Part shown: in pieces, positions 1 to 64,000 of the stretch
Numbering within the stretch: the first letter of the stretch is position 1
Layout of the letters: the number at the start of each line of letters is the position of its first letter
DNA from: Heloderma charlesbogerti
Lineage: Eukaryota; Chordata; Lepidosauria; Squamata; Helodermatidae
Assembly: GCA_026122225.1 (NCBI GenBank)
Contig: JANEZZ010000523.1
Coordinates: forward strand, 124,001-188,000
Direction of reading: 5' to 3'
DNA: 64,000 nucleotides
The notes under the pieces: generated by a model
Told to the model about the DNA's origin: nothing
Databases searched by the model: none
Seen by the model: the letters and a program-made list of their open reading frames with translations, nothing else
Made by a program: the position numbers and the translations under genes

Positions 1-434
1 CCTGTTATCCTGGTGATTTCTTGACTTCCTACTTTAGCATTCCAATCCCCTATGATGAAGAGGACATCTTTGTTTGGTGTTAGTTCTAGAAGGTGTTGTA
101 GGTCTTCAGAGAGCTGATCAACCTCAGCTTCTTCGGCCTCAGTGGTTGGGGCATAGACTTGAATGACTGTGATGTTGAATGGTTTGCCTTGGATTCGTAC
201 TGAGATCATTCTATCATTTTTAAGATTGTACCCCAGTACTGCTTTTCCCACCCTTTTGTTGACTATGAGTGCTACTCCATTTCTTCTAAGGGATTCTTGC
301 CCACAATAGTAGATATGATGGTCACCTGAATTAAATTCGCCCATGCCTGTCCATTTTAGTTCGCTGATTCCCAAGATGTCGATGTTCAGTCTTGCCATCT
401 CATGTTTGACCACCTCCAGCTTACCTTGATTCAT
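1..434 (-). CDS. BovB LINE endonuclease/reverse transcriptase ORF, N-terminal part, open to window edge
   Basis: The minus-strand ATG at 434-432 opens a frame of about 144 codons with no stop before the edge. It encodes the start of an apurinic-type endonuclease of the RTE clade, which would nick the target DNA for target-primed reverse transcription. Visible motifs are GISELKWTGMGEF, holding the catalytic glutamate, then QVYAPTTEAE and GDWNAKVGSQE, holding a catalytic aspartate and asparagine. Compared with the broken copy at 13.8 kb, this one keeps residues that look ancestral (RRNGVALIVNKR, GDWNAKVG). The start is chosen because it matches the other copy (MNQGKLEVVK). Whether the rest of the ORF is intact cannot be seen. 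No promoter is assigned. Confidence 0.85.
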   Translation of the reverse strand, partial: MNQGKLEVVKHEMARLNIDILGISELKWTGMGEFNSGDHHIYYCGQESLRRNGVALIVNKRVGKAVLGYNLKNDRMISVRIQGKPFNITVIQVYAPTTEAEEAEVDQLSEDLQHLLELTPNKDVLFIIGDWNAKVGSQEITRIT

Positions 435-848
435 TGATCTGACATTCCAGGTTCCTAAACAATATTGTTCTTTACAGCATCGGATTTTCTTTTCACCACC
501 AGACACATCCACAGCTGAGTGTCCTTTCAGCTTTGGCCCAGCCGCTTCACTCTTTCTGGCGCTACTTGGAAATTCCCTCTGCTCTTCCCCAGTAGTATAT
601 TGGACACCTTCCTACCTGAGGGGCTCATCTTCCGGCGTCATCTCTTTTAGCCTTGTGATACGTTCCATGGGGTTTTCTTGGCAAGAATACTGGAGTGGGT
701 TGCCATTTCCTTCTCCAGTGGACCACATTTTGTCAGGACTCTCCGCCATGACCTGTCCGTCTTGGGTGGCCCTGCACGGCATAGCTTATGGCTTTACTGA
801 GTTACGCAAGCCCCTTCGCCACAACAAGGCAGTGATCCACGAAGGGGG
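1..848 (-). mobile_element. BovB (RTE-clade) LINE, 5' end with 5' UTR and start of ORF
   Basis: On the minus strand this reads from a BovB 5' end near 848, through a 5' UTR of about 410 bases, into the endonuclease-RT ORF, which runs off the left edge. Bases 1-470 are the reverse complement of 13755-14222 in the second BovB copy, with few differences. The 5' UTR being present means this copy was not 5'-truncated on insertion. Its 3' end and target duplication lie outside the window. Confidence 0.9.
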
Positions 849-889
849 GCATATAGTTTGGCCTCATATTAATATGTTTGATTATGACA

Positions 890-2670
890 TCAATTGATTT
901 TTTGTTATTAGATACTCCCTAGAGAAGAGTTCCTTTCACTCAGGACCAAAATACACATGACACAGGAGAGGTTGTGATCAGCTCTCCTGAGGGTTTGAGA
1001 GGATTCCAAATTTGATGGGGGATGGAGGTTTAACCATTTCCCCTGACCTGTTTACCTGATCTAACCCCCCCCCCCCACTATTACTCCCACTGTGCAGGTG
1101 AAGGATGCAGGTAGTTTTAGTCTGTAAGTTACCATGGGAATTCTTGAAAGACAACTAAGAAATGGGTTAAATAAATAAAACAGTGACAGCGGTATCTTGT
1201 ATTAACCCCTCCCCAGTGAGGCTAATAGTTGTTTCAGGGAGAGATTTAGAGCAGGGAAATACCTTGCAGAGGTAGGGTTAAACACCCACTCTACCAGTGT
1301 TGCTGCTCTGATCAGGTATGGAGTTCTCTGTGGTTGCTTTTAAGCAAAAAAGAAAAGAAAAGAAAAGTGGGAGATCCTATCATACTCTCCTTCATAACAT
1401 CTAATTTAGTCCTCAGGGTATAGGAAAATTAATACACTTTTGAAGTCAGATTCTCAGACAACGTTATCTTTTTGTATTAAGAAAAAAGTCTGCCTCTCAG
1501 TTCTAAATAGTCCTTATTTTAAAAAGAAAATCCTGATAAATGGAGTTTTATAACAAAGGGCAGTATCTAACGCTACACTACCACTAATATAAATGATGTT
1601 GCGCTAGCATAAACTGTATCTGGCACAATGCTAATACTGCGCTTCCTGGCGTGGTGTGTTTTCCAAGGAAAACGGAGGAGTCAGCAAGCTCTATTGCCAT
1701 TGTGGTAAAGACAGATTATGCTGGCGCAAATTTATTTATGTTAACAGCACGGCAGCATTGGATTCCATCAGTTCTTTCATTAGGACGGCCCAGTGTGCAC
1801 AGGTGCATCCCTCTGTACACGTTGAGCCCTCACAAGTTCAGGTGAATGCCTGATCGGAGTTTAGGATTCTCTTCAATGCGGGTGACCAGCTTACCAAGTG
1901 GCTGCATGAACACACCATGCGATGTTATCAGTAATCGTCTGAATTTACTCCCACTCCACCTACTTCCTTATGGAAGCTTTGTAGAGGCATTGTGAATCCT
2001 GTGCAGAAAATTGTTGGAGGACCGCTCTCCATGCATCAAGAGAAGGCGAAAATGGCAAGCTGCATATTCCCTGCCAATATCTCACTACCCAAGCTTGCTG
2101 TATTTATTATTTATTCTCAGTTATTTCTAGACTGGTGTTTATCCAAAATTTCACCAAGGTTTTTGAAAACATAGGGTTGGATTCCAGAATAAGGGCTTTT
2201 CTACATGAGGCATTTATTGTGCGCTCATCATTCCCTGCTCGCGGTTGTTATGGGTTCTTTAGATGATGTCACGGTCCTCCAGTTTTGCTTCTGTGTCTAA
2301 CCAGCACTTTTGGCAAGTTTTTTTTAGAGCAGGGAAAATGCAGCATTTAATTGTGGAAGTGAAAGAAAGCTCAATTTCCTCTTCTGTATTTGCACTATTC
2401 TCCTATACCACAGTGCCACCTGGAGCAGAAAAGCAAGAAAGGAAACAACTCCTTGTATAGTGCTCAGATCTCAGTTCTGTGACAAAACTGAAACTAGATA
2501 CTGCAAATTAACAGCTAATTAACAGCCTTGTGTAGAAAAGCTCCAAATTAATTGTACTTCATTGTCATTGAGACCAATGAGACTTCACTTAGTCATGACT
2601 ATCACTTCACATTGATTTCAATGGAATCTAAGTGCAACTCACTTATTCTGAATATTATCTATATCTGACA
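890..2670. other. TE-poor stretch, no gene seen
   Basis: AT-rich intergenic sequence with a run of about 12 C at 1065-1076 and an AAAAG-type run near 1347-1366. Short overlapping open frames around 1651-1853 and 2263-2460 show no recognisable protein motif and no splice context I trust. Confidence 0.5.
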
Positions 2671-2673
2671 AAA

Positions 2674-2757
2674 TCAGCCATAAACCAATACTTATAACAT
2701 ATGCTGAAACCAAACTCAGCCATAAACTAATACATATAACATATGCTGAAACCAAAC
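2674..2757. repeat. 42-bp tandem duplication (two copies)
   Basis: A 42-base unit beginning TCAGCCATAAAC at 2674-2715 is followed immediately by a second copy at 2716-2757 with only two base changes. The downstream sequence continues into the LINE-like repeat at 2760-3070. Confidence 0.85.
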
Positions 2758-3070
2758 TATCAACAACGAAACAGCAGCAGTATAAACCAACAAGGGCATT
2801 CAGCATGGCATATCATGGCAGTGGTCAATCAATAGTTCTTGAAGGCTCTCTGAAAAAAGAAAGCTTTTTATGCATCTTTAGAAAAACAGCAGAAAGGAGA
2901 TTGTATGGGCGTCTCTTGGAGGAGAGTTACAGAGCATCAGGCCTGATACTGAAAAGGCCCTGCTCCTGAGGGAGGATAATTAGGCTCCCCATTGGATAGA
3001 ATCAGCAGATCTCAAGTGCGGAGGGTGGGTGGCTCATACTGTCTGAATCTGTCCGTGGTGATAAATAAAT
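2758..3070 (+). repeat. Interspersed repeat resembling a LINE 3' region, unclassified
   Basis: It holds phrases I recognise from widespread reptile interspersed repeats: the A/C-rich lead-in, 'catggcagtggtcaatcaa', and 'tgaaaaggccctgctcctga'. A weaker relative lies at 4320-4560. I cannot assign a clade without a library search. Confidence 0.4.
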
Positions 3071-3705
3071 GCACCAAAGCCATAACTAAACAGTAAAACA
3101 TAATTAATTATTCAGTTACAATGAAACCACAGGGGTTAAAAGCACTTTGCCAGATGTGGGACCATATCTCAACATCTGGCATTAGTTTCACAGTGTATCC
3201 ACTAGGTGAATGTTTAAACTGCAACATCTCAAGTGTTTGCTGCTGCTTAGCCATTCTGAACAGAAGTCACATTTTATATTAAAGGTCCAGGGACATTTTC
3301 CCCAAGTTCTTGCTCGCTAATGACCATCTCTATGTAATTGTTGACAGTAACTAACAAGAACTGATTCTATTTAAAAATCATAAATGTATATTTCAAATGG
3401 ATCAGAGGCTAGGGGTGGAATTCAGAGGACAGAGGTTCTTCTGAGCACTTTGGACAATTAGTATAAAACATGGGACAAAGGCCAGAGGAAAAATAAGCAT
3501 TCCTGGGTTTCCTTCTAATACAATGACTATACACTGACTGACTGACTGATTGCATCAGTGTGTCCCCCACCCTCCAAAATTGCTCACAGCAATGCTCACT
3601 GTTATAAACCACAATGGAGGGAGAAATCCTATGGGGATAGGTGGTCACCTCCAAATTTGGAGGCGACCGCCTATCCAATGCACAGCAGGAGGAGCGTGGA
3701 GGGGA

Positions 3706-3775
3706 TCATAGAATCATAGAATAGTAGGGTTGGAAGGGGCCTACAAGGCCATCGAGTAACCCCCTGCTCAATGCA
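3706..3775 (-). mobile_element. CR1-type LINE/SINE 3' tail fragment
   Basis: Minus-strand CR1 3' end: repeated 'atcatagaat' octamer-like termini, then 'gggttggaaggggcctacaag' and 'accccctgctcaatgca'. CR1 elements end in short direct repeats rather than poly(A), and this fits. It abuts an L2-like tail starting near 3776. Confidence 0.75.
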
Positions 3776-3955
3776 AGATCATCTAGTATTGTTATATTGT
3801 GGTTTTAATGTCTTTATATTTTATATTGTTTTACTGTGTCCTTTTTGGTTTTAATTTTTGTGAACCACCCAGAGAGCTTCAGCTATTGGGCAGTATAGAA
3901 ATGAAATGAATGAATGAATGAATGAATGAATGAATGAATAAATAAATAAAATCTC
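3776..3955 (+). mobile_element. L2/CR1-like LINE 3' end with ATGA/AATA microsatellite tail
   Basis: It reads 'gttttactgtgtcc...gtgaaccacccagagagctt...gctattgggcagtatag' (motifs separated by variable bases) and ends in an (ATGA)n-(AATA)n run at 3905-3950. This is the usual 3' tail of an L2-like LINE family common in reptiles. A second copy is at 10915-11062. Confidence 0.6.
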
Positions 3956-4319
3956 CTCCATGCTCCAGCCACCCTGCATTCATGTCTAGATAGCCGATTT
4001 CAGCTGTCTAGCTGCGGGACATCGGAGCGCATGGCGGGGAGGCTGGACGACACATGGGAAGTGTCATACCTGCCCTTCCGCACTCCCTGCCCACGGGAAT
4101 GCCCCCTTTTGCCCGCTCCACGCTGCTCTTATGAGTGCGGAGTGCAGGGACAATCCACACCACCTACAAGGGGGTGGGGAGGCAGTTCTCTGGCAACCGA
4201 CCTCGGAGCACGGGCTCCAAGGTCGGTTCCCAGAAACCAACCAATCCTACGGCTGTCTAGCCACTGTCTAGCAGCCATAGGTTTGCACCCTTAAAGTGTA
4301 AGTAAAAAACAAACCAAGA

Positions 4320-4560
4320 ACAACAAATACACATAATAATATCAGCAAATGCACAATATGATACAATGGCAACTGAGCAGCAAATGTAAAATGCCTTCAT
4401 AAAAAAAAGTTTTCACCATCTGGCAAAAGGCATAGACTGACAGGACTCGGAAGGCATCCCTAGCGAGGCTGTTCCATGGAATTATATCACAAGACAAAAG
4501 GCCTGCTCTGTGCCTCATGAAATTTTACCTCTTGAATGGAATGTTCTAGCCCATTATTCT
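4320..4560 (+). repeat. Degraded interspersed repeat related to 2758-3070
   Basis: It shares the order of A-rich lead-in, 'gcaaatg...aaaatgccttcataaaa', 'gaggctgttccatgg' and 'aaaaggcctgctctgtgcc' with LINE-derived repeats such as 2758-3070. It is strongly diverged and its boundaries are approximate. Confidence 0.3.
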
Positions 4561-5630
4561 CACACTTTCCAGAATGTAACATCTACCATAATGGTGGAGA
4601 GAAAGAAGAATCCATGGGAAGAATGGAATAATGCAGGATAAGTATGTATGGTGGCGGCGGCGGGGGGGAGCAAATAAGATGGCAAACTCTGATTTTCATT
4701 CAGACATTGAGCTCAACAGAAACAAAAGGCTTCTGGAAGAGAAATGTTATATCTTTAGGTGAAAGGAGAGAGAGAGACACTTGAAAAAGCAGCAATTTTG
4801 CAGTGCTAGGCTAAATATTGAAGGTTTGAATTCTTCCACACGGAAAAAAAGCGGCAAAAAATAACTTTCCTGACAAAGACCACACTCCCCAAACAACATA
4901 CTCTGGAGTAGCTTTTTTATATATATACAACTCAAGAATGTATGGCTTGTGCAGGGCTATCTAATTTTGTTTGAAGACGATTTTTAAGAGAAACCAGTTA
5001 AAATCATCCTCTACCGCCACAGACACCTTTATTCTTTGATATGAAACCAGTCTACATAGTTAACACTTAGAAAATACTCTTTAGTATTATTTTCAGACCC
5101 ACTATGGAGAATGCCTCACTGACTGCATGACTGCTTCTTTCAACTCCCCCCCCCCATGAACTACACACATTTGGGGTTTAAATAAGCAACAACTTGTATT
5201 ATGTTCTAAAGGGATCTGCAGTGGGTTAATCTTTCCACCTAACTGCCTCCCTCCATTGCAGGTAGCCTATCAGCCTGAAGTGGTGGAGGCTTCCTCCTTC
5301 CTCCTTGGCCTTTTCTGGGTGAGCTGCCCTGGCTCAGAGTGCCACCTCAAGGCAAGCATTGGCAGAGCTGCAACGTACAGCCTGTCAGCGTTTCTGTCCC
5401 ACATACAATGGCCCAATGAAAAAGATGCTGACATGATGCAGAGTAATTCACAAAGGCATTGTTTGGGTGGGGGAGGCTGCCCCCTCTACACTAATAGCCT
5501 CTGAAAAGAAATGAAACTCATCTCCCCCGCCCCCAATGCCTTTCATCCCCGTCCGCCCAATGTCGCCTATAAGGTCTGGGCTAAATCCTTCAGCCCACCA
5601 CTGAAAGCCCAGTATACCTTTGAGCAGCCT
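4561..5630. other. TE-poor stretch, no gene seen
   Basis: No recognisable repeat beyond short homopolymers (GGC/G run near 4650, C run near 5147). Open frames at 5256-5504 and 5448-5681 overlap on opposite strands and show no family motif. Confidence 0.4.
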
Positions 5631-5635
5631 TCCCC

Positions 5636-5708
5636 GATCCAGTATCCTGGCTGGGGCATGCTGAGAATTGTAGCTCAACACATATGGAGAGCATCAGGCT
5701 GAGGAAGG
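5636..5708. repeat. Partial hairpin MITE ('tgtagtccaacacatctggag' family), degraded
   Basis: It contains 'ctggctggggcatgctgag', 'attgtagctcaacacat' and 'gcatcaggctgaggaaggc', the second half of the hairpin MITEs at 10168-10733. The other half is missing or too diverged. Confidence 0.5.
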
Positions 5709-5954
5709 CTACCTTCGAACACGAAAAAAAATCACAGCATAGCCACCAAATCTCCTGCAGACTGCAGAGTGAAAATCTAGATTGCACACACAGAGGAAGC
5801 ATTTTTACAAGTTTTTTGAATGCGTGGTGATGGGGTCAGGGGTGGGGGAGGTGGCATGTGTTCTCCTTGCTCCTGACCTCCATGCATTCATTTGACGGTC
5901 CTTTGATCAGGATACCTGCCTGCCTGCTCCAAGTGAACCTGCCTGTTGGCTGAC

Positions 5955-6843
5955 TAGGGATGTCAGAGAATTCCGCCACGGATCTTGGTGAGGCCGAATG
6001 CCAGTGCATTCAGCCCCCCAAAGTCCGTGGTGGAACGGCCTGCCACCCCCCCCGCCCCCGTGCGGATCCCCCCTGGGATGAGACTCACCTGGGGCGGATC
6101 TTCGGGGTGGCGGCGGCGGCTGCGGCGGCGGTGATGGCCAGTCTTCCGACTGGCTGCCGCCACCGCCATTTCCAGGCTTGTGTAAAAAAAAAAAAAAGAC
6201 GTGATAGGCTACATAAAGATTTACGTAGCCGATCATGGCTAGGGTTAAAAAAAAAGGAAAAAAAAGACGTGATAGGCTGCATACATCTTTATGTAGCCTA
6301 TCATGGTTGGGTGGGTTTAAAAAACAACAACCGCGTACGCAAATGGCAGCGGCTATGGCTGCCGCCATTTGCGTTCCTTCTTTTTACCGTATTAATCTAC
6401 ATAAATATTTACGTAGACTATGACGGCGAAAATCAAGGGGAATGCAAATAGCGTAGTGGGTGCTATTTGCGTCCCGTTTTGATTCGCTGTTTTAGCCTAC
6501 GTAAAGATTTATGTAGATTAAGATGGCCAAAAAGGGGGAACGCAAATGCTGGCAGCCGTACCCGCCACCATTTGCGTACGCGGTTGTGTGGGGTTTTTTG
6601 GTTTTTTACCCAGAGCCCTCTGCGGCTGGAAATCTGGCTGTGGACGGCTCTGTCCTGGCCAGGCCGGGCCTGGCTGGCTGCTCTGTGGAGCCGCCGCGGA
6701 GCACAGCCGGCTGTTCGAGGATTCCAGGGGAAGGAACGGAGCGCCTCCCCCCCCCGGCCAGGATTCCGGGGGGAGGGACGGAATGCCTCCCCCCCCACCA
6801 TCAACATAATCCGCAAAAGGTAAGTCACTTTCATACATCCCTA
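5955..6843 (+). mobile_element. Palindrome-chain hAT-like MITE, copy A (left-to-right)
   Basis: It starts TAGGGATGTCAGAG and ends TCATACATCCCTA, giving inverted TAGGGATG termini. Flanking 8-mers are TGGCTGAC (5947-5954) and TTGCTGAC (6844-6851), 7 of 8 identical, the length expected of a hAT target duplication. Inside the left end is the near-palindrome GCCGAATGCCAGTGCATTC. The interior alternates GTGATAGGCTACG-type palindromes at 6201-6236 and 6269-6304, diverged versions at about 6386 and 6487, and CGCAAATGGC-type palindromes at about 6339, 6442 and 6542. No transposase frame is present; overlapping GC-rich open frames on both strands are by-products of the symmetry. The right flank is an L2-like LINE end. 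Confidence 0.85.
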
Positions 6844-6851
6844 TTGCTGAC

Positions 6852-6962
6852 TGCTCCTACTCTCTGAAGTGAGTACTAGAGATAGGGTCTTCTCTGTGGT
6901 GGCTCCTCATCTTTGGAACCCCCTCTTCACATCTTTCATTGGCATCTTCTTTTTTGAATTTT
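6852..6962 (+). mobile_element. L2/CR1-like LINE 3' ORF-end fragment
   Basis: 'agggtcttctctgtggtggc' followed by 'tttggaacccc' is the conserved C-terminal coding and 3' UTR junction of L2-like LINEs; compare 57055-57392. It was probably split by MITE copy A upstream. Confidence 0.55.
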
Positions 6963-6963
6963 A

Positions 6964-7062
6964 GGGTGCAGTCCTCAACACAACTACCTGTAACAAAGTC
7001 CCATTTAACTCCATAAGGCTTTCTTCTGAGTAGACATGCATAGGATAGCGCTACTAGACACC
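6964..7062. repeat. Short MITE-like repeat ('gagtagacatgcataggat' family)
   Basis: It begins 'gggtgcagtcctcaacac' and ends 'ctgagtagacatgcatagg', which are inverted versions of one terminus. Relatives are at 26797-26936, 30068-30135 and 62404-62470. Confidence 0.55.
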
Positions 7063-7699
7063 AATTAAAAACACATGGGCATTTAGTGCGCTGCTATTTG
7101 ATACTGTTGCTGTTCCGTTTTGTTTCATGACTGCTGCATTGATTTGTTATTATATTGTAGTTTTATTTATCATATTGCAGTTTTTATTTTACTTTTAGAT
7201 ATTATCAGCAGCTTTGAGAACTCTTGGTTAGCAGGCAGGATACAAAATGTTTAGATAAATAAATAATCAATACATAAAGTTGGAAGAGAACTTATGCACA
7301 CATACAGTTGCTTTATCAGAGTTTTCGATTGCACAGTGAGAACCTTACCCGCACACAGTTGTACATGTTAGGCTCTGAACATCTGGAGATTGGGACTGGG
7401 AAAGCATGTGTGATGTTCTGTCCCGCCCCTGTGCATTGAAATAAGGTCTGAAAACAGCTAGACGTCTTCCAATTGTTTTCTTTTTCCAATCAATACCAAC
7501 TTTGTTACCATTAAAGATGCAGCTGAAATTTAATATCTAGCATTCTCAGCTAGCCTGAAAACTCTTCTCTTTTATTGCTCTTATTAACTACCTTGTGCAT
7601 GTTAGTTATTTCTATAAGATTTTATTGTAGATTGTTTTTATTGTTTGTAAGCTGTCTTGAGGGCCTGCTTTGGTAAAAACATGAGTTCTAACTATAGAA

Positions 7700-7905
7700 A
7701 GAGAGAACCTCTTTAATGAGCTTCCATCGTGTATTAAAAACGTGGTTGTTCAGGCAGGCATTTGGGGTGGGTTAGGGTATTTTAGAAAACGTTTTTATTG
7801 TTGAATTTTATTGTTTTAAACTGTTTTATTATATGCTGTACATCGCCCAGAGTGGCTGGGTGACCAGCCAGATGGGCAATTAATAAATTTAATAATAATA
7901 ATATA
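7700..7905 (+). mobile_element. L2-like LINE 3' end
   Basis: 'atgagcttccatcgtgtatt', 'ggttgttcaggcaggcattt' and 'cgcccagagtggctgg' followed by 'gatgggcaattaataaattt' form the typical 3' end of a reptile L2-like LINE, finishing in AAT/AT repeats. Confidence 0.65.
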
Positions 7906-7909
7906 TATA

Positions 7910-8810
7910 TAGAAAGAAAATGACAAATTAATGGGTGAGTAGACCCATCAATTGGCCCAAAATAAAAAAAAAATAATCTGCCCTATTCAAAGTCTTTACA
8001 CCTATGAGCACAAAAAAGGGGGGATAACATATACTGTGACATGTTCTTCCCAGGAACATCAGTCTGGACATCTCTAGAGACTGAGTGTGGACTGAATTGC
8101 AGCTTTGACCAGATCCAGCAAGGCAGTTCTTAGATTCATGTTACCATCCAAGTTTGGGAACTGAGCGACCAGAGTGGCCATTTTACACAATCAGTTTTCT
8201 CCTCTGCAGACCTGTAAATGCAGGTCATGATTCCTACATCTTAGGGTTATCAAGGAGACTGCTGCACTGAGTTGCTGTGCTTGACCGTATGTCCTAATGT
8301 TATTTATACAGGAACTGTGTTGATCTCTGGTGGAGACCATATGTGGTATAGATGGTGTTCTTGTGGACCAAAGTTTATGTGATAATCTCTTTGGGCTCTA
8401 CACATTATTTTCACCATGCAGTTGAGCTGATAACTGTGAATGATTGTATATGAGTCAAATTGGCAACTTGAATAGCACTTAAACGGGGAAACCTCAGCTG
8501 TAATGTAAAATCATATCTGTGCATAGAAGAAAAGCTCTGTCTTTGCATTTCTTTCTGGCTAGTGTTCAGAAGGGCTCTCAGTCACATACATCCAAGGTTC
8601 CTACTAGTCTTGCTTCAGGCTAAACATGAAACCAAGGCAGTATTGATAGTATTTTGGGATGATTCCTCATGGCAAGAGACACGGGTGAGATAGTTATGCT
8701 GATATTGATCAAAAAGTGCAATGAATCTGGCAGCCTGCCCAAACGGGAGACAGTAGATCTTTTTAAATTGCCTTCACTCATGTCTTCCTATCAGATTTTA
8801 AAGAGCAAGG
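7910..8810. other. TE-poor stretch, no gene seen
   Basis: Apart from A-rich runs I see no recognisable element. The open frame at 8669-8944 ends inside a 5S-derived SINE and is not a gene. Confidence 0.4.
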
Positions 8811-8816
8811 GTGGGT

Positions 8817-8968
8817 ATAGGATCATAGGGTTGGAAGGAGCCTACAAGATCATTGAATCCAACCCCCTGCTCAGTGCAGGAAGCCTGTTTCCCTTTCCCA
8901 GGCGGTCTCCCATCCAAGTACTGATTAGGGCTGACATTGCTTAGCTTCCGAGATCAGATGAGATCAGG
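8817..8968 (-). mobile_element. 5S-rRNA-derived SINE with CR1-like 3' tail
   Basis: On the minus strand it starts with a 5S-like head (GATCTCATCTGATCTCGGAA, then GCTAAGCAATG, then AGTACTTGGATGGGAGACCG). It continues into 'cttcctgcactgagcaggg' and a CR1-type tail ending in 'ccaaccctatgatcctat'. The 5S part covers the internal pol III control region. Such heads drive SINE3-type retroposons, and the CR1-like tail suggests mobilisation by CR1 machinery. The plus-strand relative is at 23464-23576. Confidence 0.8.
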
Positions 8969-8969
8969 A

Positions 8970-10160
8970 ACATCCAGCCCTTTCCTCTGTAGCTGCTACT
9001 CCTTCTTCTGGTGCCTGAGGGATTCATCCTGTTGCTGTTTCAGGATTTTATCTCTTACAGCTCTACATGGGGACCCATCATAGTGAGGTGTTGTGGACTG
9101 AGCTGTTAAAGAGAGGCTGTTGATGACAGGAAACGCTGAGTATTTTTGTTTCAGTTGGTGCAGACCCCATTTGATGCCTAAAATGTTCTAAGACAGTTGA
9201 AATATGGGTGATGAGCCATCTCAACATCTCTGGCTAAATATTTTCCTCACTCAAGATGCTTTGGTCATGAATAACTCATGCACTTGGTATTGGAAAGGCA
9301 CATGCGTGGAGGGCAACTGTCCCCATACCTCTTCCCCTCCACCTCTCCTGCATCCATTTTATGAACACAAAGCCTTCCCATGAAATTAACAGGTACACAA
9401 AACTGTAATATAGTATAGAAAGGGCAGAATTTCATCTCAATCGATTGAAATAACTGGATAGTCCTCAGCAGATGCCTTGATCCACATGGAATTTGCTGCT
9501 CCAGTGAATCAAAGAAGCCCCAAACCACTGCCTCTTTTGATGACAGTAGCTACACATAACTGTCATACTAAGTTTATCAATGTCAGTGCCCTGTGTGTTA
9601 CAAGGGACTCCTCAACTTTATTGTTTGTTTTATATGTGATACACTCTGCTGCATTTGAATGCTGGTTGCCCCCCTTAACTTGCCCTAACTTTATGAAAAG
9701 CAACCTTCCTCTTTTTTACTGCATAAGTTTCCCTTCACTGAAGTAGAAGTGATTTCCATGTTTGCCCAGATGAGAAAACATTCCCAGATGGGGCTAGATT
9801 AGAATAAAAGGTTGTGCTTGGGTCTATCTCCTGGAAGTAGGCTACTTGAATCCCCAAATTTTAAGATATATTTTGATATTTTCTGATTTCCCTCTACATT
9901 TGCATTTTGATTAAAAATTCTATATGGTGGCAGTGCCTGGGGAGCAAAACTTCAAGGAAATCCATTGTTTCAATGAATGTTACTCCCCCTCTGAACCAAC
10001 AAGCCTGGGGCCTTATAAGTCTTCCCTTAAAAGCAGATCTTATGCCGATGTCACCAGCAGTTCAGGCTAGGCTCACTCACAGGCCATGCCAGATTCTCAA
10101 GCTGGGTCAGAAATGCAACTTTGTTTTGTCCTGAAGGACAGCCCATGAAAAATGTAACTT
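8970..10160. other. TE-poor stretch, no gene seen
   Basis: No recognisable repeat. Open frames of fewer than 90 codons on both strands (9265-9746) carry no family motif. Confidence 0.35.
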
Positions 10161-10167
10161 CTTGAAC

Positions 10168-10289
10168 AGGGCTGGGGAAACTGTGGCCCTCCAGATGTTG
10201 TTGGACTACAACTTGACCATTGGCCAAGCTGGCTGGGGCTGGTGGTAGGTACAGTCCAATAGCATCTGGAGGGCCACAGATTCCCTACT
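10168..10289. mobile_element. Hairpin MITE ('ggccctccagatgttgttgg' family), copy 1
   Basis: The left arm 'tgtggccctccagatgttg' and right arm 'atctggagggccacagatt' are inverted repeats around a GGCTGG-rich centre. Termini begin CAGGG/TAGGG. It is a non-autonomous DNA element common in reptiles. No clear target duplication. Confidence 0.7.
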
Positions 10290-10349
10290 CTCTCTTCTAA
10301 AATCTGGGTAACTTCTCTACCCTACACCATACCGTAAAATGGATAGAGC

Positions 10350-10520
10350 AGTCTTCTCCAACCTGGTGCCATCCAGATGTGTTGGACTACAAGTCCAATC
10401 ACCTACATTTCCCAGCATTGGAAATGCTGGCTGGAGATGATGGGACCTGTAGTCCAACAACATATTGTAGCAGCCATATCGGGGGTCAGACAATATGAAG
10501 GGCACCAGGTTGGAGAAGGC
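10350..10520. mobile_element. Hairpin MITE ('ccaacctggtgccatccaga' family), copy 2 with internal insertion
   Basis: Left 'tctccaacctggtgcc' pairs with right 'ggcaccaggttggaga'. About 30 bases between 'ccaacaacat' and 'gaagggcaccag' (near 10464-10496) are not part of the usual arm, suggesting a small insertion or rearrangement. Confidence 0.7.
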
Positions 10521-10603
10521 TGGTATAGAGCCCTGAACAACATCACAGTTTGTCTTATATATTTTCATCAGACCATTGGTCAACTGAGTCCATTACTGTC
10601 TAC

Positions 10604-10733
10604 TACAACCTTTCCCAACCTGGTGCTCTCCAGATATTTTGGACTACAACTCCCAGCATTCCTAGCATTGCTCATGCTAACTGGGTATGATGGGAGTTGA
10701 AGTCCAAAACATCTGGAGGGCACGAGGTTGGGC
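10604..10733. mobile_element. Hairpin MITE, copy 3 of the local cluster
   Basis: 'cccaacctggtgctctccag' at the left and 'tctggagggcacgaggttgg' at the right form long inverted arms. It is the third of three related hairpins within 570 bases. Confidence 0.75.
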
Positions 10734-10914
10734 AGGGCCAGTCTACTCTAACTGACAGTGGCTTCGAATCAACCAATATGCAGGTGATACGATGCACACG
10801 ATACTTCAAAACAAAACAAAACAGAACACATCACCACCAGTAGCACATCCAGTCTATACATGTATAGATTTTAAAAATTTAAGGAGTGTGTGTGTGTATG
10901 TATATATAAAACAG

Positions 10915-11062
10915 ATAGTAAAATGTGAAACATCTTATACTATATATTTTAAATTGTTTTATTGTGTGCTGTTCGGTTTTAATTTTTGTGAAAAGCTCAG
11001 AAAGCTTTGGCTATTGGGTGGTATAGAAATGAAATAAATAAATACATACATACATACATACG
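10915..11062 (+). mobile_element. L2-like LINE 3' tail with ATAC/ACAT microsatellite
   Basis: 'attgtgtgctgttcggtttt' and 'ctttggctattgggtggta' then a GAAATAAAT/ACAT run at 11025-11061. Same 3' end family as 3776-3955. Confidence 0.6.
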
Positions 11063-11269
11063 TTGGCATAAAATACCAACTTCAGTCACAAAGAAGAGTA
11101 TGCTACAATACCACTTATAAGCTGATCCAGAACCAGTCTGTACATTATGCATTACATTTATACATTTATAAACTGGATGTACTTCTGGTGGTCATTTGTT
11201 CTGTTTTGCTTTGGAGTGACAGTGGCTTTCTAAGGTCTTTCCTAGAGCTTGTTTTAATTGAGATGCCTG

Positions 11270-11401
11270 CAGTGGAGGCTGGTGGCTCCAAGGTCAGTGG
11301 GGCGGTGAATCCAGTCTGGGTTTCAGTCAGAACCAGTCAGAACAAGGGGCTATCCAAGATGCGCACTGCCCCATGGACATTGGAGCCATCAGCCTCTGCT
11401 G
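11270..11401. mobile_element. hAT-like MITE (CAGTGGAGGCTGGTGG termini), copy 1
   Basis: It starts CAGTGGAGGCTGGTGGCTCC and ends GGAGCCATCAGCCTCTGCTG. Flanking 8-mers GATGCCTG (11262-11269) and GATGCCAG (11402-11409) agree at 7 of 8 positions, as expected for a hAT target duplication. Part of the right arm is missing compared with copy 2. Confidence 0.75.
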
Positions 11402-11684
11402 GATGCCAGGTTTTGGGACTTCCCGTGTGCAAACTGAACTGTGGAGCCTCCCTAAAGATTTAAGCACCTACGAATGAATTATTCATGTTAGAATGAATAT
11501 AAATTGTAATGCTACACGTTACAGGCTGTACAAATGATGGCAGTACAAATTGTGCTCTTGATCTCTAATAATTTCAAAATACTTTTTATGCTGCATGCCT
11601 GTTTCTGACTGGATGGAAGCCGACTGGAGCACATCAAACAACGTCCTATCATGTGTTACCATGTAGTGAAGATGTTGTTGCAGG

Positions 11685-11883
11685 CAGTGGAGGCTGGTGG
11701 CACCGATGTCAGTGGGGCAGTGAATCCGCTCTGGGTTTCAGTCAGAACTCTAAAGGAGCTATCCAACGTAGCCCTAAATGGGTTCAGCACCCTAGATAGC
11801 TCCTGTAGAGTTCTGAATGGCTCCGGCTGAAACCCAGAGCGGATTCACTGCCCCACTGACCCAGGAGCCACTAGTCTCCACTG
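11685..11883. mobile_element. hAT-like MITE (CAGTGGAGGCTGGTGG termini), copy 2, near-complete palindrome
   Basis: The two arms (CAGTGGAGGCTGGTGGC... and its inverse ...CACTAGTCTCCACTG) pair over most of the element, including 'agtggggcagtgaatccgct'. Flanks GTTGCAGG (11677-11684) and CTTGCAGG (11884-11891) match at 7 of 8 bases. Confidence 0.8.
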
Positions 11884-12484
11884 CTTGCAGGAGGAGGTTA
11901 GAAGAACTAGTCTAGGATCCTGCAAGGCTGAGAACGTCTGTGATGTAAGTGAGGCAATCACCATTGTCTAGAGGGTAAAAGAACTAAAGGGGGGAAAGCC
12001 CATTCCGGTAGTGATAGTGTTCAGAGGAAGGGTAGACAACGTGGTGCCTGTGGCCACCAATGCACCCCAAACACCTTTTGTGGTGCCAGCCACAGAGCCC
12101 CACTTTGAGGCAGGGGGAGGAAGAATTACACATTTTCTTACTGGCATCTGGGATTGCTGTGAAATCTGTTTCTGCTGGTGCAAAAAATTGTGGGTTCAAA
12201 GGAGTTGATCAGTGCATTAGGGCTCAGGCCTCACCTCTGCCTTGTACTGAGACATGGCCTTTGCCATGACTCCCATAGCAGCCATTTTGTGGTGGGCCCC
12301 AGGACAATTTCTCAAATGGCCAAATGTGACCACAGCCCCAAAAGGTTGCTTTCCCCTGGGTTAGAGCTATGGCTGGAGTATCCCACAGAAGCAAGTTGGG
12401 GGCATTTTTTTGATTTTGATAAACCCGCTGGTGATCCCTGGCTAGCATCACACATTGTAAATGACTTCTTAAAGGTCAAAATCA

Positions 12485-12626
12485 GTAGTGTGAGGGCTCA
12501 GTCCTATGCATGTTTAGACAGAAAAATGTCCTCTGGCTCCCAGCATGCTCCAGCTTGCATGACAGACTGGGGCATGGTGGGAGTTGGAGGACATTTTTCT
12601 GTGTAAATATGCATAGGGTTGTGCCT
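12485..12626. mobile_element. Hairpin MITE ('cctatgcatgtttagaca' family), diverged copy
   Basis: The left 'cagtcctatgcatgtttag' and right 'aaatatgcatagggttgtg' are inverted, with 'aaatgtcctctggctccca' and 'gggagttggaggacattt' as inner arms. It is the diverged sister of the near-perfect hairpin at 18110-18240. Confidence 0.7.
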
Positions 12627-13082
12627 TAAAAGCATGAAATATTTTTGAACTAACAAACATTTGGCAGTTCAGCACTTTGAGTATCTGCAATAAAAACTAA
12701 GAGGACAGGAGTATGCAAAGAGATCTACATGTGAGCATGGAGATCCTTGGCAGCGGGTTGAATCCAGAGTTTTATCACACCAGTGGGAGCATCCCTGAAT
12801 GGAGCTCTGCTCAGAACACTCCCACTGGAAGAATGGGGGGGGGAGACCATTTTTGCTAACTCCCCCTCCAACTGCAGCCCACATCACTACCCCCCCCCTA
12901 TTCCGACAGGTCCCCCAACCCTCTGGAGCAGATTTTGGAGGAAGACAAGGACTGCAGGGGGAAAGGGGAATCACTGAAGATTGTCTGCTCTGATGTCCAG
13001 CAAGCAAAAAAGTTCCACTGAATCAAACGTCTTCTGCCAATGGCTGGAGCCCTTCCATCTACAGGAGGATTTGCTGGATCCA

Positions 13083-13142
13083 ACCCTCTGCCTTTTGCAT
13101 TCATAAAGTTGGAAGGGGCCATCTTGAGTCCAACCCCCTGCT
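13083..13142 (-). mobile_element. CR1-type 3' tail fragment
   Basis: 'aagttggaaggggccatctt' and 'gtccaaccccctgctcag' are the minus-strand CR1 tail. Short and truncated. Confidence 0.65.
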
Positions 13143-13618
13143 CAGAAACCACGGGCTGAATGTTAATTCAACCAAGAGGTGAATATTAATTGTCAGGTGC
13201 ATCTTTTAAAAGTGTTTGAATTCTTTGTCCTTGATACATCTAAATTAAGAAGGCCATTCATTAGCACTTCCTAAAAGGGTGAGTAGAAAAATATATTTCC
13301 TGCTGTATTTTACTCATGACTTAATGACTGAACAACAACAAATGTTTTAGTTTTTAGCTGGTTTTGATTACTGGTTGACTTTGCTTGTAAGTTTATTTTT
13401 TCAGTATTTTGACTTGCATCTATATCAGTTTTTGGAAACCCCCTTGAGAGGTCCCCCCCCTTAAAGGTGGCACACAAATATCTTAGACAGATAGACAGAC
13501 AAATGAAATATTGCAGCAATTGTTTTCCAGAACTTGCTCCTTTAACCAGGATAGATCCCGTTTCCATCTATGCAGTTCTGATAAAAATAGGACTTTAGGG
13601 CTGGTAACATCATCTCAA

Positions 13619-13730
13619 TAGGGATGTAGTAATTTAGATCAGCTGGAGAACTGGTCTAATGATTTAGGCCCTTCGCCTCAGCAGGCCTTCAGATACAAAT
13701 CTGCCAATACAGATTTGACTGGCAGGTACT
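13619..13730. other. Possible remnant of a TAGGGATG-terminus MITE next to the BovB insertion
   Basis: It begins TAGGGATGTAGTAATTTAG, like a hAT-type terminus, and runs to the BovB junction at 13731. I find no matching CATCCCTA end after the BovB, so this is only suggestive. Confidence 0.25.
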
Positions 13731-16595
13731 AAAGAAAATCCGATGCTGTAAAGAACAATATTGTTTAGGAACCTGGAATGTCAGATCAATGAATCAAGGT
13801 AAGCTGGAGGTGGTCAAACATGAGATGGCAAGATTGAACATCGACATCTTGGGAATCAGTGAACTAAAATGGACAGGCATGGGCGAATTTAATTCAGGTG
13901 ACCATCATATCTACTATTGTGGCCAAGAATCCCTTAGAAGACATGGAGTAGCACCCATAGTCAACAAAAGGGTGGGAAAAGCAGTACTGGGGTACAATCT
14001 TAAAAATGATAGAATGATCTCAGTACAAATCCAAGGCAAACCATTCAACATCACAGTCATTCAAGTCTATGCCCCAACCACTGATGCCGAAGAATCTGAG
14101 GTTGATCAGCTCTCTGAAGACCTACAACACCTTCTAGAAATAACACCAAAAAAAGATGTCCTCTTCATCATAGGGGACTGGAATTCTAAAGTAGGAAGTC
14201 AAGAAATCACCGGGATAACAGGCAGGCATGGCCTTGGTGTACAAAATGAAGCAGGACAAAAGCTAATAGAGTTTTGCCAAGAGAACACACTGATCATAGC
14301 AAACACTCTTTTCCAACAGCACAAGAGATGACTCTACACATGGACATCACCAGATGGTCAATATCGAAATCAGATTGATTATGTCCTTTGCAGCCAAAGA
14401 TGGAGAAGCTCTATACAGTCAGTCAAAACAAGACCTGGAGCTGACTGTGGCTCAGATCATGAGCTTCTTGTTGCAAAATTTTGGCTTAAATTGAAGAACG
14501 TAGGGAAAACCACTAAACCATTCAGGTATGACCTAAATCATATCCCTTATGAATATACAGTGGAGGTGCGGAATAGATTTCAGGGATTAGACCTGATAGA
14601 CAGAGTGCCTGAGGAACTATGGACGGAGGTCCGTAACATTGTTCAGGAGGCAGCAACGAAATCCATCCTAAAGAAAAAGAAATGCAAGAAAGCCAAGTGG
14701 CTGTCTGATGAGGCTTTACAAGTAGCTGTGGAAAGAAGGGAAGCGAAAAGCAAGGGAGAAAGGGGAAGATATATCCAACTGAATGCAGAGTTCCAGAGAA
14801 TAGCAAGGAGAGACAAGAAGGCCTTCTTAAATGAACAATGCAAAGAAATCGAGGAAAACAACAGAATGGGAAAGACTAGAGATCTCTTCAAGAAAATCGG
14901 AGATCTCAAGGGAGCGTTTTGTGCAAAGACGGGCATGATAAAGGACAAAGAAGGCAGGGACCTAACAGAAGCAGATGAGATTAAGAAGAGGTGTCAAGAA
15001 TACACAGAAGAACTATACAGGAAAGATCTGAATGTCCCTGATAGCCATGATAGTGCGGTCACTGAACTTGAGCCGGACATCCTCGAGAGTGAAGTCAAGT
15101 GGGCCTTAGGAAGCATTACTAACAACGAAGCTAGTGGAGATGACAGTATTCCAGCTGAGCTATTTAAAATCCTAAAAGATGATGCTGTTAAAGTGCTGCA
15201 TTCAATATGCTAACAAATTTGGAACACTCAACAATGGCCGCAAGACTGGAAAAGGTCAGTTTACATTCCAATTCCAAAGAAGGGCAACGCCAAAGAGTGT
15301 TCAAACTACCGCACAATTGCGCTCATTTCGCATGCCAGCAAGGTGATGCTCAAAATCCTACAAGCTAGGCTTCAGCAGTATGCGAACCGAGAACTACTGG
15401 AAGTACAAGCTGGGTTTCGAAGAGGCAGAGGAACTAGAGATCAAATCGCCAACTTTCGCTGCATCATGGAGAAAGCAAGAGAATTCCAGAAAAACGTCTA
15501 TTTCTGCTTCATTGACTACGCTAAAGCCTTTGATTGTGTGGATCACAACAAACTGTGGCAAATTCGTAAAGTGATGGGAGTACCAGACCACCTTACCCAT
15601 CTCCTGAGAAATCTGTACGAGGGTCAAGAAGCAACAGTAAGAACCAGACATGGAACAACCGAGTGGTTCAAAATTGGGAAAGGAGTACGACAAGGCTGCA
15701 TGTTGTCACCCTGCTTATTTAACTTATATGCAGAGTACATCATGAGAAATGCCGGGTTGGATGAATCAGAGGTCGGAATTAAGATTGCTGGGAGAATTAT
15801 CAATAACCTCCGATATGCAAACAATACCACCCTAATGGCAGAAAGCGAAGAGGATCTCAAGAGCCTCTTGTTGAGGTGAAAGAGGAGAGTGCAAAAGCTG
15901 GTTTGAAACTCAACATTAAAAAAACGAAGATCATGGCATCTGGCCCTATCATTTCCTGGCATATAGAAGGGGAAGAAATGGAAGCAGTGACAGATTTTAC
16001 TTTCTTGGGCTCCAAGATCACCGCAGACAGTGACTGTAGCCATGAAATTAAAAGACGCTTGCTCCTTGGGAGGAAAGCTATGGCCAACCTAGACAGCATA
16101 GTCAGAAGCAGAGACATCACCTTGCCGACAAAGGTCCGTCTAATCAAAGCTATGGTTTTCCCAGTAGTAATGTATGGCTGTGAGAGCTGGACTATAAGGA
16201 AGGCTGAGCACCGAAGAATTGATGCTTTCGAACTGTGGTGCTGGAGAAGACTCTTACGAGTCCCCTGGACTGCAAGGAGGTCAAATCAGTCCATCCTAAA
16301 GGAAATCAACCCTGAGTGCTCATTGGAAGGACAGATACTGAAGCTGAAGCTCAAATATTTTGGCCACCTAATGCGAAGAGAAAACTCTCTGGAAAAGACC
16401 CTGATGCTGGGAAAGACTGAAGGAAAAAGGAGAAGGGGACGGCAGAGGATGAGATGGCTAGATAGCATCACCGATGCAATGAATATGAACTTGAGCACGC
16501 TCCGGGAGAGAGCGCAGGACAGGAAGGCTTGGCGTGCTATGGTCCATGGGGTCACGAAGAGTCGGACACGACTGAACGACTGAACAACAACTAAT
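13731..16595 (+). mobile_element. BovB (RTE-clade) LINE, 5'-truncated, nearly complete ORF region and 3' end
   Basis: It begins within the 5' UTR/ORF boundary ('aagaaaatccgatgctgta'), covers the whole endonuclease-RT ORF and ends at the BovB 3' end 'gactgaacgactgaacaac'. The 5' UTR seen at 434-848 is missing except for the last bases, so it is 5'-truncated, as is common for target-primed LINE insertions. I could not find a convincing target duplication. Confidence 0.95.
13789..16583 (+). pseudogene. BovB endonuclease-reverse transcriptase ORF, inactivated
   Basis: The protein cuts target DNA and copies LINE RNA into it. Segments in order: endonuclease (13789-14480; GISELKWTGMGEF, QVYAPTTDAEES, GDWNSKVGSQE), linker, and RT (about 15250-15880; ISHASKVMLKILQARL, FCFIDYAKAFDCVDH, GKGVRQGCMLSP). 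A C-terminal domain follows (15876-16583; VVMYGCESWTIRKAE, RAMVHGVTKSRTRLND). Breaks: TGA at 14329-14331 where CGA is expected (CpG decay), TAA at 15211-15213 where CAA is expected, and a one-base loss near 15877 shifting frame 1 to frame 3. The RT active-site box reads RYANNTTLMA where RTE elements have YADD: both metal-binding aspartates are replaced by asparagine, so the enzyme would be dead even without the breaks. Confidence 0.95.
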
Positions 16596-16599
16596 TAGC

Positions 16600-17680
16600 T
16601 GATCAATAATCTGATACACCCAGGTTTAGCTTATTCCCCTATAATAATCAAATTGGGCCTGATCCAAAGCCCTGTTTGTGCAGTGGTTTCTATCCTGTTT
16701 TGTAATGGTAAAGGCTCCATGCCCAGGAATTCTCCATTCATTATTGCAGTTTCAATCCTACTCTCCTACTCATAGAAGAGCATGAGAGGGCCGCAAACAC
16801 TGGAAGTCATTGGATAGTGGCTGTTACAGGGAAGTGGGTCTCATGGATTTTAACAACGTTTATGCCTACCTAATGTAATGAGATATTATAGGGAAAAAAT
16901 GCTGCTGGCACTGAATATCAGACTGTGTTGAATTATTATTATGCTTGTTGGAGAACCAGTTTAGTGACATTATTTAAAACTAGATCTTAACTCTGGAGCA
17001 AAGGGCTGTGCTACGCTCACCACTTGTCCTATTACTGAACGGCATGTCAGCTTTGGTGGGAGCGAGGGCTCCATCCTTTGCTCTGGATGCAGATGATCCT
17101 CAGTAAAGCATTAATGAAGGAAACAGTTTCCTGTTCACATCGCTCGCTCTAAACCTCTTAATCTCCTTTATGTGACACACTTATGCTGGGTGCTAATATC
17201 CCAGCGTAATGTGGGATCACTCGGCTGTATTTTGACAAAATGAAACAAAGAGATGATGGTTTCATGTGAGATTTCAGCAGAGGTTTTATCACCATCTTTT
17301 TTTTTTTTTTTTAAGTCATGGAAATATTAGAGTGAGTGTGGCTGTGTGGGAAATTACCATATTAGTAGGTGGCTGACTCTGTGTGCAGCAGTTAGTATGT
17401 TAAATGAATGCTGCAAGACTGGGGAATAATGTTTCTCAAGATAATGTGTCACTATGCACGCCTCACCATATAAAAAAGGGGACAAAATCTTTATGGCTTC
17501 AATCCATTTGCATCTCATTTTGGCAAGCCAAACACCAAGGGACGACATCCATCAATATTTTTAGCACATCAGTAAAAAACACACACCCTTATTATTTTGT
17601 GTCCCGTTCCCCCCGCCCCCGCGTGCCTTCCTCCTTTCTCCTATATGGAGACTTCAGAAATAGACAAAATATGGGGTTAT
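16600..17680. other. TE-poor stretch; part may be conserved non-coding DNA
   Basis: No repeat family recognised. The part at about 17100-17340 has even composition, few microsatellites apart from a T run at 17299-17313, and AT-core motifs, which would suit a conserved non-coding element. No protein frame is convincing. Confidence 0.3.
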
Positions 17681-17683
17681 ATT

Positions 17684-17998
17684 AGAGAGTCTGATTCAGC
17701 CTGAGGGTCGAATTTTATTTTGGAGAAGCTCCCAGGGGCAGCATTCCAGTGGTGGGCAAGAGGCGTGGGGCCCCAAATACCAGCTTAAAGCTCTTACTGC
17801 CCCTAACGAAGCCTTCGGAGAGGCATGTCAGGCTTTTATGGCGGGGGCGGGGTGACTTCACAAAACGATGGTTGGTTGGGGAAAAGGGGACAGAGGCAAG
17901 GCTAGGGAAGGGGCGTGGCCAACTGGGGAACCCTGTAGGGCTGGATTGGGACTCCAGGTGGGTCAGATTTGGCCCCTGGGCTGAGGATCTGCACCCTT
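17684..17998. mobile_element. hAT-like MITE (CAGGGG termini family), diverged copy
   Basis: It shares 'ggagaagctcccaggggcag', 'cttaaagctcttactgcccc' and 'gatttggcccctgggctgag' in the same order with 60397-60734, which has a perfect 8-bp target duplication. Ends here are eroded. Confidence 0.65.
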
Positions 17999-18109
17999 GG
18001 GTGGTGTATTCCCAACATTTATACTGGGGAAGATGTTACCTGTGACAATGGTGTTGCCTGTGACAGTCCCATGTGGTTGACTATCTAGAATACATGCTGA
18101 TAACTTTAG

Positions 18110-18240
18110 GGCGCAATCCTATGCATGTTTAGACAGAGAACAGGCCTACAACTCCCAGCATGCCCCAGCCAGCAATGCTGGCTGGGGCATGCTGAGAGTT
18201 GTAGGCCTGTTCTCTGTCTAAACATGCATAGGATTGCACC
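18110..18240. repeat. Near-perfect 65-bp-arm hairpin (MITE)
   Basis: Arms 18110-18174 and 18176-18240 pair with two mismatches around a single unpaired base at 18175. They begin GGCGCAATCCTATGCATG and run through 'gtttagacagagaacaggcc' and 'cccagcatgccccagcca'. It belongs to the same family as 12485-12626 but is far less eroded. Confidence 0.9.
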
Positions 18241-18484
18241 ATTAGTCAACTAGTTGGCCTTCCAGCCTGTGACTCACTAAGCCAAGTAGAGCCCACTGTC
18301 ATGGGTGCCACCAGGGCCTCGATAAGCTGCCTGTTTTTTGTTTTGTTTTCCTCATTCTAGGACTGCAAAAATGGACTTTGGATAATGTCAAGCACCTATC
18401 AGTCCACAACGCTGCTGAATGAATGCACTTGGCATTGGCCATGGCAACAAAAATCATACACAGAAACATTTGCACAAACATAAA

Positions 18485-18735
18485 ATATGAGTTATACAGA
18501 TGCAGCTCCCAGGGAGCATTATCAGTGGTGGCACCACATTTATGGGATGCCCTGTGCCAGGAGGCTTGCCTGGTACCCACACTTACCTTTTTGGTGCCAG
18601 GAAAGACATTTCTTTTCTCCCAAGGATTTTAGATTGTTATTACTGCATTTGTTGTTGTACACCTGCTTTATTGTGTGAGATGCCCTGAGAAGGTTTTGTT
18701 ACAGGGTGGCATATAAATATAATTAAATAAATCCC
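18485..18735 (+). mobile_element. L2-like LINE 3' end
   Basis: It contains a degraded ORF end ('atcagtggtggcaccaca', 'ttatgggatgccctgtgcca') and the 3' tail 'gttacagggtggcatataaa' followed by AATTAAATAAAT. Same clade layout as 57055-57392. Confidence 0.6.
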
Positions 18736-18739
18736 TGCT

Positions 18740-19536
18740 AAGATGGATTTTTAAACCAGACTTTCTCAGCAGAAAGGGGGACGTAATGCAACAGATTCCT
18801 AATCATTTATTTCTAAGCAAACCCTGATCTCACTAAATTGGGAGATGGTTTGTGCATGGATGTGAGGGTTGTAACAAATCATCTGTCTTTTCAGAAATGC
18901 AGTAACTAAACCATCATTTACTTAAAAGGTTATGGTGATGGAGTGAGTGGAGGAAATGGGATCGCTATCACTGAATCCCTTCTGTGTCTTAATCTTTTTT
19001 CCAAATAAAAGATAGGGAGTCATGAAGTTCTGTCTGCCAAAGCCTGGAAGTTGGATGATCCAGTTTGTCTTGGCATTCAAGAGAGTCCCATTCATGGCTC
19101 ACATTTACCCTCCCTGCATTCCTGATCAGTTTAGTATTTAAACTGGCTCAGTGATTTCAGTACTGTGACTTTTAAGACTGGAGTACAATGTCACGCAAAA
19201 AAGCTGTCATGTAAAAGTTTTGGACTGTTTTCCTATTTGTCAGACACCCCCCACCCCCAAGGATCTGACAAAAAGCATGATAAATAAACATATTCGCAAA
19301 ATTAGAAATACCTTACGTTGGCAAAACATACTGCTAAAATAAGTGAAAAAAATCTGTCTGATCTTAAAGCAAAATGCATTTGTTTGTTTTTAAGCTTTTA
19401 TTATTTTTTTGTTTTTGGATATTCCATGGAAGGAGAATTAATATGAAGGAAGATAATAATGTTGTCCCTGACTTCCTTGAACCCGAGGGGTGTATAGAGG
19501 ACACAGGGAAGAATGCAGATTAAATATCTACTGACA

Positions 19537-19540
<4 letters not shown>
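18740..19540. other. TE-poor stretch, no gene seen
   Basis: AT-rich sequence with no recognisable repeat family or protein motif. Confidence 0.35.

Positions 19541-19619
<79 letters not shown>
19541..19619. repeat. Compound microsatellite (CT)15-(CA)13-(GA)11
   Basis: Three uninterrupted dinucleotide blocks abut: CT at 19541-19570, CA at 19571-19596, GA at 19597-19619. The CT and GA blocks are inverted repeats of each other, so the tract can fold into a hairpin with the CA block as loop. Confidence 0.95.
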
Positions 19620-19983
19620 CGCACTGCACAAAAGCTCTGGCTAGCAATACTCAAATCTGAGAAGAAATATTCATATGGGCTTGGGTCAGATCTCCTGGGC
19701 AGGATTTGCTATTTGACACAGAAGAATGTCAAGGCATGTTATATTCTTGTATAGTTAATATGTGGATGTCCATGCGACATGATAACGCTTGGATTTCAAA
19801 TAGCATTTGCATGACACCCCAAAGGATACAGTGGTGATTTCCTAAACTGTAGTCCATGCTAAGCTCCGAAGTGGCCTGTGTTGTCACCATGAAAACAGAA
19901 GGACAATTCACGCCTTTTCACAGCAAACAAATACATGTTAGCTCTGGCGCCTTCTGCACTTCAATACGATTGTACAGGAGGCC

Positions 19984-20085
19984 TGGGGTGTGGGATGAAG
20001 ATGCTGTGGACTACAGCTCCCATCATCCTTAACCATGCTGGCCATGGCTGATGGGAGTTAGCGTCCAAGAACAGCTGGCGAGGGT
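19984..20085. mobile_element. Hairpin MITE ('ggactacagctcccatcatc' family)
   Basis: 'tggactacagctcccatcat' pairs with 'gatgggagttagcgtcca' around 'ccatgctggccatggctg'. Related to the cluster at 10168-10733. Confidence 0.7.
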
Positions 20086-20099
20086 GTTGCCAAGAGGCA

Positions 20100-21040
20100 A
20101 GCCTTTTTTTTTGCATTCATAACACAGTGAACACACTAATGGGTGAAAGCTAAAGATTGTATTAACCAGGAGCAAATTAACAAAGAAGAAAGCAAAACAC
20201 CACAGAACAAGATTATCAGGCTTCTGTCCCTACAGTTGCTGGGAATCCCATCAAAATATGGCAACGGATGTAGCTCTGATACTGACCTGGCCTTACGCAG
20301 CACCTTTCCGGATTGGCCTGCATTGAGACCCCACCCTGGGCATGTCTCAGAGATTCATGTATTCTTTTATGGTCATATTAACCCCGCCCCCCAGCCGAAT
20401 ACTCCAATGACTTTGAGAGTGTTTGGCAGTAAATCAGCATAGAGAACTCCGCGACTCTCCTAACAAGTAGCTAACCCTTGAGATCTCGCCAGAGGCTTAT
20501 CAGCCTCTCAAGTTGTTCACACTCAGACTCTGGGAATGAGAAGTATTGGAAACCACTAAAAGCCACAGACCCAACCAGAAGTCTAGACACGAGAAGGGGC
20601 CACTTGTTGTATACCACTAAATCCTCAAAATAACAGTAATCTTCTGCGCTTCTACTACAGAAGGCCATGAGTTCCCCACCCCTGAGTTATTACGAAGTGG
20701 GGCACTGTTTGTGTTAATTGGCATTTTTACAGGCTGTTCTCCCCCCTTTCCCCATCACTCCAAATGTAATTTTACACAAGGAAAACAGGACTTCTTAATA
20801 TTTTAAAAAATATTCCCTACCTTCTCTTTTTAGGTTGGCCTCACAATATAGAGAAGGCTACTCAGATGTGAAGTGGATGTATTGACCTTTCTCAACTAGT
20901 TTTTGTCTTTGTCCTGATTAGACCTGAAGGCTGAATGACATCCCACTCTGTACCATGTCAGTTCTACATTTTGACAACCAGTGGCTTAGAGCACCTCTTC
21001 CATTTTTACTCCACAATTCACGATCGGACCCTCTGTAGGT
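20100..21040. other. TE-poor stretch, no gene seen
   Basis: No recognisable repeat; short open frames only. Confidence 0.35.
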
Positions 21041-21045
21041 TGCTG

Positions 21046-21186
21046 AGCATGACATCCGAACCTGGAGCACTGGGTTGTTTAGGGGCTAAACAACCTAGCG
21101 GTTAACCCAACAACAAAGCATGGGTTAACTGCTGGGTTGTTTTGCCCCTAAATAACCCAGCGGTTCGGGTTCGGACATCACGCTCC
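21046..21186. repeat. Long inverted repeat (MITE core, 'ctgggttgtttaggggc' family)
   Basis: Arms of about 65 bases (21046-21110 and 21121-21186), GAGCATGACATCCGAACC... inverted as ...GGTTCGGACATCACGCTC, with a roughly 10-base loop and scattered mismatches. Flanking sequence to about 21340 also carries 'aacccattga/tgatgggttg' pairs, so the full element may be larger. Confidence 0.75.
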
Positions 21187-21476
21187 TCAACTTACGAAGG
21201 AGCTGATTGCGGGTTGTGGAGTAAAAGCGGACAAGGCAGGTGCACTGCAGGCAACACACCCATTTTCAGCCACTCGTGCACGATAACCCATTGATTTTTA
21301 AACTGATGGGTTGTTGTAACATGCGAACCAGGTCGTTGCATGTTCCTCCTTTTCATTTATGGTGCTGGAGGGTGATAGGAAAGTAGCCTATCATAGACAT
21401 TAGTTTTTGTTCCTGAGTATCTTTTAAGGATGGTATGATCTTAAATCATTTTACAGGCACATATGTCTGTCCTCAC

Positions 21477-21882
21477 TAGGGATGCATGGATTTTGTAAAA
21501 TCCATTCCATCTGTGTTTAGTGGATTCTCAGGTGTCTTTTGTTCCATCAGCCACTCATTGAAGGAATTGGATTTTTTTCCGATTTCCCAAATTAATTTGC
21601 ACTACAAAAATGCTCAACCCGCCCCCCCCCCCGGCCGGCCGAATGCGCATTTTCATGCTTTAGCTTATGGGAGAAATTCACATTTTTGGCTGGTGTTTTT
21701 TTTATTTTCCATATTTTTCTATGACTGAATTTGTGTAAAATTCCAGAAAATAAAAGAAACGGTCTGCAAGACTGCAGAATCTGTGCAACTTGGGAAAAGC
21801 TGGTCTGCTGCGGAATCTATGGGTTGGATTCATAGAAATCCAAACTCATTTGACTCCATTGCGGATTTCTCCAATATCCCTA
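21477..21882. mobile_element. hAT-like MITE with TAGGGATG ends and perfect 8-bp TSD
   Basis: It begins TAGGGATGCATGGATTTTG and ends GGATTTCTCCAATATCCCTA. Both flanks are GTCCTCAC (21469-21476 and 21883-21890), an exact 8-bp duplication. The right end resembles the 'left' end of the palindrome-chain MITEs, but there are no GTGATAGGCTACG palindromes inside. A relative is at 50620-50926. Confidence 0.85.
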
Positions 21883-21970
21883 GTCCTCACTTTGGTCTGA
21901 ATTCTCTGCCTCTCAGCCAGAGGTGGCAGCAAGGACCACCAGATCAGACTTTGATTTTGTCTGGCACAAT

Positions 21971-22155
21971 TAGAGATGTGAAAGCCAGGAAAGAATCTAG
22001 AAAAAATGAGGGGGAAGGCAGGAAAAAAAAGTCCCTCTCCTTTCTCCCCAGGGAGTTTGGAAAAATTTGAAAAAAAATGCTTCCGCCCACCCGCCGCCAA
22101 AATTCCTGGGTTTTGCCCCGGTCCTCTCCCCCACCCCCAGGCCTTCACATTTCTA
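21971..22155. mobile_element. Small hAT-like MITE with 16-bp inverted ends
   Basis: TAGAGATGTGAAAGCC at the left and GGCCTTCACATTTCTA at the right are inverted with two mismatches. Flanking 8-mers GGCACAAT and GGCATGCT agree at 5 of 8, so the duplication is eroded or coincidental. Confidence 0.55.
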
Positions 22156-22159
22156 GGCA

Positions 22160-23095
22160 TGCTCATATAACCTGCTGCATTAGCACAATAATTCGCAGTG
22201 TGTGTGTGTTTGTTGATTGGAAAGGGAAATATTGATTGAAATCCATGGGGCACTAGTGGAGGTAATTTCTGTTTTTCCAGTGTGAATTTAATTTATATTT
22301 TTGGTCCTTTGTATTCTTCATATTTCTTCATTCTAGGATGATCGCTGAGCTGTTGCTTCATGACTTCCTCCATTTAAACTGGAATCTTGCACTAAATACG
22401 GCAAATGAGGCACAAATTGGGGTCTAAGCCTGGAAATTGCATAGCCCAGTAGCATACCTTACTGGTCAGCTGATAACTACATCTGCATGCCTACAGGGAG
22501 TGCCGCTGACCTTCCTCACCAGAAGAGTCCATATATTTGTGGTGGGCTGTGGGAGGAAAAGAAGTCACTCAGTGCTTCGTCTACTTAGTTTTCACCACTG
22601 CCTATCTGAAGAACTTTGTGTGTGTGCTAAACAAGGTTGGCCCCGGTCAGTAGTTGGATGGGCGTTCAGAGAGTGTTCATCTTTCAAGGACATAAGCCCA
22701 TCAAAGATCCATAAGCCTTCCCCCAAATGTTCCTGTTTAGCCTCCAGTGCTGAGGGTTATTTAAAATGGAACACCTTTAGGACAAAAATAAATGTGTTGG
22801 GCTGAATGTATCAGTTGAACTCTGCTCATCAGTGCAATTACAGTGAATACAAAATGAGCTCAAAATGTGCTCGGGGGTTCAAGCTGAATTCACAAGAAAC
22901 TTGCCACCTTCCATTGCTGTATCTCTGGTAAGAACAATGCTGTGAATACCAATATTTGAGACAGGTCTGCTTGTTTTCCTTTCAACTCACATAATAATGC
23001 TTGTGTTATTATAAAAGTATTTGAAACACTTTAGGGACCCAGTGTATATACTCAGGCAACAGTCCCTTCTAATGCAAGTAGGTTACTGTAGGTAA
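22160..23095. other. Mostly TE-poor stretch with a 5S-like fragment at 22626-22670
   Basis: Apart from that fragment I see no repeat family or gene. Confidence 0.35.
22626..22670 (+). repeat. 5S-rRNA-derived SINE fragment
   Basis: 'ctaaacaaggttggccccgg' followed by 'tcagtagttggatgggcg' matches the middle of the 5S-derived head seen at 23464-23576. About 45 bases only. Confidence 0.6.
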
Positions 23096-23463
23096 GATGA
23101 GCTGAGCAGGGGCCGATCTACACTTATGGGTTTTTTCCGCTTCCAATGAGGTTTCACCGCCCATCTTTCACACTACGCAGTACCCGCCTCGAATTGGAAC
23201 CGGAATTTCCCGCTTCCATGCTCCTGCTTTCAATACCTTGATATCCCGGTATTTCCCCTTAATGTGCTCTGATTTTCCGCCTTCGCTACCATATCCAGTC
23301 GTAGTCCCCTCCCCTGCCTGTCCATATATGGCAATGTTTGTATTTCCCTCCTGTCCAATCACAGCTCTCGACGGCCCCATGTCTTCTTCCGGCTACTGAT
23401 CTCATAGGTTCCTCAGCAGCCCCCATTTCCTCAGCAACAAGCAAAGGGCTGGATGTGCACACG

Positions 23464-23576
23464 CTTGTCTGATCTCGGAAGCTAAGCGGGGTCAGCCCCG
23501 GTCAGTAGTGGGATGGGCGACCGCCTGGGAATCAGGCTTCCTGCACTGAGCAGGGGGTTGTTCTATCCCTTCAAAT
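23464..23576 (+). mobile_element. 5S-rRNA-derived SINE, head and start of tail
   Basis: CTTGTCTGATCTCGGAAGCT, then AAGCGGGGTCAGCCCCGG, then GGATGGGCGACCGCCTGGGA follow vertebrate 5S rRNA bases around the internal pol III promoter. After 23530 comes 'cttcctgcactgagcaggg', identical in order to the tail of 8817-8968, then truncation. The 5S mismatches and non-5S tail rule out a functional 5S gene. Confidence 0.8.
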
Positions 23577-23611
23577 GAGACTAAGTCCCCTTCTATCCCC
23601 TGCTTCGGCTT

Positions 23612-23850
23612 TAAAAAAAAAAATTGCTTTCCCTACTCTCCTGCAAGTATGTACGGCCCCAATTTGGATTAGGACCATGATACTTTGGGAGAGGAGGGTT
23701 TAAGTTTCTCACCCACCCATTTTCATCCCAAAATTGTACCCCACCCCCCTTTGGGGAGGGAGGTTTAAAAAAGAAGACGCTTCCACTGATTCAAGTAGAG
23801 ACATTTTTCTTTTTTAAATTTATGCTTGAGCCCAATGGTAATGAACCATT
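23612..23850. repeat. Partial copy of the 58600-58985 palindromic repeat
   Basis: 'gctttccctactctcctgca' then 'accatgatactttgggagag' then 'agacgcttccactgattcaa' match the left two-thirds of the element at 58600-58985. Confidence 0.6.
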
Positions 23851-23899
23851 GTTTTATGTGAAAACTTTGGAAGAACCTTCTGTCTGCCTTTGTTTTGTT

Positions 23900-24300
23900 T
23901 GTTTGCTTTTAAATGGTAAGGGAAGGATTTTTGTTTCTGAAAATCTTAATGCTCTATATAATTAGTGGCTCCGCAATGAGACTGTTTACCTCTTTTATCA
24001 AAAGGACATTTACAGATGTTAAAGACTTATTATTCATAGTGAGGAATTGCATCCAATTAATCAAATGCTCCTCAGCCCCAGAATTCAAAGGGAAGAATCT
24101 CCTTTGTTTTAGGAGTTTGCATTTCAAAGATTTCACCTCTAAAGAGTCAAGTGGAGATTTAATTTCTAGAGATTTCTGGAGAGGGATGAGGGAAGGATGG
24201 CGATCACTGTATTACATGTGTGTGCCTCCCCTTAAGATTCCCCTTCTTGGCACAACTTTGCCAGGCAGCAATCCAACCTGGAGATGGTTTAAAAAAGGAT
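23900..24300. other. TE-poor stretch, possible conserved non-coding DNA
   Basis: It contains several closely spaced TCF/LEF- or SOX-like cores (TTTATCAAAAGG, CTCCTTTGTTTT, TTTCAAAGATTT) and ATTA cores, with no repeat. This is compatible with an enhancer but not proof. The open frame 23913-24302 looks like coincidence. Confidence 0.25.
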
Positions 24301-25199
24301 AGGATAATGCAAGTTCCACGAGCAAACTGCGGGGAGAGGGTTTAGCCATTTCTGGTGCTGATTTGCATGAAGGCAAATGGCATAATAGGGTTGGGAAGCA
24401 AATGTAGGAGGGGGATAGAAATGAATACAGGTCTAGGGCAGAAGGAGAAGGTGAACATGGAATAAGATCGCATTTAGGGATACAAGCAGGGATCGAAAAC
24501 AAAAAGTTGCCGTGAATCCTCAGGCCCTAACATGCGTGCTCTTGTTCAGGGTTCCAGTCAGCCTGGAACAGGAGCCTTGTAGCATTGTTTGAAGCTGCTC
24601 ACAGAGAATGCCCTTCCCTTTTTCTTTTCCACTCTCCTGAAGCCTTCCCTTACTGTGCTCTCTGCGGAAGAGCTGCTGCGGGAGGCAGGGCCAGTCTCCA
24701 GTTCCAGATGTCATCCGGAATAAAGCGAAAGAGCCTCTGGTCTATGTGGGAAGTGGCAGGTAGCAGAGCTGTGCCCTCTGGTGGTCGTCAAAGTCACACA
24801 ACTACCTCGGAATGTAGAGGATGAAGATAAAGGGTGAAATCCAACATTGCATGACTGGAAGCCTGTTCATGCGATGGGACTCTCTTCCTTCCTCTTCAGC
24901 TCCCATACACCCCCAAATCTGTTATAGAGGGTCCCCCAATCTTCCGGTGCAGATTTTGAGGGCTTGGGGGTTGGAAGGGGGGAATCCTCCTCCCTTCTTC
25001 ACTGGTGGAAGCAGTCAGCAGGAGGTCTGCATTGGACCTCCAGAGAAGCCAGACACACACAGAGGCACGCACAGGGGCAACTTAAAGACCGTGTGCCCCG
25101 AGGGTGGCTGCCAAGTGGCTCAGGCCATTGTTGGCTATTATCTTTTAATTTGTTTCCCTCTGTATTTTTTTAGGATGATTTGAAATATTGTTTTAATTT

Positions 25200-26450
25200 G
25201 TTTAAAGGATCGTAGCTGAGGGAGCTCTTTTGGCTGAGCATTTGTGGGACAAAAATTTAATAAGCAAATTAAAATGAATTGTCAGGTGCTTGTAGATTAC
25301 ATGGTGGGCAATGGCTCGTTGTCTTCAGCCCTCTGGTTAAACCTATGTCCTTCCTGGCTTTGTTGAGCTCTTATATTGGCTAAAGAAAATAATGCAAAAT
25401 GTAAAAGCCATTTTAAAAATAGGCAATGAGTAATATCAGTTGCTTTACCCCATTTTATTGTTTTTAATTATTTAATGGCACTCCCAACATAAGTAAAAAG
25501 ACAGACCCCCTACTACTACAAGGAGCTTACAATTTAAATTTTGACAGTGATGGGGAGGGATGGGAAGGATAACAAATAACAAGGACGGGGTGGAATAAGT
25601 GAGGGAAAAGCAACATGGGGCAAATCAATGTGAATTTATTCAGTGACACTTACTTAGGCTCCATTTTGGTTACGGTGTGTCATTTAAGGCCAAGTGTCTG
25701 TGTAAATATTTCACTGAACCTGAACAGGCATCTCTGCTGTTATTTTTGTCATCAGTGTTTATCTAGAGTACACATGCAATGTTTGATGCTATTATCAATC
25801 AGCGCATCGTCCTCTGAACAGGCAGTGTTTACTGACTGGCATCTCAGCTGTGATGAAAGCTTGGAAGATGCTGGCTAGTACTCTGATTGATTATTTCACT
25901 GACTTTCTCCCCTCTGCTCCCCACAGTAAATCACTGAAATTTCCATCATCCTCCCTAAAGAAAGGGAAAACTCATTCAGAAATGGACAAGTGTTGACAGC
26001 TTCTCATCACTGATGCCACAATCAAAATTTATCGGGAAAAGAGGGAGCAGTCGAAATGACTGGAATTCAACTTGTTTTGGTTGCCCCAGCTGGTCTTAAG
26101 AGATGCTTCTCAATATCAGTTAATTGGCTGCTGCTGTACACTGTCCATTAAAGCTGATTGTCAAAAGCACACAATGCCGCTTGCCATAAAATGAGAACAC
26201 ACAGAGCACCGTTACCTTTCTCCGGCTTTATGCTCCAGCGCATAAAGGTCTAATTCTTCTAATTACTCCTCTGTGCTTGAACAAAGTTCCAAACCAATTT
26301 AGCAAGCTATGCTGAAGTTTTGTGTTTATTAAGCATATTTGTGTACTCAGAATGCAGGTTCATAAGCAAAGGTTTTAGAATATCAGCTTTCATTGAGTAG
26401 CTCTCTTGCCTAGAGACAACAGTTTGGGAAGAACGAGGTGGTCATAGAAT
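25200..26450. promoter_or_regulatory. Candidate conserved non-coding region (TE-free, ATTA-rich)
   Basis: I see no transposable element in this 1.2 kb, unusual for this window. The part 25615-26330 has clustered homeodomain-type cores (TTAATTGGCTG, CCATTAAAGCTG, TCTAATTACTCC) and 'tcaatcagcg', and no convincing coding frame. It looks like a developmental enhancer-type conserved element. Only alignment to other vertebrates can show this. Confidence 0.3.
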
Positions 26451-26796
26451 CTTTGTGAAGGGTCTTCTTTGTGAACGATGTCTTCAGTACTTGAAGTACA
26501 GTGTGCATCATTTCATTCGTAGCTCCTTATCTACTCCCATACTGGCAATTTTTAGCATCGGTTTGTCCAAATTATCCTGTCTGATCTTGGAGATTGTACA
26601 CGGTTATCTTGAAGCCACTAAACCGAACTATCTTCTTTGCAGTTACCCGATTATTTTTAAAAAAACACAAATATGCTAGTATATGTCCTCCTGCTGCAAT
26701 GAATTCTGGGGGTTAATTGTGTCTTGAATGAAAGAGATTTCCTCAGGTAGATGAGTAAGTCTGGCCCAAACCATGCCACCATCCCTAAACGTAACT

Positions 26797-26936
26797 AACA
26801 GCCCAATCCTGTGCATATCGACTCAGAAGTAAGCACCACTGAATCCAATGGAACTTACTCCCCGGTAATTGTGTATAGAGTTGCACTGAACTCAAGGGGG
26901 CTTACTTCTGAGTAGACATGTATAGGACTGCACTAG
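26797..26936. repeat. MITE-like repeat ('cagaagtaagcaccactgaa' family)
   Basis: 'agcccaatcctgtgcata' at the left pairs with 'catgtataggactgcact' at the right, with 'actcagaagtaag' and 'cttacttctgagt' as inverted inner arms. Relatives at 6964, 30068 and 62404. Confidence 0.65.
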
Positions 26937-27090
26937 TACACCTCACAATCTGAGAAGGTGAACCACATGATCCCTCGTGTGTCACAGGATTCCAGAGTCA
27001 TGCACTAGCATCCTTTGCAACACTGCAAGAGAGCCCCCTTGGATGCCCCTCTCAGTTTACAAGCTGCTTTATTGACTTGCCTAATAACAG

Positions 27091-27562
27091 TAGGGACAGG
27101 TGAACCTGTCAGTTTTGCTTTCTCTCACATTTGAATCTTTTAAATATCACGTTCTTTGCCTCCTCAATATGAAGAGCATTGAAGATGTTGGTGAATTCTT
27201 ATAAAAAATGAACAGACATTGTCCCCCACCTGCACCAGCTAAATTCTACAGGTACAGCCATTCCTAGCATGGAGAGGACCATGATTCTCCTGTCTGTCAT
27301 GTAACTGTCAAGGATTGTCAGAAAAAAGAGGTGACAACCCTTATTCAGCACTAAGATACATGGGGATTCAAACCCAGACTTTTAAAACCTAAGCGCTCAA
27401 AGCCCTGGGGCTGGGTGGACAGATCTGTCAGTTTTTCCTTCTCTCTCACACACACACATTTTTAAAACCTCAAATTCTTTTTGTCCTGAACATGACAAAC
27501 TTTATGAATTTGGGTAAATTCTTATCAAAACCAAATTGAAATGAAATTCTCATCCATCCCTA
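27091..27562. mobile_element. hAT-like MITE with TAGGGA/TCCCTA ends and internal direct repeat
   Basis: It starts TAGGGACAGGTGAACC and ends CTCATCCATCCCTA. Flanks AATAACAG (27083-27090) and AATAACGG (27563-27570) match at 7 of 8. Segments at about 27095-27205 and 27418-27535 are diverged direct repeats of each other ('ctgtcagtttt...ttctctc...gtgaattctta' and equivalents), so it may be a dimer. Confidence 0.65.
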
Positions 27563-27603
27563 AATAACGGTGCTGCTCCTGAGATTTGCAACTCAGCTGT
27601 GAA

Positions 27604-28540
27604 TAGGGGTGCACGAAACCCACTTACCTGGTCTCGCAGCTTTTCGCGGTGGGGGGAAGGCGCTTCGCTGCTCTCCCCCCCAAAGTTCAGGCCGGGGGGG
27701 GAGGCTTCCCGCCTCGCCCGGCCGAAATTCAGGCCGGGGAGGAGGCGCCTCGCCTCGCCCGGCCGCGAAATTAAAAGTAAAACAAAAAAACAAAAAACGC
27801 CCCCGTGATAGGCTACGTGACGATTAACGTAGCCTATCACGGCTAGATCTGCAAAGCCAGCCGTGATAGGCTATGTAAATTGTCACGTAGCCTATCACAG
27901 GTGACTTAAAAAAAAAAAAAAAGCGCGTACACAAATGGCGGCCCCCATAGGGAGCCGCCATTCGCGTTCCTTATTTGGTCGCTGTAGTCTACGTAAACCT
28001 TTACGTAGACTACGGCGAAAATAAGGGCAACGCAAATAGCGTTGCCCTTATTTTCACCGTAGTCTACGTAATCTTTACATAGACTACAGCGACCAAATAA
28101 GGAACGGGAATGGCGGCTCCTTATGGGGGCTGCCATTATCCGTACGCGCTTTTTTTTTTTTTAAAGTCACCCGTGATAGGCTATGTGACGATTTACGTAG
28201 CCTATCATGGCTGACTTTGCAAATCTAGCCGTGATAGGCTACGTTAATCGTCACGTAGCCTATCACGGGGGCGTTTTTTTTTTTTTAGTTTTGGAATGGC
28301 AGCGGCGGCAGCCGGTCGAAAGATTGGCTGCCGCCCCCCTGCCCCTGACGAAGACCTGATGAACCGCCGCCGGGACCCGCCGCCGGGAGGGACATTCAGG
28401 AAAGGTAAGTCCCATCCCGGCGGGCTGCGGGATGCGGTGGGGGGGGTGCGGAGAATTTCTCCCTGAAACATGTTCCGGGGGCCAAACACGTTGGCGCTCG
28501 GCCCCCCGAAGTTTCGGGGAGAAATTCTCCGCCAACCCTA
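27604..28540 (-). mobile_element. Palindrome-chain hAT-like MITE, copy B (right end first)
   Basis: Both flanks are GCTGTGAA (27596-27603 and 28541-28548), a perfect 8-bp duplication. Termini are TAGGGGTGCACG and CCGCCAACCCTA, slightly changed from TAGGGATG. Orientation is opposite to copy A: the end with 'acttacctggtctcgcag' is at the left and the 'gaaattctccgcc' end is at the right. The interior is one huge nested palindrome (separate entry). No transposase. Confidence 0.9.
27798..28274. repeat. About 475-bp palindrome built from smaller palindromes
   Basis: Symmetry centre is near 28036, inside GGGCAACGCAAATAGCGTTG. Moving outward, both sides show in the same order: a GTAGTCTACG-type palindrome (27984-28013 and 28059-28087), a CAAATGGCGGC-type hairpin, an A or T run, and two GTGATAGGCTA-type palindromes (27805-27840, 27863-27898; 28173-28208, 28231-28266). 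Matching parts lie at matching distances from the centre, with almost no length change. Confidence 0.9.
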
Positions 28541-28559
28541 GCTGTGAAATACAAAAAGT

Positions 28560-31120
28560 CAGAGGTCAACGGTTTAACAAGTATAGGAAGATCTCCAAGT
28601 GATTTCATGTAGGTCACCATAGCATACTGTCAGGACTGGAATCAGGGGGGGGGGTTGATTTCCTTTAAACCACTGCTCGTTTCCCAACATGACCTGGATT
28701 TGATTATGACCTTTGACCTTGTAACTGCAGCCAGCTAAATCTCTGCAACAGCTGTCTTTTTAGGAAAGGGTCTTGGTTCCAGTGGTTTTGGACTTTCATG
28801 TTTTCAGCAGCTGCTCTGCCTAATATTGTAATGCACCTTTATTCATTCTTCAAATACTTTTTGAAATACAAGTTGAATAAGTAATTTCTTCTTCACTGGA
28901 TGAATTCTCCTTTGGTGGATTTTTGGACCTCTCGGTTTATTTTTTGACCTCTTAGGCTTCCACCTAACTTGGGGGGTCTTTCGTGCAAAACCAGGCACAC
29001 AGCCCTTTGTGTCTGTGTTGTTTATTACTGGCTTGTCTCCCTCCCTCCCTCAAAAAAGAACACCCATTTAATGCATACCAGATTTGCTTGGCTGAATGGT
29101 GGCCCTGGGAGAGACAACCGGAAAGAATGACTCCTAACTGGAGTGAGATCCTGACACTGTGATGATATGCTTTCTCTCTGTAAACATCAGCCTTTGCTTC
29201 TCAGGGCACAAGGATGCTGTTTACTGGTTGCAGCAGGCAAGAGCTTATTTCTCCAAAGACAAATGTTTTTCTCCAAAGACAAATTGCTAGGAATTCTGTA
29301 CAATTTTCATTGCCATTGGTATCCTACTTTAGTCATTTCCAGGTTCCTAAACTGCAGGGGCTGGCTATGACAGGCCCTGTAGCCATGGCCCCAAGGACAG
29401 TCCAACATGCAGGCAACTGTGTTGATCCATCTCTCTCACTTTCTGTGGATAATATATGGCTTTTGTAAAGCTCATGGGCCTAATTACGCATTCAAGACCA
29501 AGACAGCCCAAAAGAATTTGCATTACAACAGGGATAGCTCACAACAATAGATTGCTGCTGGGAAAAGCCATTTCCCCCAGCTACTGTGAGGATTGCAGCA
29601 AAGCTGAGAAGGAACAGGGAAGCCTGAGATGGGTGGCAGATGATGTCATTGTCCCTGTTAATCAAAAAGTCCTGGCACTTAGATCCTGTGAGCCCTGGTT
29701 CCACTATACCACTGCCACAGGTCCTAGGAGTAAACAAGCTGCTTGGGGGTTAGCCCATCCTCATCCGTGATGTCACTGGGAGTACACTAGAAGAGGATGA
29801 GGAGAGAGCAGAAGTGCCTCATCTTCCATTTTTAATCAGCGTCAACAAGGGTGGTAGTCTCTCTACTTGTCACCTTCCCCCTTCACTCTATGCCCCGTAG
29901 TTTTTATGTCTACTCACAAGCCCTTACATGCCCTTATGTCATCTTCCTCTTCTCATGCACATTTAACAGCTGGGCAGCAGAACCAGGCATATGATTGTAT
30001 GTATCAAGGCTACACAATCAGTCCTGCAGGTTTGCTTAAAGCTACCTGGATCCCAAACAGGTTGTGATCCTATATCCACTTATCTGAGAGTAAGCCCCTT
30101 TAAATTGAATGGGACTTACTTCAGAGTAGAACATTTAAAGGTTTGTACAGTCAGTTTCTTTTTAAATAGTTCCTGGGAGGGGACATTATATGATCTTTAA
30201 GGTTCCAGCAGTGGGGTTTTAAGAAAACACCTACTGACACTAAGATTGACATGTGATCTTTTTTATAAGAACCAGTTTCTAGTCTGCTTCAAAAGTATTA
30301 CATTTTTAATTTTTAAGCCAAAGGTGGAATAAGTGTATATTTGAAAATCCAATGTGTGAATGCAACAAACGCATGTTTTCAGACATGTATATCAAACCGA
30401 TACAATCATACAACCATGGATTGGCTGCAGCTCCCCTATCAAGTGTACATTTAATGGTAAACTTAGGTTTGTGCCTGTGTAATGTGTGAAACAGACCTGA
30501 GTGTCAAATAAGTAAAATCCATAAATACTGGTGGGCAGAACTGGGTGTTTATAAGAGGGGCGTGAACCAATCACTTGCCTTTTTAGGATTTTATAATATT
30601 CACATATTGTTTTTCCTCCCTTCTCCTTCATCTCTGGCCAGGAGATTGCACAAGCTACTCTATAATTTTTGGGTATTGGGGGGGGGGGAAACAACTTGCG
30701 ATGCACTGACATAATTACTGGCTGACATAAGCCAGTAGTTTGGCTACGTCGGGGGGGGGCAGGATGAAAGGTGTTCTTCAACACATTGTGACTGTGTGTG
30801 TAAGTTCTTACTGAGTGCTAATTGCATGCAGTTACAGGATTTGTTTTTCTTATGTGTTACCAAGCCAATGTCAAAAAGATAAAAGGCAGGCAATTCTCTA
30901 GCATTATGTATGTGCTAATTTATAAAGTGGATTAGCACTTCCTTTCCATTTTCCTCTCTTGCTTGGGAATACAAGTCAGAAAAAAACCACACACAGAGAT
31001 ATCCAGATACCAATTAAAACGTTCTAAAAAATTAAGACAGTGTCAATGCCTAGAGCAGAGAATTTTAGACTATCGCTATTTCTTTACACTTGTGATTGTT
31101 CTACTGTGCTGCCCCGGCCA
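28560..31120. other. Long stretch with little recognisable repeat and no gene seen
   Basis: It contains a short tandem repeat of 'tctccaaagacaaat' near 29250-29285, a MITE-like fragment at 30068-30135, and G runs near 28648 and 30680. Open frames (such as 29456-29770 and 30392-30784 minus) show no family motif. Confidence 0.35.
30068..30135. repeat. Fragment of the 'gagtaagcccctttaaattg' MITE-like family
   Basis: 'cttatctgagagtaagcccc' and 'aatgggacttacttcagag' match the inner arms of 26797-26936. Confidence 0.5.
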
Positions 31121-31124
31121 TGGG

Positions 31125-31683
31125 TGTTGAACTCTTAGGTTAGAGGTGCCAAGATACTGATAAATCAGATTCAAAAGTTTACTTACAAGGAGACTTTATT
31201 GGGTAACTTACAGCACACAGGCGTACCCAATGGTTGGATCAGACAGCTCCTCTGAACCAAGAGCCATGGGGTACAATGGGTCTTATACCATACATGTTAG
31301 CCACAAGGCAGCATAGCAGCAGCAAGCGCCCCTAGCGTTCATTCCCAGCTTAAACTAACAACACTAGGTTCTCAGCACAGCCACCTGTAAACAAACTTCA
31401 CTTCCCAGGCAGAGCGCTTGATAATACTCTCACGCATTAGTATGGAATGTGCTAGGCCATGCTATCGGCCCTTTGAATCATCTTCACATGCTCAGAGGCT
31501 TACTAGGAAGGGAATTGCACCAATAATGAACTTAAGCAAGCATTATGGCTCTCTAGGCCCCTCTAACATTATAAATGACTTGGCTACGCTCCTGGGGCCA
31601 ATACATCTACATAGTCACCTTATGCTAAATGTATTGGGTTGTCATAAAAGATAGATGAGTCTTGTGGAAAGCATGTTGTTACA
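31125..31683 (-). mobile_element. Candidate solo LTR of an endogenous retrovirus-like element
   Basis: Read on the minus strand it starts TGTAACAACATGC and ends GAGTTCAACA, the TG...CA pattern of LTRs. In the expected order it has a TATA-like TATGGTATAAGA near 31286-31297, then about 90 bases on an AATAAAG polyadenylation signal near 31195-31201, then a short U5-like tail. No second LTR, primer-binding site, or gag/pol is nearby, and I could not find a matching 4-6 bp duplication. It could also be an unrelated repeat. Confidence 0.45.
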
Positions 31684-31689
31684 GTATGG

Positions 31690-33230
31690 ATTGTATAATT
31701 AACTATGAATAATGATACTACTAAAATAAAATCTCTTATGGAATATACAGGAAATATGGTCTAGGGGAAAGGGAATAGGATGGAGCAGTGGGACAATATT
31801 CCTAGTTTGGATTCTAGTGAACAGTGTATCTTATAGATTTTTAGGCCAAAGGCTGTTTCTCTTGCCATGCACACATGTAAGAATGGAATGATTTAATATT
31901 GACCTTATTAGTAATAGTGATGTGCCTGAGAGCCACCTGAGGTTTATAGGGTTGAGGCACCGGTCAAACGACTAGTCCAATATCACCAAATACTCCATGA
32001 AGCAAAGAATGCCCTTGTGTGGGTGGCACCCTGCTTTTAAAATTGCATCCTTGTGTATCAGCAAGGAAAGCAGTGAGGGCCCCTTACTTTCCAGAACAGT
32101 AGATGACACATGAAACGTATGATTGCATTTCACTTTTTAATTTTTTTTTAAAAATAGCAGTTCCAGGGGGTCCAATCAAGATCAGGACCAGGAGCCATGA
32201 TATGTGGGGAGGAGCTGGTAACCCCATATCACTGTCCTGATGAAAATTGCTTGCTCCGAAGCTTCCAATCATCCTGGTGGGAAGCTGCCGTTGGAGTCAA
32301 TGGCAGCATCCACCCAGGGCAAATGGCAGCTTTGTGGGGAGGGTGAATTTTGTCAGGACTGCGGTGCAAGGGAAAGTGTTAAATACTGCCCCTCATGTGC
32401 CATTGTCCCTCTTCCTCATGTCCTCTCTTCCTGCATTTTTTTTTAAAAATACATTAAACACAGTCACACATTTCACATATTGTCTCATATGGCCCATAGA
32501 CATACCCATACCCTTTCTCTTTATTCAGGAACATGAGCAGACAAACCCACACACATACCCAACCCTACACTAGAGTGGTAAGAGCATTATATTAGTTTTG
32601 TCTTTAGTTGCTATGTGAATTTTATTTGCTTAATTTCATTTTTCAAAACGTATAAACTATTGGGGCTATCCCTGGAGGTCCAGGATAGAAATCAAGAAGT
32701 ACAGTCTTCTGAATATCATTTGCATGCATTTATATCTGCAAATATGTCATCATTGTTTCGTAACAATAGCTTATTGACACGTTTTTAGCATGTGCTTTCC
32801 CCCATTTTTGTTACAGAACTAATAATGCTTTAAAACCTGGCTATTATTGAACATCATAGTGCCTGGTATCTTTAGGACTAGTCAAATGACCAATTATCAT
32901 CGCTGTCTGTGGACCAGCTGCTGATGTGTATGTACCAAGTAGTGGAATGTGCAACCCCCCGCCAAAAAACTTATTCCTGTTCATAGCCAACTATACATAA
33001 ATAGTTTGCTTGCAGGGATTTCATGTCGCTTCAGTATGCTTTTCTGAACTGACTTTGGTGTTAAAGCCATCTTTATAGTGAATGGGCTTTTCATGTCTGC
33101 TGAAGACCATATTCAACTCATATTCTGTTTCCTTGATACAAAAATGTAAGTGTAAACAGGTTGTAGCATATGGACCTTACCGGATGCACAAAAATCAGCT
33201 GATGGGAGGGAACAAACCTTGAATCCAGCA
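31690..33230. other. TE-poor stretch, no gene seen
   Basis: No recognisable repeat family; overlapping short open frames at 32240-32573 have no motif. Confidence 0.35.
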
Positions 33231-33234
33231 GAAG

Positions 33235-33515
33235 TAGAGTGGAGGGCTATTCCAAGGGCTTGCAGAGGATATTCCTCTATTTGACGGAGTCTTCTGTTTG
33301 AAACGCTGTCCAGTCTAAGTCTGGTTTAAAGGGAAAGAACAATAAGAACGGAGAGCAAGGGCCTTGAAGTTGCCCATCCACGCGTTAGCACCTGGACAGC
33401 AGACTGAGAAAGCACACAGGTCATCTGGTCACAATCTTCCCCACTATATTTTATTTCTGATCTAATTATAGTAATTCTTTCTAAATTAGCATATATAAAC
33501 TTTATGCAAATCATA
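33235..33515 (-). repeat. Unclassified interspersed repeat, copy 1 (inverted relative to 36690-36970)
   Basis: Its reverse complement matches 36690-36970 over about 230 bases: 'ggggaagattgtgaccaga', 'tctgctgtccaggtgct', 'gggcaacttcaaggccc', 'caaatagaggaa' in the same order. I do not recognise the family. Confidence 0.7.
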
Positions 33516-33519
33516 AAGA

Positions 33520-34670
33520 GCACCCTCTTTTGCCCAATTTTTTTAGTCATGCATTTCCTTCCCCCCCATTTGTGGGTGGGGGACGATGGGTGATGTTAAC
33601 TTAAGCAAAACTCATTCAAAGAAGTACTCCAGGAATCTCACTGATTATTCCTGTGCATTTGCCTATACATAAGGAAGTGGGTTTGAACAGCTTTGCATAC
33701 TGAAGTAACCTACCACCTCAGCTCATATGTCTATATCACGGGGAGAATGTTCTCTTTGGGAATGGGGTGCTTAGCTCAAAGTTTCATAACTTGGTATACC
33801 TGGACAAGCAAGAACAGGAATGATGGTGTGCATGACAGCCTGTGAAGCAGGAGACCATGGGCTGCATAATGGTTATGGATGCTGGGAGTTGTAGTCTAAA
33901 AGACCTGGCACACCAGATTGGTGAAGGCTTGATTGGCTCATGCTTTAAACAACAGGTGTAATGAATGTATTCACACAATTCAAGAACTCTAGATTTGGTC
34001 TATAGTAACAAATACCAAATGAAACAAGTTGAAGCTAAATTATAATTTTAGAGAACACTGAAAGAAAGATAAGAATAGAAACCTTTACCACCTGGGATTA
34101 CTTTGCCCTAAAAAAATAATAATGTTGTGTCTTTGAACTCTCTTTTATAAACTGGGGCATATCATTAGATAAGAGAATGGCATTTATAGGTTTTGTCAGT
34201 GTTCGCACTTCTTTCTTCTTCTTTTTGCAACACTCCTGCAGAACTTTTTGAAAGTTGAATACAGATGCTTTTCACAACATCATATATCAGGAAGAGACGT
34301 TTGTGTGAATAATCCCTAATGAATAATTGATGAGACTAATTTAGCTTTCTTTGTGTTGTCAAAACTGTTCTGGCTAGCTTGTGATTTCCATATATATAAT
34401 GTGTGTGTGTATCTCCGTTGAAAACTATTCAGTGTGTGCATATCCCACTAAGTCTCTAGTCACAATGGTTCTCACAACAGAGTAGGAACCGGCAATTTGA
34501 GGCAGTATCCTAGGCTGCCCACATGCCAGCAGGACCCACCGCTAGAACAATGGGAAGCCAATGGTTGTTAGAGCAACCTGAAACAAGCAGAAACACTTGT
34601 TTCCACAAGGGGCAGTTCAGCAGAGCTCGGATAAAGGAGCTCTGCTCACCTGTCCCAATCTGGAAATGAG
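33520..34670. other. Mostly TE-poor stretch with a MITE fragment at 33858-33930
   Basis: The fragment holds 'gatgctgggagttgtagtc' and 'ccagattggtgaaggct', half of the hairpin MITE family at 10168-10733. Otherwise nothing recognised. Confidence 0.4.
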
Positions 34671-34675
34671 CATTT

Positions 34676-34882
34676 CTGGAGGGGCCGCAGCAGGAGGGGC
34701 CACAGCTCAGTGGCAGAGCTCCTGCTTGGCACCCAGAAGGTCCCAGTTTCGATCCCCGGCATCTCCAAATAAGGCTGGAAAAACTCCTCCCTGAAACCCC
34801 AGGGATCCGCTGCCAGTCAGTGTCGACAATACTGGGCTAGATGGACCAAAGGTCTGACTCAGTATGAGACAGCTTCCTATAG
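34676..34882 (+). mobile_element. tRNA-derived SINE with CR1-like tail
   Basis: It has a pol III A box (AGCTCAGTGGCAGAGCTC) and B box (AGTTTCGATCCCCGG) at tRNA-like spacing, then 'gggatccgctgccagtcag', 'tactgggctagatggaccaa' and the tail 'ctgactcagtatgagacagc' / 'ttcctatag'. This is a common reptile SINE layout. It is not a tRNA gene: there is no acceptor pairing and a long SINE body follows. Confidence 0.85.
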
Positions 34883-35056
34883 TCTCATCTTCTTTCCTGG
34901 ATTCTCACAGGAGCCAAATCTTCGTGTCAGTTATATCGTTGTCTAATCTGAAACGGTGACTGCAGTGTTGTTGAGTCTAAAATAGTAACATTGAATATGA
35001 TTTCATTGGACCTCAGTCAGAGAAAGCCCGTTTTCCATAAAAGGGTGCATCTCTGA

Positions 35057-35524
35057 TAGGGATGGATTGACTCTCCCATGCCCAGCTTTGTCAGGTGCTC
35101 GCTGAGCTGCTGCTGCCCAGCCCTCCTCGCGGTGCTGTGCGAGCTTCGTCACGGCCCAGCAAGTGCCCGGCGAAGCTGCGGGGCTGCCTGTCCTCCCTTG
35201 CAAACCACCGTTGGGTGCAACAGTGGCAGCTCAGGCACTTCCAGGTAGGTGATGTTGTGCACTTGGCAGCCACGAATGCTTCATTCACACCTGTAATGTC
35301 ATGTAGATGCCCCCTTTACAGCAGCCAACATCCGAAAGCACCTGAGTCGCCAGTGTTGCGCATAGTGGTGGCTTCCTAGTGAGGATGGGCAGCTGCTGGG
35401 TGCTCACCAAGCCGCAGGGTGGTCGCCGGTCCGGTCCGTGAGCACCCCACGGTCCAGCAAGCGGGGTCTGGGAGGGCGGGCGAAGGGGAGTCCATCAGAG
35501 CCACGGACTCTCACGACATCCCTA
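35057..35524. mobile_element. hAT-like MITE with TAGGGATG ends and perfect 8-bp TSD, GC-rich
   Basis: It starts TAGGGATGGATTGACTCTCC and ends GACTCTCACGACATCCCTA. Both flanks are ATCTCTGA (35049-35056 and 35525-35532). The interior is GC-rich ('cccagccctcctcgcggtgc', 'ggtcgccggtccggtccgtg') without the palindrome chains, and without a transposase. Confidence 0.85.
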
Positions 35525-35539
35525 ATCTCTGACTTCCTT

Positions 35540-36680
35540 TGGTCATCAGTGTTGCATACTTCAGCAACCTGATTCTTGGTGTGGTTGTGCAGTATGTGGT
35601 TGCGCAGCCGAGCAGAGTGGCTCGCTCTGCCTCTGGAGAAAAGGAAGAACTTTGATTCAAATGTACATCGATCCCTTTAATTTAAGTTACCAGTATAACA
35701 AAATTATGTAATACCATGACTTCGGCATTAGTCTAATTACGTGTGTGGCTAGATTTGAATGCATTTATCTTATTTCTTAAAGGGCCAAATGAACTCCCGT
35801 AGTCCTATTACTTACGAATATTCTTCAGTTTTGCCCTGTGTTATTCAGAAGCTCTGGCCTAAAGACATACGCAAACCTCAAATGGGTTGGTTCTATGATT
35901 CTTTGACAATACTCTTTAGAAGAATGGGCAGTGTGGATAGGAAGCCCCTTGTATGAATGAATAAAGGAGTACCTAGACTACACTTCAAGGCATCTGGAGA
36001 CTGAGACATGACACATGCTCTTCTCTGCTGTGTGTACAAATGTGGTTGTGAACCAAGGCCATTGCATGAAAACACCTGTGCAAGTAGGACCTGCTCATCC
36101 ATTACCCCCCAAAAAACACACTCCCCCACCCCTTTTTAGAGCAGATAGACTGCATGAGCTGGGTTTGCTTGTGCAGGAATTTCCATGCACAGGCCCTGAT
36201 TCATAGCCAATGTCCTCTATGCTATGTGGTAGAAGAAGCATTAGCTTGAGGCTTTTTCTGAGGTCAGCCACGAAGCAGTTGATTTTGGTCTGAACCCTAA
36301 AGAAGGCCCACCGCCTAAACTGCCTCTAGCCCAACATGCTGGCTGTGCCACCCAGCTTCCCTCAGTGTTGAGCCTCTGTGGTTGTGGCTGGTGTCCACCA
36401 TTTTTAAATTCCCCTACAATGCGTCTGAGGCTCCAGTGCAGCTCCAGAGCAATGCTAGGCTGAGTCTTCAGAGGCACGGAGGGGAAATTAAAATGGGAGG
36501 CACAAGCAGGAGCACTTGTTGCCTAGACTGGATTTTTCTGTTGCTGCTGTTGCACCCACCTCTGATAACCAAGGTGAGGGGAGGGCAGCACCATGACCTC
36601 TGAGGGGCCTACTGAAGGAAGGGGCCACCCCCAAGGGGCCTACCTGGGGAGCGGTGTGGCCACTTACGCATCGCCAAAAG
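35540..36680. other. TE-poor stretch, no gene seen
   Basis: No recognisable repeat family or protein motif. Confidence 0.35.
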
Positions 36681-36689
36681 AAGACACAG

Positions 36690-36970
36690 ATTTGCATGAA
36701 ATTTGCATATGGTGATATATATCCATATCTACAAATTTGGAAATAGTTACTATAATTTAAATAAAATACATCTCATCATAGTAGGGGAAGACTGTGACCA
36801 GGTGACCTTTGTGCCTGCTCAGTCTCTTGTCCAGGTGCTATTGATAGGCAACTTCAAGGCCCAGCTCTCCCTTTTGAGAGAGGTTCTTGATCTTCAAACT
36901 GGACTTGGACTAGACAGCACTCTAAACAGAACACGTCTTCAAATAGAGGAGCGACCTCTGTAAAGTTAGT
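36690..36970 (+). repeat. Unclassified interspersed repeat, copy 2
   Basis: Inverted partner of 33235-33515. It carries 'ggggaagactgtgaccagg', 'cttgtccaggtgctattga' and 'caaatagaggagcgacctct'. The frame at 36703-36963 has no recognisable domain. Confidence 0.7.
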
Positions 36971-36974
36971 GCTG

Positions 36975-37550
36975 TGCCAAAATTTTCTTGCACATTTTTT
37001 CAACCATTCCTGTTCAATTTGATAGAAAAGAGATTACTTTTGAAAAGACATTTGAAAGACAAGAAATTTTGGAGAAATTCTCATAGGCTGAGTCTGGGAT
37101 TCTTGTGCTTACTATACTTACGATGTGGCCGGGGAGTATGGGCAAGAGTCCTGTCATTCATTCTTTCATCATCTGTAGCCTGTAGCCTCCTTGGCTTCCT
37201 GCACTTCCATTAAAACCCACAGGTTGCAGAGCAATTGAAAGATGTGTAATAGGAAGGGAAAAACACTCACAGCACCCTCAGACACCTCCGAGTGATTTGT
37301 TAAATTCAAAAACTCCACCCAAAGAAATTCAAAATAAACTGTAAAACCTCCTTGCGGGAGACATCTTGCGGAGAAAAGTTCCGAGATTTTGCTTTGCTTA
37401 CCCCCCCCCCCGCAGAAATAAAATGCCACTTTGAGGAATTTTCTCCAAGTTTTCTTTACCTTTTTGTGTGTGTAGGGGCCCCCTCCACCAACAATGCCCC
37501 CAAACGATGCCAAGTATGGAGCATTGTGGAGGATGCAAAATAGGGACTAA
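36975..37550. other. TE-poor stretch, no gene seen
   Basis: No recognisable repeat apart from a C run at 37401-37411. Confidence 0.35.
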
Positions 37551-37559
37551 GCTGCCGAC

Positions 37560-38324
37560 TAGGGATGGACGAAAGTCACTTACCTGATCCCGAAGCTTGC
37601 TTCACGGTGGGGGAGAGGCGCTCCCTCACCGTTTCTGGCCGCGAAACCTCCTGCCGGGACGCAAATGGCGGTGGCCGTAGCCTGGCCTGCAGTCAGCCGT
37701 GATAGGCTACGTAAATGTTTACGTAGCCTATCACGGCTGACTTTGAAAAAAACAAAAAAAGCACATACGCAAATGGCGGTGCCCATGGGCACTGCCATTT
37801 GCATTCCTTATTTTGGCATGGGTAGTCTACGTAAATATTTACATAGACTACAGCGAAAATAGCGTTGCCCTTATTTTCACCGTAGTCTATGTAAATATTT
37901 ACGTAGACTACCTGTGCCAAAATAAGGAACGCAAATGGCAGCGCCCATGGGCGCCGCTATTTGCGTACGTGCTTCCCCCCCCCCAAAGTCAGCTGTGATA
38001 GGCTATGTAAACATTTACGTAGCCTATCACGGTGTTTTTTGAAAATCTAGCCGTGATAGGCTACGTAAATCTTTACGTAGCCTATCACGTTTGTTTGTTT
38101 GTTTGTTTGTTTTACTTGGAAATGGTGGTGGCAGCCGGTCGGAAGACTGGCCGCCGCCGCTGCTGAACTGCTGCCGGGAGCCGCCGCCGCCAGGGACATT
38201 CGTTCAAAGTAAGTCCCATCCGGGGGGGCAGGGGGGCAGACCGTTTCTCCACCAATTTCAGGGGGCCGAATGCGTTGGCATTCGGCCTTCCGGAGATTCG
38301 TGGAGAAATTCTCTGACATCCCTA
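37560..38324 (-). mobile_element. Palindrome-chain hAT-like MITE, copy C (right end first)
   Basis: It starts TAGGGATGGACGAAAGTCAC and ends TTCTCTGACATCCCTA. Flanks CTGCCGAC (37552-37559) and CGTGCCGAC (38325-38333) agree apart from one extra base. Palindromes of the GTGATAGGCTACG type lie at 37699-37734, 37995-38030 and 38053-38088; GTAGTCTACG-type at 37822-37851 and 37882-37911; CAAATGGCGG-type hairpins at about 37769-37802 and 37931-37967. Layout is that of copy B with one outer palindrome and part of the centre lost. Confidence 0.88.
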
Positions 38325-38737
38325 CGTGCCGACACAGTTGCTGTTGTTTGACACTTGCACTGGCAGTGCAAAAACAAAATCCCTTATGAAAATAGAAGGA
38401 AGCTGTACTGTGACCCGTGCCGTTGGTGAGAAACTGTTGGACAATTTCTCCTCCCCCTTGAGAAATGTGCTGAAATTGTTTCTCTGCCTATAAATAGGAC
38501 GGAGGATTTCAAGAGGCCATTGTTGCACAGCTCTGTGAAAAGTAGGACACATGGCCACCCTACCAGGAATCCTGCTACTGATGGGCTCACTTGGGGGAGC
38601 CTGAGGGCCTTGTCAGACTTGGCACTGTCCTGCTCATTCCTGCTCACATCCTGCTACTTATGTGTGATCTGACTCTTCACCTGCTCAGGGTTTTTTTTTT
38701 TGTCCTTAGTTCAGATACAAGCAGAAGCCTATTTATT

Positions 38738-38988
38738 TCTTTGTTTTTTGGTTGTTTATGTTATCATTACATTTATGTTGTGCCTTTTTTCCTCTTGCAA
38801 GGAACTGAAGGTGGTTCACCTCCTCCTCTCCATTTTATCCACACAACAACCCTGTGAGGTAGGTTAGGCTGAGAGTCAACGACTGGCACAAAGTCACCCA
38901 GTGAGCCTCATGGCTGAGTGTGGATTAGAACCTGGATCTCCTGAGTCCCAGTCTCTCTAACCACTATGCCACACTGGCTCCCTATGGC
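38738..38988 (-). mobile_element. MIR-like (CORE/tRNA) SINE
   Basis: Reverse-complement order of a MIR-type SINE: 'ccattttatccacacaacaa', 'ccctgtgaggtaggttag', 'aaagtcacccagtgagcct', 'tggattagaacctggatctc' (B-box side), 'ctctaaccactatgccacac' (A-box side). A sister copy is at 63066-63329. Confidence 0.75.
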
Positions 38989-39260
38989 AGGAGGGGCTCA
39001 TCTGCAGTACTATGTGAAGGAGCAGTCAGATAAATTCACATTCGAATATTATATTATACAATAATAATAATATTACTTCACATTATAATTCTATCAGTAT
39101 AGTTTCCAGCAGAATACAGGTGGCCGGAGGACTGGTAACCCCTTGGACGAGTGGCCCATTCCACTGACAAGCTTTCTTTCTCATTTCTAAGCACAAGGGC
39201 CATCACTGCATTCACAGAGTCTTCACATGGGCCTGGAGGTCTGTGCCCTGCCCTGTGTGA

Positions 39261-39541
39261 CACTGGGGCTGTTCGCACAACATGCTAACCCACGCTCAAG
39301 TGTGGGTTGAGTCTGAGTTGTTTGTTGAACCATGCAGTGTGTCTCATTTTTCTCGAATAACTGCTGGGTTGTTCAAAGTGGTTAGAAAGCCACACTGCAT
39401 GATTAATAAGCCACCCCGTGGAAAATGTCCTCTGTTCAGACACCACGCTAGCCCACAGTTCAACAAACCAGTCACAGTTCAACAACAACCCACACTCAAC
39501 CACTGAGTGTGGGTTGGTGTGTTGTGTGAACAGCCCCACTG
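39261..39541. mobile_element. Inverted-repeat MITE ('ctgttcgcacaac' termini)
   Basis: 'ctggggctgttcgcacaaca' at the left pairs with 'tgttgtgtgaacagccccac' at the right; 'aacccacgctcaagtgtggg' has its counterpart 'cccacactcaaccactgagt'. The ends look like hAT-type termini but the target duplication is unclear. Confidence 0.7.
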
Positions 39542-39544
39542 TAT

Positions 39545-40460
39545 GTCAGTCCCTATGAATCACAGCATGGAAGCAATGGCCTACTAATTAACTCTGCTTT
39601 GGCACATTTTTATTAGTATAGAGTTATTGTTGTTAATACTCCTAACTAATAATGCATTGAGGTTTAAGTTTTCTTGCCCTTATGTCTAAGAGGCTTATAC
39701 TGTTAACACACCATTTCTGACTCCTTACTGTAAAACAGTAAGGAGTCAGAAATGGTGTGTTAACAGTATCAGTGTTATTGGAAAGCCCTGGCTGATCTGT
39801 GGGAGTTGTGTTGACTAAGAGAGAAAGACGATACGCAGGCTTGCTATACAAGCACGTACCAGCAGTGTTATTAGGGCATAAAGCTGTTAGATTTTTTTTT
39901 AAAAAAAAATTTGTGAGGAAAGAATGAGGTATTATGGCTTTGGGGCACCATTTTCTTAGGTGGTTTTAATTGAGGGAGTTGACTGAAGAGGATTTATATG
40001 CACAAGGATTTATATTGTCTCCTTTCAAACACATCAAACTATAGAATTTTGAACACATAGGGCTTAAAAAAAAGCCTGTCCCCTCATTGCCATCTCTTCG
40101 TTCTAACAGAAACTGCTTTCTGTTTCCATGCCAACAGTTTGTTTGAAAGTTCAAATGTGCTACACTTAATTGTCTTGAATGTGAAGGTCTCTCTCTTATG
40201 AATGCTGTTGGTTTTCTATTCAAATTTAATAAGCATGCCTAATGGGGAAGACATTACTTTAGAACAAAATAAAGCCACAGGAGGTGGGACGGTGGGAGGT
40301 GGGTTGCTACCAAAAATACTGAACAGGAAGAGACAGCATCAATAGGAAATAAAAGAAAGATGGTTCTTTTAGCTATGTTTGAATATGTTTTCTTACCTTT
40401 TTTATCAGACTTTCTCATTCATTTAGCTTATGAGCTTCTGCCACCTTGGAATCATCACTT
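39545..40460. other. TE-poor stretch holding one perfect palindrome (39697-39769)
   Basis: Otherwise no recognisable repeat or gene; T/A run at 39892-39910. Confidence 0.4.
39697..39769. repeat. Perfect 73-bp palindrome (35-bp arms, 3-bp spacer)
   Basis: The arm ATACTGTTAACACACCATTT... at 39697-39731 is repeated exactly in inverted form at 39735-39769, separated by AAA. There is no mismatch in 35 pairs. Outside the arms the symmetry stops at once, and no transposon-like termini or target duplication are visible. Confidence 0.95.
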
Positions 40461-40463
40461 TGG

Positions 40464-40746
40464 CCCAGTTCACACATAACAACAACCCAGGGTATGGGTT
40501 GAGTATGGGTTGTTGTTGAATTGTGGGTTGTCGTTATGTGAAAACCCTGCACTGTGGTTTAACTATGGGTTGTTAACCACAAACATCCCAGGAAGAGAAC
40601 CCATGGTTTGTTGTTGGGTTGTGAGCTCTGGGTTGTTCATGGTTAATAAACCATAGTTAAACCATAGTGCAGGGTTCGCACATAATGACAACCCATAATT
40701 CAGTGACAACCCATACTCTGGGTTATCCTTACATGCAAACCAGGTC
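40464..40746. mobile_element. Inverted-repeat MITE ('acaacccagggtatgggttg' family)
   Basis: Left 'cccagttcacacataacaac' pairs with right 'gttatccttacatgcaaacc'. Inner arms 'gtgaaaaccctgcactgtgg' and 'accatagtgcagggttcgca' are also inverted. Several ACAACCCA/TGGGTTGT units make it partly self-similar. Related in style to 39261-39541 and 21046-21186. Confidence 0.75.
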
Positions 40747-40759
40747 AGTGAGTAAGAAT

Positions 40760-41285
40760 GCAGAATCAACATTTCAGGGAAAAATCTCATTAAAACACTT
40801 TTAATACGTTACATTGGATAGATAGAAGTGGGACGTGGGATCCTGCGCACCATCCTCATTCCCTGTTGCTGTATGTTTGGTTCAAGATATGCACAGACCC
40901 TACACAAATAAGGATCTTTCCATGTCAGCTTAGTTTCCTCTGACATGCAAGTTTTGTTATGTGCAAAGAGTTTTTGACATTGGAAAGCATCCAGCCATGA
41001 AATTCTCCACCTGTAGTCTGAAGTGGTTCATCCCAGGAACAGTCTTACCCCCCTTGCCTGCTGTGTGTATGATTTAGGGCTGAGCAACAGGAAAAGAGAT
41101 GTTGTCAAAGTTCATAACTTGTCAAAGTTCAGAGTATGGATTTGTCTAGGTCTTAATACTTATATTATGAACTAAGTTGAATTTCTTGCAGAAGTCCCAG
41201 CGTGACATGTGAAATGAAATTCTCCACTTGTGTGGCTCACTTTCAGGCTGCTGTGTAGGTGCATGTTCAAAAGTTGTTTAATGTT
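40760..41285. other. TE-poor stretch, no gene seen
   Basis: A short duplication of 'tgtcaaagttca' near 41104-41131; otherwise nothing recognised. Confidence 0.35.
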
Positions 41286-41289
41286 AGCC

Positions 41290-42800
41290 TTTCACTCACA
41301 AAGAAACCCTCAAAAAGGTGGTGGGGGGAAGATCCAGGCAATTACCAGGCACCTTGGCATCAATACCTGGAAAGGTTCTAAAGCAGATAATTGAGCAATC
41401 AGTCTGTCAGCATTTAGGAAAGAAAAGCCCTGGGATCATAAAGAGCCAGCACAGTTTTTCCAAGAATAAGGCATGCCAGACTAACCTTATCTCCTTTTTT
41501 TGATAGCGTTACTAGTAGGGATGTCGGAGAATTTCTCCATGAATCTCCGGGAGGCCGAATGCCAACGCATTCGGCCCCCCAAAATTGGTGGGGAAATTCT
41601 CCGCCCCCCCGTCCCCCCCAGGATGGGACTTACCTCCTGCGGATGTCCCTTGCGGCGGTGGGTCCCGGTGGCGGTTCGGTGGTGGCGGCGGTGGCCGGTC
41701 TTCCGACCGGCTGCCACCGCCGCCATTTCCAAGTAAAAAAAAAAAAAGTGATAGGCTACGTAAAGATTTACGTAGCCTATCACGGCTAGATTTTCAAAGT
41801 CAGCCGTGATAGGCTACGTAAATCTTTACGTAGCCTCTCACGGCTGACTTTGAAAATCTAGCCGTGATAGGCTACGTAAATCTTTACGTAGCCTATCACT
41901 TTTTTTTTTTTTTACTTTACTTTTTTCTTTCGCGGCCGGAGAGGCGGGGCGCTCCCCCCTGGCCAGAATTTCGGCAGGGAGGGACGGGGCGCCTCCCCAC
42001 CCGCCAAGAATTTCGGGGGGAGAAACGGAGTGCCTCCCCCCCCCAAAAAAATCTGCAGGACCAGGTAAGGGACTTTTGTCCATCCCTAGTTACTAGCCTG
42101 CTAAATCAGGGGAATGCTGTGGTCATAGTATATCGTGATTTCAGCAAGGCTTTCAACAAAGTCCCCGATGATATTCTGGTTGGCAAGCTGGTAAAATGTG
42201 GGCTAAATGATGCTACTGTTTGGTGGATTTGTACCTGATTGATGGATCATACCCAAAGAGTGCTCACTGGTGGGTCCTCGTCTACCTGGAGAGAAATAAC
42301 AAGTGGGGTGTTCCTCTTTCTCTTTTTGCTTCAGTCAGACCTCACCTGACTACTGCATCTAGTTCTGGGCACTTTAAGAATGGAGTTTAAGAATGATATT
42401 GACAAAGTGGAACGTGTTCAGAGGAGGGCAATGAAGATTGTGAGAGGTCCGGAGACCAAATCCTATGAGGAAAGGTTGAAGGAGTCGAGTTGAGTATGTT
42501 TAGCCTGGAGAAGAGACCATTAGGACTAATTTAGGAGGAAATATGAGAGCCATTGTCAAATAACATAAGGGCTGTCTCATAGATGACAGAGCAAATTTGT
42601 TTTCTGTTGCTCCAGAGGGTAGGACCCAAACCAATGGATTGAAATTACAAGAAAAAGGATTTAGACTAAACATTGGGAAGGGCTTCATGTTGGTAAGAGC
42701 TGTTCAACAATGGAACAGACTGCCACCACAACAGGTAGTGTTCCCTTTTGTTAGGAGTTTTTAAGAGTCTGGATGGCCACTTATCAGGGGTTCTGCAGTA
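41290..42800 (+). pseudogene. CR1 reverse transcriptase ORF remnant
   Basis: Fragments of an ORF2-type RT are readable in order but broken by the 573-bp MITE at 41516-42088, a stop after WWICT near 42237, the deletion near 42305, and later stops and frameshifts. In CR1 elements the protein has an endonuclease followed by RT; the endonuclease is not present here, consistent with 5' truncation near 41290. Non-functional. Confidence 0.8.
41516..42088 (+). mobile_element. Palindrome-chain hAT-like MITE, copy D, inserted in CR1
   Basis: It starts TAGGGATGTCGGAGAATTTC and ends CTTTTGTCCATCCCTA. Both flanks are GTTACTAG (41508-41515, 42089-42096), an exact 8-bp duplication that also fits the hAT preference nTnnnnAn. 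Three GTGATAGGCTACGTAA-type palindromes of 36 bases at 41748-41783, 41806-41841 and 41864-41899 are separated by 22-base linkers that are inverses of each other ('ggctagattttcaaagtcag' and 'ctgactttgaaaatctagcc'). Left-end near-palindrome GGCCGAATGCCAACGCATTC at about 41552. No CAAATGGCG-type hairpin in this copy. Confidence 0.92.
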
Positions 42801-42889
42801 GTGGATTTCCTACATCAGCAGGGGTTTGGACTAGGTGATGTTTGAAGTCCCTTCCAACACTATGATTTTATGATTGATTGCTCTGAACT

Positions 42890-43470
42890 ACATGACCAGA
42901 GCACCCAACCAAGTTGTCTGGTGAGTCATCTTCTCTCTATTTGAGTCAATTCTCTTGTTTTTTCTAAATATTTTTATGGGCTTACTTCCCACAGTAACAG
43001 TGTTTGTTAAAGGGGACCCACCCATTCACGATGTCCATGTTATGATGAGTCAAGAGTCCAATTCATAGCTAACTGAAGTTTCTGCGTGTTCATCATGTCA
43101 CTCAAATCTGTTCTTCAGCCAATATTGCTGATTCATTGAGACCCATTTTGCTGAGCCGTTCCAATTATTTTAAACCCTTTCAGTTATGTCATCTTAGTAT
43201 GTAATTAATTTGGCATAATGATTTCATTACTGATATCAATCTATATCCACATAGCACCATTGCAGTCAAGGTTTCAACAATGCTACACATTCTAGAGAGG
43301 AAGTAGCCATGTTAATTTGTTATAGCAAACACAAAAAAAGTAATGTAGCGCCATTAACGGTTAAGAGGGATATGGAAAGCCTATGCCATAATTACTCTGT
43401 TTCTCTTTATAGTGATACCAGATTCTCTAATAGTAGTTAAGAATGCAAAAGTAAGCTATTTTTGGTTGGC
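42890..43470. other. TE-poor stretch, no gene seen
   Basis: No recognisable repeat family or protein motif. Confidence 0.35.
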
Positions 43471-43474
43471 ACCA

Positions 43475-43715
43475 CATGGGCAGTATCTAATTGGGGCTTT
43501 CCATGTGCAGCCAGTCCTGCTGGCCCCAGTCTGCAAGTGGCCCCTACCACTTGTGTGGCACAATATAGTGTTTCCAGGGGCAAGCCTGCAAATGAGCAGA
43601 AATGGAAGGGCAGAGGATGTTTCTGCTCATTTTGGGGCTGGCCTCCAGGAGGGCTATATCACATTGCACAAGGACTGGCCACATGCAGAAGGCCCCAACT
43701 GCCCCATGAATTCTC
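43475..43715. repeat. Diverged long inverted repeat (probable MITE)
   Basis: 'catgggcagtatctaattgg' / 'tttccatgtgcagccagtcc' at the left pair loosely with 'aaggactggccacatgcaga' / 'ccaactgccccatg' at the right. Inner arms 'ctgcaaatgagcagaaa' and 'tttctgctcattttgggg' flank a loop of about 21 bases. No target duplication identified. Confidence 0.55.
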
Positions 43716-44782
43716 CATAAAATGTCTAAAATTATTTCAGAGATAATAATCTGTTCAATTATTACTGCAGAAATTCCAATTTGACACATACTCTTTTGTT
43801 CCTGTTTTCAAAAATGTATTCCTTAGAATGTAGGATTTGTAAAAATTCTTATCGATTCACTTTCTAGACCTTGTAAAGTATCCCAAAATATATCTCAGTA
43901 ATGTGTTGGCCAATGTTGAAAAATGACAAGAATTTGGTTAACTTTGAGATAAGAAATGATACATAACTTGATAATACAGATTTGGTATTGTGACAAAGCA
44001 TATTAGTGTCGCCCAGGACCTAGTATGAAATGTAAATGTTGTTGAACAAATTGGAAACATTGATCACAGTGCTATCAGATTTTTTATACATTTAAGTGGA
44101 AAATTGCCCAGGAAGTCACAACACAGTCACAGTCTTCCTCTTCAGAAGAGGAAACTTCTCTAAAATGAGGTAACTGGTGAAAAGAAAGTTAAAAGGGGGA
44201 GTCAAGAGGATTTAATCCCTTCAAAATACTTGGAAATACATTTGGAAATTACTCAAAACCACAATAATAGAAGCGCAGCTGAAATGTATACCACAGGTTA
44301 GGAAAGGTAGCACCAAGTCCAAGAGGTTGCTGGCATGGTTAATGAGCAGTGTTAAGGGAGCTATTAGAGAAATGAGAGCTTCCTTCAGAAAATGGAAGTC
44401 TTGCCCCAGTGAGGAAAACAAAAGGCAGAACAGAGAACAAGCTTGCACAAAGGCGATGCAAGCAGACAATAAGAGATGCAAAAAAGCAGCTTGAAGAGCA
44501 TATCGCTAATAACATCGAGGCCAACAATAAAGAATTATTTAAATGTATCAGAAGTAGAAAACCAGCTATGGAGGCAGTTGGACCGTTGGATGACAATGGA
44601 GTTAAAAGAGTACTGAAGGAGGACAAGGAGATTGCAGAGAAGCTGAATGAATTCTTTTCATCTGTCTTCACTGCAGAAGATATAGGACAGATACCTGTGC
44701 CTGAACTGATGTTTTCAGGAAGGGAGTCTGAGGTACTGAGGCAAATAGTGGTGACAACCTTATTGATAAACTGAAAGCAAAT

Positions 44783-45235
44783 TAGGAGTGTATGAACCCC
44801 ACTCACCCATCTGGTCTGGGGCATCCGCTGGGGGGGGAGGCGATCCGTCCCTCCCCCTGGAATCCTTCCCGGCTGGCTCCGCTCCATGGCAAGTCCACGG
44901 AGCAGCCAGCTGGTCCGTCCACAGCCAGACTTCCGTCCGCTGCCACGCAAATGGCGTCCGACGTAGCGGATGCCATTTGCATCCCTGCCCTTGGCCGTGA
45001 TAGGCTACGTAAATATTTACATAGCCTATCATGGCCAAGGGCGGGGATGCAAATGGCATCCGCTACGCTGGATGCCATTTGCGTCCACAGCCCGGCAGCG
45101 GATGGCTGTGGATGACAGCGGATGGACCCGGACCAGCCAGCGCCAGGTAGGGTCCGTCCCTACCAGACTTCGTGGGGTGGTGGTGGGGAGCAGTCCGTTC
45201 CACCATGGACTCTGTGGATTTCTCCACCATCCCTA
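44783..45235 (-). mobile_element. Palindrome-chain hAT-like MITE, copy E, inserted in CR1
   Basis: It starts TAGGAGTGTATGAACCCC and ends ATTTCTCCACCATCCCTA. Flanks AAGCAAAT (44775-44782) and CAGCAAAT (45236-45243) match at 7 of 8, and removal restores the CR1 reading LKANKSLGPDG. It is the shortest copy: one GTGATAGGCTACG-type palindrome at 44997-45032 flanked symmetrically by CAAATGGCGTCC-type hairpins at 44946-44982 and 45047-45084. The whole 44946-45083 block is therefore palindromic about 45014. Confidence 0.9.
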
Positions 45236-45459
45236 CAGCAAATAAATCACTGGGCCCAGATGGTATCCATCCTAGAGTTCTCAAAGAACTCAAATATGAA
45301 ATTGCTGATCTTGCTGACCGAAATATGCAACATGTCCCTAAGATCAGCTTCTATATCAGAGGACTGGGAGATGGCCTATGTAACACCAATGTTCAAAAAG
45401 GGATCTAGGGGGGATTTGGGAAATTACAGGCCAGTTAGCTTAATGCCTTTTCCAGGTAA

Positions 45460-45535
45460 ATTTCCATGTTAGGCATAATTAGGCATAATTTCCATAATGT
45501 TAGGCATAATTTCCATGTTAGGCATAATTAGAAAA
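45460..45535. repeat. Short imperfect tandem repeats ('ttccatgttaggcataatta') at the CR1 deletion junction
   Basis: The unit 'gttaggcataatt' occurs three times between 45470 and 45530 with 'tttccat' between, at the point where the CR1 RT core is missing. Confidence 0.75.
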
Positions 45536-45678
45536 GGAATTGAGAAAAAAACTGCCAATATCATAGTGCCCCTATACAAATCTGTGGTGCGACCACACTT
45601 GGAACACTGTGTCCAGTTCTGGTCAACAGACCTAAAAAAAGATATTGTAGAGCTGGAAAAAGTGCAGAAAAGGGCAAC

Positions 45679-46523
45679 TAGTACGAATCCCTTACCTGGC
45701 TCCGCACAGGGGCATCCGCAGAGGGGTGGAGGTGCTCCGTCCCTCCCCCCGAATCCTCCCCGGCTGGCTCTGCTCCGCGGCTGCTCCGTGGAGCCGCCGG
45801 CCAGAGCCATCCACAGTCGGAGTTCCAGCCATGGCTGGGCGGCTGCAGCCGCAAATGGCCATAATAGCAGCCGCCATTTGCGTCCTGCCAGGCTGCCGTG
45901 ATAGGCTACATAAGTATTTACGTAGCCTATATGTAAGTATTTACGTAGCCATTTGTGTCCTGCCAGGCTGCTGTGATAGGCTACGTAAGTATTTACGTAG
46001 CCTATCACGGCAAAGAGCAGGGATGCAAATGGTGGCCGCTATGCTGTTTACGCCCCTGCTCTTTCCGTGATAGGCTACATAAGTATTTACGTGGCCTATC
46101 ATGGTAAAGGCAGCCACGCAAATGGCGTAGTGGCTGCCATTTGCATCCTGCCAGGCTGCCTTGATAGGCTACGTAAGTATTTATGTAGCCTATCACGGAA
46201 AGAGCAGGGGCGCAAACGGCGTAGCGGCTGTCGTTTGCATCCCTGCTCTTTGCTGCGATAGGCTACGTAAATACTTATGTAGCCTGTCATGGCAGCCTGG
46301 CAGGACACAAATGGTGGCTGCTACAACGGCTGCCATTTGCAGCCGCAGCAGCCGGCTGAGAAACCAGCCGCCTCCGCCGCATCCACTGTAGATAAGCTTC
46401 GTTCCTAGGGGATAATGCGGGGTGGCGGGCGGTGGGAGGCCGTTCCACCACGGGTTTCGGGGGGCCAAATGCCAGTGCATTCGGCCTCACTGAAATCCGT
46501 GGCAGAATTCTCCACCATCCCTA
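45679..46523 (-). mobile_element. Palindrome-chain hAT-like MITE, copy F, inserted in CR1
   Basis: It starts TAGTACGAATCCC (the TAGGGATG terminus with an apparent 4-base loss) and ends TTCTCCACCATCCCTA. Flanks AGGGCAAC (45671-45678) and AGAGCAAC (46524-46531) match at 7 of 8, and removal restores the CR1 reading. The right end holds the near-palindrome GCCAAATGCCAGTGCATTC. The interior is the 94-bp-period array described separately. Confidence 0.88.
45898..46290. repeat. 94-bp-period array of alternating palindromes
   Basis: GTGATAGGCTACGTAAGT-type palindromes start at 45973, 46067, 46161 and 46255, exactly 94 bases apart; a truncated one starts at 45898. Between them sit CAAATGGC-type hairpins (about 46025, 46116, 46211, 46307). 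The linkers next to each hairpin are mutual inverses ('ggcaaagagcaggg' with 'cccctgctctttcc'), so each 94-base step is a long hairpin plus a palindrome. Confidence 0.92.
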
Positions 46524-46824
46524 AGAGCAACTAAAATGATCAAGGGGCTGGAGTATCACCCCTATGAGAGAAGGTTACAACAGCTGGGATTGTTTAGCTT
46601 GGAAAATAGGAGGGTAAGGGAAGATACGATAGAAGTCTACAAAATTATGCATGGTGTGGAGAATGTGGATAGGGAGACATTTGTCTCCCTCTCTCAAAAT
46701 ACTAGAACCTGGAGTCATCCTATGAAGCTGATTGGTGGGAGATTCAGGACAGATAAAAGGAAGTACTTCTTCATGCAACACATAGTTAAATGATGGAATT
46801 TGCTACTACAGGATGTAGTGATGG

Positions 46825-48634
46825 TAGGCATGGCGGAGAATTCCGCCATGGATCTCGGTGAGGCCGAATGCCAGTGCATTCGGCCCCCCTGAAATCTGTG
46901 GCGGAATGCAGCCCCCCGGCCCCCCACTGGAAATGGGTCTGGAATGGAGCCTACCTTTGTCGGTCATTCCGATGCTCCTCGAATGGCAGAGGCGTCTGTA
47001 GCCGCCATTCACGTCTTTCGAATGGCCATGATAGGCTACATAAATACTTACGTAGCCTATCATGGCTAACGCAGAGACGCCATTTGCATCCCTGCGGAGG
47101 CTGTGATAGGCTACGTAAATATTTACGTAGCCTATGATGGCAAAAAAATAGGGATGGCGGAGAATTCCGCCACGGATTTCAGTGAGGCCGAATGCACTGA
47201 CATTCGGCCCCCTGAAACCTGTGGCGGAATGGCCTCCCACCCCCTTCTCCCCCGGGACGAAGCTTACCTGGGGTGGATGTTCCGGCGACGGCAACGGCGG
47301 CTGGTCTTTCAACCGGCTGCCGCGGCCGCCATTTGTATCTGCTTTTGGCCGTGATAGGCTACATAAGTATTTACGTAGCCTATCACGGCAAGCAAAAAAC
47401 AAAACAAAACACAGCGTATGCAAATGGCGGCAGCTACGGTGGCCTCCATTTGCTTTCCCTTTTTTTCGCTGTTCTAGCCTACGTACATATTTATGTAAGC
47501 TATTATGGCAAAAAAAAAGGGGAACGCAAATAGCGTAGTGGGCGCTATTTGCGTTCCTTTTTTTCGCCATAATAGCTTACGTAAATATTTATGTAGGCTA
47601 AAATATTTTGGCAGGAAACAAAAAGGAACGCAAATGGCGCCCACTACGCTATTTGATTTACCTTTTTTTTGCCGTAATAGCCTACGTAAATATATATGTA
47701 GGATAAAACGGCGAAAAATACAGAACGCAAATGGCGGCCGCCGTAGCCTCCGCCATTTGCATACGCTGTTTTTTTTTTTTTGGCCTGCCGTGATAGGCTA
47801 CATAAATACTTACATAGCCTATCACGGCGGCCTGGCTGGACGCAAATGGCGGCCATTACAGTGGCCGCCATTTGCATCCACAGCAGCCCATCCGTGGCCG
47901 GAACTCCATGCCACGGTGGAGCCACCGTGGAGCGTAGCTGGCTGGGCAGGATTCTGGGGGGGAGGACCGGATTGCCTCCCCCCCCCGTAGAGGATTCTGG
48001 GGGGAGGGACGGAGCGCCTCCCCCCCACCGCGAATCACATCTGCAAAAGGATAAGTGACTTTCGTACATCCCTACCAAAAAAGGGAACGCAAATTGCGGT
48101 GGCTGCGGTGGCCGCCATTTGCATTCCCTTTTTCACTGTGCTACGTAAATATTTATGTAGCCTATCACAGCTAAAAAAGGGAACGCAAATGGCGGCCGCC
48201 GTAGCCGCTGCCATTTGCATTCCCTTTTTTTTTTGGCGTGATAGGCTACGTAAATATTTACATAGCCTATCATGGCTAAAGTGGGAACGCAAATGGCGTA
48301 GGGGACGCCATTTGCGTCCCTGCTTTAGCCATGATAGGCAATGTAAATATTTATGTAGCCTATCATGGGCCGGCGTAGGGATGCAAATAGTGTCCCCTAC
48401 ACAGGACGCCATTTGTGTCCGCAGCAGCCTGGCAGCGGCTGGAGGCCCCGCTGTGGATTCGCCCAGCCGGTGGCTCCGCGGCCTGGCCGTGGAGCAGAGC
48501 CAGCTGGGCAGGGTTCCGGGGGGAGGAACAGATCGCCTCCCCCCCGTCGAGGATTCCAGGGGGAGGAATGGATCGCCTCCCCCCACCTGCGGAACCCGGC
48601 AGAGCCAGGTAAGCGGGGTTTCAAACACCCCTAA
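46825..48634 (+). mobile_element. Palindrome-chain hAT-like MITE, copy G, inserted in CR1 and hosting copy H
   Basis: It starts TAGGCATGGCGGAGAATTCC and ends GTTTCAAACACCCCTA. Both flanks are AGTGATGG (46817-46824, 48635-48642), an exact 8-bp duplication, and removal restores the CR1 reading around LLLQDVVMATNLDGFKRRL. G's own sequence is 46825-47148 plus 48083-48634. It has palindromes at 47028-47063, 47103-47138, 48136-48170 (with a small deletion), 48238-48273 and 48331-48366, and CAAATGGCG-type hairpins between. Confidence 0.92.
47149..48074 (+). mobile_element. Palindrome-chain hAT-like MITE, copy H, nested inside copy G
   Basis: It starts TAGGGATGGCGGAGAATTCC and ends GACTTTCGTACATCCCTA. 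Flanks CAAAAAAA (47141-47148) and CCAAAAAA (48075-48082) match at 7 of 8. Palindromes at 47351-47386 and 47790-47825; a TAGCCTACGTA-type variant near 47474, 47569 and 47672; CAAATGGCGGC-type hairpins near 47420, 47524, 47628, 47727 and 47840. Orientation is the same as the host copy G. Confidence 0.92.
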
Positions 48635-48939
48635 GTGATGGCCACCAATTTGGATGGCTTTAAAAGGCGGTTGGACAAATTTCTGGAGGAAAAGGCTGTC
48701 AATGGCTATTAGTCTTGATGGCTGTGTGCTACCTCTAGTACCAGAGGCAGTGAGCCTATGTCCACCAGTTGCTGGAGAACATGGGTGGGAGGCTGCTGTT
48801 GCGCTCATGCCCTGCTTGTGGGTTCCTGGTCAACAGCTGGTTGGCCACTATGTGAACAGAATGCTGGACTAGATGGACCCTTGGTCTGATCCAGCATGGC
48901 TCTTCTTATGTTCTTATGTTCTCATGTTCTCATTGTCAA

Positions 48940-49815
48940 GTAATATGTATAAATAAAAGATTAACACAGTCAATACAAATGTAAATAGATGTCAAGAAAG
49001 AAAATGATGGGTTGGCGAATGGATTTAAAGAGAATAAAAATAATATATTGTGTATAAGAATGTGCTTTGAATAAAGTAGCAGTGGTCCAATTATTTTTTT
49101 ACATAAGAGATAATAAATTAAAGGAAGTACCATTCGCAACAATTTTGCTTATGTAAAAGGGGAAGAAAATCATGGTTTCAGTATGTTCTTTACAGAATTA
49201 GAAGCAATAAAATCTGTAAATCTTTGAAATTTTTGGTTGTATGAAATCCAGGGGCATTTCCATAGCAACAGCAGTTGGGCCACTACTGAAGTCATCAGCT
49301 AGTAAGAGACAAAATGCATAGTAGTCCTGATGGATATATACGAATAAACATAGTATTCATCTAATTACCAGTTATAAAAATGCCCCCTTCCAATCTTGCT
49401 TAAAACTTTGTTGTGGGGAACAAAACCTTGAACATTACTTGTCAAAATATAAGTGACACTGAGTTGCATGAGAAGGAAAAACAGTAGTCATCTTTTTTTA
49501 AAAAAAAAACATGAAGATAATTTCTGAAATTCATCTGTAATTGACATCGATCTGAATAGTTTTACCTGAAATTGCTGACAGTACATTTGAATGAATGATT
49601 CCCCAGGTCATAACTGGGGTGGGTGGGGGAGGAATGCTGTAACTACAAAATAAAAATGGCAATTTAGTGTTTATAATAAAATGCTCCTTATAAAATGATG
49701 GAATAAACATTTTGGGGAGAAGAAACATTTCATAACGAGGAGATCCTATAGCCCTGGTAAGATGGGAGGCCACTAATCTAAAGCTAATGCAAGTGTCACA
49801 GTGCAGTCCTGTACG
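48940..49815. other. TE-poor AT-rich stretch, no gene seen
   Basis: No recognisable repeat family. Confidence 0.35.
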
Positions 49816-49821
49816 TGTATA

Positions 49822-49965
49822 CGGGAGGGTGCTGTTGTGCCTGTGTCCTGCTTGTGGGTTCCTGGTCGACAGCTGGCTGGCCACTGTATGCAGTGCACAG
49901 AATGCTGGACTAGATGGACCCTTGGTCTGATCCAGCAGGGCTCTTCTTATATTCTTATGTTCTTA
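49822..49965 (+). mobile_element. CR1 LINE 3' UTR/tail
   Basis: 'gcttgtgggttcctggtcga', 'gaatgctggactagatggac', 'ttggtctgatccagcaggg', then 'tcttatattcttatgttctt' as terminal repeats. Same 3' end as 48790-48930. Confidence 0.85.
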
Positions 49966-49999
49966 CTCAGACTTATTTCTACACAAGTGTGTATAACTG

Positions 50000-50343
50000 T
50001 TGAAGGTCTTTCAGCCCAAGGGCCAAATGCAGTTTTGGAGAAGTTCTCAGGGCCCACATTCCAGTAGTGGGTGGGGCCACAGGGAAAATGGGAGAGGAAA
50101 GGGGACAGGGCCAAAATACCAAAACTACCAGCATATTTTCGCTTAAAGCTCTTACTACTCCTAAACTTTAGGAGAGACAAATTCAGTGTTTTAGAATGGG
50201 GGAAAACTGCACAAAAGCCAGGAAGCCACCAAATGATCGGTGGTCAGGGGCATGAGTTGGGGCCAGGGGAAGGGTCCATGGCCATTTAGGGAACCCCAAG
50301 GGATGGATTGGTACCCCAGGTGTTCTGGATTTGGCCCGTGGTC
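50000..50343. mobile_element. hAT-like MITE (CAGGGG termini family), diverged copy
   Basis: 'ctttcagcccaagggccaaa', 'cttaaagctcttactactcc', 'ggaagccaccaaatgatcgg' and 'ggatttggcccgtggtcc' follow the order of 60397-60734. Ends eroded. A CR1 tail lies on each side. Confidence 0.7.
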
Positions 50344-50452
50344 CTAAGAACATAAGAAGAGCCATGCTGGATCAGACCAAGTGTTCATCTAGTCCAGCAT
50401 TCTGTTTACACAGTGGCCAACCAGCTGCCTGAGTTTCTGCCCCCCAGGCGGG
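50344..50452 (-). mobile_element. CR1 LINE 3' tail
   Basis: 'taagaacataagaagagcca', 'tgctggatcagaccaagtg', 'cagtggccaaccagctgcc' is the minus-strand CR1 end. Confidence 0.85.
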
Positions 50453-50619
50453 TGTACAGGATTGCAGCCATAGTCACAATCCTACATTCAACCAGTAGTA
50501 GAGTCAACTGCAAAACAAGAGCTGCAGAAACAAATGATAAGGCAGCAACATCCACAGCATCCCTAAAAGCTCTGCTGCCAGCTAAAAATTAGGAAGTTGC
50601 TCGTCAGTGATGAGCCCAC

Positions 50620-50926
50620 TAGAGATGTACAGATTTTGTTAAATCCGTTCTGACTGTGTTTCATGGATTGTCTGGCTTCTTTCGCTCCATAGTCAGCTCA
50701 TTGATGGAATCAGAGAGTTTTAAACCATAATTTCATTCTGCATGCACTAATTCTCATCAGCACTAATTCGTTAATGCAAGTGCCCCCTCCCCCAGTGAAA
50801 AACCAGTCCACGGGTCTGTGGAATCCAAGTGACTCCAAACAAGCTGGTCCGCTGTGGAAGCCAGAGGTCAGAGTCATCGAAATCCAAACTCATTTGAATC
50901 CGTTGTAGATTTCTCCGACATCCCTA
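50620..50926. mobile_element. hAT-like MITE with TAGAGATG/CATCCCTA ends, relative of 21477-21882
   Basis: It starts TAGAGATGTACAGATTTTG and ends GATTTCTCCGACATCCCTA. It shares 'gaaatccaaactcatttga' and 'agctggtccgctg' with 21477-21882. Flanking 8-mers GAGCCCAC and GCCCCCAT agree only at 5 of 8. Confidence 0.65.
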
Positions 50927-50999
50927 GCCCCCATATTACCCATGGGGAACACTAGTCAGAACACATCAATATCTAAATGACCCTAAAGTCCTAATCAGA

Positions 51000-51520
51000 A
51001 GTCCGTCCCCCAGCACACAAACAAACAGTTAGAACCACATGACGGAGAGAGCAGGGGGTAGGTCTCTTAGCTCTGCCCCCTCCATCATATCCTTGTTGCC
51101 TATCTCTATGGCCCTCTACCCACTGGGGGCTGAATGTCTGCCAGGCGAATTGGCTCTACTTGAATAGGCTCTCCATGCAATGTAGAACCCTGGACAGTCA
51201 TGCTTCTAAACCTCGCAGGGCACCTTTGTGAGTGGATCAGTCTCCCCAGTACAGAAATTAACCCACCAAGCCATGGAGGACAGGGGACAAGCAATGAAGT
51301 GGGCACGAATAATGAACACATTATTATCCCACCCGCTCCACAATTCTAATCTTGTATGTACACTTCTGAATAGGGCTTCTGTCATCACCCAGTCCACAAC
51401 ATACACACACCCTCCACTTACAGCTCACAACCAGGCAGCCAGAACCCCCCCACACACACAGTGTCTCCCTCGGCACAAACCACCATGGAGATATGGGTAG
51501 GAGGACTGCAAGGAGAATGA
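51000..51520. other. Unclassified stretch, possibly a diverged DNA element
   Basis: CA-rich and C-rich runs near 51405-51460. I see no termini, target duplication or gene. Confidence 0.3.
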
Positions 51521-51525
51521 ACCTG

Positions 51526-51597
51526 TTCTGTGTGAACAGAATGCTGGACTAGATGGACCCTTGGTCTGATTCAGCATGGCTCTTCTTATGTTCTTAA
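51526..51597 (+). mobile_element. CR1 LINE 3' tail
   Basis: 'tgtgaacagaatgctggact', 'gatggacccttggtctgatt', 'cttcttatgttctta': truncated CR1 3' end. Confidence 0.85.
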
Positions 51598-51637
51598 TGA
51601 GTCAAGTCCTGCTGTGAGACCAATGCTTCCATTTAAG

Positions 51638-51768
51638 CTAGGGGTGAGGAACAAGTAGCTGTCCAGATGATGCTGAGCTGCAGTTCCTGTCAGCCCCAGC
51701 CAGCAAAGCCAGTGGTGAGGGCTGATGGGAGTTGTGGTCCAACAACATTGGGAGGCCCACATGTATCC
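51638..51768. mobile_element. Hairpin MITE ('ggtccaacaacattggg' family)
   Basis: 'gctgtccagatgatgctgag' at the left and 'caacattgggaggcccaca' at the right flank an inner pair around 'gccccagccagcaaagcc'. Related to 10168-10289. Confidence 0.65.
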
Positions 51769-51769
51769 T

Positions 51770-54660
51770 ACCCCCAATGTAAACACATCCCATAACACCA
51801 CACTATTGCCATCTTTGTGAGGGAGATCAGCATTTTGCAGTTGAGCGGGCCAGAGACCATCTGTACAAAGCAGAACAACGGCAAGCTCACAGCAGACAGC
51901 GCAGTGGGAAAGGGCGATGCCAAAGGATACAGGAGGGAAGGCTCCGAGTCCCACCCTGGGGAAACGTGAAAATGGCCTCACAACACACAGCAACTTTAGA
52001 GGAGCTTGCTGGCAACAATAAGTTCTCATAGAAAAAGCAAGAGATACCAGGACAAGAACCTGGGGTGCCCCTCACAGGGAGACACCCTAACTACACAGCC
52101 ACATGAGCAGAGAGGAGGAAGAGTCATGAGGGGTCCCTGTAGTTTATGAGAAGTCTCCCAAGCATTCCACCACTGAAGGGGCTCCATGTGGAGCCATCGT
52201 GCCACAGAAGTGCAAAGGTTTAGTAGACAAGCAACTCCAGATGTGACTCCAGGTTATGGACTCCCAAGAGAAAGGGCTGAGAAGAGCAAAGCATGCACCT
52301 GAAACAAAGCAGTGAGACAGCCCACTCCAAATGCCTGGCATACGCGCTGACAGTCTGAATGAGGTCACTGTCCAACCTGTTCATGCCCCAATATGCTTAT
52401 CAGGTCACTCTGCCACCTTCATCCCATTCAGCCACACACAGGCCCCATGGTCAGTGCCTGCTGGTTATTGCCCTAGGGCACCTTGTTCTCATTCTCTGCC
52501 ATTCCCACCCTCCACATCATCCAGCCTGACATCTGGGTTTATAATTAGAATATTGTGTGTGTGTGTGTGAGAAGTTGTGCGGACGTTGTTCCTTTGATGC
52601 CGGGGGTTCAAATGACAAACTTGAATCTAGAATTCCATCATGTCACCAATCACCCAAGGCTGGAAGCCAGCAAGGGTGTCCATCATGCCAGGCTTCAGGC
52701 TAGAGTGCTGTGCTTTTAAATTCTTGCTAAATATGCAGCTAAGGCTGTTCTTTAGGAAACCAGTTGAGCTCAGGCCTTCCTTGCAGCAACTTCTACTGCA
52801 TCTTGCGCCAGGCGTTTGCTGTAGGAGCTGTTCCTTCCTGGCCTGTCTGACCCACCCTTGGTTAACTGGAACCTGGTTACTTGCTGCTGAACTTATTCTA
52901 CAGACGACCCCGCTGTTCTCTGTACCCTGTTCAGCACCTCCCAGGCTCGCAGCAGCTTTGCAGGAAAGGGTCAAGATGTGGAGATCTCAACCCTGGAAGT
53001 TGTGATCTTGTTTTTTACTATTACTTTCTTCGATCAACCACAGGACTGGACTCTTCAAGGCAGTCCTACACTCAAGACATGTGATTTTGAATGTAGATTG
53101 TAGTTGTGTGGACAGAATGCCCGCTTTTTAGGTGTTGCATTCAGAACAAAGCTTTGGCATGTGAAAATGACAGGTCATAAACAATGGTGCTGATTCGTTC
53201 TTGAACGTATAATGTGCACATCTCATTTCTTTCACATGTCTGTTCTTTCCCTTTTGCTGCTTTCTTTATTCTGGGACCCTATGCTTCCGGAGACTCCTCT
53301 GATCTCTGCCTCTCATTTTTCTTCCCCTTTCCTAATAATTTTGTCTTAATTTAAATTGTAAGACTTCAGGCAAGGTTTGTTATCTTCAACATAATTATTA
53401 TATACTGCCTAATGAGTATTATTATTATTATTATCATCATCATCATCATTTCTTAAATATCTTGCAATTCTGATAAATATCTCAAGGAACCATGAATTCC
53501 CCCACCCCTGCCATGCTCTGTTTGAGATTCTCAGATTAAAATTATAAAACTACAACATTTCAAGTATGAGCAATCTGCTGTTGATTCCATTGTAAGTGTA
53601 AAGAATGGGACACATTGGCTTCCTGTCAGGTGCATTTGTTTTGAAAGGATGTGAGTGTTTACAACATCTAGTCATATTATTGGATTTTGTTGGCATCTCT
53701 ATGGAGACATAATTTAGGCACAACAGTTTACAATTCCATTGAAACAAAAAGCGGGATGTGGCACTGGTGTTTCTTTATCAAGGGTCTGCTCACGAAGAAG
53801 GAGAAAAATCAGACTGCCTTTGCCCATAGATTTAAAACCTGCTGTTTACCACGGTAGTTTCCCTGGTCTCAGCAGTATGCCAATGTGACAATAATAAATG
53901 TATTCTGTTAAAGTTGATTCTGTTCATGCCTCAAGCAGCTTTTTTATTTGCCCTTTTCATATCTGTGTAAAATTCTTGTACAAAACCAAGTGTGTAACTA
54001 TATTCTGATTAGCGCCTTGCCATTCGAACTCTTATTAGACTGTATAACAGGGGAAACGAGGAATAAGAAGTCCTCTGAGCGTTCACTGAGAATTCACCCC
54101 TCTCAGGCCTGCACACAGGATGAGCCATCAAGACAAAGGCAGCTGGGGCAAGCCATGTATTGTCACTTGCAAAGGCAGGAGTTGTACTGACCACTGGTGC
54201 ACAGGTGGGGAAACTTTTTAGGCCCAAGGGTTACTTTGGCTCAATAGGAACTTGTCTGCAACAATATGAAATAACTGCCACATTCAGCCTCAATGGGCTG
54301 TGCTTCCTGGAAGGAACCAAAAAGTACTTAAGGGCAACACCACTGCTTCTGGCCTGAGGGGAGAGGGACCACGGCCTGAGGGAGCTCTGCATAGGAGTCT
54401 TTGTTTAAATAAAAACTGTTTGTTTGGAAGCAGGGTCTGTTTGAATCTGTAGGGTGTAGTCCACCAACTCTGAAACATTGCCAGGGCCTGCACCAGCAGT
54501 GGGTGGGAGCCACACTCTCTTTAAAATACATGTGCACGTGCACACACACACTACTCTGATCAGGAAACACACACATACCATTCTGACTGGGAAATGCTGA
54601 TCCCTTCCTGGATTGCCAGCTGGATGTATTTTCTCTGTGTGCAACTGATAAAGGGGGCAA
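51770..54660. other. Long stretch without clear transposon termini, no gene seen
   Basis: Contains (GT)n at 52553-52569, (ATT)n-(ATC)n at 53417-53449, and GC-moderate sequence at 52630-53070 that may be an old LTR-like repeat, though I cannot show its ends. Overlapping open frames at 52627-53005 lack a family motif. Confidence 0.35.
53417..53449. repeat. Compound microsatellite (ATT)n-(ATC)n
   Basis: Uninterrupted ATT units pass directly into ATC units, suggesting a T-to-C change that spread by slippage. Confidence 0.9.
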
Positions 54661-54670
54661 ATATTTAAAA

Positions 54671-54792
54671 ATCCAGGAAGAGATCCCTGGATCTCACCAA
54701 CTCACTTGGATTTGTCTCTCAGCCTGCACTGAAAAAAGGGTTTCCTGACAAATCCAGGTGAGCTGGTGAGATCCAGGGATCTCTTCCTGGAT
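54671..54792. repeat. Inverted repeat with 46-bp arms and 30-bp loop
   Basis: Arms 54671-54716 and 54747-54792 (ATCCAGGAAGAGATCCCTGG... and its inverse) pair with two mismatches. Weaker symmetry continues outward ('caactgataaaggggg' with 'ccctttttttcagttg'-like sequence), so it may be the core of a MITE. Confidence 0.85.
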
Positions 54793-54799
54793 TGTCAGC

Positions 54800-57050
54800 T
54801 GCCCTTTTTTCAGTTGTGATGGAATAAGGCTTCCCTCATCAGGAAGCCTTTGGGAACCACTGTGCCCCAGACGCCTTGAGGCTGCGTCTCCTGACTGATC
54901 CAGCTTCCCTTTCCTCTCACCCTTCAGGGAGGCGAAGAAGCCTCAACCAGGAGGGGGAGGCCTGGTGGACCAGGTCAGCTCTGGTGAGTCTGCATATATG
55001 GGACAGTTGGGCTATGTTTGGCTTAATGTTGTAGTGGGGAAAAGCCCTTCTTGGAGGAGTGTATTAGGATTGCTCTATCAAAGCTAATGAAATGGCCCCA
55101 GGTCTGAGGGCTCAGTGTTGCCCCCAAGAAGACTCTGAGCCCAAGAAGATACTGGTCACTCCACTCCAGGGAGCACCCTCAGGACCTCTGGTACATCCCC
55201 AGACCCAAAGACTTGGCCCTCCCATCAACCTGAGCCTCCAAGAGCGGCTCATCCAAAGCCTCTCAGGTCCTGCAGCTGCATTGGAGCATAAGGCTACAAA
55301 TATGAGAATGAGCCCTTTATGGTTGCAGGCTGCACCCAGTGGGAGGAGGTGGAGCTTCTGAGGGATCTGAACTCTATGGCCTGCTTAAGCCATCAGCTGC
55401 TGCTGGAGCATTGCTGGGATGTCAGCTCCTTTCAGGAGGAACTACCTGCAGACCACTGTCTGAGGTGCCCTTAATCTTTGCCTTGCTGTGCTCTTGCTTA
55501 CCGAGCAGATCTACCAAGTAAATGGGACCCTTGCCTTGCCAATTATAGCATCTTTTTGTCAGAGCCTCCTTGATCCACCAGCTGCTTCCCCTGGGGCCCA
55601 ATCCTAGCCAGGACTGTTGGTTGCTCAGTCTTAGAACTAGAAGCCTTTGCTAGGGAATTTTTCCTGGAAGAGCCAACAGCAAATCACGGCCACAGCCAAA
55701 ACTATTAAAATGCTGAAATCTGTGAGCTGACTGGCATCTTTTCACTCGCTTGGCCTCGCTTTCTTTCCCATTCAGTCCACACCAAGGAAGGAAAACAGCC
55801 TTGCTCCCCACACACAATCTGGGGATGAAGTGATGGGACTCTGTGACAGCCTGGCCTCCTGACTCATCCCAAAGCAGGCCTGTGAATCCCAGCTCTAGCC
55901 CTGTTTCTTTCTTCACTGACAGCGTCAGCCCTCTTGGGCTGCCACCTTGGGAGTTTGCTTGTGTGGCTGCTGCTGCAATCGCTCAGCTCTGAGACTGGAG
56001 CTCGCAAGCTAAAGACAGATTTGCAAGCTTGACAGCTGAGTGTCCGCAGCCTTCTCCAGGCTTTCTGGCTGGATGCACAACAGGAGGGGGAGTCAGTCAG
56101 TGGCTGGAATTGGCTGTGGGGAAAAGCAGCTGCAAAAGAAGTGAGGAGGATGGTGTGCCTGTACATGGGTGAAATTTCTCTTGGGCCGCCTGTCTATGGC
56201 TTGCTGATGGTGTATTCAAAAACTCAGTGCTTCCCAGGGAAGACAGTTTTCTCCCGAGTACTACCCTTTCTTTATGGTCTGTTTTCTCTCCTCCCCTCAA
56301 CCCACCTGCACCACTGCTCCAAATTAGGAGAGGGGGAAAGAAGAAGCAGAGAAAGCTAGCATTACCCGGACTGGGAGAGGGAGAGAAGAAGCTCAGCCTG
56401 TCTTCCTCAACTTGCAGATAGAATCAGTTTCACAAATAACGGCTGTAAAAAAGATAAATTTGTTATCTCACTGAAGGGACAAAAATGAGGAAATGGTGAG
56501 ATTAAGGAAGCAAAGGGGAGGGAGGTGAAGGAGGAACCTATTTCAGGAAAGCATTAACTAGGCGAGTCAGACACTGCCCAGTTTTGTCTTTGCCATGTAA
56601 AAGCATTTCGCAATTGTACCGAGGATATAGCACTGTAGTAAGTGTTTTTAGTCTGTTGATTCCGCTTCCAGATTATTGTGGAATAGCAATGTCTAAGCAA
56701 CACTGAAAGGCTCTAGTGTGGAAAGGACCATAACCTTGGGACATATGTTTTGTCAATCAGGTTACATATCCTACGGACTTAGAGGAAGACTCTAAGAAAG
56801 TAGTGAAAAGCATCGACTAAAAACAGTTAAGGAACTGACCACTCAGTGCACCATGTTGCTTACTAATACCAGTTGCATGAGCATAAGGCAAAGAATAGCA
56901 TGGTGAGTTCATTCACAATAATGGGGATGGATTCCACATGAGCAACCAGCCACCATGAAGAGTTCCAAGCGAGAAGTCTTCTGTTGAGAAAATGCTTATT
57001 CAGGTTGGGAGATCACTTCCCCTCCTCATTGTAAGTAAGTTTTAGAATAC
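54800..57050. other. Unclassified, moderately GC-rich stretch, no gene seen
   Basis: Open frames at 55092-55361 and 55339-55521 lie in a GC-richer block, but I recognise no domain and no splice-site layout that would make them exons. A decayed LTR-type repeat is possible. Confidence 0.3.
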
Positions 57051-57054
57051 CTGA

Positions 57055-57392
57055 AGGGGGTAGTAACAGAGCCTTTTCTGTGGTGGCGCCACACCTTTGG
57101 AATTCCTTCCCTGAGGAAATGTGTATGGCTTCCTCATTGCTGGCCTTTAGGAGGTTCTAAAAGACTTATTTATTCCAGTCTGCATTTGGTTAATTTTAGT
57201 GTACTGTGCTTTTAACTGAGGTTTTATCTGTGCAGCTCCTATTTCATTATTCTAACCATTTAGGTACTGAATATTGTTCATTGTTTTTATGGTTTGATTT
57301 TTTTAACTTTATTTTAAAGTAAGTTGTATTCCCCTTTATGAGGGTTTCCATTCTGAAAAGTGGGCTAGAGATCTTTTAAATAAATATTACAT
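57055..57392 (+). mobile_element. L2-like LINE 3' end
   Basis: 'agagccttttctgtggtggc', 'ccacacctttggaattcctt', 'ccctgaggaaatg', then a T-rich 3' UTR and 'gagatcttttaaataaatat'. A short BovB insertion follows 12 bases later. Confidence 0.65.
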
Positions 57393-57404
57393 ATTTCTGA
57401 GATT

Positions 57405-57484
57405 TGTTGTTGTTCAGTCGTTCAGTCGTGTCTGACTCTTCGTGACCCCATGGACCATAGCAGGCCTTCCTGTCCTGCGCTCTC
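57405..57484 (-). mobile_element. 80-bp BovB 3'-end insertion with perfect 12-bp target duplication
   Basis: 'tgttgttgttcagtcgttca', 'gtcgtgtctgactcttcgtg' and 'accccatggaccatagcagg' are the reverse complement of the BovB 3' end at 16512-16590. The 12-mer ATTTCTGAGATT flanks it exactly at 57393-57404 and 57485-57496. It encodes only the last residues (MVHGVTKSRTRLND) of the LINE protein. Confidence 0.92.
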
Positions 57485-57499
57485 ATTTCTGAGATTAGT

Positions 57500-58595
57500 T
57501 ACCCATTATTTACATTTTGCTTCTGGTTTGTGCTAGACAGCATCACAACAAGGCTACATAAATATCATGCTTATACATTAGAAATGCAGTTCAAGATGAA
57601 AAACCCTTCAATTACATCTGTACAAAAAAAATCCAATATTATTACATTTGGGTTTAAGGATGAAATTACTACATGCATAAACTTCTAGTGGGAAAAGAAT
57701 AAACAAAATAGATCCAAAATATCTACTTCAGACAGTATCCAACTGTGTCATTCTACAAGCACAAATGATGTTGTACTAGTGGAAACTAGGTTCCAGTCTA
57801 TTGACAAGAGGCGAATGCAACTAAAGTTACATTTGTGAAAGTGTGGTTGTGCAACTGCTTGCACATTACGCTTGTTCAACTGGTCATAATCACCTTGAGA
57901 TTTTTTGTGACTGTTCCCTTCCCTGCTTCTTTTTCTTCCTGAGATAGTCTGGTGGCCCCATTACATTCTATATATTGTGAGACAAAGCAGATGACCTGGA
58001 ACATCTGGAACCTGGATGAACTGTCTTTATCCATGCAAAGTGTTTTGTTTTCCAATGCATTTCTACTTTGATGATGGTAATGCTGCCATTGAAAGTGGTT
58101 GTTGTCCTTCTGTGAAGAAGCAAACATCACTGCTACTTGCTCAAAGAATGCTGAGCCATTTGTGCTTTGAAAGGAAAAGAAACAAATCGTTTTCATGATC
58201 ACGTTCTCTTATTGCTTATGAATAAACCAGAATTCCTATGATCCAGTTTTATCCTTACAATAAAGAATACGAATTGAAATCACCGTTCTTCATAAACACA
58301 GACAATCGAACCAATAGGATAAAAGCTACCATTTCACACTCTTTCAACCATTTTGTGTGGACAAAAGCATGCTTAATTGATGCATGTCAAGTGATTCTAA
58401 AGCTTCACTGATATATAATGAAGCACTGCCTATATTTTTATCAGAGAGAAAAATGTTGCTGCCAATTTTCTTTGTTCGTTTCTCTTTCACACATTTGGAT
58501 GGACACTTTGGCTCATTTTGATGCTTCCCTGTAGCGGGGCGTCACTTATAACTGGTTAGAGGAAAGGACCAGTGCAAGTGGAGGTAATCTTAGGG
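57500..58595. other. TE-poor stretch, no gene seen
   Basis: AT-rich; no recognisable repeat family or protein motif. Confidence 0.35.
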
Positions 58596-58599
58596 CCAA

Positions 58600-58985
58600 A
58601 TTAGTTGTCCTCCGAATCAGAGAAGCTATGCGGGATAGCTTTCCCTATTCTCCTGCAAGTGTTTGTGGTCCCAATTCAGATCAGGAACATGGTGCTCTGG
58701 GAGAGGAAGGTTGAAGCTTCTCCTTCAGTTTTGGTCCCAAAATTCCACTCCCCACTGGGAGTGGTGGGGCCAGTGTTAAAAAAGAAGAAAAAAGGCTTCC
58801 ATTCATTTCAACTGAGACGTTTTCTTTTTTAAACCCCCACACTGGAGTGGGGGATTTTGTGGAAAACGGCTGAGGGTGGAAGCTTAAACCTTCTTGTCCT
58901 GAACCACCATGGTCCTGATCCAGATAAAGGCTGCACATGCTTGCAGGAGAGCTGGGAAAACAATCATGCATAGCTCCACTATGCA
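58600..58985. repeat. Palindromic MITE-like repeat
   Basis: Left 'ctattctcctgcaagtgtt', 'cagatcaggaacatggtgct' pair with right 'agcatgtgcagcc'-type inverse ('ctgcacatgcttgcaggaga', 'aaccaccatggtcctgatcc'). A partial copy is at 23612-23850. Confidence 0.7.
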
Positions 58986-58989
58986 TGAT

Positions 58990-60385
58990 CAGGAGAACAT
59001 TTTGTTTGGCCCTTGTCTTCTGTATACAGTAATAACATACAGTACCTCATTATGATCTTATCCTTTATTATTTTGTGCATCACTTAGACATTTCTGTTAA
59101 TGTAATTGATTCATAAATATTGTTAAGCAAATAAATAAAAATTTCAACAGTAGAAAAAGTGTCACATCAGTTCACTCTGTGTGTTGGTTCTGCAGGGAGA
59201 GGTTTCAATTTTTTTTTTTAAACAGATTACAAAGATCAGGGTTATTTCCTGAAGCAGGTCTTTTGGGACACTAAGATAGACACATATTCCCATCACCCAA
59301 CTGGATTCACTATTGACTTCTTCGAGGTTGACAATTCCAGTGATTTTATGAGATGTGTGTGTGTGTGTGTGTGTGTGTAATTTATGTTCCCTAAGGGTAG
59401 TTGGGTTTCTTTAGTAAGACTTAGCTTTGTTTTTGATGGCTACAGTGATTCAGGCTTACTCTTTCCCCCTGAAGCCAGGTAGTGGCAACCAGAAAGACAT
59501 TATATGCCATGTAAATGGGGCCATTTACACTATTATTTGGTGCAGTAATTACTAGATTCTCTTCTGTTAGTTCTACTCTTTCTTTATGTTTTTGTTTTAA
59601 GGAAGGGAGAAATAACAGCTTGTCGCTTGGAGAGCAAATAACACTCTTTAAAAGCTGTTACTAGGCAACCTTTCAGCTTGGGTGGGATACATGTGAACTC
59701 GTATCTAAGCAAAACCAAACCCCCAATTAATCTTTGAGTTTTATGGGGCTAATGGCATAATATGATAAGGAAGAGGAGGTTTTCCACTTTGTATTCAGTA
59801 GGGGTTTGCATGAAGTGAGAAAAATGGGTGAGGGCAAACTGTATGATTTTTTTTTTTCCTGGAAGAAGTCTCTTTTCAAAATTAATTCCTTCTCTCATCA
59901 CAAATGTGAAGGTGAAGAAGAGGAGAAGCTAGTGAATTCCCAAAGTAGAACAGTTACAGAAGTTTCTCTGCAGTGAGACATTCCGGTTTGATCGGATTGG
60001 CTTTATCGAACAGCTGAATGAAACACCAGTGTCAGCTTTGCACAGGCTCAAGCTATAAGGCTAATAATCTGTACTTGGCAACCAGAGGTGAAGGAAGTAT
60101 GGCAGTCATCCTGGGGCAGACTGTTCAGGCACCTATTAAAAAATCGAGTATTATAGATCAGTGCTTGTAATTGTACACATCAATGTGAAAACCAGGTTCC
60201 CAAAGGAAGCTGGACACCCATGAAGAATTCTGACACCTTCTGATGATCTGCATCCTTTTTGCAGGAAGAACTGCGACCAGGAGTCTTCATCTTGGAGGAT
60301 CTGGCAGTGGAAGAAGGGAGCAGAGAGTTCACCTCTCTAGGATTGTGACAAGGAAGCAGGGCCCCAGTTTAGTGGCTGCACAAGG
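58990..60385. other. TE-poor stretch, no gene seen
   Basis: It holds the (TG)n tract at 59354-59378 and T/A runs. No other feature recognised. Confidence 0.35.
59354..59378. repeat. (TG)n microsatellite
   Basis: About 12 uninterrupted TG units. Confidence 0.95.
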
Positions 60386-60396
60386 GATGCATAGTG

Positions 60397-60734
60397 CAGG
60401 GGGTGAGTCTCTTTCAGCCCAAGTGCCAAATTCAGTTTCGACAAGGCTCTCGGGGGCAGCATTTCATTGGCAAGCAGGGCCAAGGGCAAAAGGGGTGGAC
60501 ACAAAATCCCCCCCATCCCAAATCCCAGCATATTTTATCTTAAAGCTCTTACTGCCTTAGGAGAGGCATTTCCATCTTTTAAATAGGGAGGGGGGAATAT
60601 AAAAGCTAGGAAACCACCAAGTGGTCGGGGGAAAGGGATAGGCTGTGGGGAGGGCGGAGCCATCTGGGAAGCCTGGAGGCTGGATTTGGCCCACAGGCAG
60701 GTTGGATTTGTGGGCCTGAGGTTCAATACCCCTG
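60397..60734. mobile_element. hAT-like MITE (CAGGGG termini) with perfect 8-bp TSD
   Basis: It starts CAGGGGGTGAGTCTCTTTCA and ends GAGGTTCAATACCCCTG. Both flanks are GCATAGTG (60389-60396, 60735-60742). Of the three copies in the window it has the best preserved ends, and it anchors the family assignment of 17684-17998 and 50000-50343. No transposase frame. Confidence 0.88.
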
Positions 60735-60842
60735 GCATAGTGTATGCGCCAGCAGGTGGGTAATTCTATCAACATGCAAGAGATGCAGAAGCACAAAATG
60801 TAGTGCTCAGCAAGTGTACATGCCTCGAAAATTCTGTTTGCC

Positions 60843-61485
60843 ATGGAGCAGGTGAACCGTGGTCTCCTGGATCTGGCCACAGTGATCCATGCCTTACTCA
60901 CTTCACATTTAGATTACTGCAATGTGCTCTATATGGGGCTGCCCTTGAAGAATGTCCAGAAGCCAGCTAGTGCGAAATGTGGCAGCCAGATTTTTTGTGC
61001 ATTTTACCGACTATGTCACACCAGTCTTGAATCAGCTGTGCTGGCTTCCACTTTGTTTCTGAGCTCAATTTGAGGTGCTGGTTTTTATCTATAAAGTCAT
61101 AAATGTCTTGGGACCGGGATATCTGAAAAACAGGTTCTTCCCATTTGAGCCCGCCCAAAATTTGCACTTGTCATCTGAGGCCCTGCTGTGCATCCCACTT
61201 CTTGGGGAGTTCAGGTTGCTGGACATTCATTACAGGGCCTTTTGTGTAGCAGCCCCAGTTGTGGAACACCCTCCCCAGGGAGGTTAGACTAGCCTCCTTA
61301 GTTTCCTTTAGATAACAGGTGAAGATGATAATGTTCCACCAAGTTAATGCTACTCTCTGTTTTTTTTGTAATTAATCTGCAGTTTTAAAATACGTTTTAG
61401 GGTTGTTGTTTTTAAATCTTTGTATTTCTACTGTACATCACTTTGAGCATTCATTGAGTGGAGCGGGGGATCCAAAAATATTCTA
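60843..61485 (+). mobile_element. L2/CR1-like LINE, C-terminal ORF fragment and 3' UTR
   Basis: The frame at 60843-61070 reads VNRGLLDLATVIHALLTSHLDYCNVLYMGLPLKN in two parts (HALLTSHLDYCNVLY, MGLPLKNVQKPASAK), wording typical of the thumb/C-terminal region of L2-like RTs. It continues in another frame with VLVFIYKVINVLGPGYLKNR and PLLGEFRLLDIHYRAFCVAAP (61075-61284), so a frameshift separates them. The 3' UTR ends with 'tactgtacatcactttgagc' and 'attcattgagtggagcggg'. The protein is only a remnant. Confidence 0.8.
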
Positions 61486-61650
61486 CATTTTAGATGATAC
61501 ATATGGTAAAGTGTAAGGTCTTATGATTGGCCCAACTCCCTGCTTCATTACAAGAGTTTCAGAAGGCCTTTACATGATACAACAAAATTGTAGAAGGACC
61601 CACAGCCGCTGCTCATCATCGTGGCCTATATGGGTGATAAGCTCTAGCTG

Positions 61651-61869
61651 CAGCGGGGCTGGTGGCTCCTAGTTTGGAGGGGCTTTGAATCTGCTCTGGG
61701 TTTCAGTCAGAACCAGTCAGAACTCTAAAGGATCTATTCAAAGTGCTGGACCCATTTGGAGGATAAGGTTTAGCACTTTAGACAGCTCCTTTAGAGTTCT
61801 GACTGCTTCTGACTGAAACCCAGAGCAGATTCACAGCTCCTCTGGAATAGGAATCACCAGCCTCCACTC
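61651..61869. mobile_element. hAT-like MITE (CAGTGGAGGCTGGTGG family), copy 3
   Basis: CAGCGGGGCTGGTGGCTCCT at the left and AGGAATCACCAGCCTCCACT at the right, with 'tctgctctgggtttcagtca' and its inverse as inner arms. Flanks TCTAGCTG and CCTAGCTC agree at 6 of 8. Confidence 0.75.
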
Positions 61870-61874
61870 CCTAG

Positions 61875-63060
61875 CTCGCAACCAGGCAGGGAGGCCATCA
61901 CATGGCAGCCTTTTAAACTGGCCTTCTGCGTTTGGAGAGACCAGGCGTAGGTGTGCAGCTGGATGGAGCTTTCCCCAAGCTGGCATGGAAAGTATGAAGC
62001 CTGAAGGAGACTCCAGGAAGTCCTAAACAAGGGCCATTGAGAACCTTTGCTTAAAGAAAACATTTTCTTTACACTCCATTTGTTAACAACAGGAAGTCTA
62101 ATAAAATGCATACCTAGTGTTGCTGTAAGTCAGTGCCAAAACTCAAAGCTGAGAGGCAGCTCTACAGGGAACATTTGGAAGGTGTGCTGAAAAAACCCAT
62201 TAGTCCAAAATAATCCAATGGCAAGTCCTTGGCTTTACAATCCAAAGGAGCAAAAGGGCTGTGTTGATTATGCAGGACCATTCAAAGGTGAAAACTACTG
62301 TTCATTGGGATCTTGAAACACCTTAAAGGATTAGGAGGGGCTCAGTAGATCTCCCAACTCAAGTGGGTTGTATATGTAAAAGGTTCTAGACAGTTCTAAA
62401 CTGTAGGTTGTATCCAGTGTTAATCTTCCTTAAGTCCCATTCATTTCAATGGGTCTATTGTATTCTAGGACCAACAGTGGATTCAACTGTTAAAGCCCAG
62501 CTCTAAGGGTTAGATGCAGCCTGGATGGGTGGTATTTGGAGTGATTTCATTTCTAGTTATTCACCAGGTGGTTGTGGAAAATGAGGTATATTGTATCCTA
62601 TCACCTTTGTAAGATTTCAATATAAAATGTGAAGGCCATGAGACTTTCTTTTCTAAAAATCCCCCTTTCAAAGCTCTTTTCTTTCCATAGTTTGCAATTG
62701 ATGATGCCCAGGAGGCAACTAATTAACATGTCATGAAATGGATTTCCAAATCCTTTCTTTTCATAGATAGATAGATAGATAGAGTTGCACCATGAAATAA
62801 AGGCCCTTTTGCCTACAAAACTGTCAAGTGCCAGTCATTTGAACTACTGTTTTCTGCTAGGACAATGAATGCTAACAGTGTAAATTAAATTAAGAACATG
62901 AAATAACCATCTCCCAAGTCCTGCTGCATCAAGACAATGCGCAGAGTCAAAAGGTTACTTGTATTGTGGGATCTGCATTCTCATATTTACAGGTCGACTG
63001 TCTGTAAGTGGACAGAATCTATATAAAGTATGTTGGGTCTTTCTGGTCCATGCCATTTGC
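61875..63060. other. TE-poor stretch with small repeats, no gene seen
   Basis: Includes a MITE-like fragment at 62404-62470 ('cttaagtcccattcatttca' then 'atgggtctatt') and an (ATAG)n tract at 62763-62783. Confidence 0.4.
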
Positions 63061-63065
63061 TCCAG

Positions 63066-63329
63066 CACCACAATTTTTATTTATTTTTATTTGTTATTAC
63101 ATTTATATCCTGTCTTTGTTTTTTCCTCTTGCAAGGAACCCAAGGCAGCTTACATGGTCCTCCTCCTCTCCATTTTATCCTCACAACAACCCTGTGAAGT
63201 AGGCTAGGCTAAGAGTCAGTGACTGGTAGCAAAGTCACCTGGTGGGCTTCATGGCTGAGTGGGGACAAGAACCTGGATCTCCCATGTCCCAGTCCAACAT
63301 TCTAGCCACTGTGCCACACGCTGGCTCAC
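63066..63329 (-). mobile_element. MIR-like (CORE/tRNA) SINE
   Basis: 'ccattttatcctcacaacaa', 'ccctgtgaagtaggctagg', 'agcaaagtcacctggtggg', 'gacaagaacctggatctccc', 'ctagccactgtgccacacg' follow the same order as 38738-38988. Confidence 0.75.
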
Positions 63330-63334
63330 AATGA

Positions 63335-63673
63335 CCTGGTCTGCATGATCACTGCAGCCCACCGTGGTGCCCATGGATGCCAGGCTGGCAATCCAGGCGC
63401 CCACTACAGCATCTCATTACATGTGAACATGGTGAGGGTGGGTTATTGAGTTGGTTTATAAGCCACCCAGAACCCATGGGCTGTTTTAGGGTTGCAGGTG
63501 GCCTGTCATCCCCCCCAACAACCCACCCTCGCTGGGTGTGCACATAATGAGAAGCTATGACGTGCCCCGCTGCACCCTTACATTCAAAATGGTGACTGCC
63601 ATCACAAAAGAAACCCTGTGGGGGACTTCATCCATGGTGGCTTTTTGTTTCAGGCGAACCAGGCCAATGTGAC
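63335..63673. repeat. Probable MITE with inverted 'cctggt' ends
   Basis: 'cctggtctgcatgatcact' at the left and 'tttcaggcgaaccagg' at the right resemble the ends of 40464-40746. An ACAACCCACCCTCGC / GAGGGTGGGTT inner pair (63434 and 63518) supports a shared family. Target duplication is not clear. Confidence 0.5.
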
Positions 63674-64000
63674 TTAGGCTGCTTCCAGAAAGATGATCTA
63701 GTGCTACCAGACAAAAGACATTTTGCAGCTATTCCATTTTTTCCTCCTTAATGGGGTTTTTTTTTAATGAAAGGAAAAAGACAGAAAAAGTGGTGGGGTT
63801 ACAAACAGAAGACCTCATTGTCTGGGCTCCCCAGTAAAATTCCATGAACGAGGCAAGGTGATTGGAAGCACCTGTAATCTACGCCAGGGGCATGGCTTCA
63901 AAGGACACAGAAGCAAGTTCCTTATAGTCAGCTGTCTTGTCTACCTTAAAAAGACTAATTTAACACCTGACGACTGAAATACCTTATGCAGAACCATCTT

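Follow-up and report, generated by a model that had tools for sequence, protein, structure and literature searches.

Non-autonomous hAT-type elements with long internal palindromes in Heloderma charlesbogerti

The window, a stretch of 64,000 nucleotides of Heloderma charlesbogerti DNA, contains a family of non-autonomous hAT elements with long internal palindromes, and we put at roughly 60% the probability that the subfamilies of such elements were each founded by a fresh mirror duplication or by homogenisation of the arms. Although long palindromes are presumed unstable, the family has carried them across a genome of 2.3 Gb. The subfamilies, whose copies can be dated and whose arms carry side-specific letters, are a natural record of palindromes being made, moved and flipped, and this record could allow hairpin-templated synthesis to be tested in the genome of an animal.

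Elements, ends and genome copies

The original prediction listed eight elements with TAGGGATG-type ends; all are real and lie where it placed them, including the start of G at 46825, except that G ends at 48633 and not at 48634. Their 8-bp duplications are as described, being perfect in B, D and G and carrying one difference in A, C, E, F and H.

5955..6843, plus strand: element A, 889 bp; duplication TGGCTGAC/TTGCTGAC; master palindrome 6327-6587, axis 6457, module b'
27604..28540, minus strand: element B, 937 bp; duplication GCTGTGAA/GCTGTGAA; master palindrome 27779-28292, axis 28036, module b'; subfamily genome-wide
37560..38324, minus strand: element C, 765 bp; duplication CTGCCGAC/GTGCCGAC, with one extra base before the right copy, a register of our choosing; master palindrome 37697-38032, axis 37864, module b'
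41516..42088, plus strand: element D, 573 bp; duplication GTTACTAG/GTTACTAG; master palindrome 41731-41917, axis 41824, a-type
44783..45235, minus strand: element E, 453 bp; duplication AAGCAAAT/CAGCAAAT; master palindrome 44945-45084, axis 45014, a-type; without the GGCCGAATGC palindrome
45679..46523, minus strand: element F, 845 bp; duplication AGGGCAAC/AGAGCAAC; left end damaged; master palindrome 45949-46314, axis 46132, module b
46825..48633, plus strand: element G, 1809 bp with H included, 875 bp after removal of H and one duplication copy; duplication AGTGATGG/AGTGATGG; subfamily with TAGGCATG left ends
47149..48074, plus strand: element H, 926 bp, nested in the core of G; duplication CAAAAAAA/CCAAAAAA, which is poly-A; master palindrome 47348-47828, axis 47588, module a'; subfamily genome-wide
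35057..35524, unstranded: ninth element, same 8-bp ends; perfect duplication ATCTCTGA

A scan for pairs of TAGGGATG-like ends 100-4000 bp apart with 8-bp flanks differing by at most one mismatch returned 7 of 55 pairs examined, with 0.02 expected. These were A, B, D, E, G and H (6/8 of the earlier list) and the ninth element, while C and F were missed because of the extra base and the damaged end, respectively. The ninth element has no modules and no self-inverted alignment and is a relative of the eight by its ends only; this palindrome-free element folds at -219 kcal/mol compared with -191 when shuffled. No further family copies were found in the window, where 1 of 1352 BLAST matches fell outside the elements and was 21 bp in length.

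The inverted ends extend over about 8 bp in most copies, and further in the two ends differ. A GGCCGAATGC-centred near-palindrome at one end and a GGGGGGAGGGACGG block at the other had both been said to occur always, which is overstated given the mismatches or loss in some copies: the former is exact in six of eight, with 2 mismatches in B and 4 in E (where it is lost), and the latter is exact in A, F and H and has 1-2 mismatches in D, E and G, but in B and C it has 4 mismatches and matches no better than at the other end. Two of the ends are as follows.

41525..41603, unstranded: n-end subterminal hairpin of D, outer region GGAGAATTTCTCC, inner GGCCGAATGC
37560..37585, plus strand: G-end tip of C, with AAGTCACTT at bp 14-22 followed by the ACTTACCT motif

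In the host genome, H, B and G represent one subfamily each, with copies spread over many contigs. Beyond the window, 17 further independent H-type, 29 further B-type (for which 39 of 40 scored matches were further ones) and 11 uninterrupted G-type copies were examined. With ends taken as the best of nearby candidates, perfect 8-bp duplications flank 11/19 H-type loci (including two pairs, each of which is duplicates of one insertion), 23/29 B-type loci and 5/11 G-type loci. The H insertion site is empty in 11/11 G-type copies, with 68-76 of 80 bases identical straight across, and among nine joined-flank queries within the window an across-junction alignment was obtained for H only. The 8-bp target site duplications characteristic of hAT elements, in window and genome copies alike, together with the empty H sites support a non-autonomous hAT-type family.

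TAGGGATG may resemble the ends of maize Ac. The length of hAT terminal inverted repeats is given as 10-25 bp in one paper (PMC3942097). The target preference nTnnnnAn described for Hermes (PMC10368747) is matched at 10 of 18 diagnostic positions in the nine left duplications, compared with 4.5 expected (one in four), fitting fully in C and D and, for A, only in the right copy. The elements also have the properties of MITEs, being short (453-937 bp), gene-less, with inverted ends and many similar copies; no genes were found in the interiors, where the ten element-overlapping frames gave one weak match below the cut-off. Their master palindromes are internal and their ends distinct, unlike those of Foldback-type elements, in which long inverted repeats run to the element ends. 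A related hAT transposase was not found in 40 of the 55 window frames of at least 110 aa, and a transposase encoded elsewhere in the genome would recognise the TAGGGATG-type ends and move the elements. Domains of this kind are frequent in the genome, all 150 scored candidates exceeding the Pfam cut-off. However, the autonomous partner sought with TAGGGATG-type ends did not emerge from the 5 of 150 scored loci inspected, such ends bounding the domain in none of them; at locus L062, family copies lie near the transposase domain yet do not bound it.

Modules and master palindromes

Seven elements (A-F and H) contain a single master palindrome of 140-514 bp, with one dominant inverted axis per element. 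By one measure, six of the seven are nested, being built from smaller palindromes (3 axes in A, 9 in B, 8 in C, 5 in D, 6 in F and 8 in H), while E shows a single axis, as does each of nine palindromes outside the elements in the window. The palindrome of G is weaker once the nested H is set aside, and its two axes tie at 84%. The interiors, described at first as chains of palindromes, are better read as one long inverted repeat, nested in 6/7. The two module types said to alternate do not do so strictly: D contains three of the a-type and lacks a complete b-type, and a-a neighbours occur in A, B and C.

41752..41895, unstranded: a-type modules, example, three in D; half-sites TAGGCTACGTAAAT
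47724..47763, unstranded: b-type module, example, in H; half-sites ACGCAAATGGCG

The a-type palindrome (a 24-mer with at most 3 mismatches) was located at 22 places in the window, always within elements and never in B, and 0 times in 100 shuffles. Half-units of about 30-50 bp alternate in orientation. Being palindromic does not by itself set the elements apart: when 58 element-free tiles of 900 bp were scored, the highest reached 214 bits, more than A (204) or E (199) but less than B (700), H and G (471), F (395), C (360) and D (306). In an alignment that took in 33 of the window's 34 a-type modules, single a-module halves matched no better than swapped halves and covariation was unsupported. 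Rfam gave no match in the elements at gathering scores, and viral contigs contained no exact match to a 32-base a-module.

Throughout the H-type set (18/18), the position of the best axis is the same. Therefore, gain and loss of modules in individual copies, to which the differences among copies had been ascribed, is not the main story; the window copies differ in large part because they come from different subfamilies with fixed layouts (seen for B, G and H), the axis falling on b' in B versus a' in H. In two H-type copies, L006 and L014, the innermost core block is swapped between the arms, and these score better with the core inverted, while 16/16 others do not. This swap is a spacer inversion, which has been named, together with arm homogenisation, as a product of template switching (PMC8604942).

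Origin of the palindromes

We compared founder arms, as majority sequences, for the two subfamilies B and H. The two arms differ at 7 of 257 pairs in B (2.7%) and at 19 of 261 in H (7.3%), whereas B arms can be aligned with H arms over 166-169 columns only, at 85-87% identity; the two arms of one founder thus resemble each other more closely than they do those of the other founder. Given that arms keep the letters of their own side within each subfamily (384/420 diagnostic sites in B-type, 550/684 in H-type copies), the palindrome is inherited there. The other side's letter was found at just 18/420 sites among 30 B-type copies, indicating that conversion is rare after founding, with general arm conversion absent among B-type copies; in the H subfamily it was found at 114/684 sites, 31 of them in L006 and L014. 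Among the window arms, a tree held together by side was rejected (p-AU 0.000128, in a test named after the tree had been seen). The window-arm test gave 13/14 with axes that had been chosen for best self-match, and the C pair alone was strongly supported, with B and H pairs weaker and A without resolution. An axis-free test of 295 core windows gave a weaker result than the arm test, the best match being in the same element for 177, in another element for 104 and tied for 14, with A, C and G slightly favouring other elements.

We suggest that a half-unit (b half-site, linker, a half-site) was repeated in alternating orientation and then mirrored whole, and that each subfamily would go back to a new mirror event, or to arm homogenisation, about one resident hairpin. 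Mirroring most likely proceeded via synthesis folding back on the hairpin (template switching), the synthesis and its timing being what we infer; after founding, the palindrome would merely be inherited and then decay. Tentatively, and with the odds somewhat against so full a version, subfamilies may be born by mirroring itself: fold-back on a resident hairpin would rewrite the far arm from the near arm, the near-perfect palindrome would found a burst, successive founders would differ in the module that holds the axis, and the centre might flip later (L006 and L014), so that evolution would go by mirror events and not by point change or tandem repeat.

Founder arms could also be kept alike by arm-to-arm gene conversion in master lineages with no new mirror duplication. 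This would account for A, B and C, which all have b' as their central module and b, a', b', a', b as the inner order, and Galileo insertions are said to pass from one terminal repeat to the other (PMC4168063). However, conversion by itself does not shift the axis to another module, and the few other-side letters in B-type copies also weigh against it, making this explanation doubtful. The same shared centre and inner order would be expected of a single ancestral master palindrome, formed once, from which subfamilies diverged later without correction, and H-type arms do group by side and not by copy. By contrast, grouping by side across subfamilies was rejected for the window arms, the axes lie on different modules, and majority arms that are about 98% (B) and 93% (H) alike exceed the identity between B and H, so that we regard one ancestral palindrome as improbable. 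At the opposite extreme, re-mirroring at each transposition would insert every copy with near-identical arms, and the divergence of window arms (122/1122 columns, with 48 gap columns dropped and arm limits taken from local alignment) is not different from that of the target duplications (5/64; p 0.54), a plain result and not a clock. This is refuted for B and H by the genome copies, since their founder arms were already apart, copies keep those differences on the proper side and H-type arms cluster by side; it is hardly credible as a general account.

Ordinary tandem expansion of a palindromic unit finds some agreement in Tandem Repeats Finder periods of 68 (A), 58 (D), 94 (F) and 105 (H), and in F the direct arm score (172) is not far under the inverted one (232). 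By contrast, the best match of 60-base core windows was inverted in 223/290 (direct in 57, tied in 10), and b' loops, as read from the sequence, are oppositely oriented on either side of the H axis. Tandem expansion is disfavoured by the window matches for B, C, E and H and may apply in part to F; as a general explanation we give it little chance. Selection for the function of an RNA made from the hairpins seems very improbable: the seven palindromic elements tested fold more strongly than base-shuffled sequence (B, -688 versus -325 kcal/mol), but any palindrome folds, and arm mismatches have no overall G-U bias, with 49 GT and 37 AC on the plus strand and 41 and 45 once each element is oriented. 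F alone is skewed (16 to 3). RNA-level selection was thus tested and is unsupported.

Comparison with known systems

The original claim of a perhaps undescribed architecture was too strong, given that a hAT MITE with tandem multiple internal inverted repeats has been published for Atlantic cod (PMC12368964). This element, gadMor-hAT-1784, is the closest in print, likened here by its description only, which gives two terminal repeats, about 600 bp long and composed of tandem units of 167-169 bp, located at inversion breakpoints (PMC12368964). By contrast, in the present family the repeats are internal, the ends are unique and unlike each other, the half-units alternate in orientation and the copies lie on many contigs. 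In Anopheles gambiae, 6 of 32 novel TIR or palindromic MITE-like clusters are said to be palindromic, and the account of them states neither a hAT assignment nor nesting, unlike here (PMC3212995).

For the ends, Hermes has 8-bp duplications and a quasi-palindrome of AAGT/AAGC sites at about bp 15-23 of its left end, and Tol2 has AAGTACTT immediately after the terminal repeat (PMC10368747). Similarly, AAGTnACTT occupies bp 14-22 at the G-end of A, C and H (3/8), whereas the motif is altered or absent in 5/8 window copies. Galileo, a Foldback-like element, likewise has inverted repeats whose length and structure change from copy to copy and which acquire sequence from one another, but it belongs to the P superfamily and its repeats are terminal (PMC4168063). 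Bacterial interspersed mosaic elements also combine palindromic units with regular spacing and alternating orientation (PMC2817692); being bacterial, they are a mere analogy to the elements described here.

Elements, ends and neighbouring repeats

Direct reading and an edge listing bore out the eight non-autonomous hAT-type elements of the original prediction (A-H, with H nested inside G), each flanked by an 8-bp duplication, perfect in three and with one difference in five. A scan of the window found matching flanks in 7 of 55 TAGGGATG-like end pairs against 0.02 expected, and these seven represent six of the predicted elements and a new element at 35057-35524. This ninth, hAT-like element shares the TAGGGATG ends, and its ATCTCTGA duplication is perfect, but it has no modules, palindromic core or self-inverted alignment. 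No further family copies were detected in the window by BLAST.

For anatomy, A, D, G and H were read forward and B, C, E and F in reverse, giving each element an n-end and a G-end. The predicted hairpin with GGCCGAATGC at one end was confirmed, being exact in 6/8 elements, while the GC-rich blocks of the opposite end vary more than had been claimed. A ACTTACCT-like motif lies close to both ends in most of A-H; on the inner side of the n-end hairpin, B and D have it exactly as ACTTACCT. Read outward the motif is AGGTAAGT, which resembles a splice donor, or it may be a transposase site; close to the G-end, A, B and C match AGGTAAGT exactly. At bp 14-22 of the G-end, A, C and H carry AAGTnACTT, nearly at the position given for the BED-bound quasi-palindrome of Hermes in PMC10368747. 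By eye, the end sequences form two groups (B, C, D versus A, E, F, G, H). Other features of the window are:

8874-8991, - strand: resembles 5S rRNA (Rfam RF00001, 46 bits) and may be a pseudogene or 5S-derived SINE
13663-16583: remains of a LINE, in which endonuclease and reverse transcriptase domains are recognisable
48834-48916, 49870-49957, 50345-50427, 51528-51596: LINE-tail-like repeated sequence in both orientations, of a kind known from squamate genomes, which would fit a squamate host

Nested palindromic cores

A single dominant inverted repeat, with ungapped arms of 84-98% identity, was found in each of seven elements:

6327-6587: A
27779-28292: B
37697-38032: C
41731-41917: D
44945-45084: E
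45949-46314: F
47348-47828: H

With H removed, G has an inverted repeat of 75% and a competing axis of 74%. Self-inverted scores of the elements reached 199-700 bits, compared with at most 40 bits in 20 dinucleotide shuffles per element. Element-free tiles scored up to 214 bits as palindromes, indicating that palindromes as such are common in this window. Nesting, not palindromicity, sets the elements apart: six of the seven palindromes have 3 to 9 axes and that of E has one, as does each of nine palindromes outside the family:

18110-18240 and 12495-12625: 131-bp palindromic repeats, arms 96% and 80%, related to one another by eye
61657-61862, 11679-11889, 21004-21226, 39694-39772, 40501-40718, 54670-54793, 10614-10732: other palindromic repeats

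Core windows mostly match as inverted copies (223/290, with 57 direct and 10 tied); the left half-core of G gave 2 inverted, 5 direct and 3 tied.

Arms in the window and in genome subfamilies

In the tree of window arms, those of B, C and H pair within their own element, the placement of A being unsettled, and a tree with arms constrained by side was rejected (p-AU 0.000128, the test having been named after the tree was seen). The own mirror was the best fit for 13 of 14 arms, an outcome favoured by picking axes for best self-match; the left arm of A preferred H (137 to 132). Without axis choice, 177 of 295 core windows best fit their own element, 104 another and 14 were tied, with A, C and G leaning toward other elements.

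Genome searches looked at 31,886 candidates for a G+H query and 9,067 for a B query, 40 being scored in each, figures that are not copy counts. The 19 H-type loci examined (17 independent ones, as two pairs resemble duplicates of one insertion) had perfect flanks in 11, one difference in 5, two in 2 and six in 1. Among 29 B-type loci, two of which share one duplication, 23 were perfect, 1 had one difference and 5 had four or more. The 11 G-type loci gave 5 perfect, 2 with one difference, 1 with two, 1 with three and 2 without clear ends, and the H site was uninterrupted in 11/11. Over aligned bases, H-type copies share 87-91% identity with H; in 18/18, H included, the position of the best axis corresponds to 47584-47594.

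H-type arms cluster by side (16 n-arms plus 2 g-arms versus 16 g-arms plus 2 n-arms; support 98/96). A strict side-clade was rejected by a narrow margin (p-AU 0.041), owing to copies L006 and L014. In these two the arms have swapped their innermost core block, as an inversion of the centre would produce, and inverting the core raises its score slightly (608 to 591 and 596 to 582), a result seen in none of the other 16 H-type copies. At diagnostic sites, where a subfamily's majority arms differ, B-type copies kept the own-side letter in 384/420 cases (other-side 18, third letter 18) and H-type copies in 550/684 (other-side 114, third 10, gaps 10), indicating that individual copies do not make their arms anew. 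Remaking in every copy, our first reading, is refuted for B and H by these side-specific letters and, in H, by side-grouping.

In the majority sequences, which stand in for the founders as no more than a proxy (for H, L006 and L014 were excluded), arms differ at 7/257 pairs in B and 19/261 in H. Between the two subfamilies, arms are alignable over only 166-169 columns at 85-87%. This likeness within and lesser likeness between subfamilies argues that the mirrors probably arose or were homogenised near each subfamily's founding, the small palindromic module at the axis being b' for B and a' for H.

Mechanism, mobilisation and known systems

Fold-back templated synthesis would yield inverted copies, arm homogenisation and spacer inversion. 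The latter two are named as template-switching products in yeast in PMC8604942, and stem creation and repair in RNA genes as products of fold-back templated synthesis in PMC8794818. The main rival to fold-back synthesis is gene conversion between arms in master lineages; selection at the RNA level on hairpins is not supported overall.

The window has 55 reading frames at least 110 aa long, and none of the 40 that were searched gave a hAT domain. The host genome is rich in hAT transposase domains (150 of 871 candidates scored, 150/150 over cut-off), and some of them lie in open frames close to 900 aa long; none of 5 loci inspected among the 150 held a transposase bounded by family ends. Several domains share identical scores and have 879-aa open frames. 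This points to a recent burst of hAT activity, whether or not it involved relatives of the A-H family.

Searches of open-access literature, in which a sequence motif can rarely be found by text, did not turn up the A-H sequence family. The nearest architecture found there is that of gadMor-hAT-1784 from Atlantic cod.
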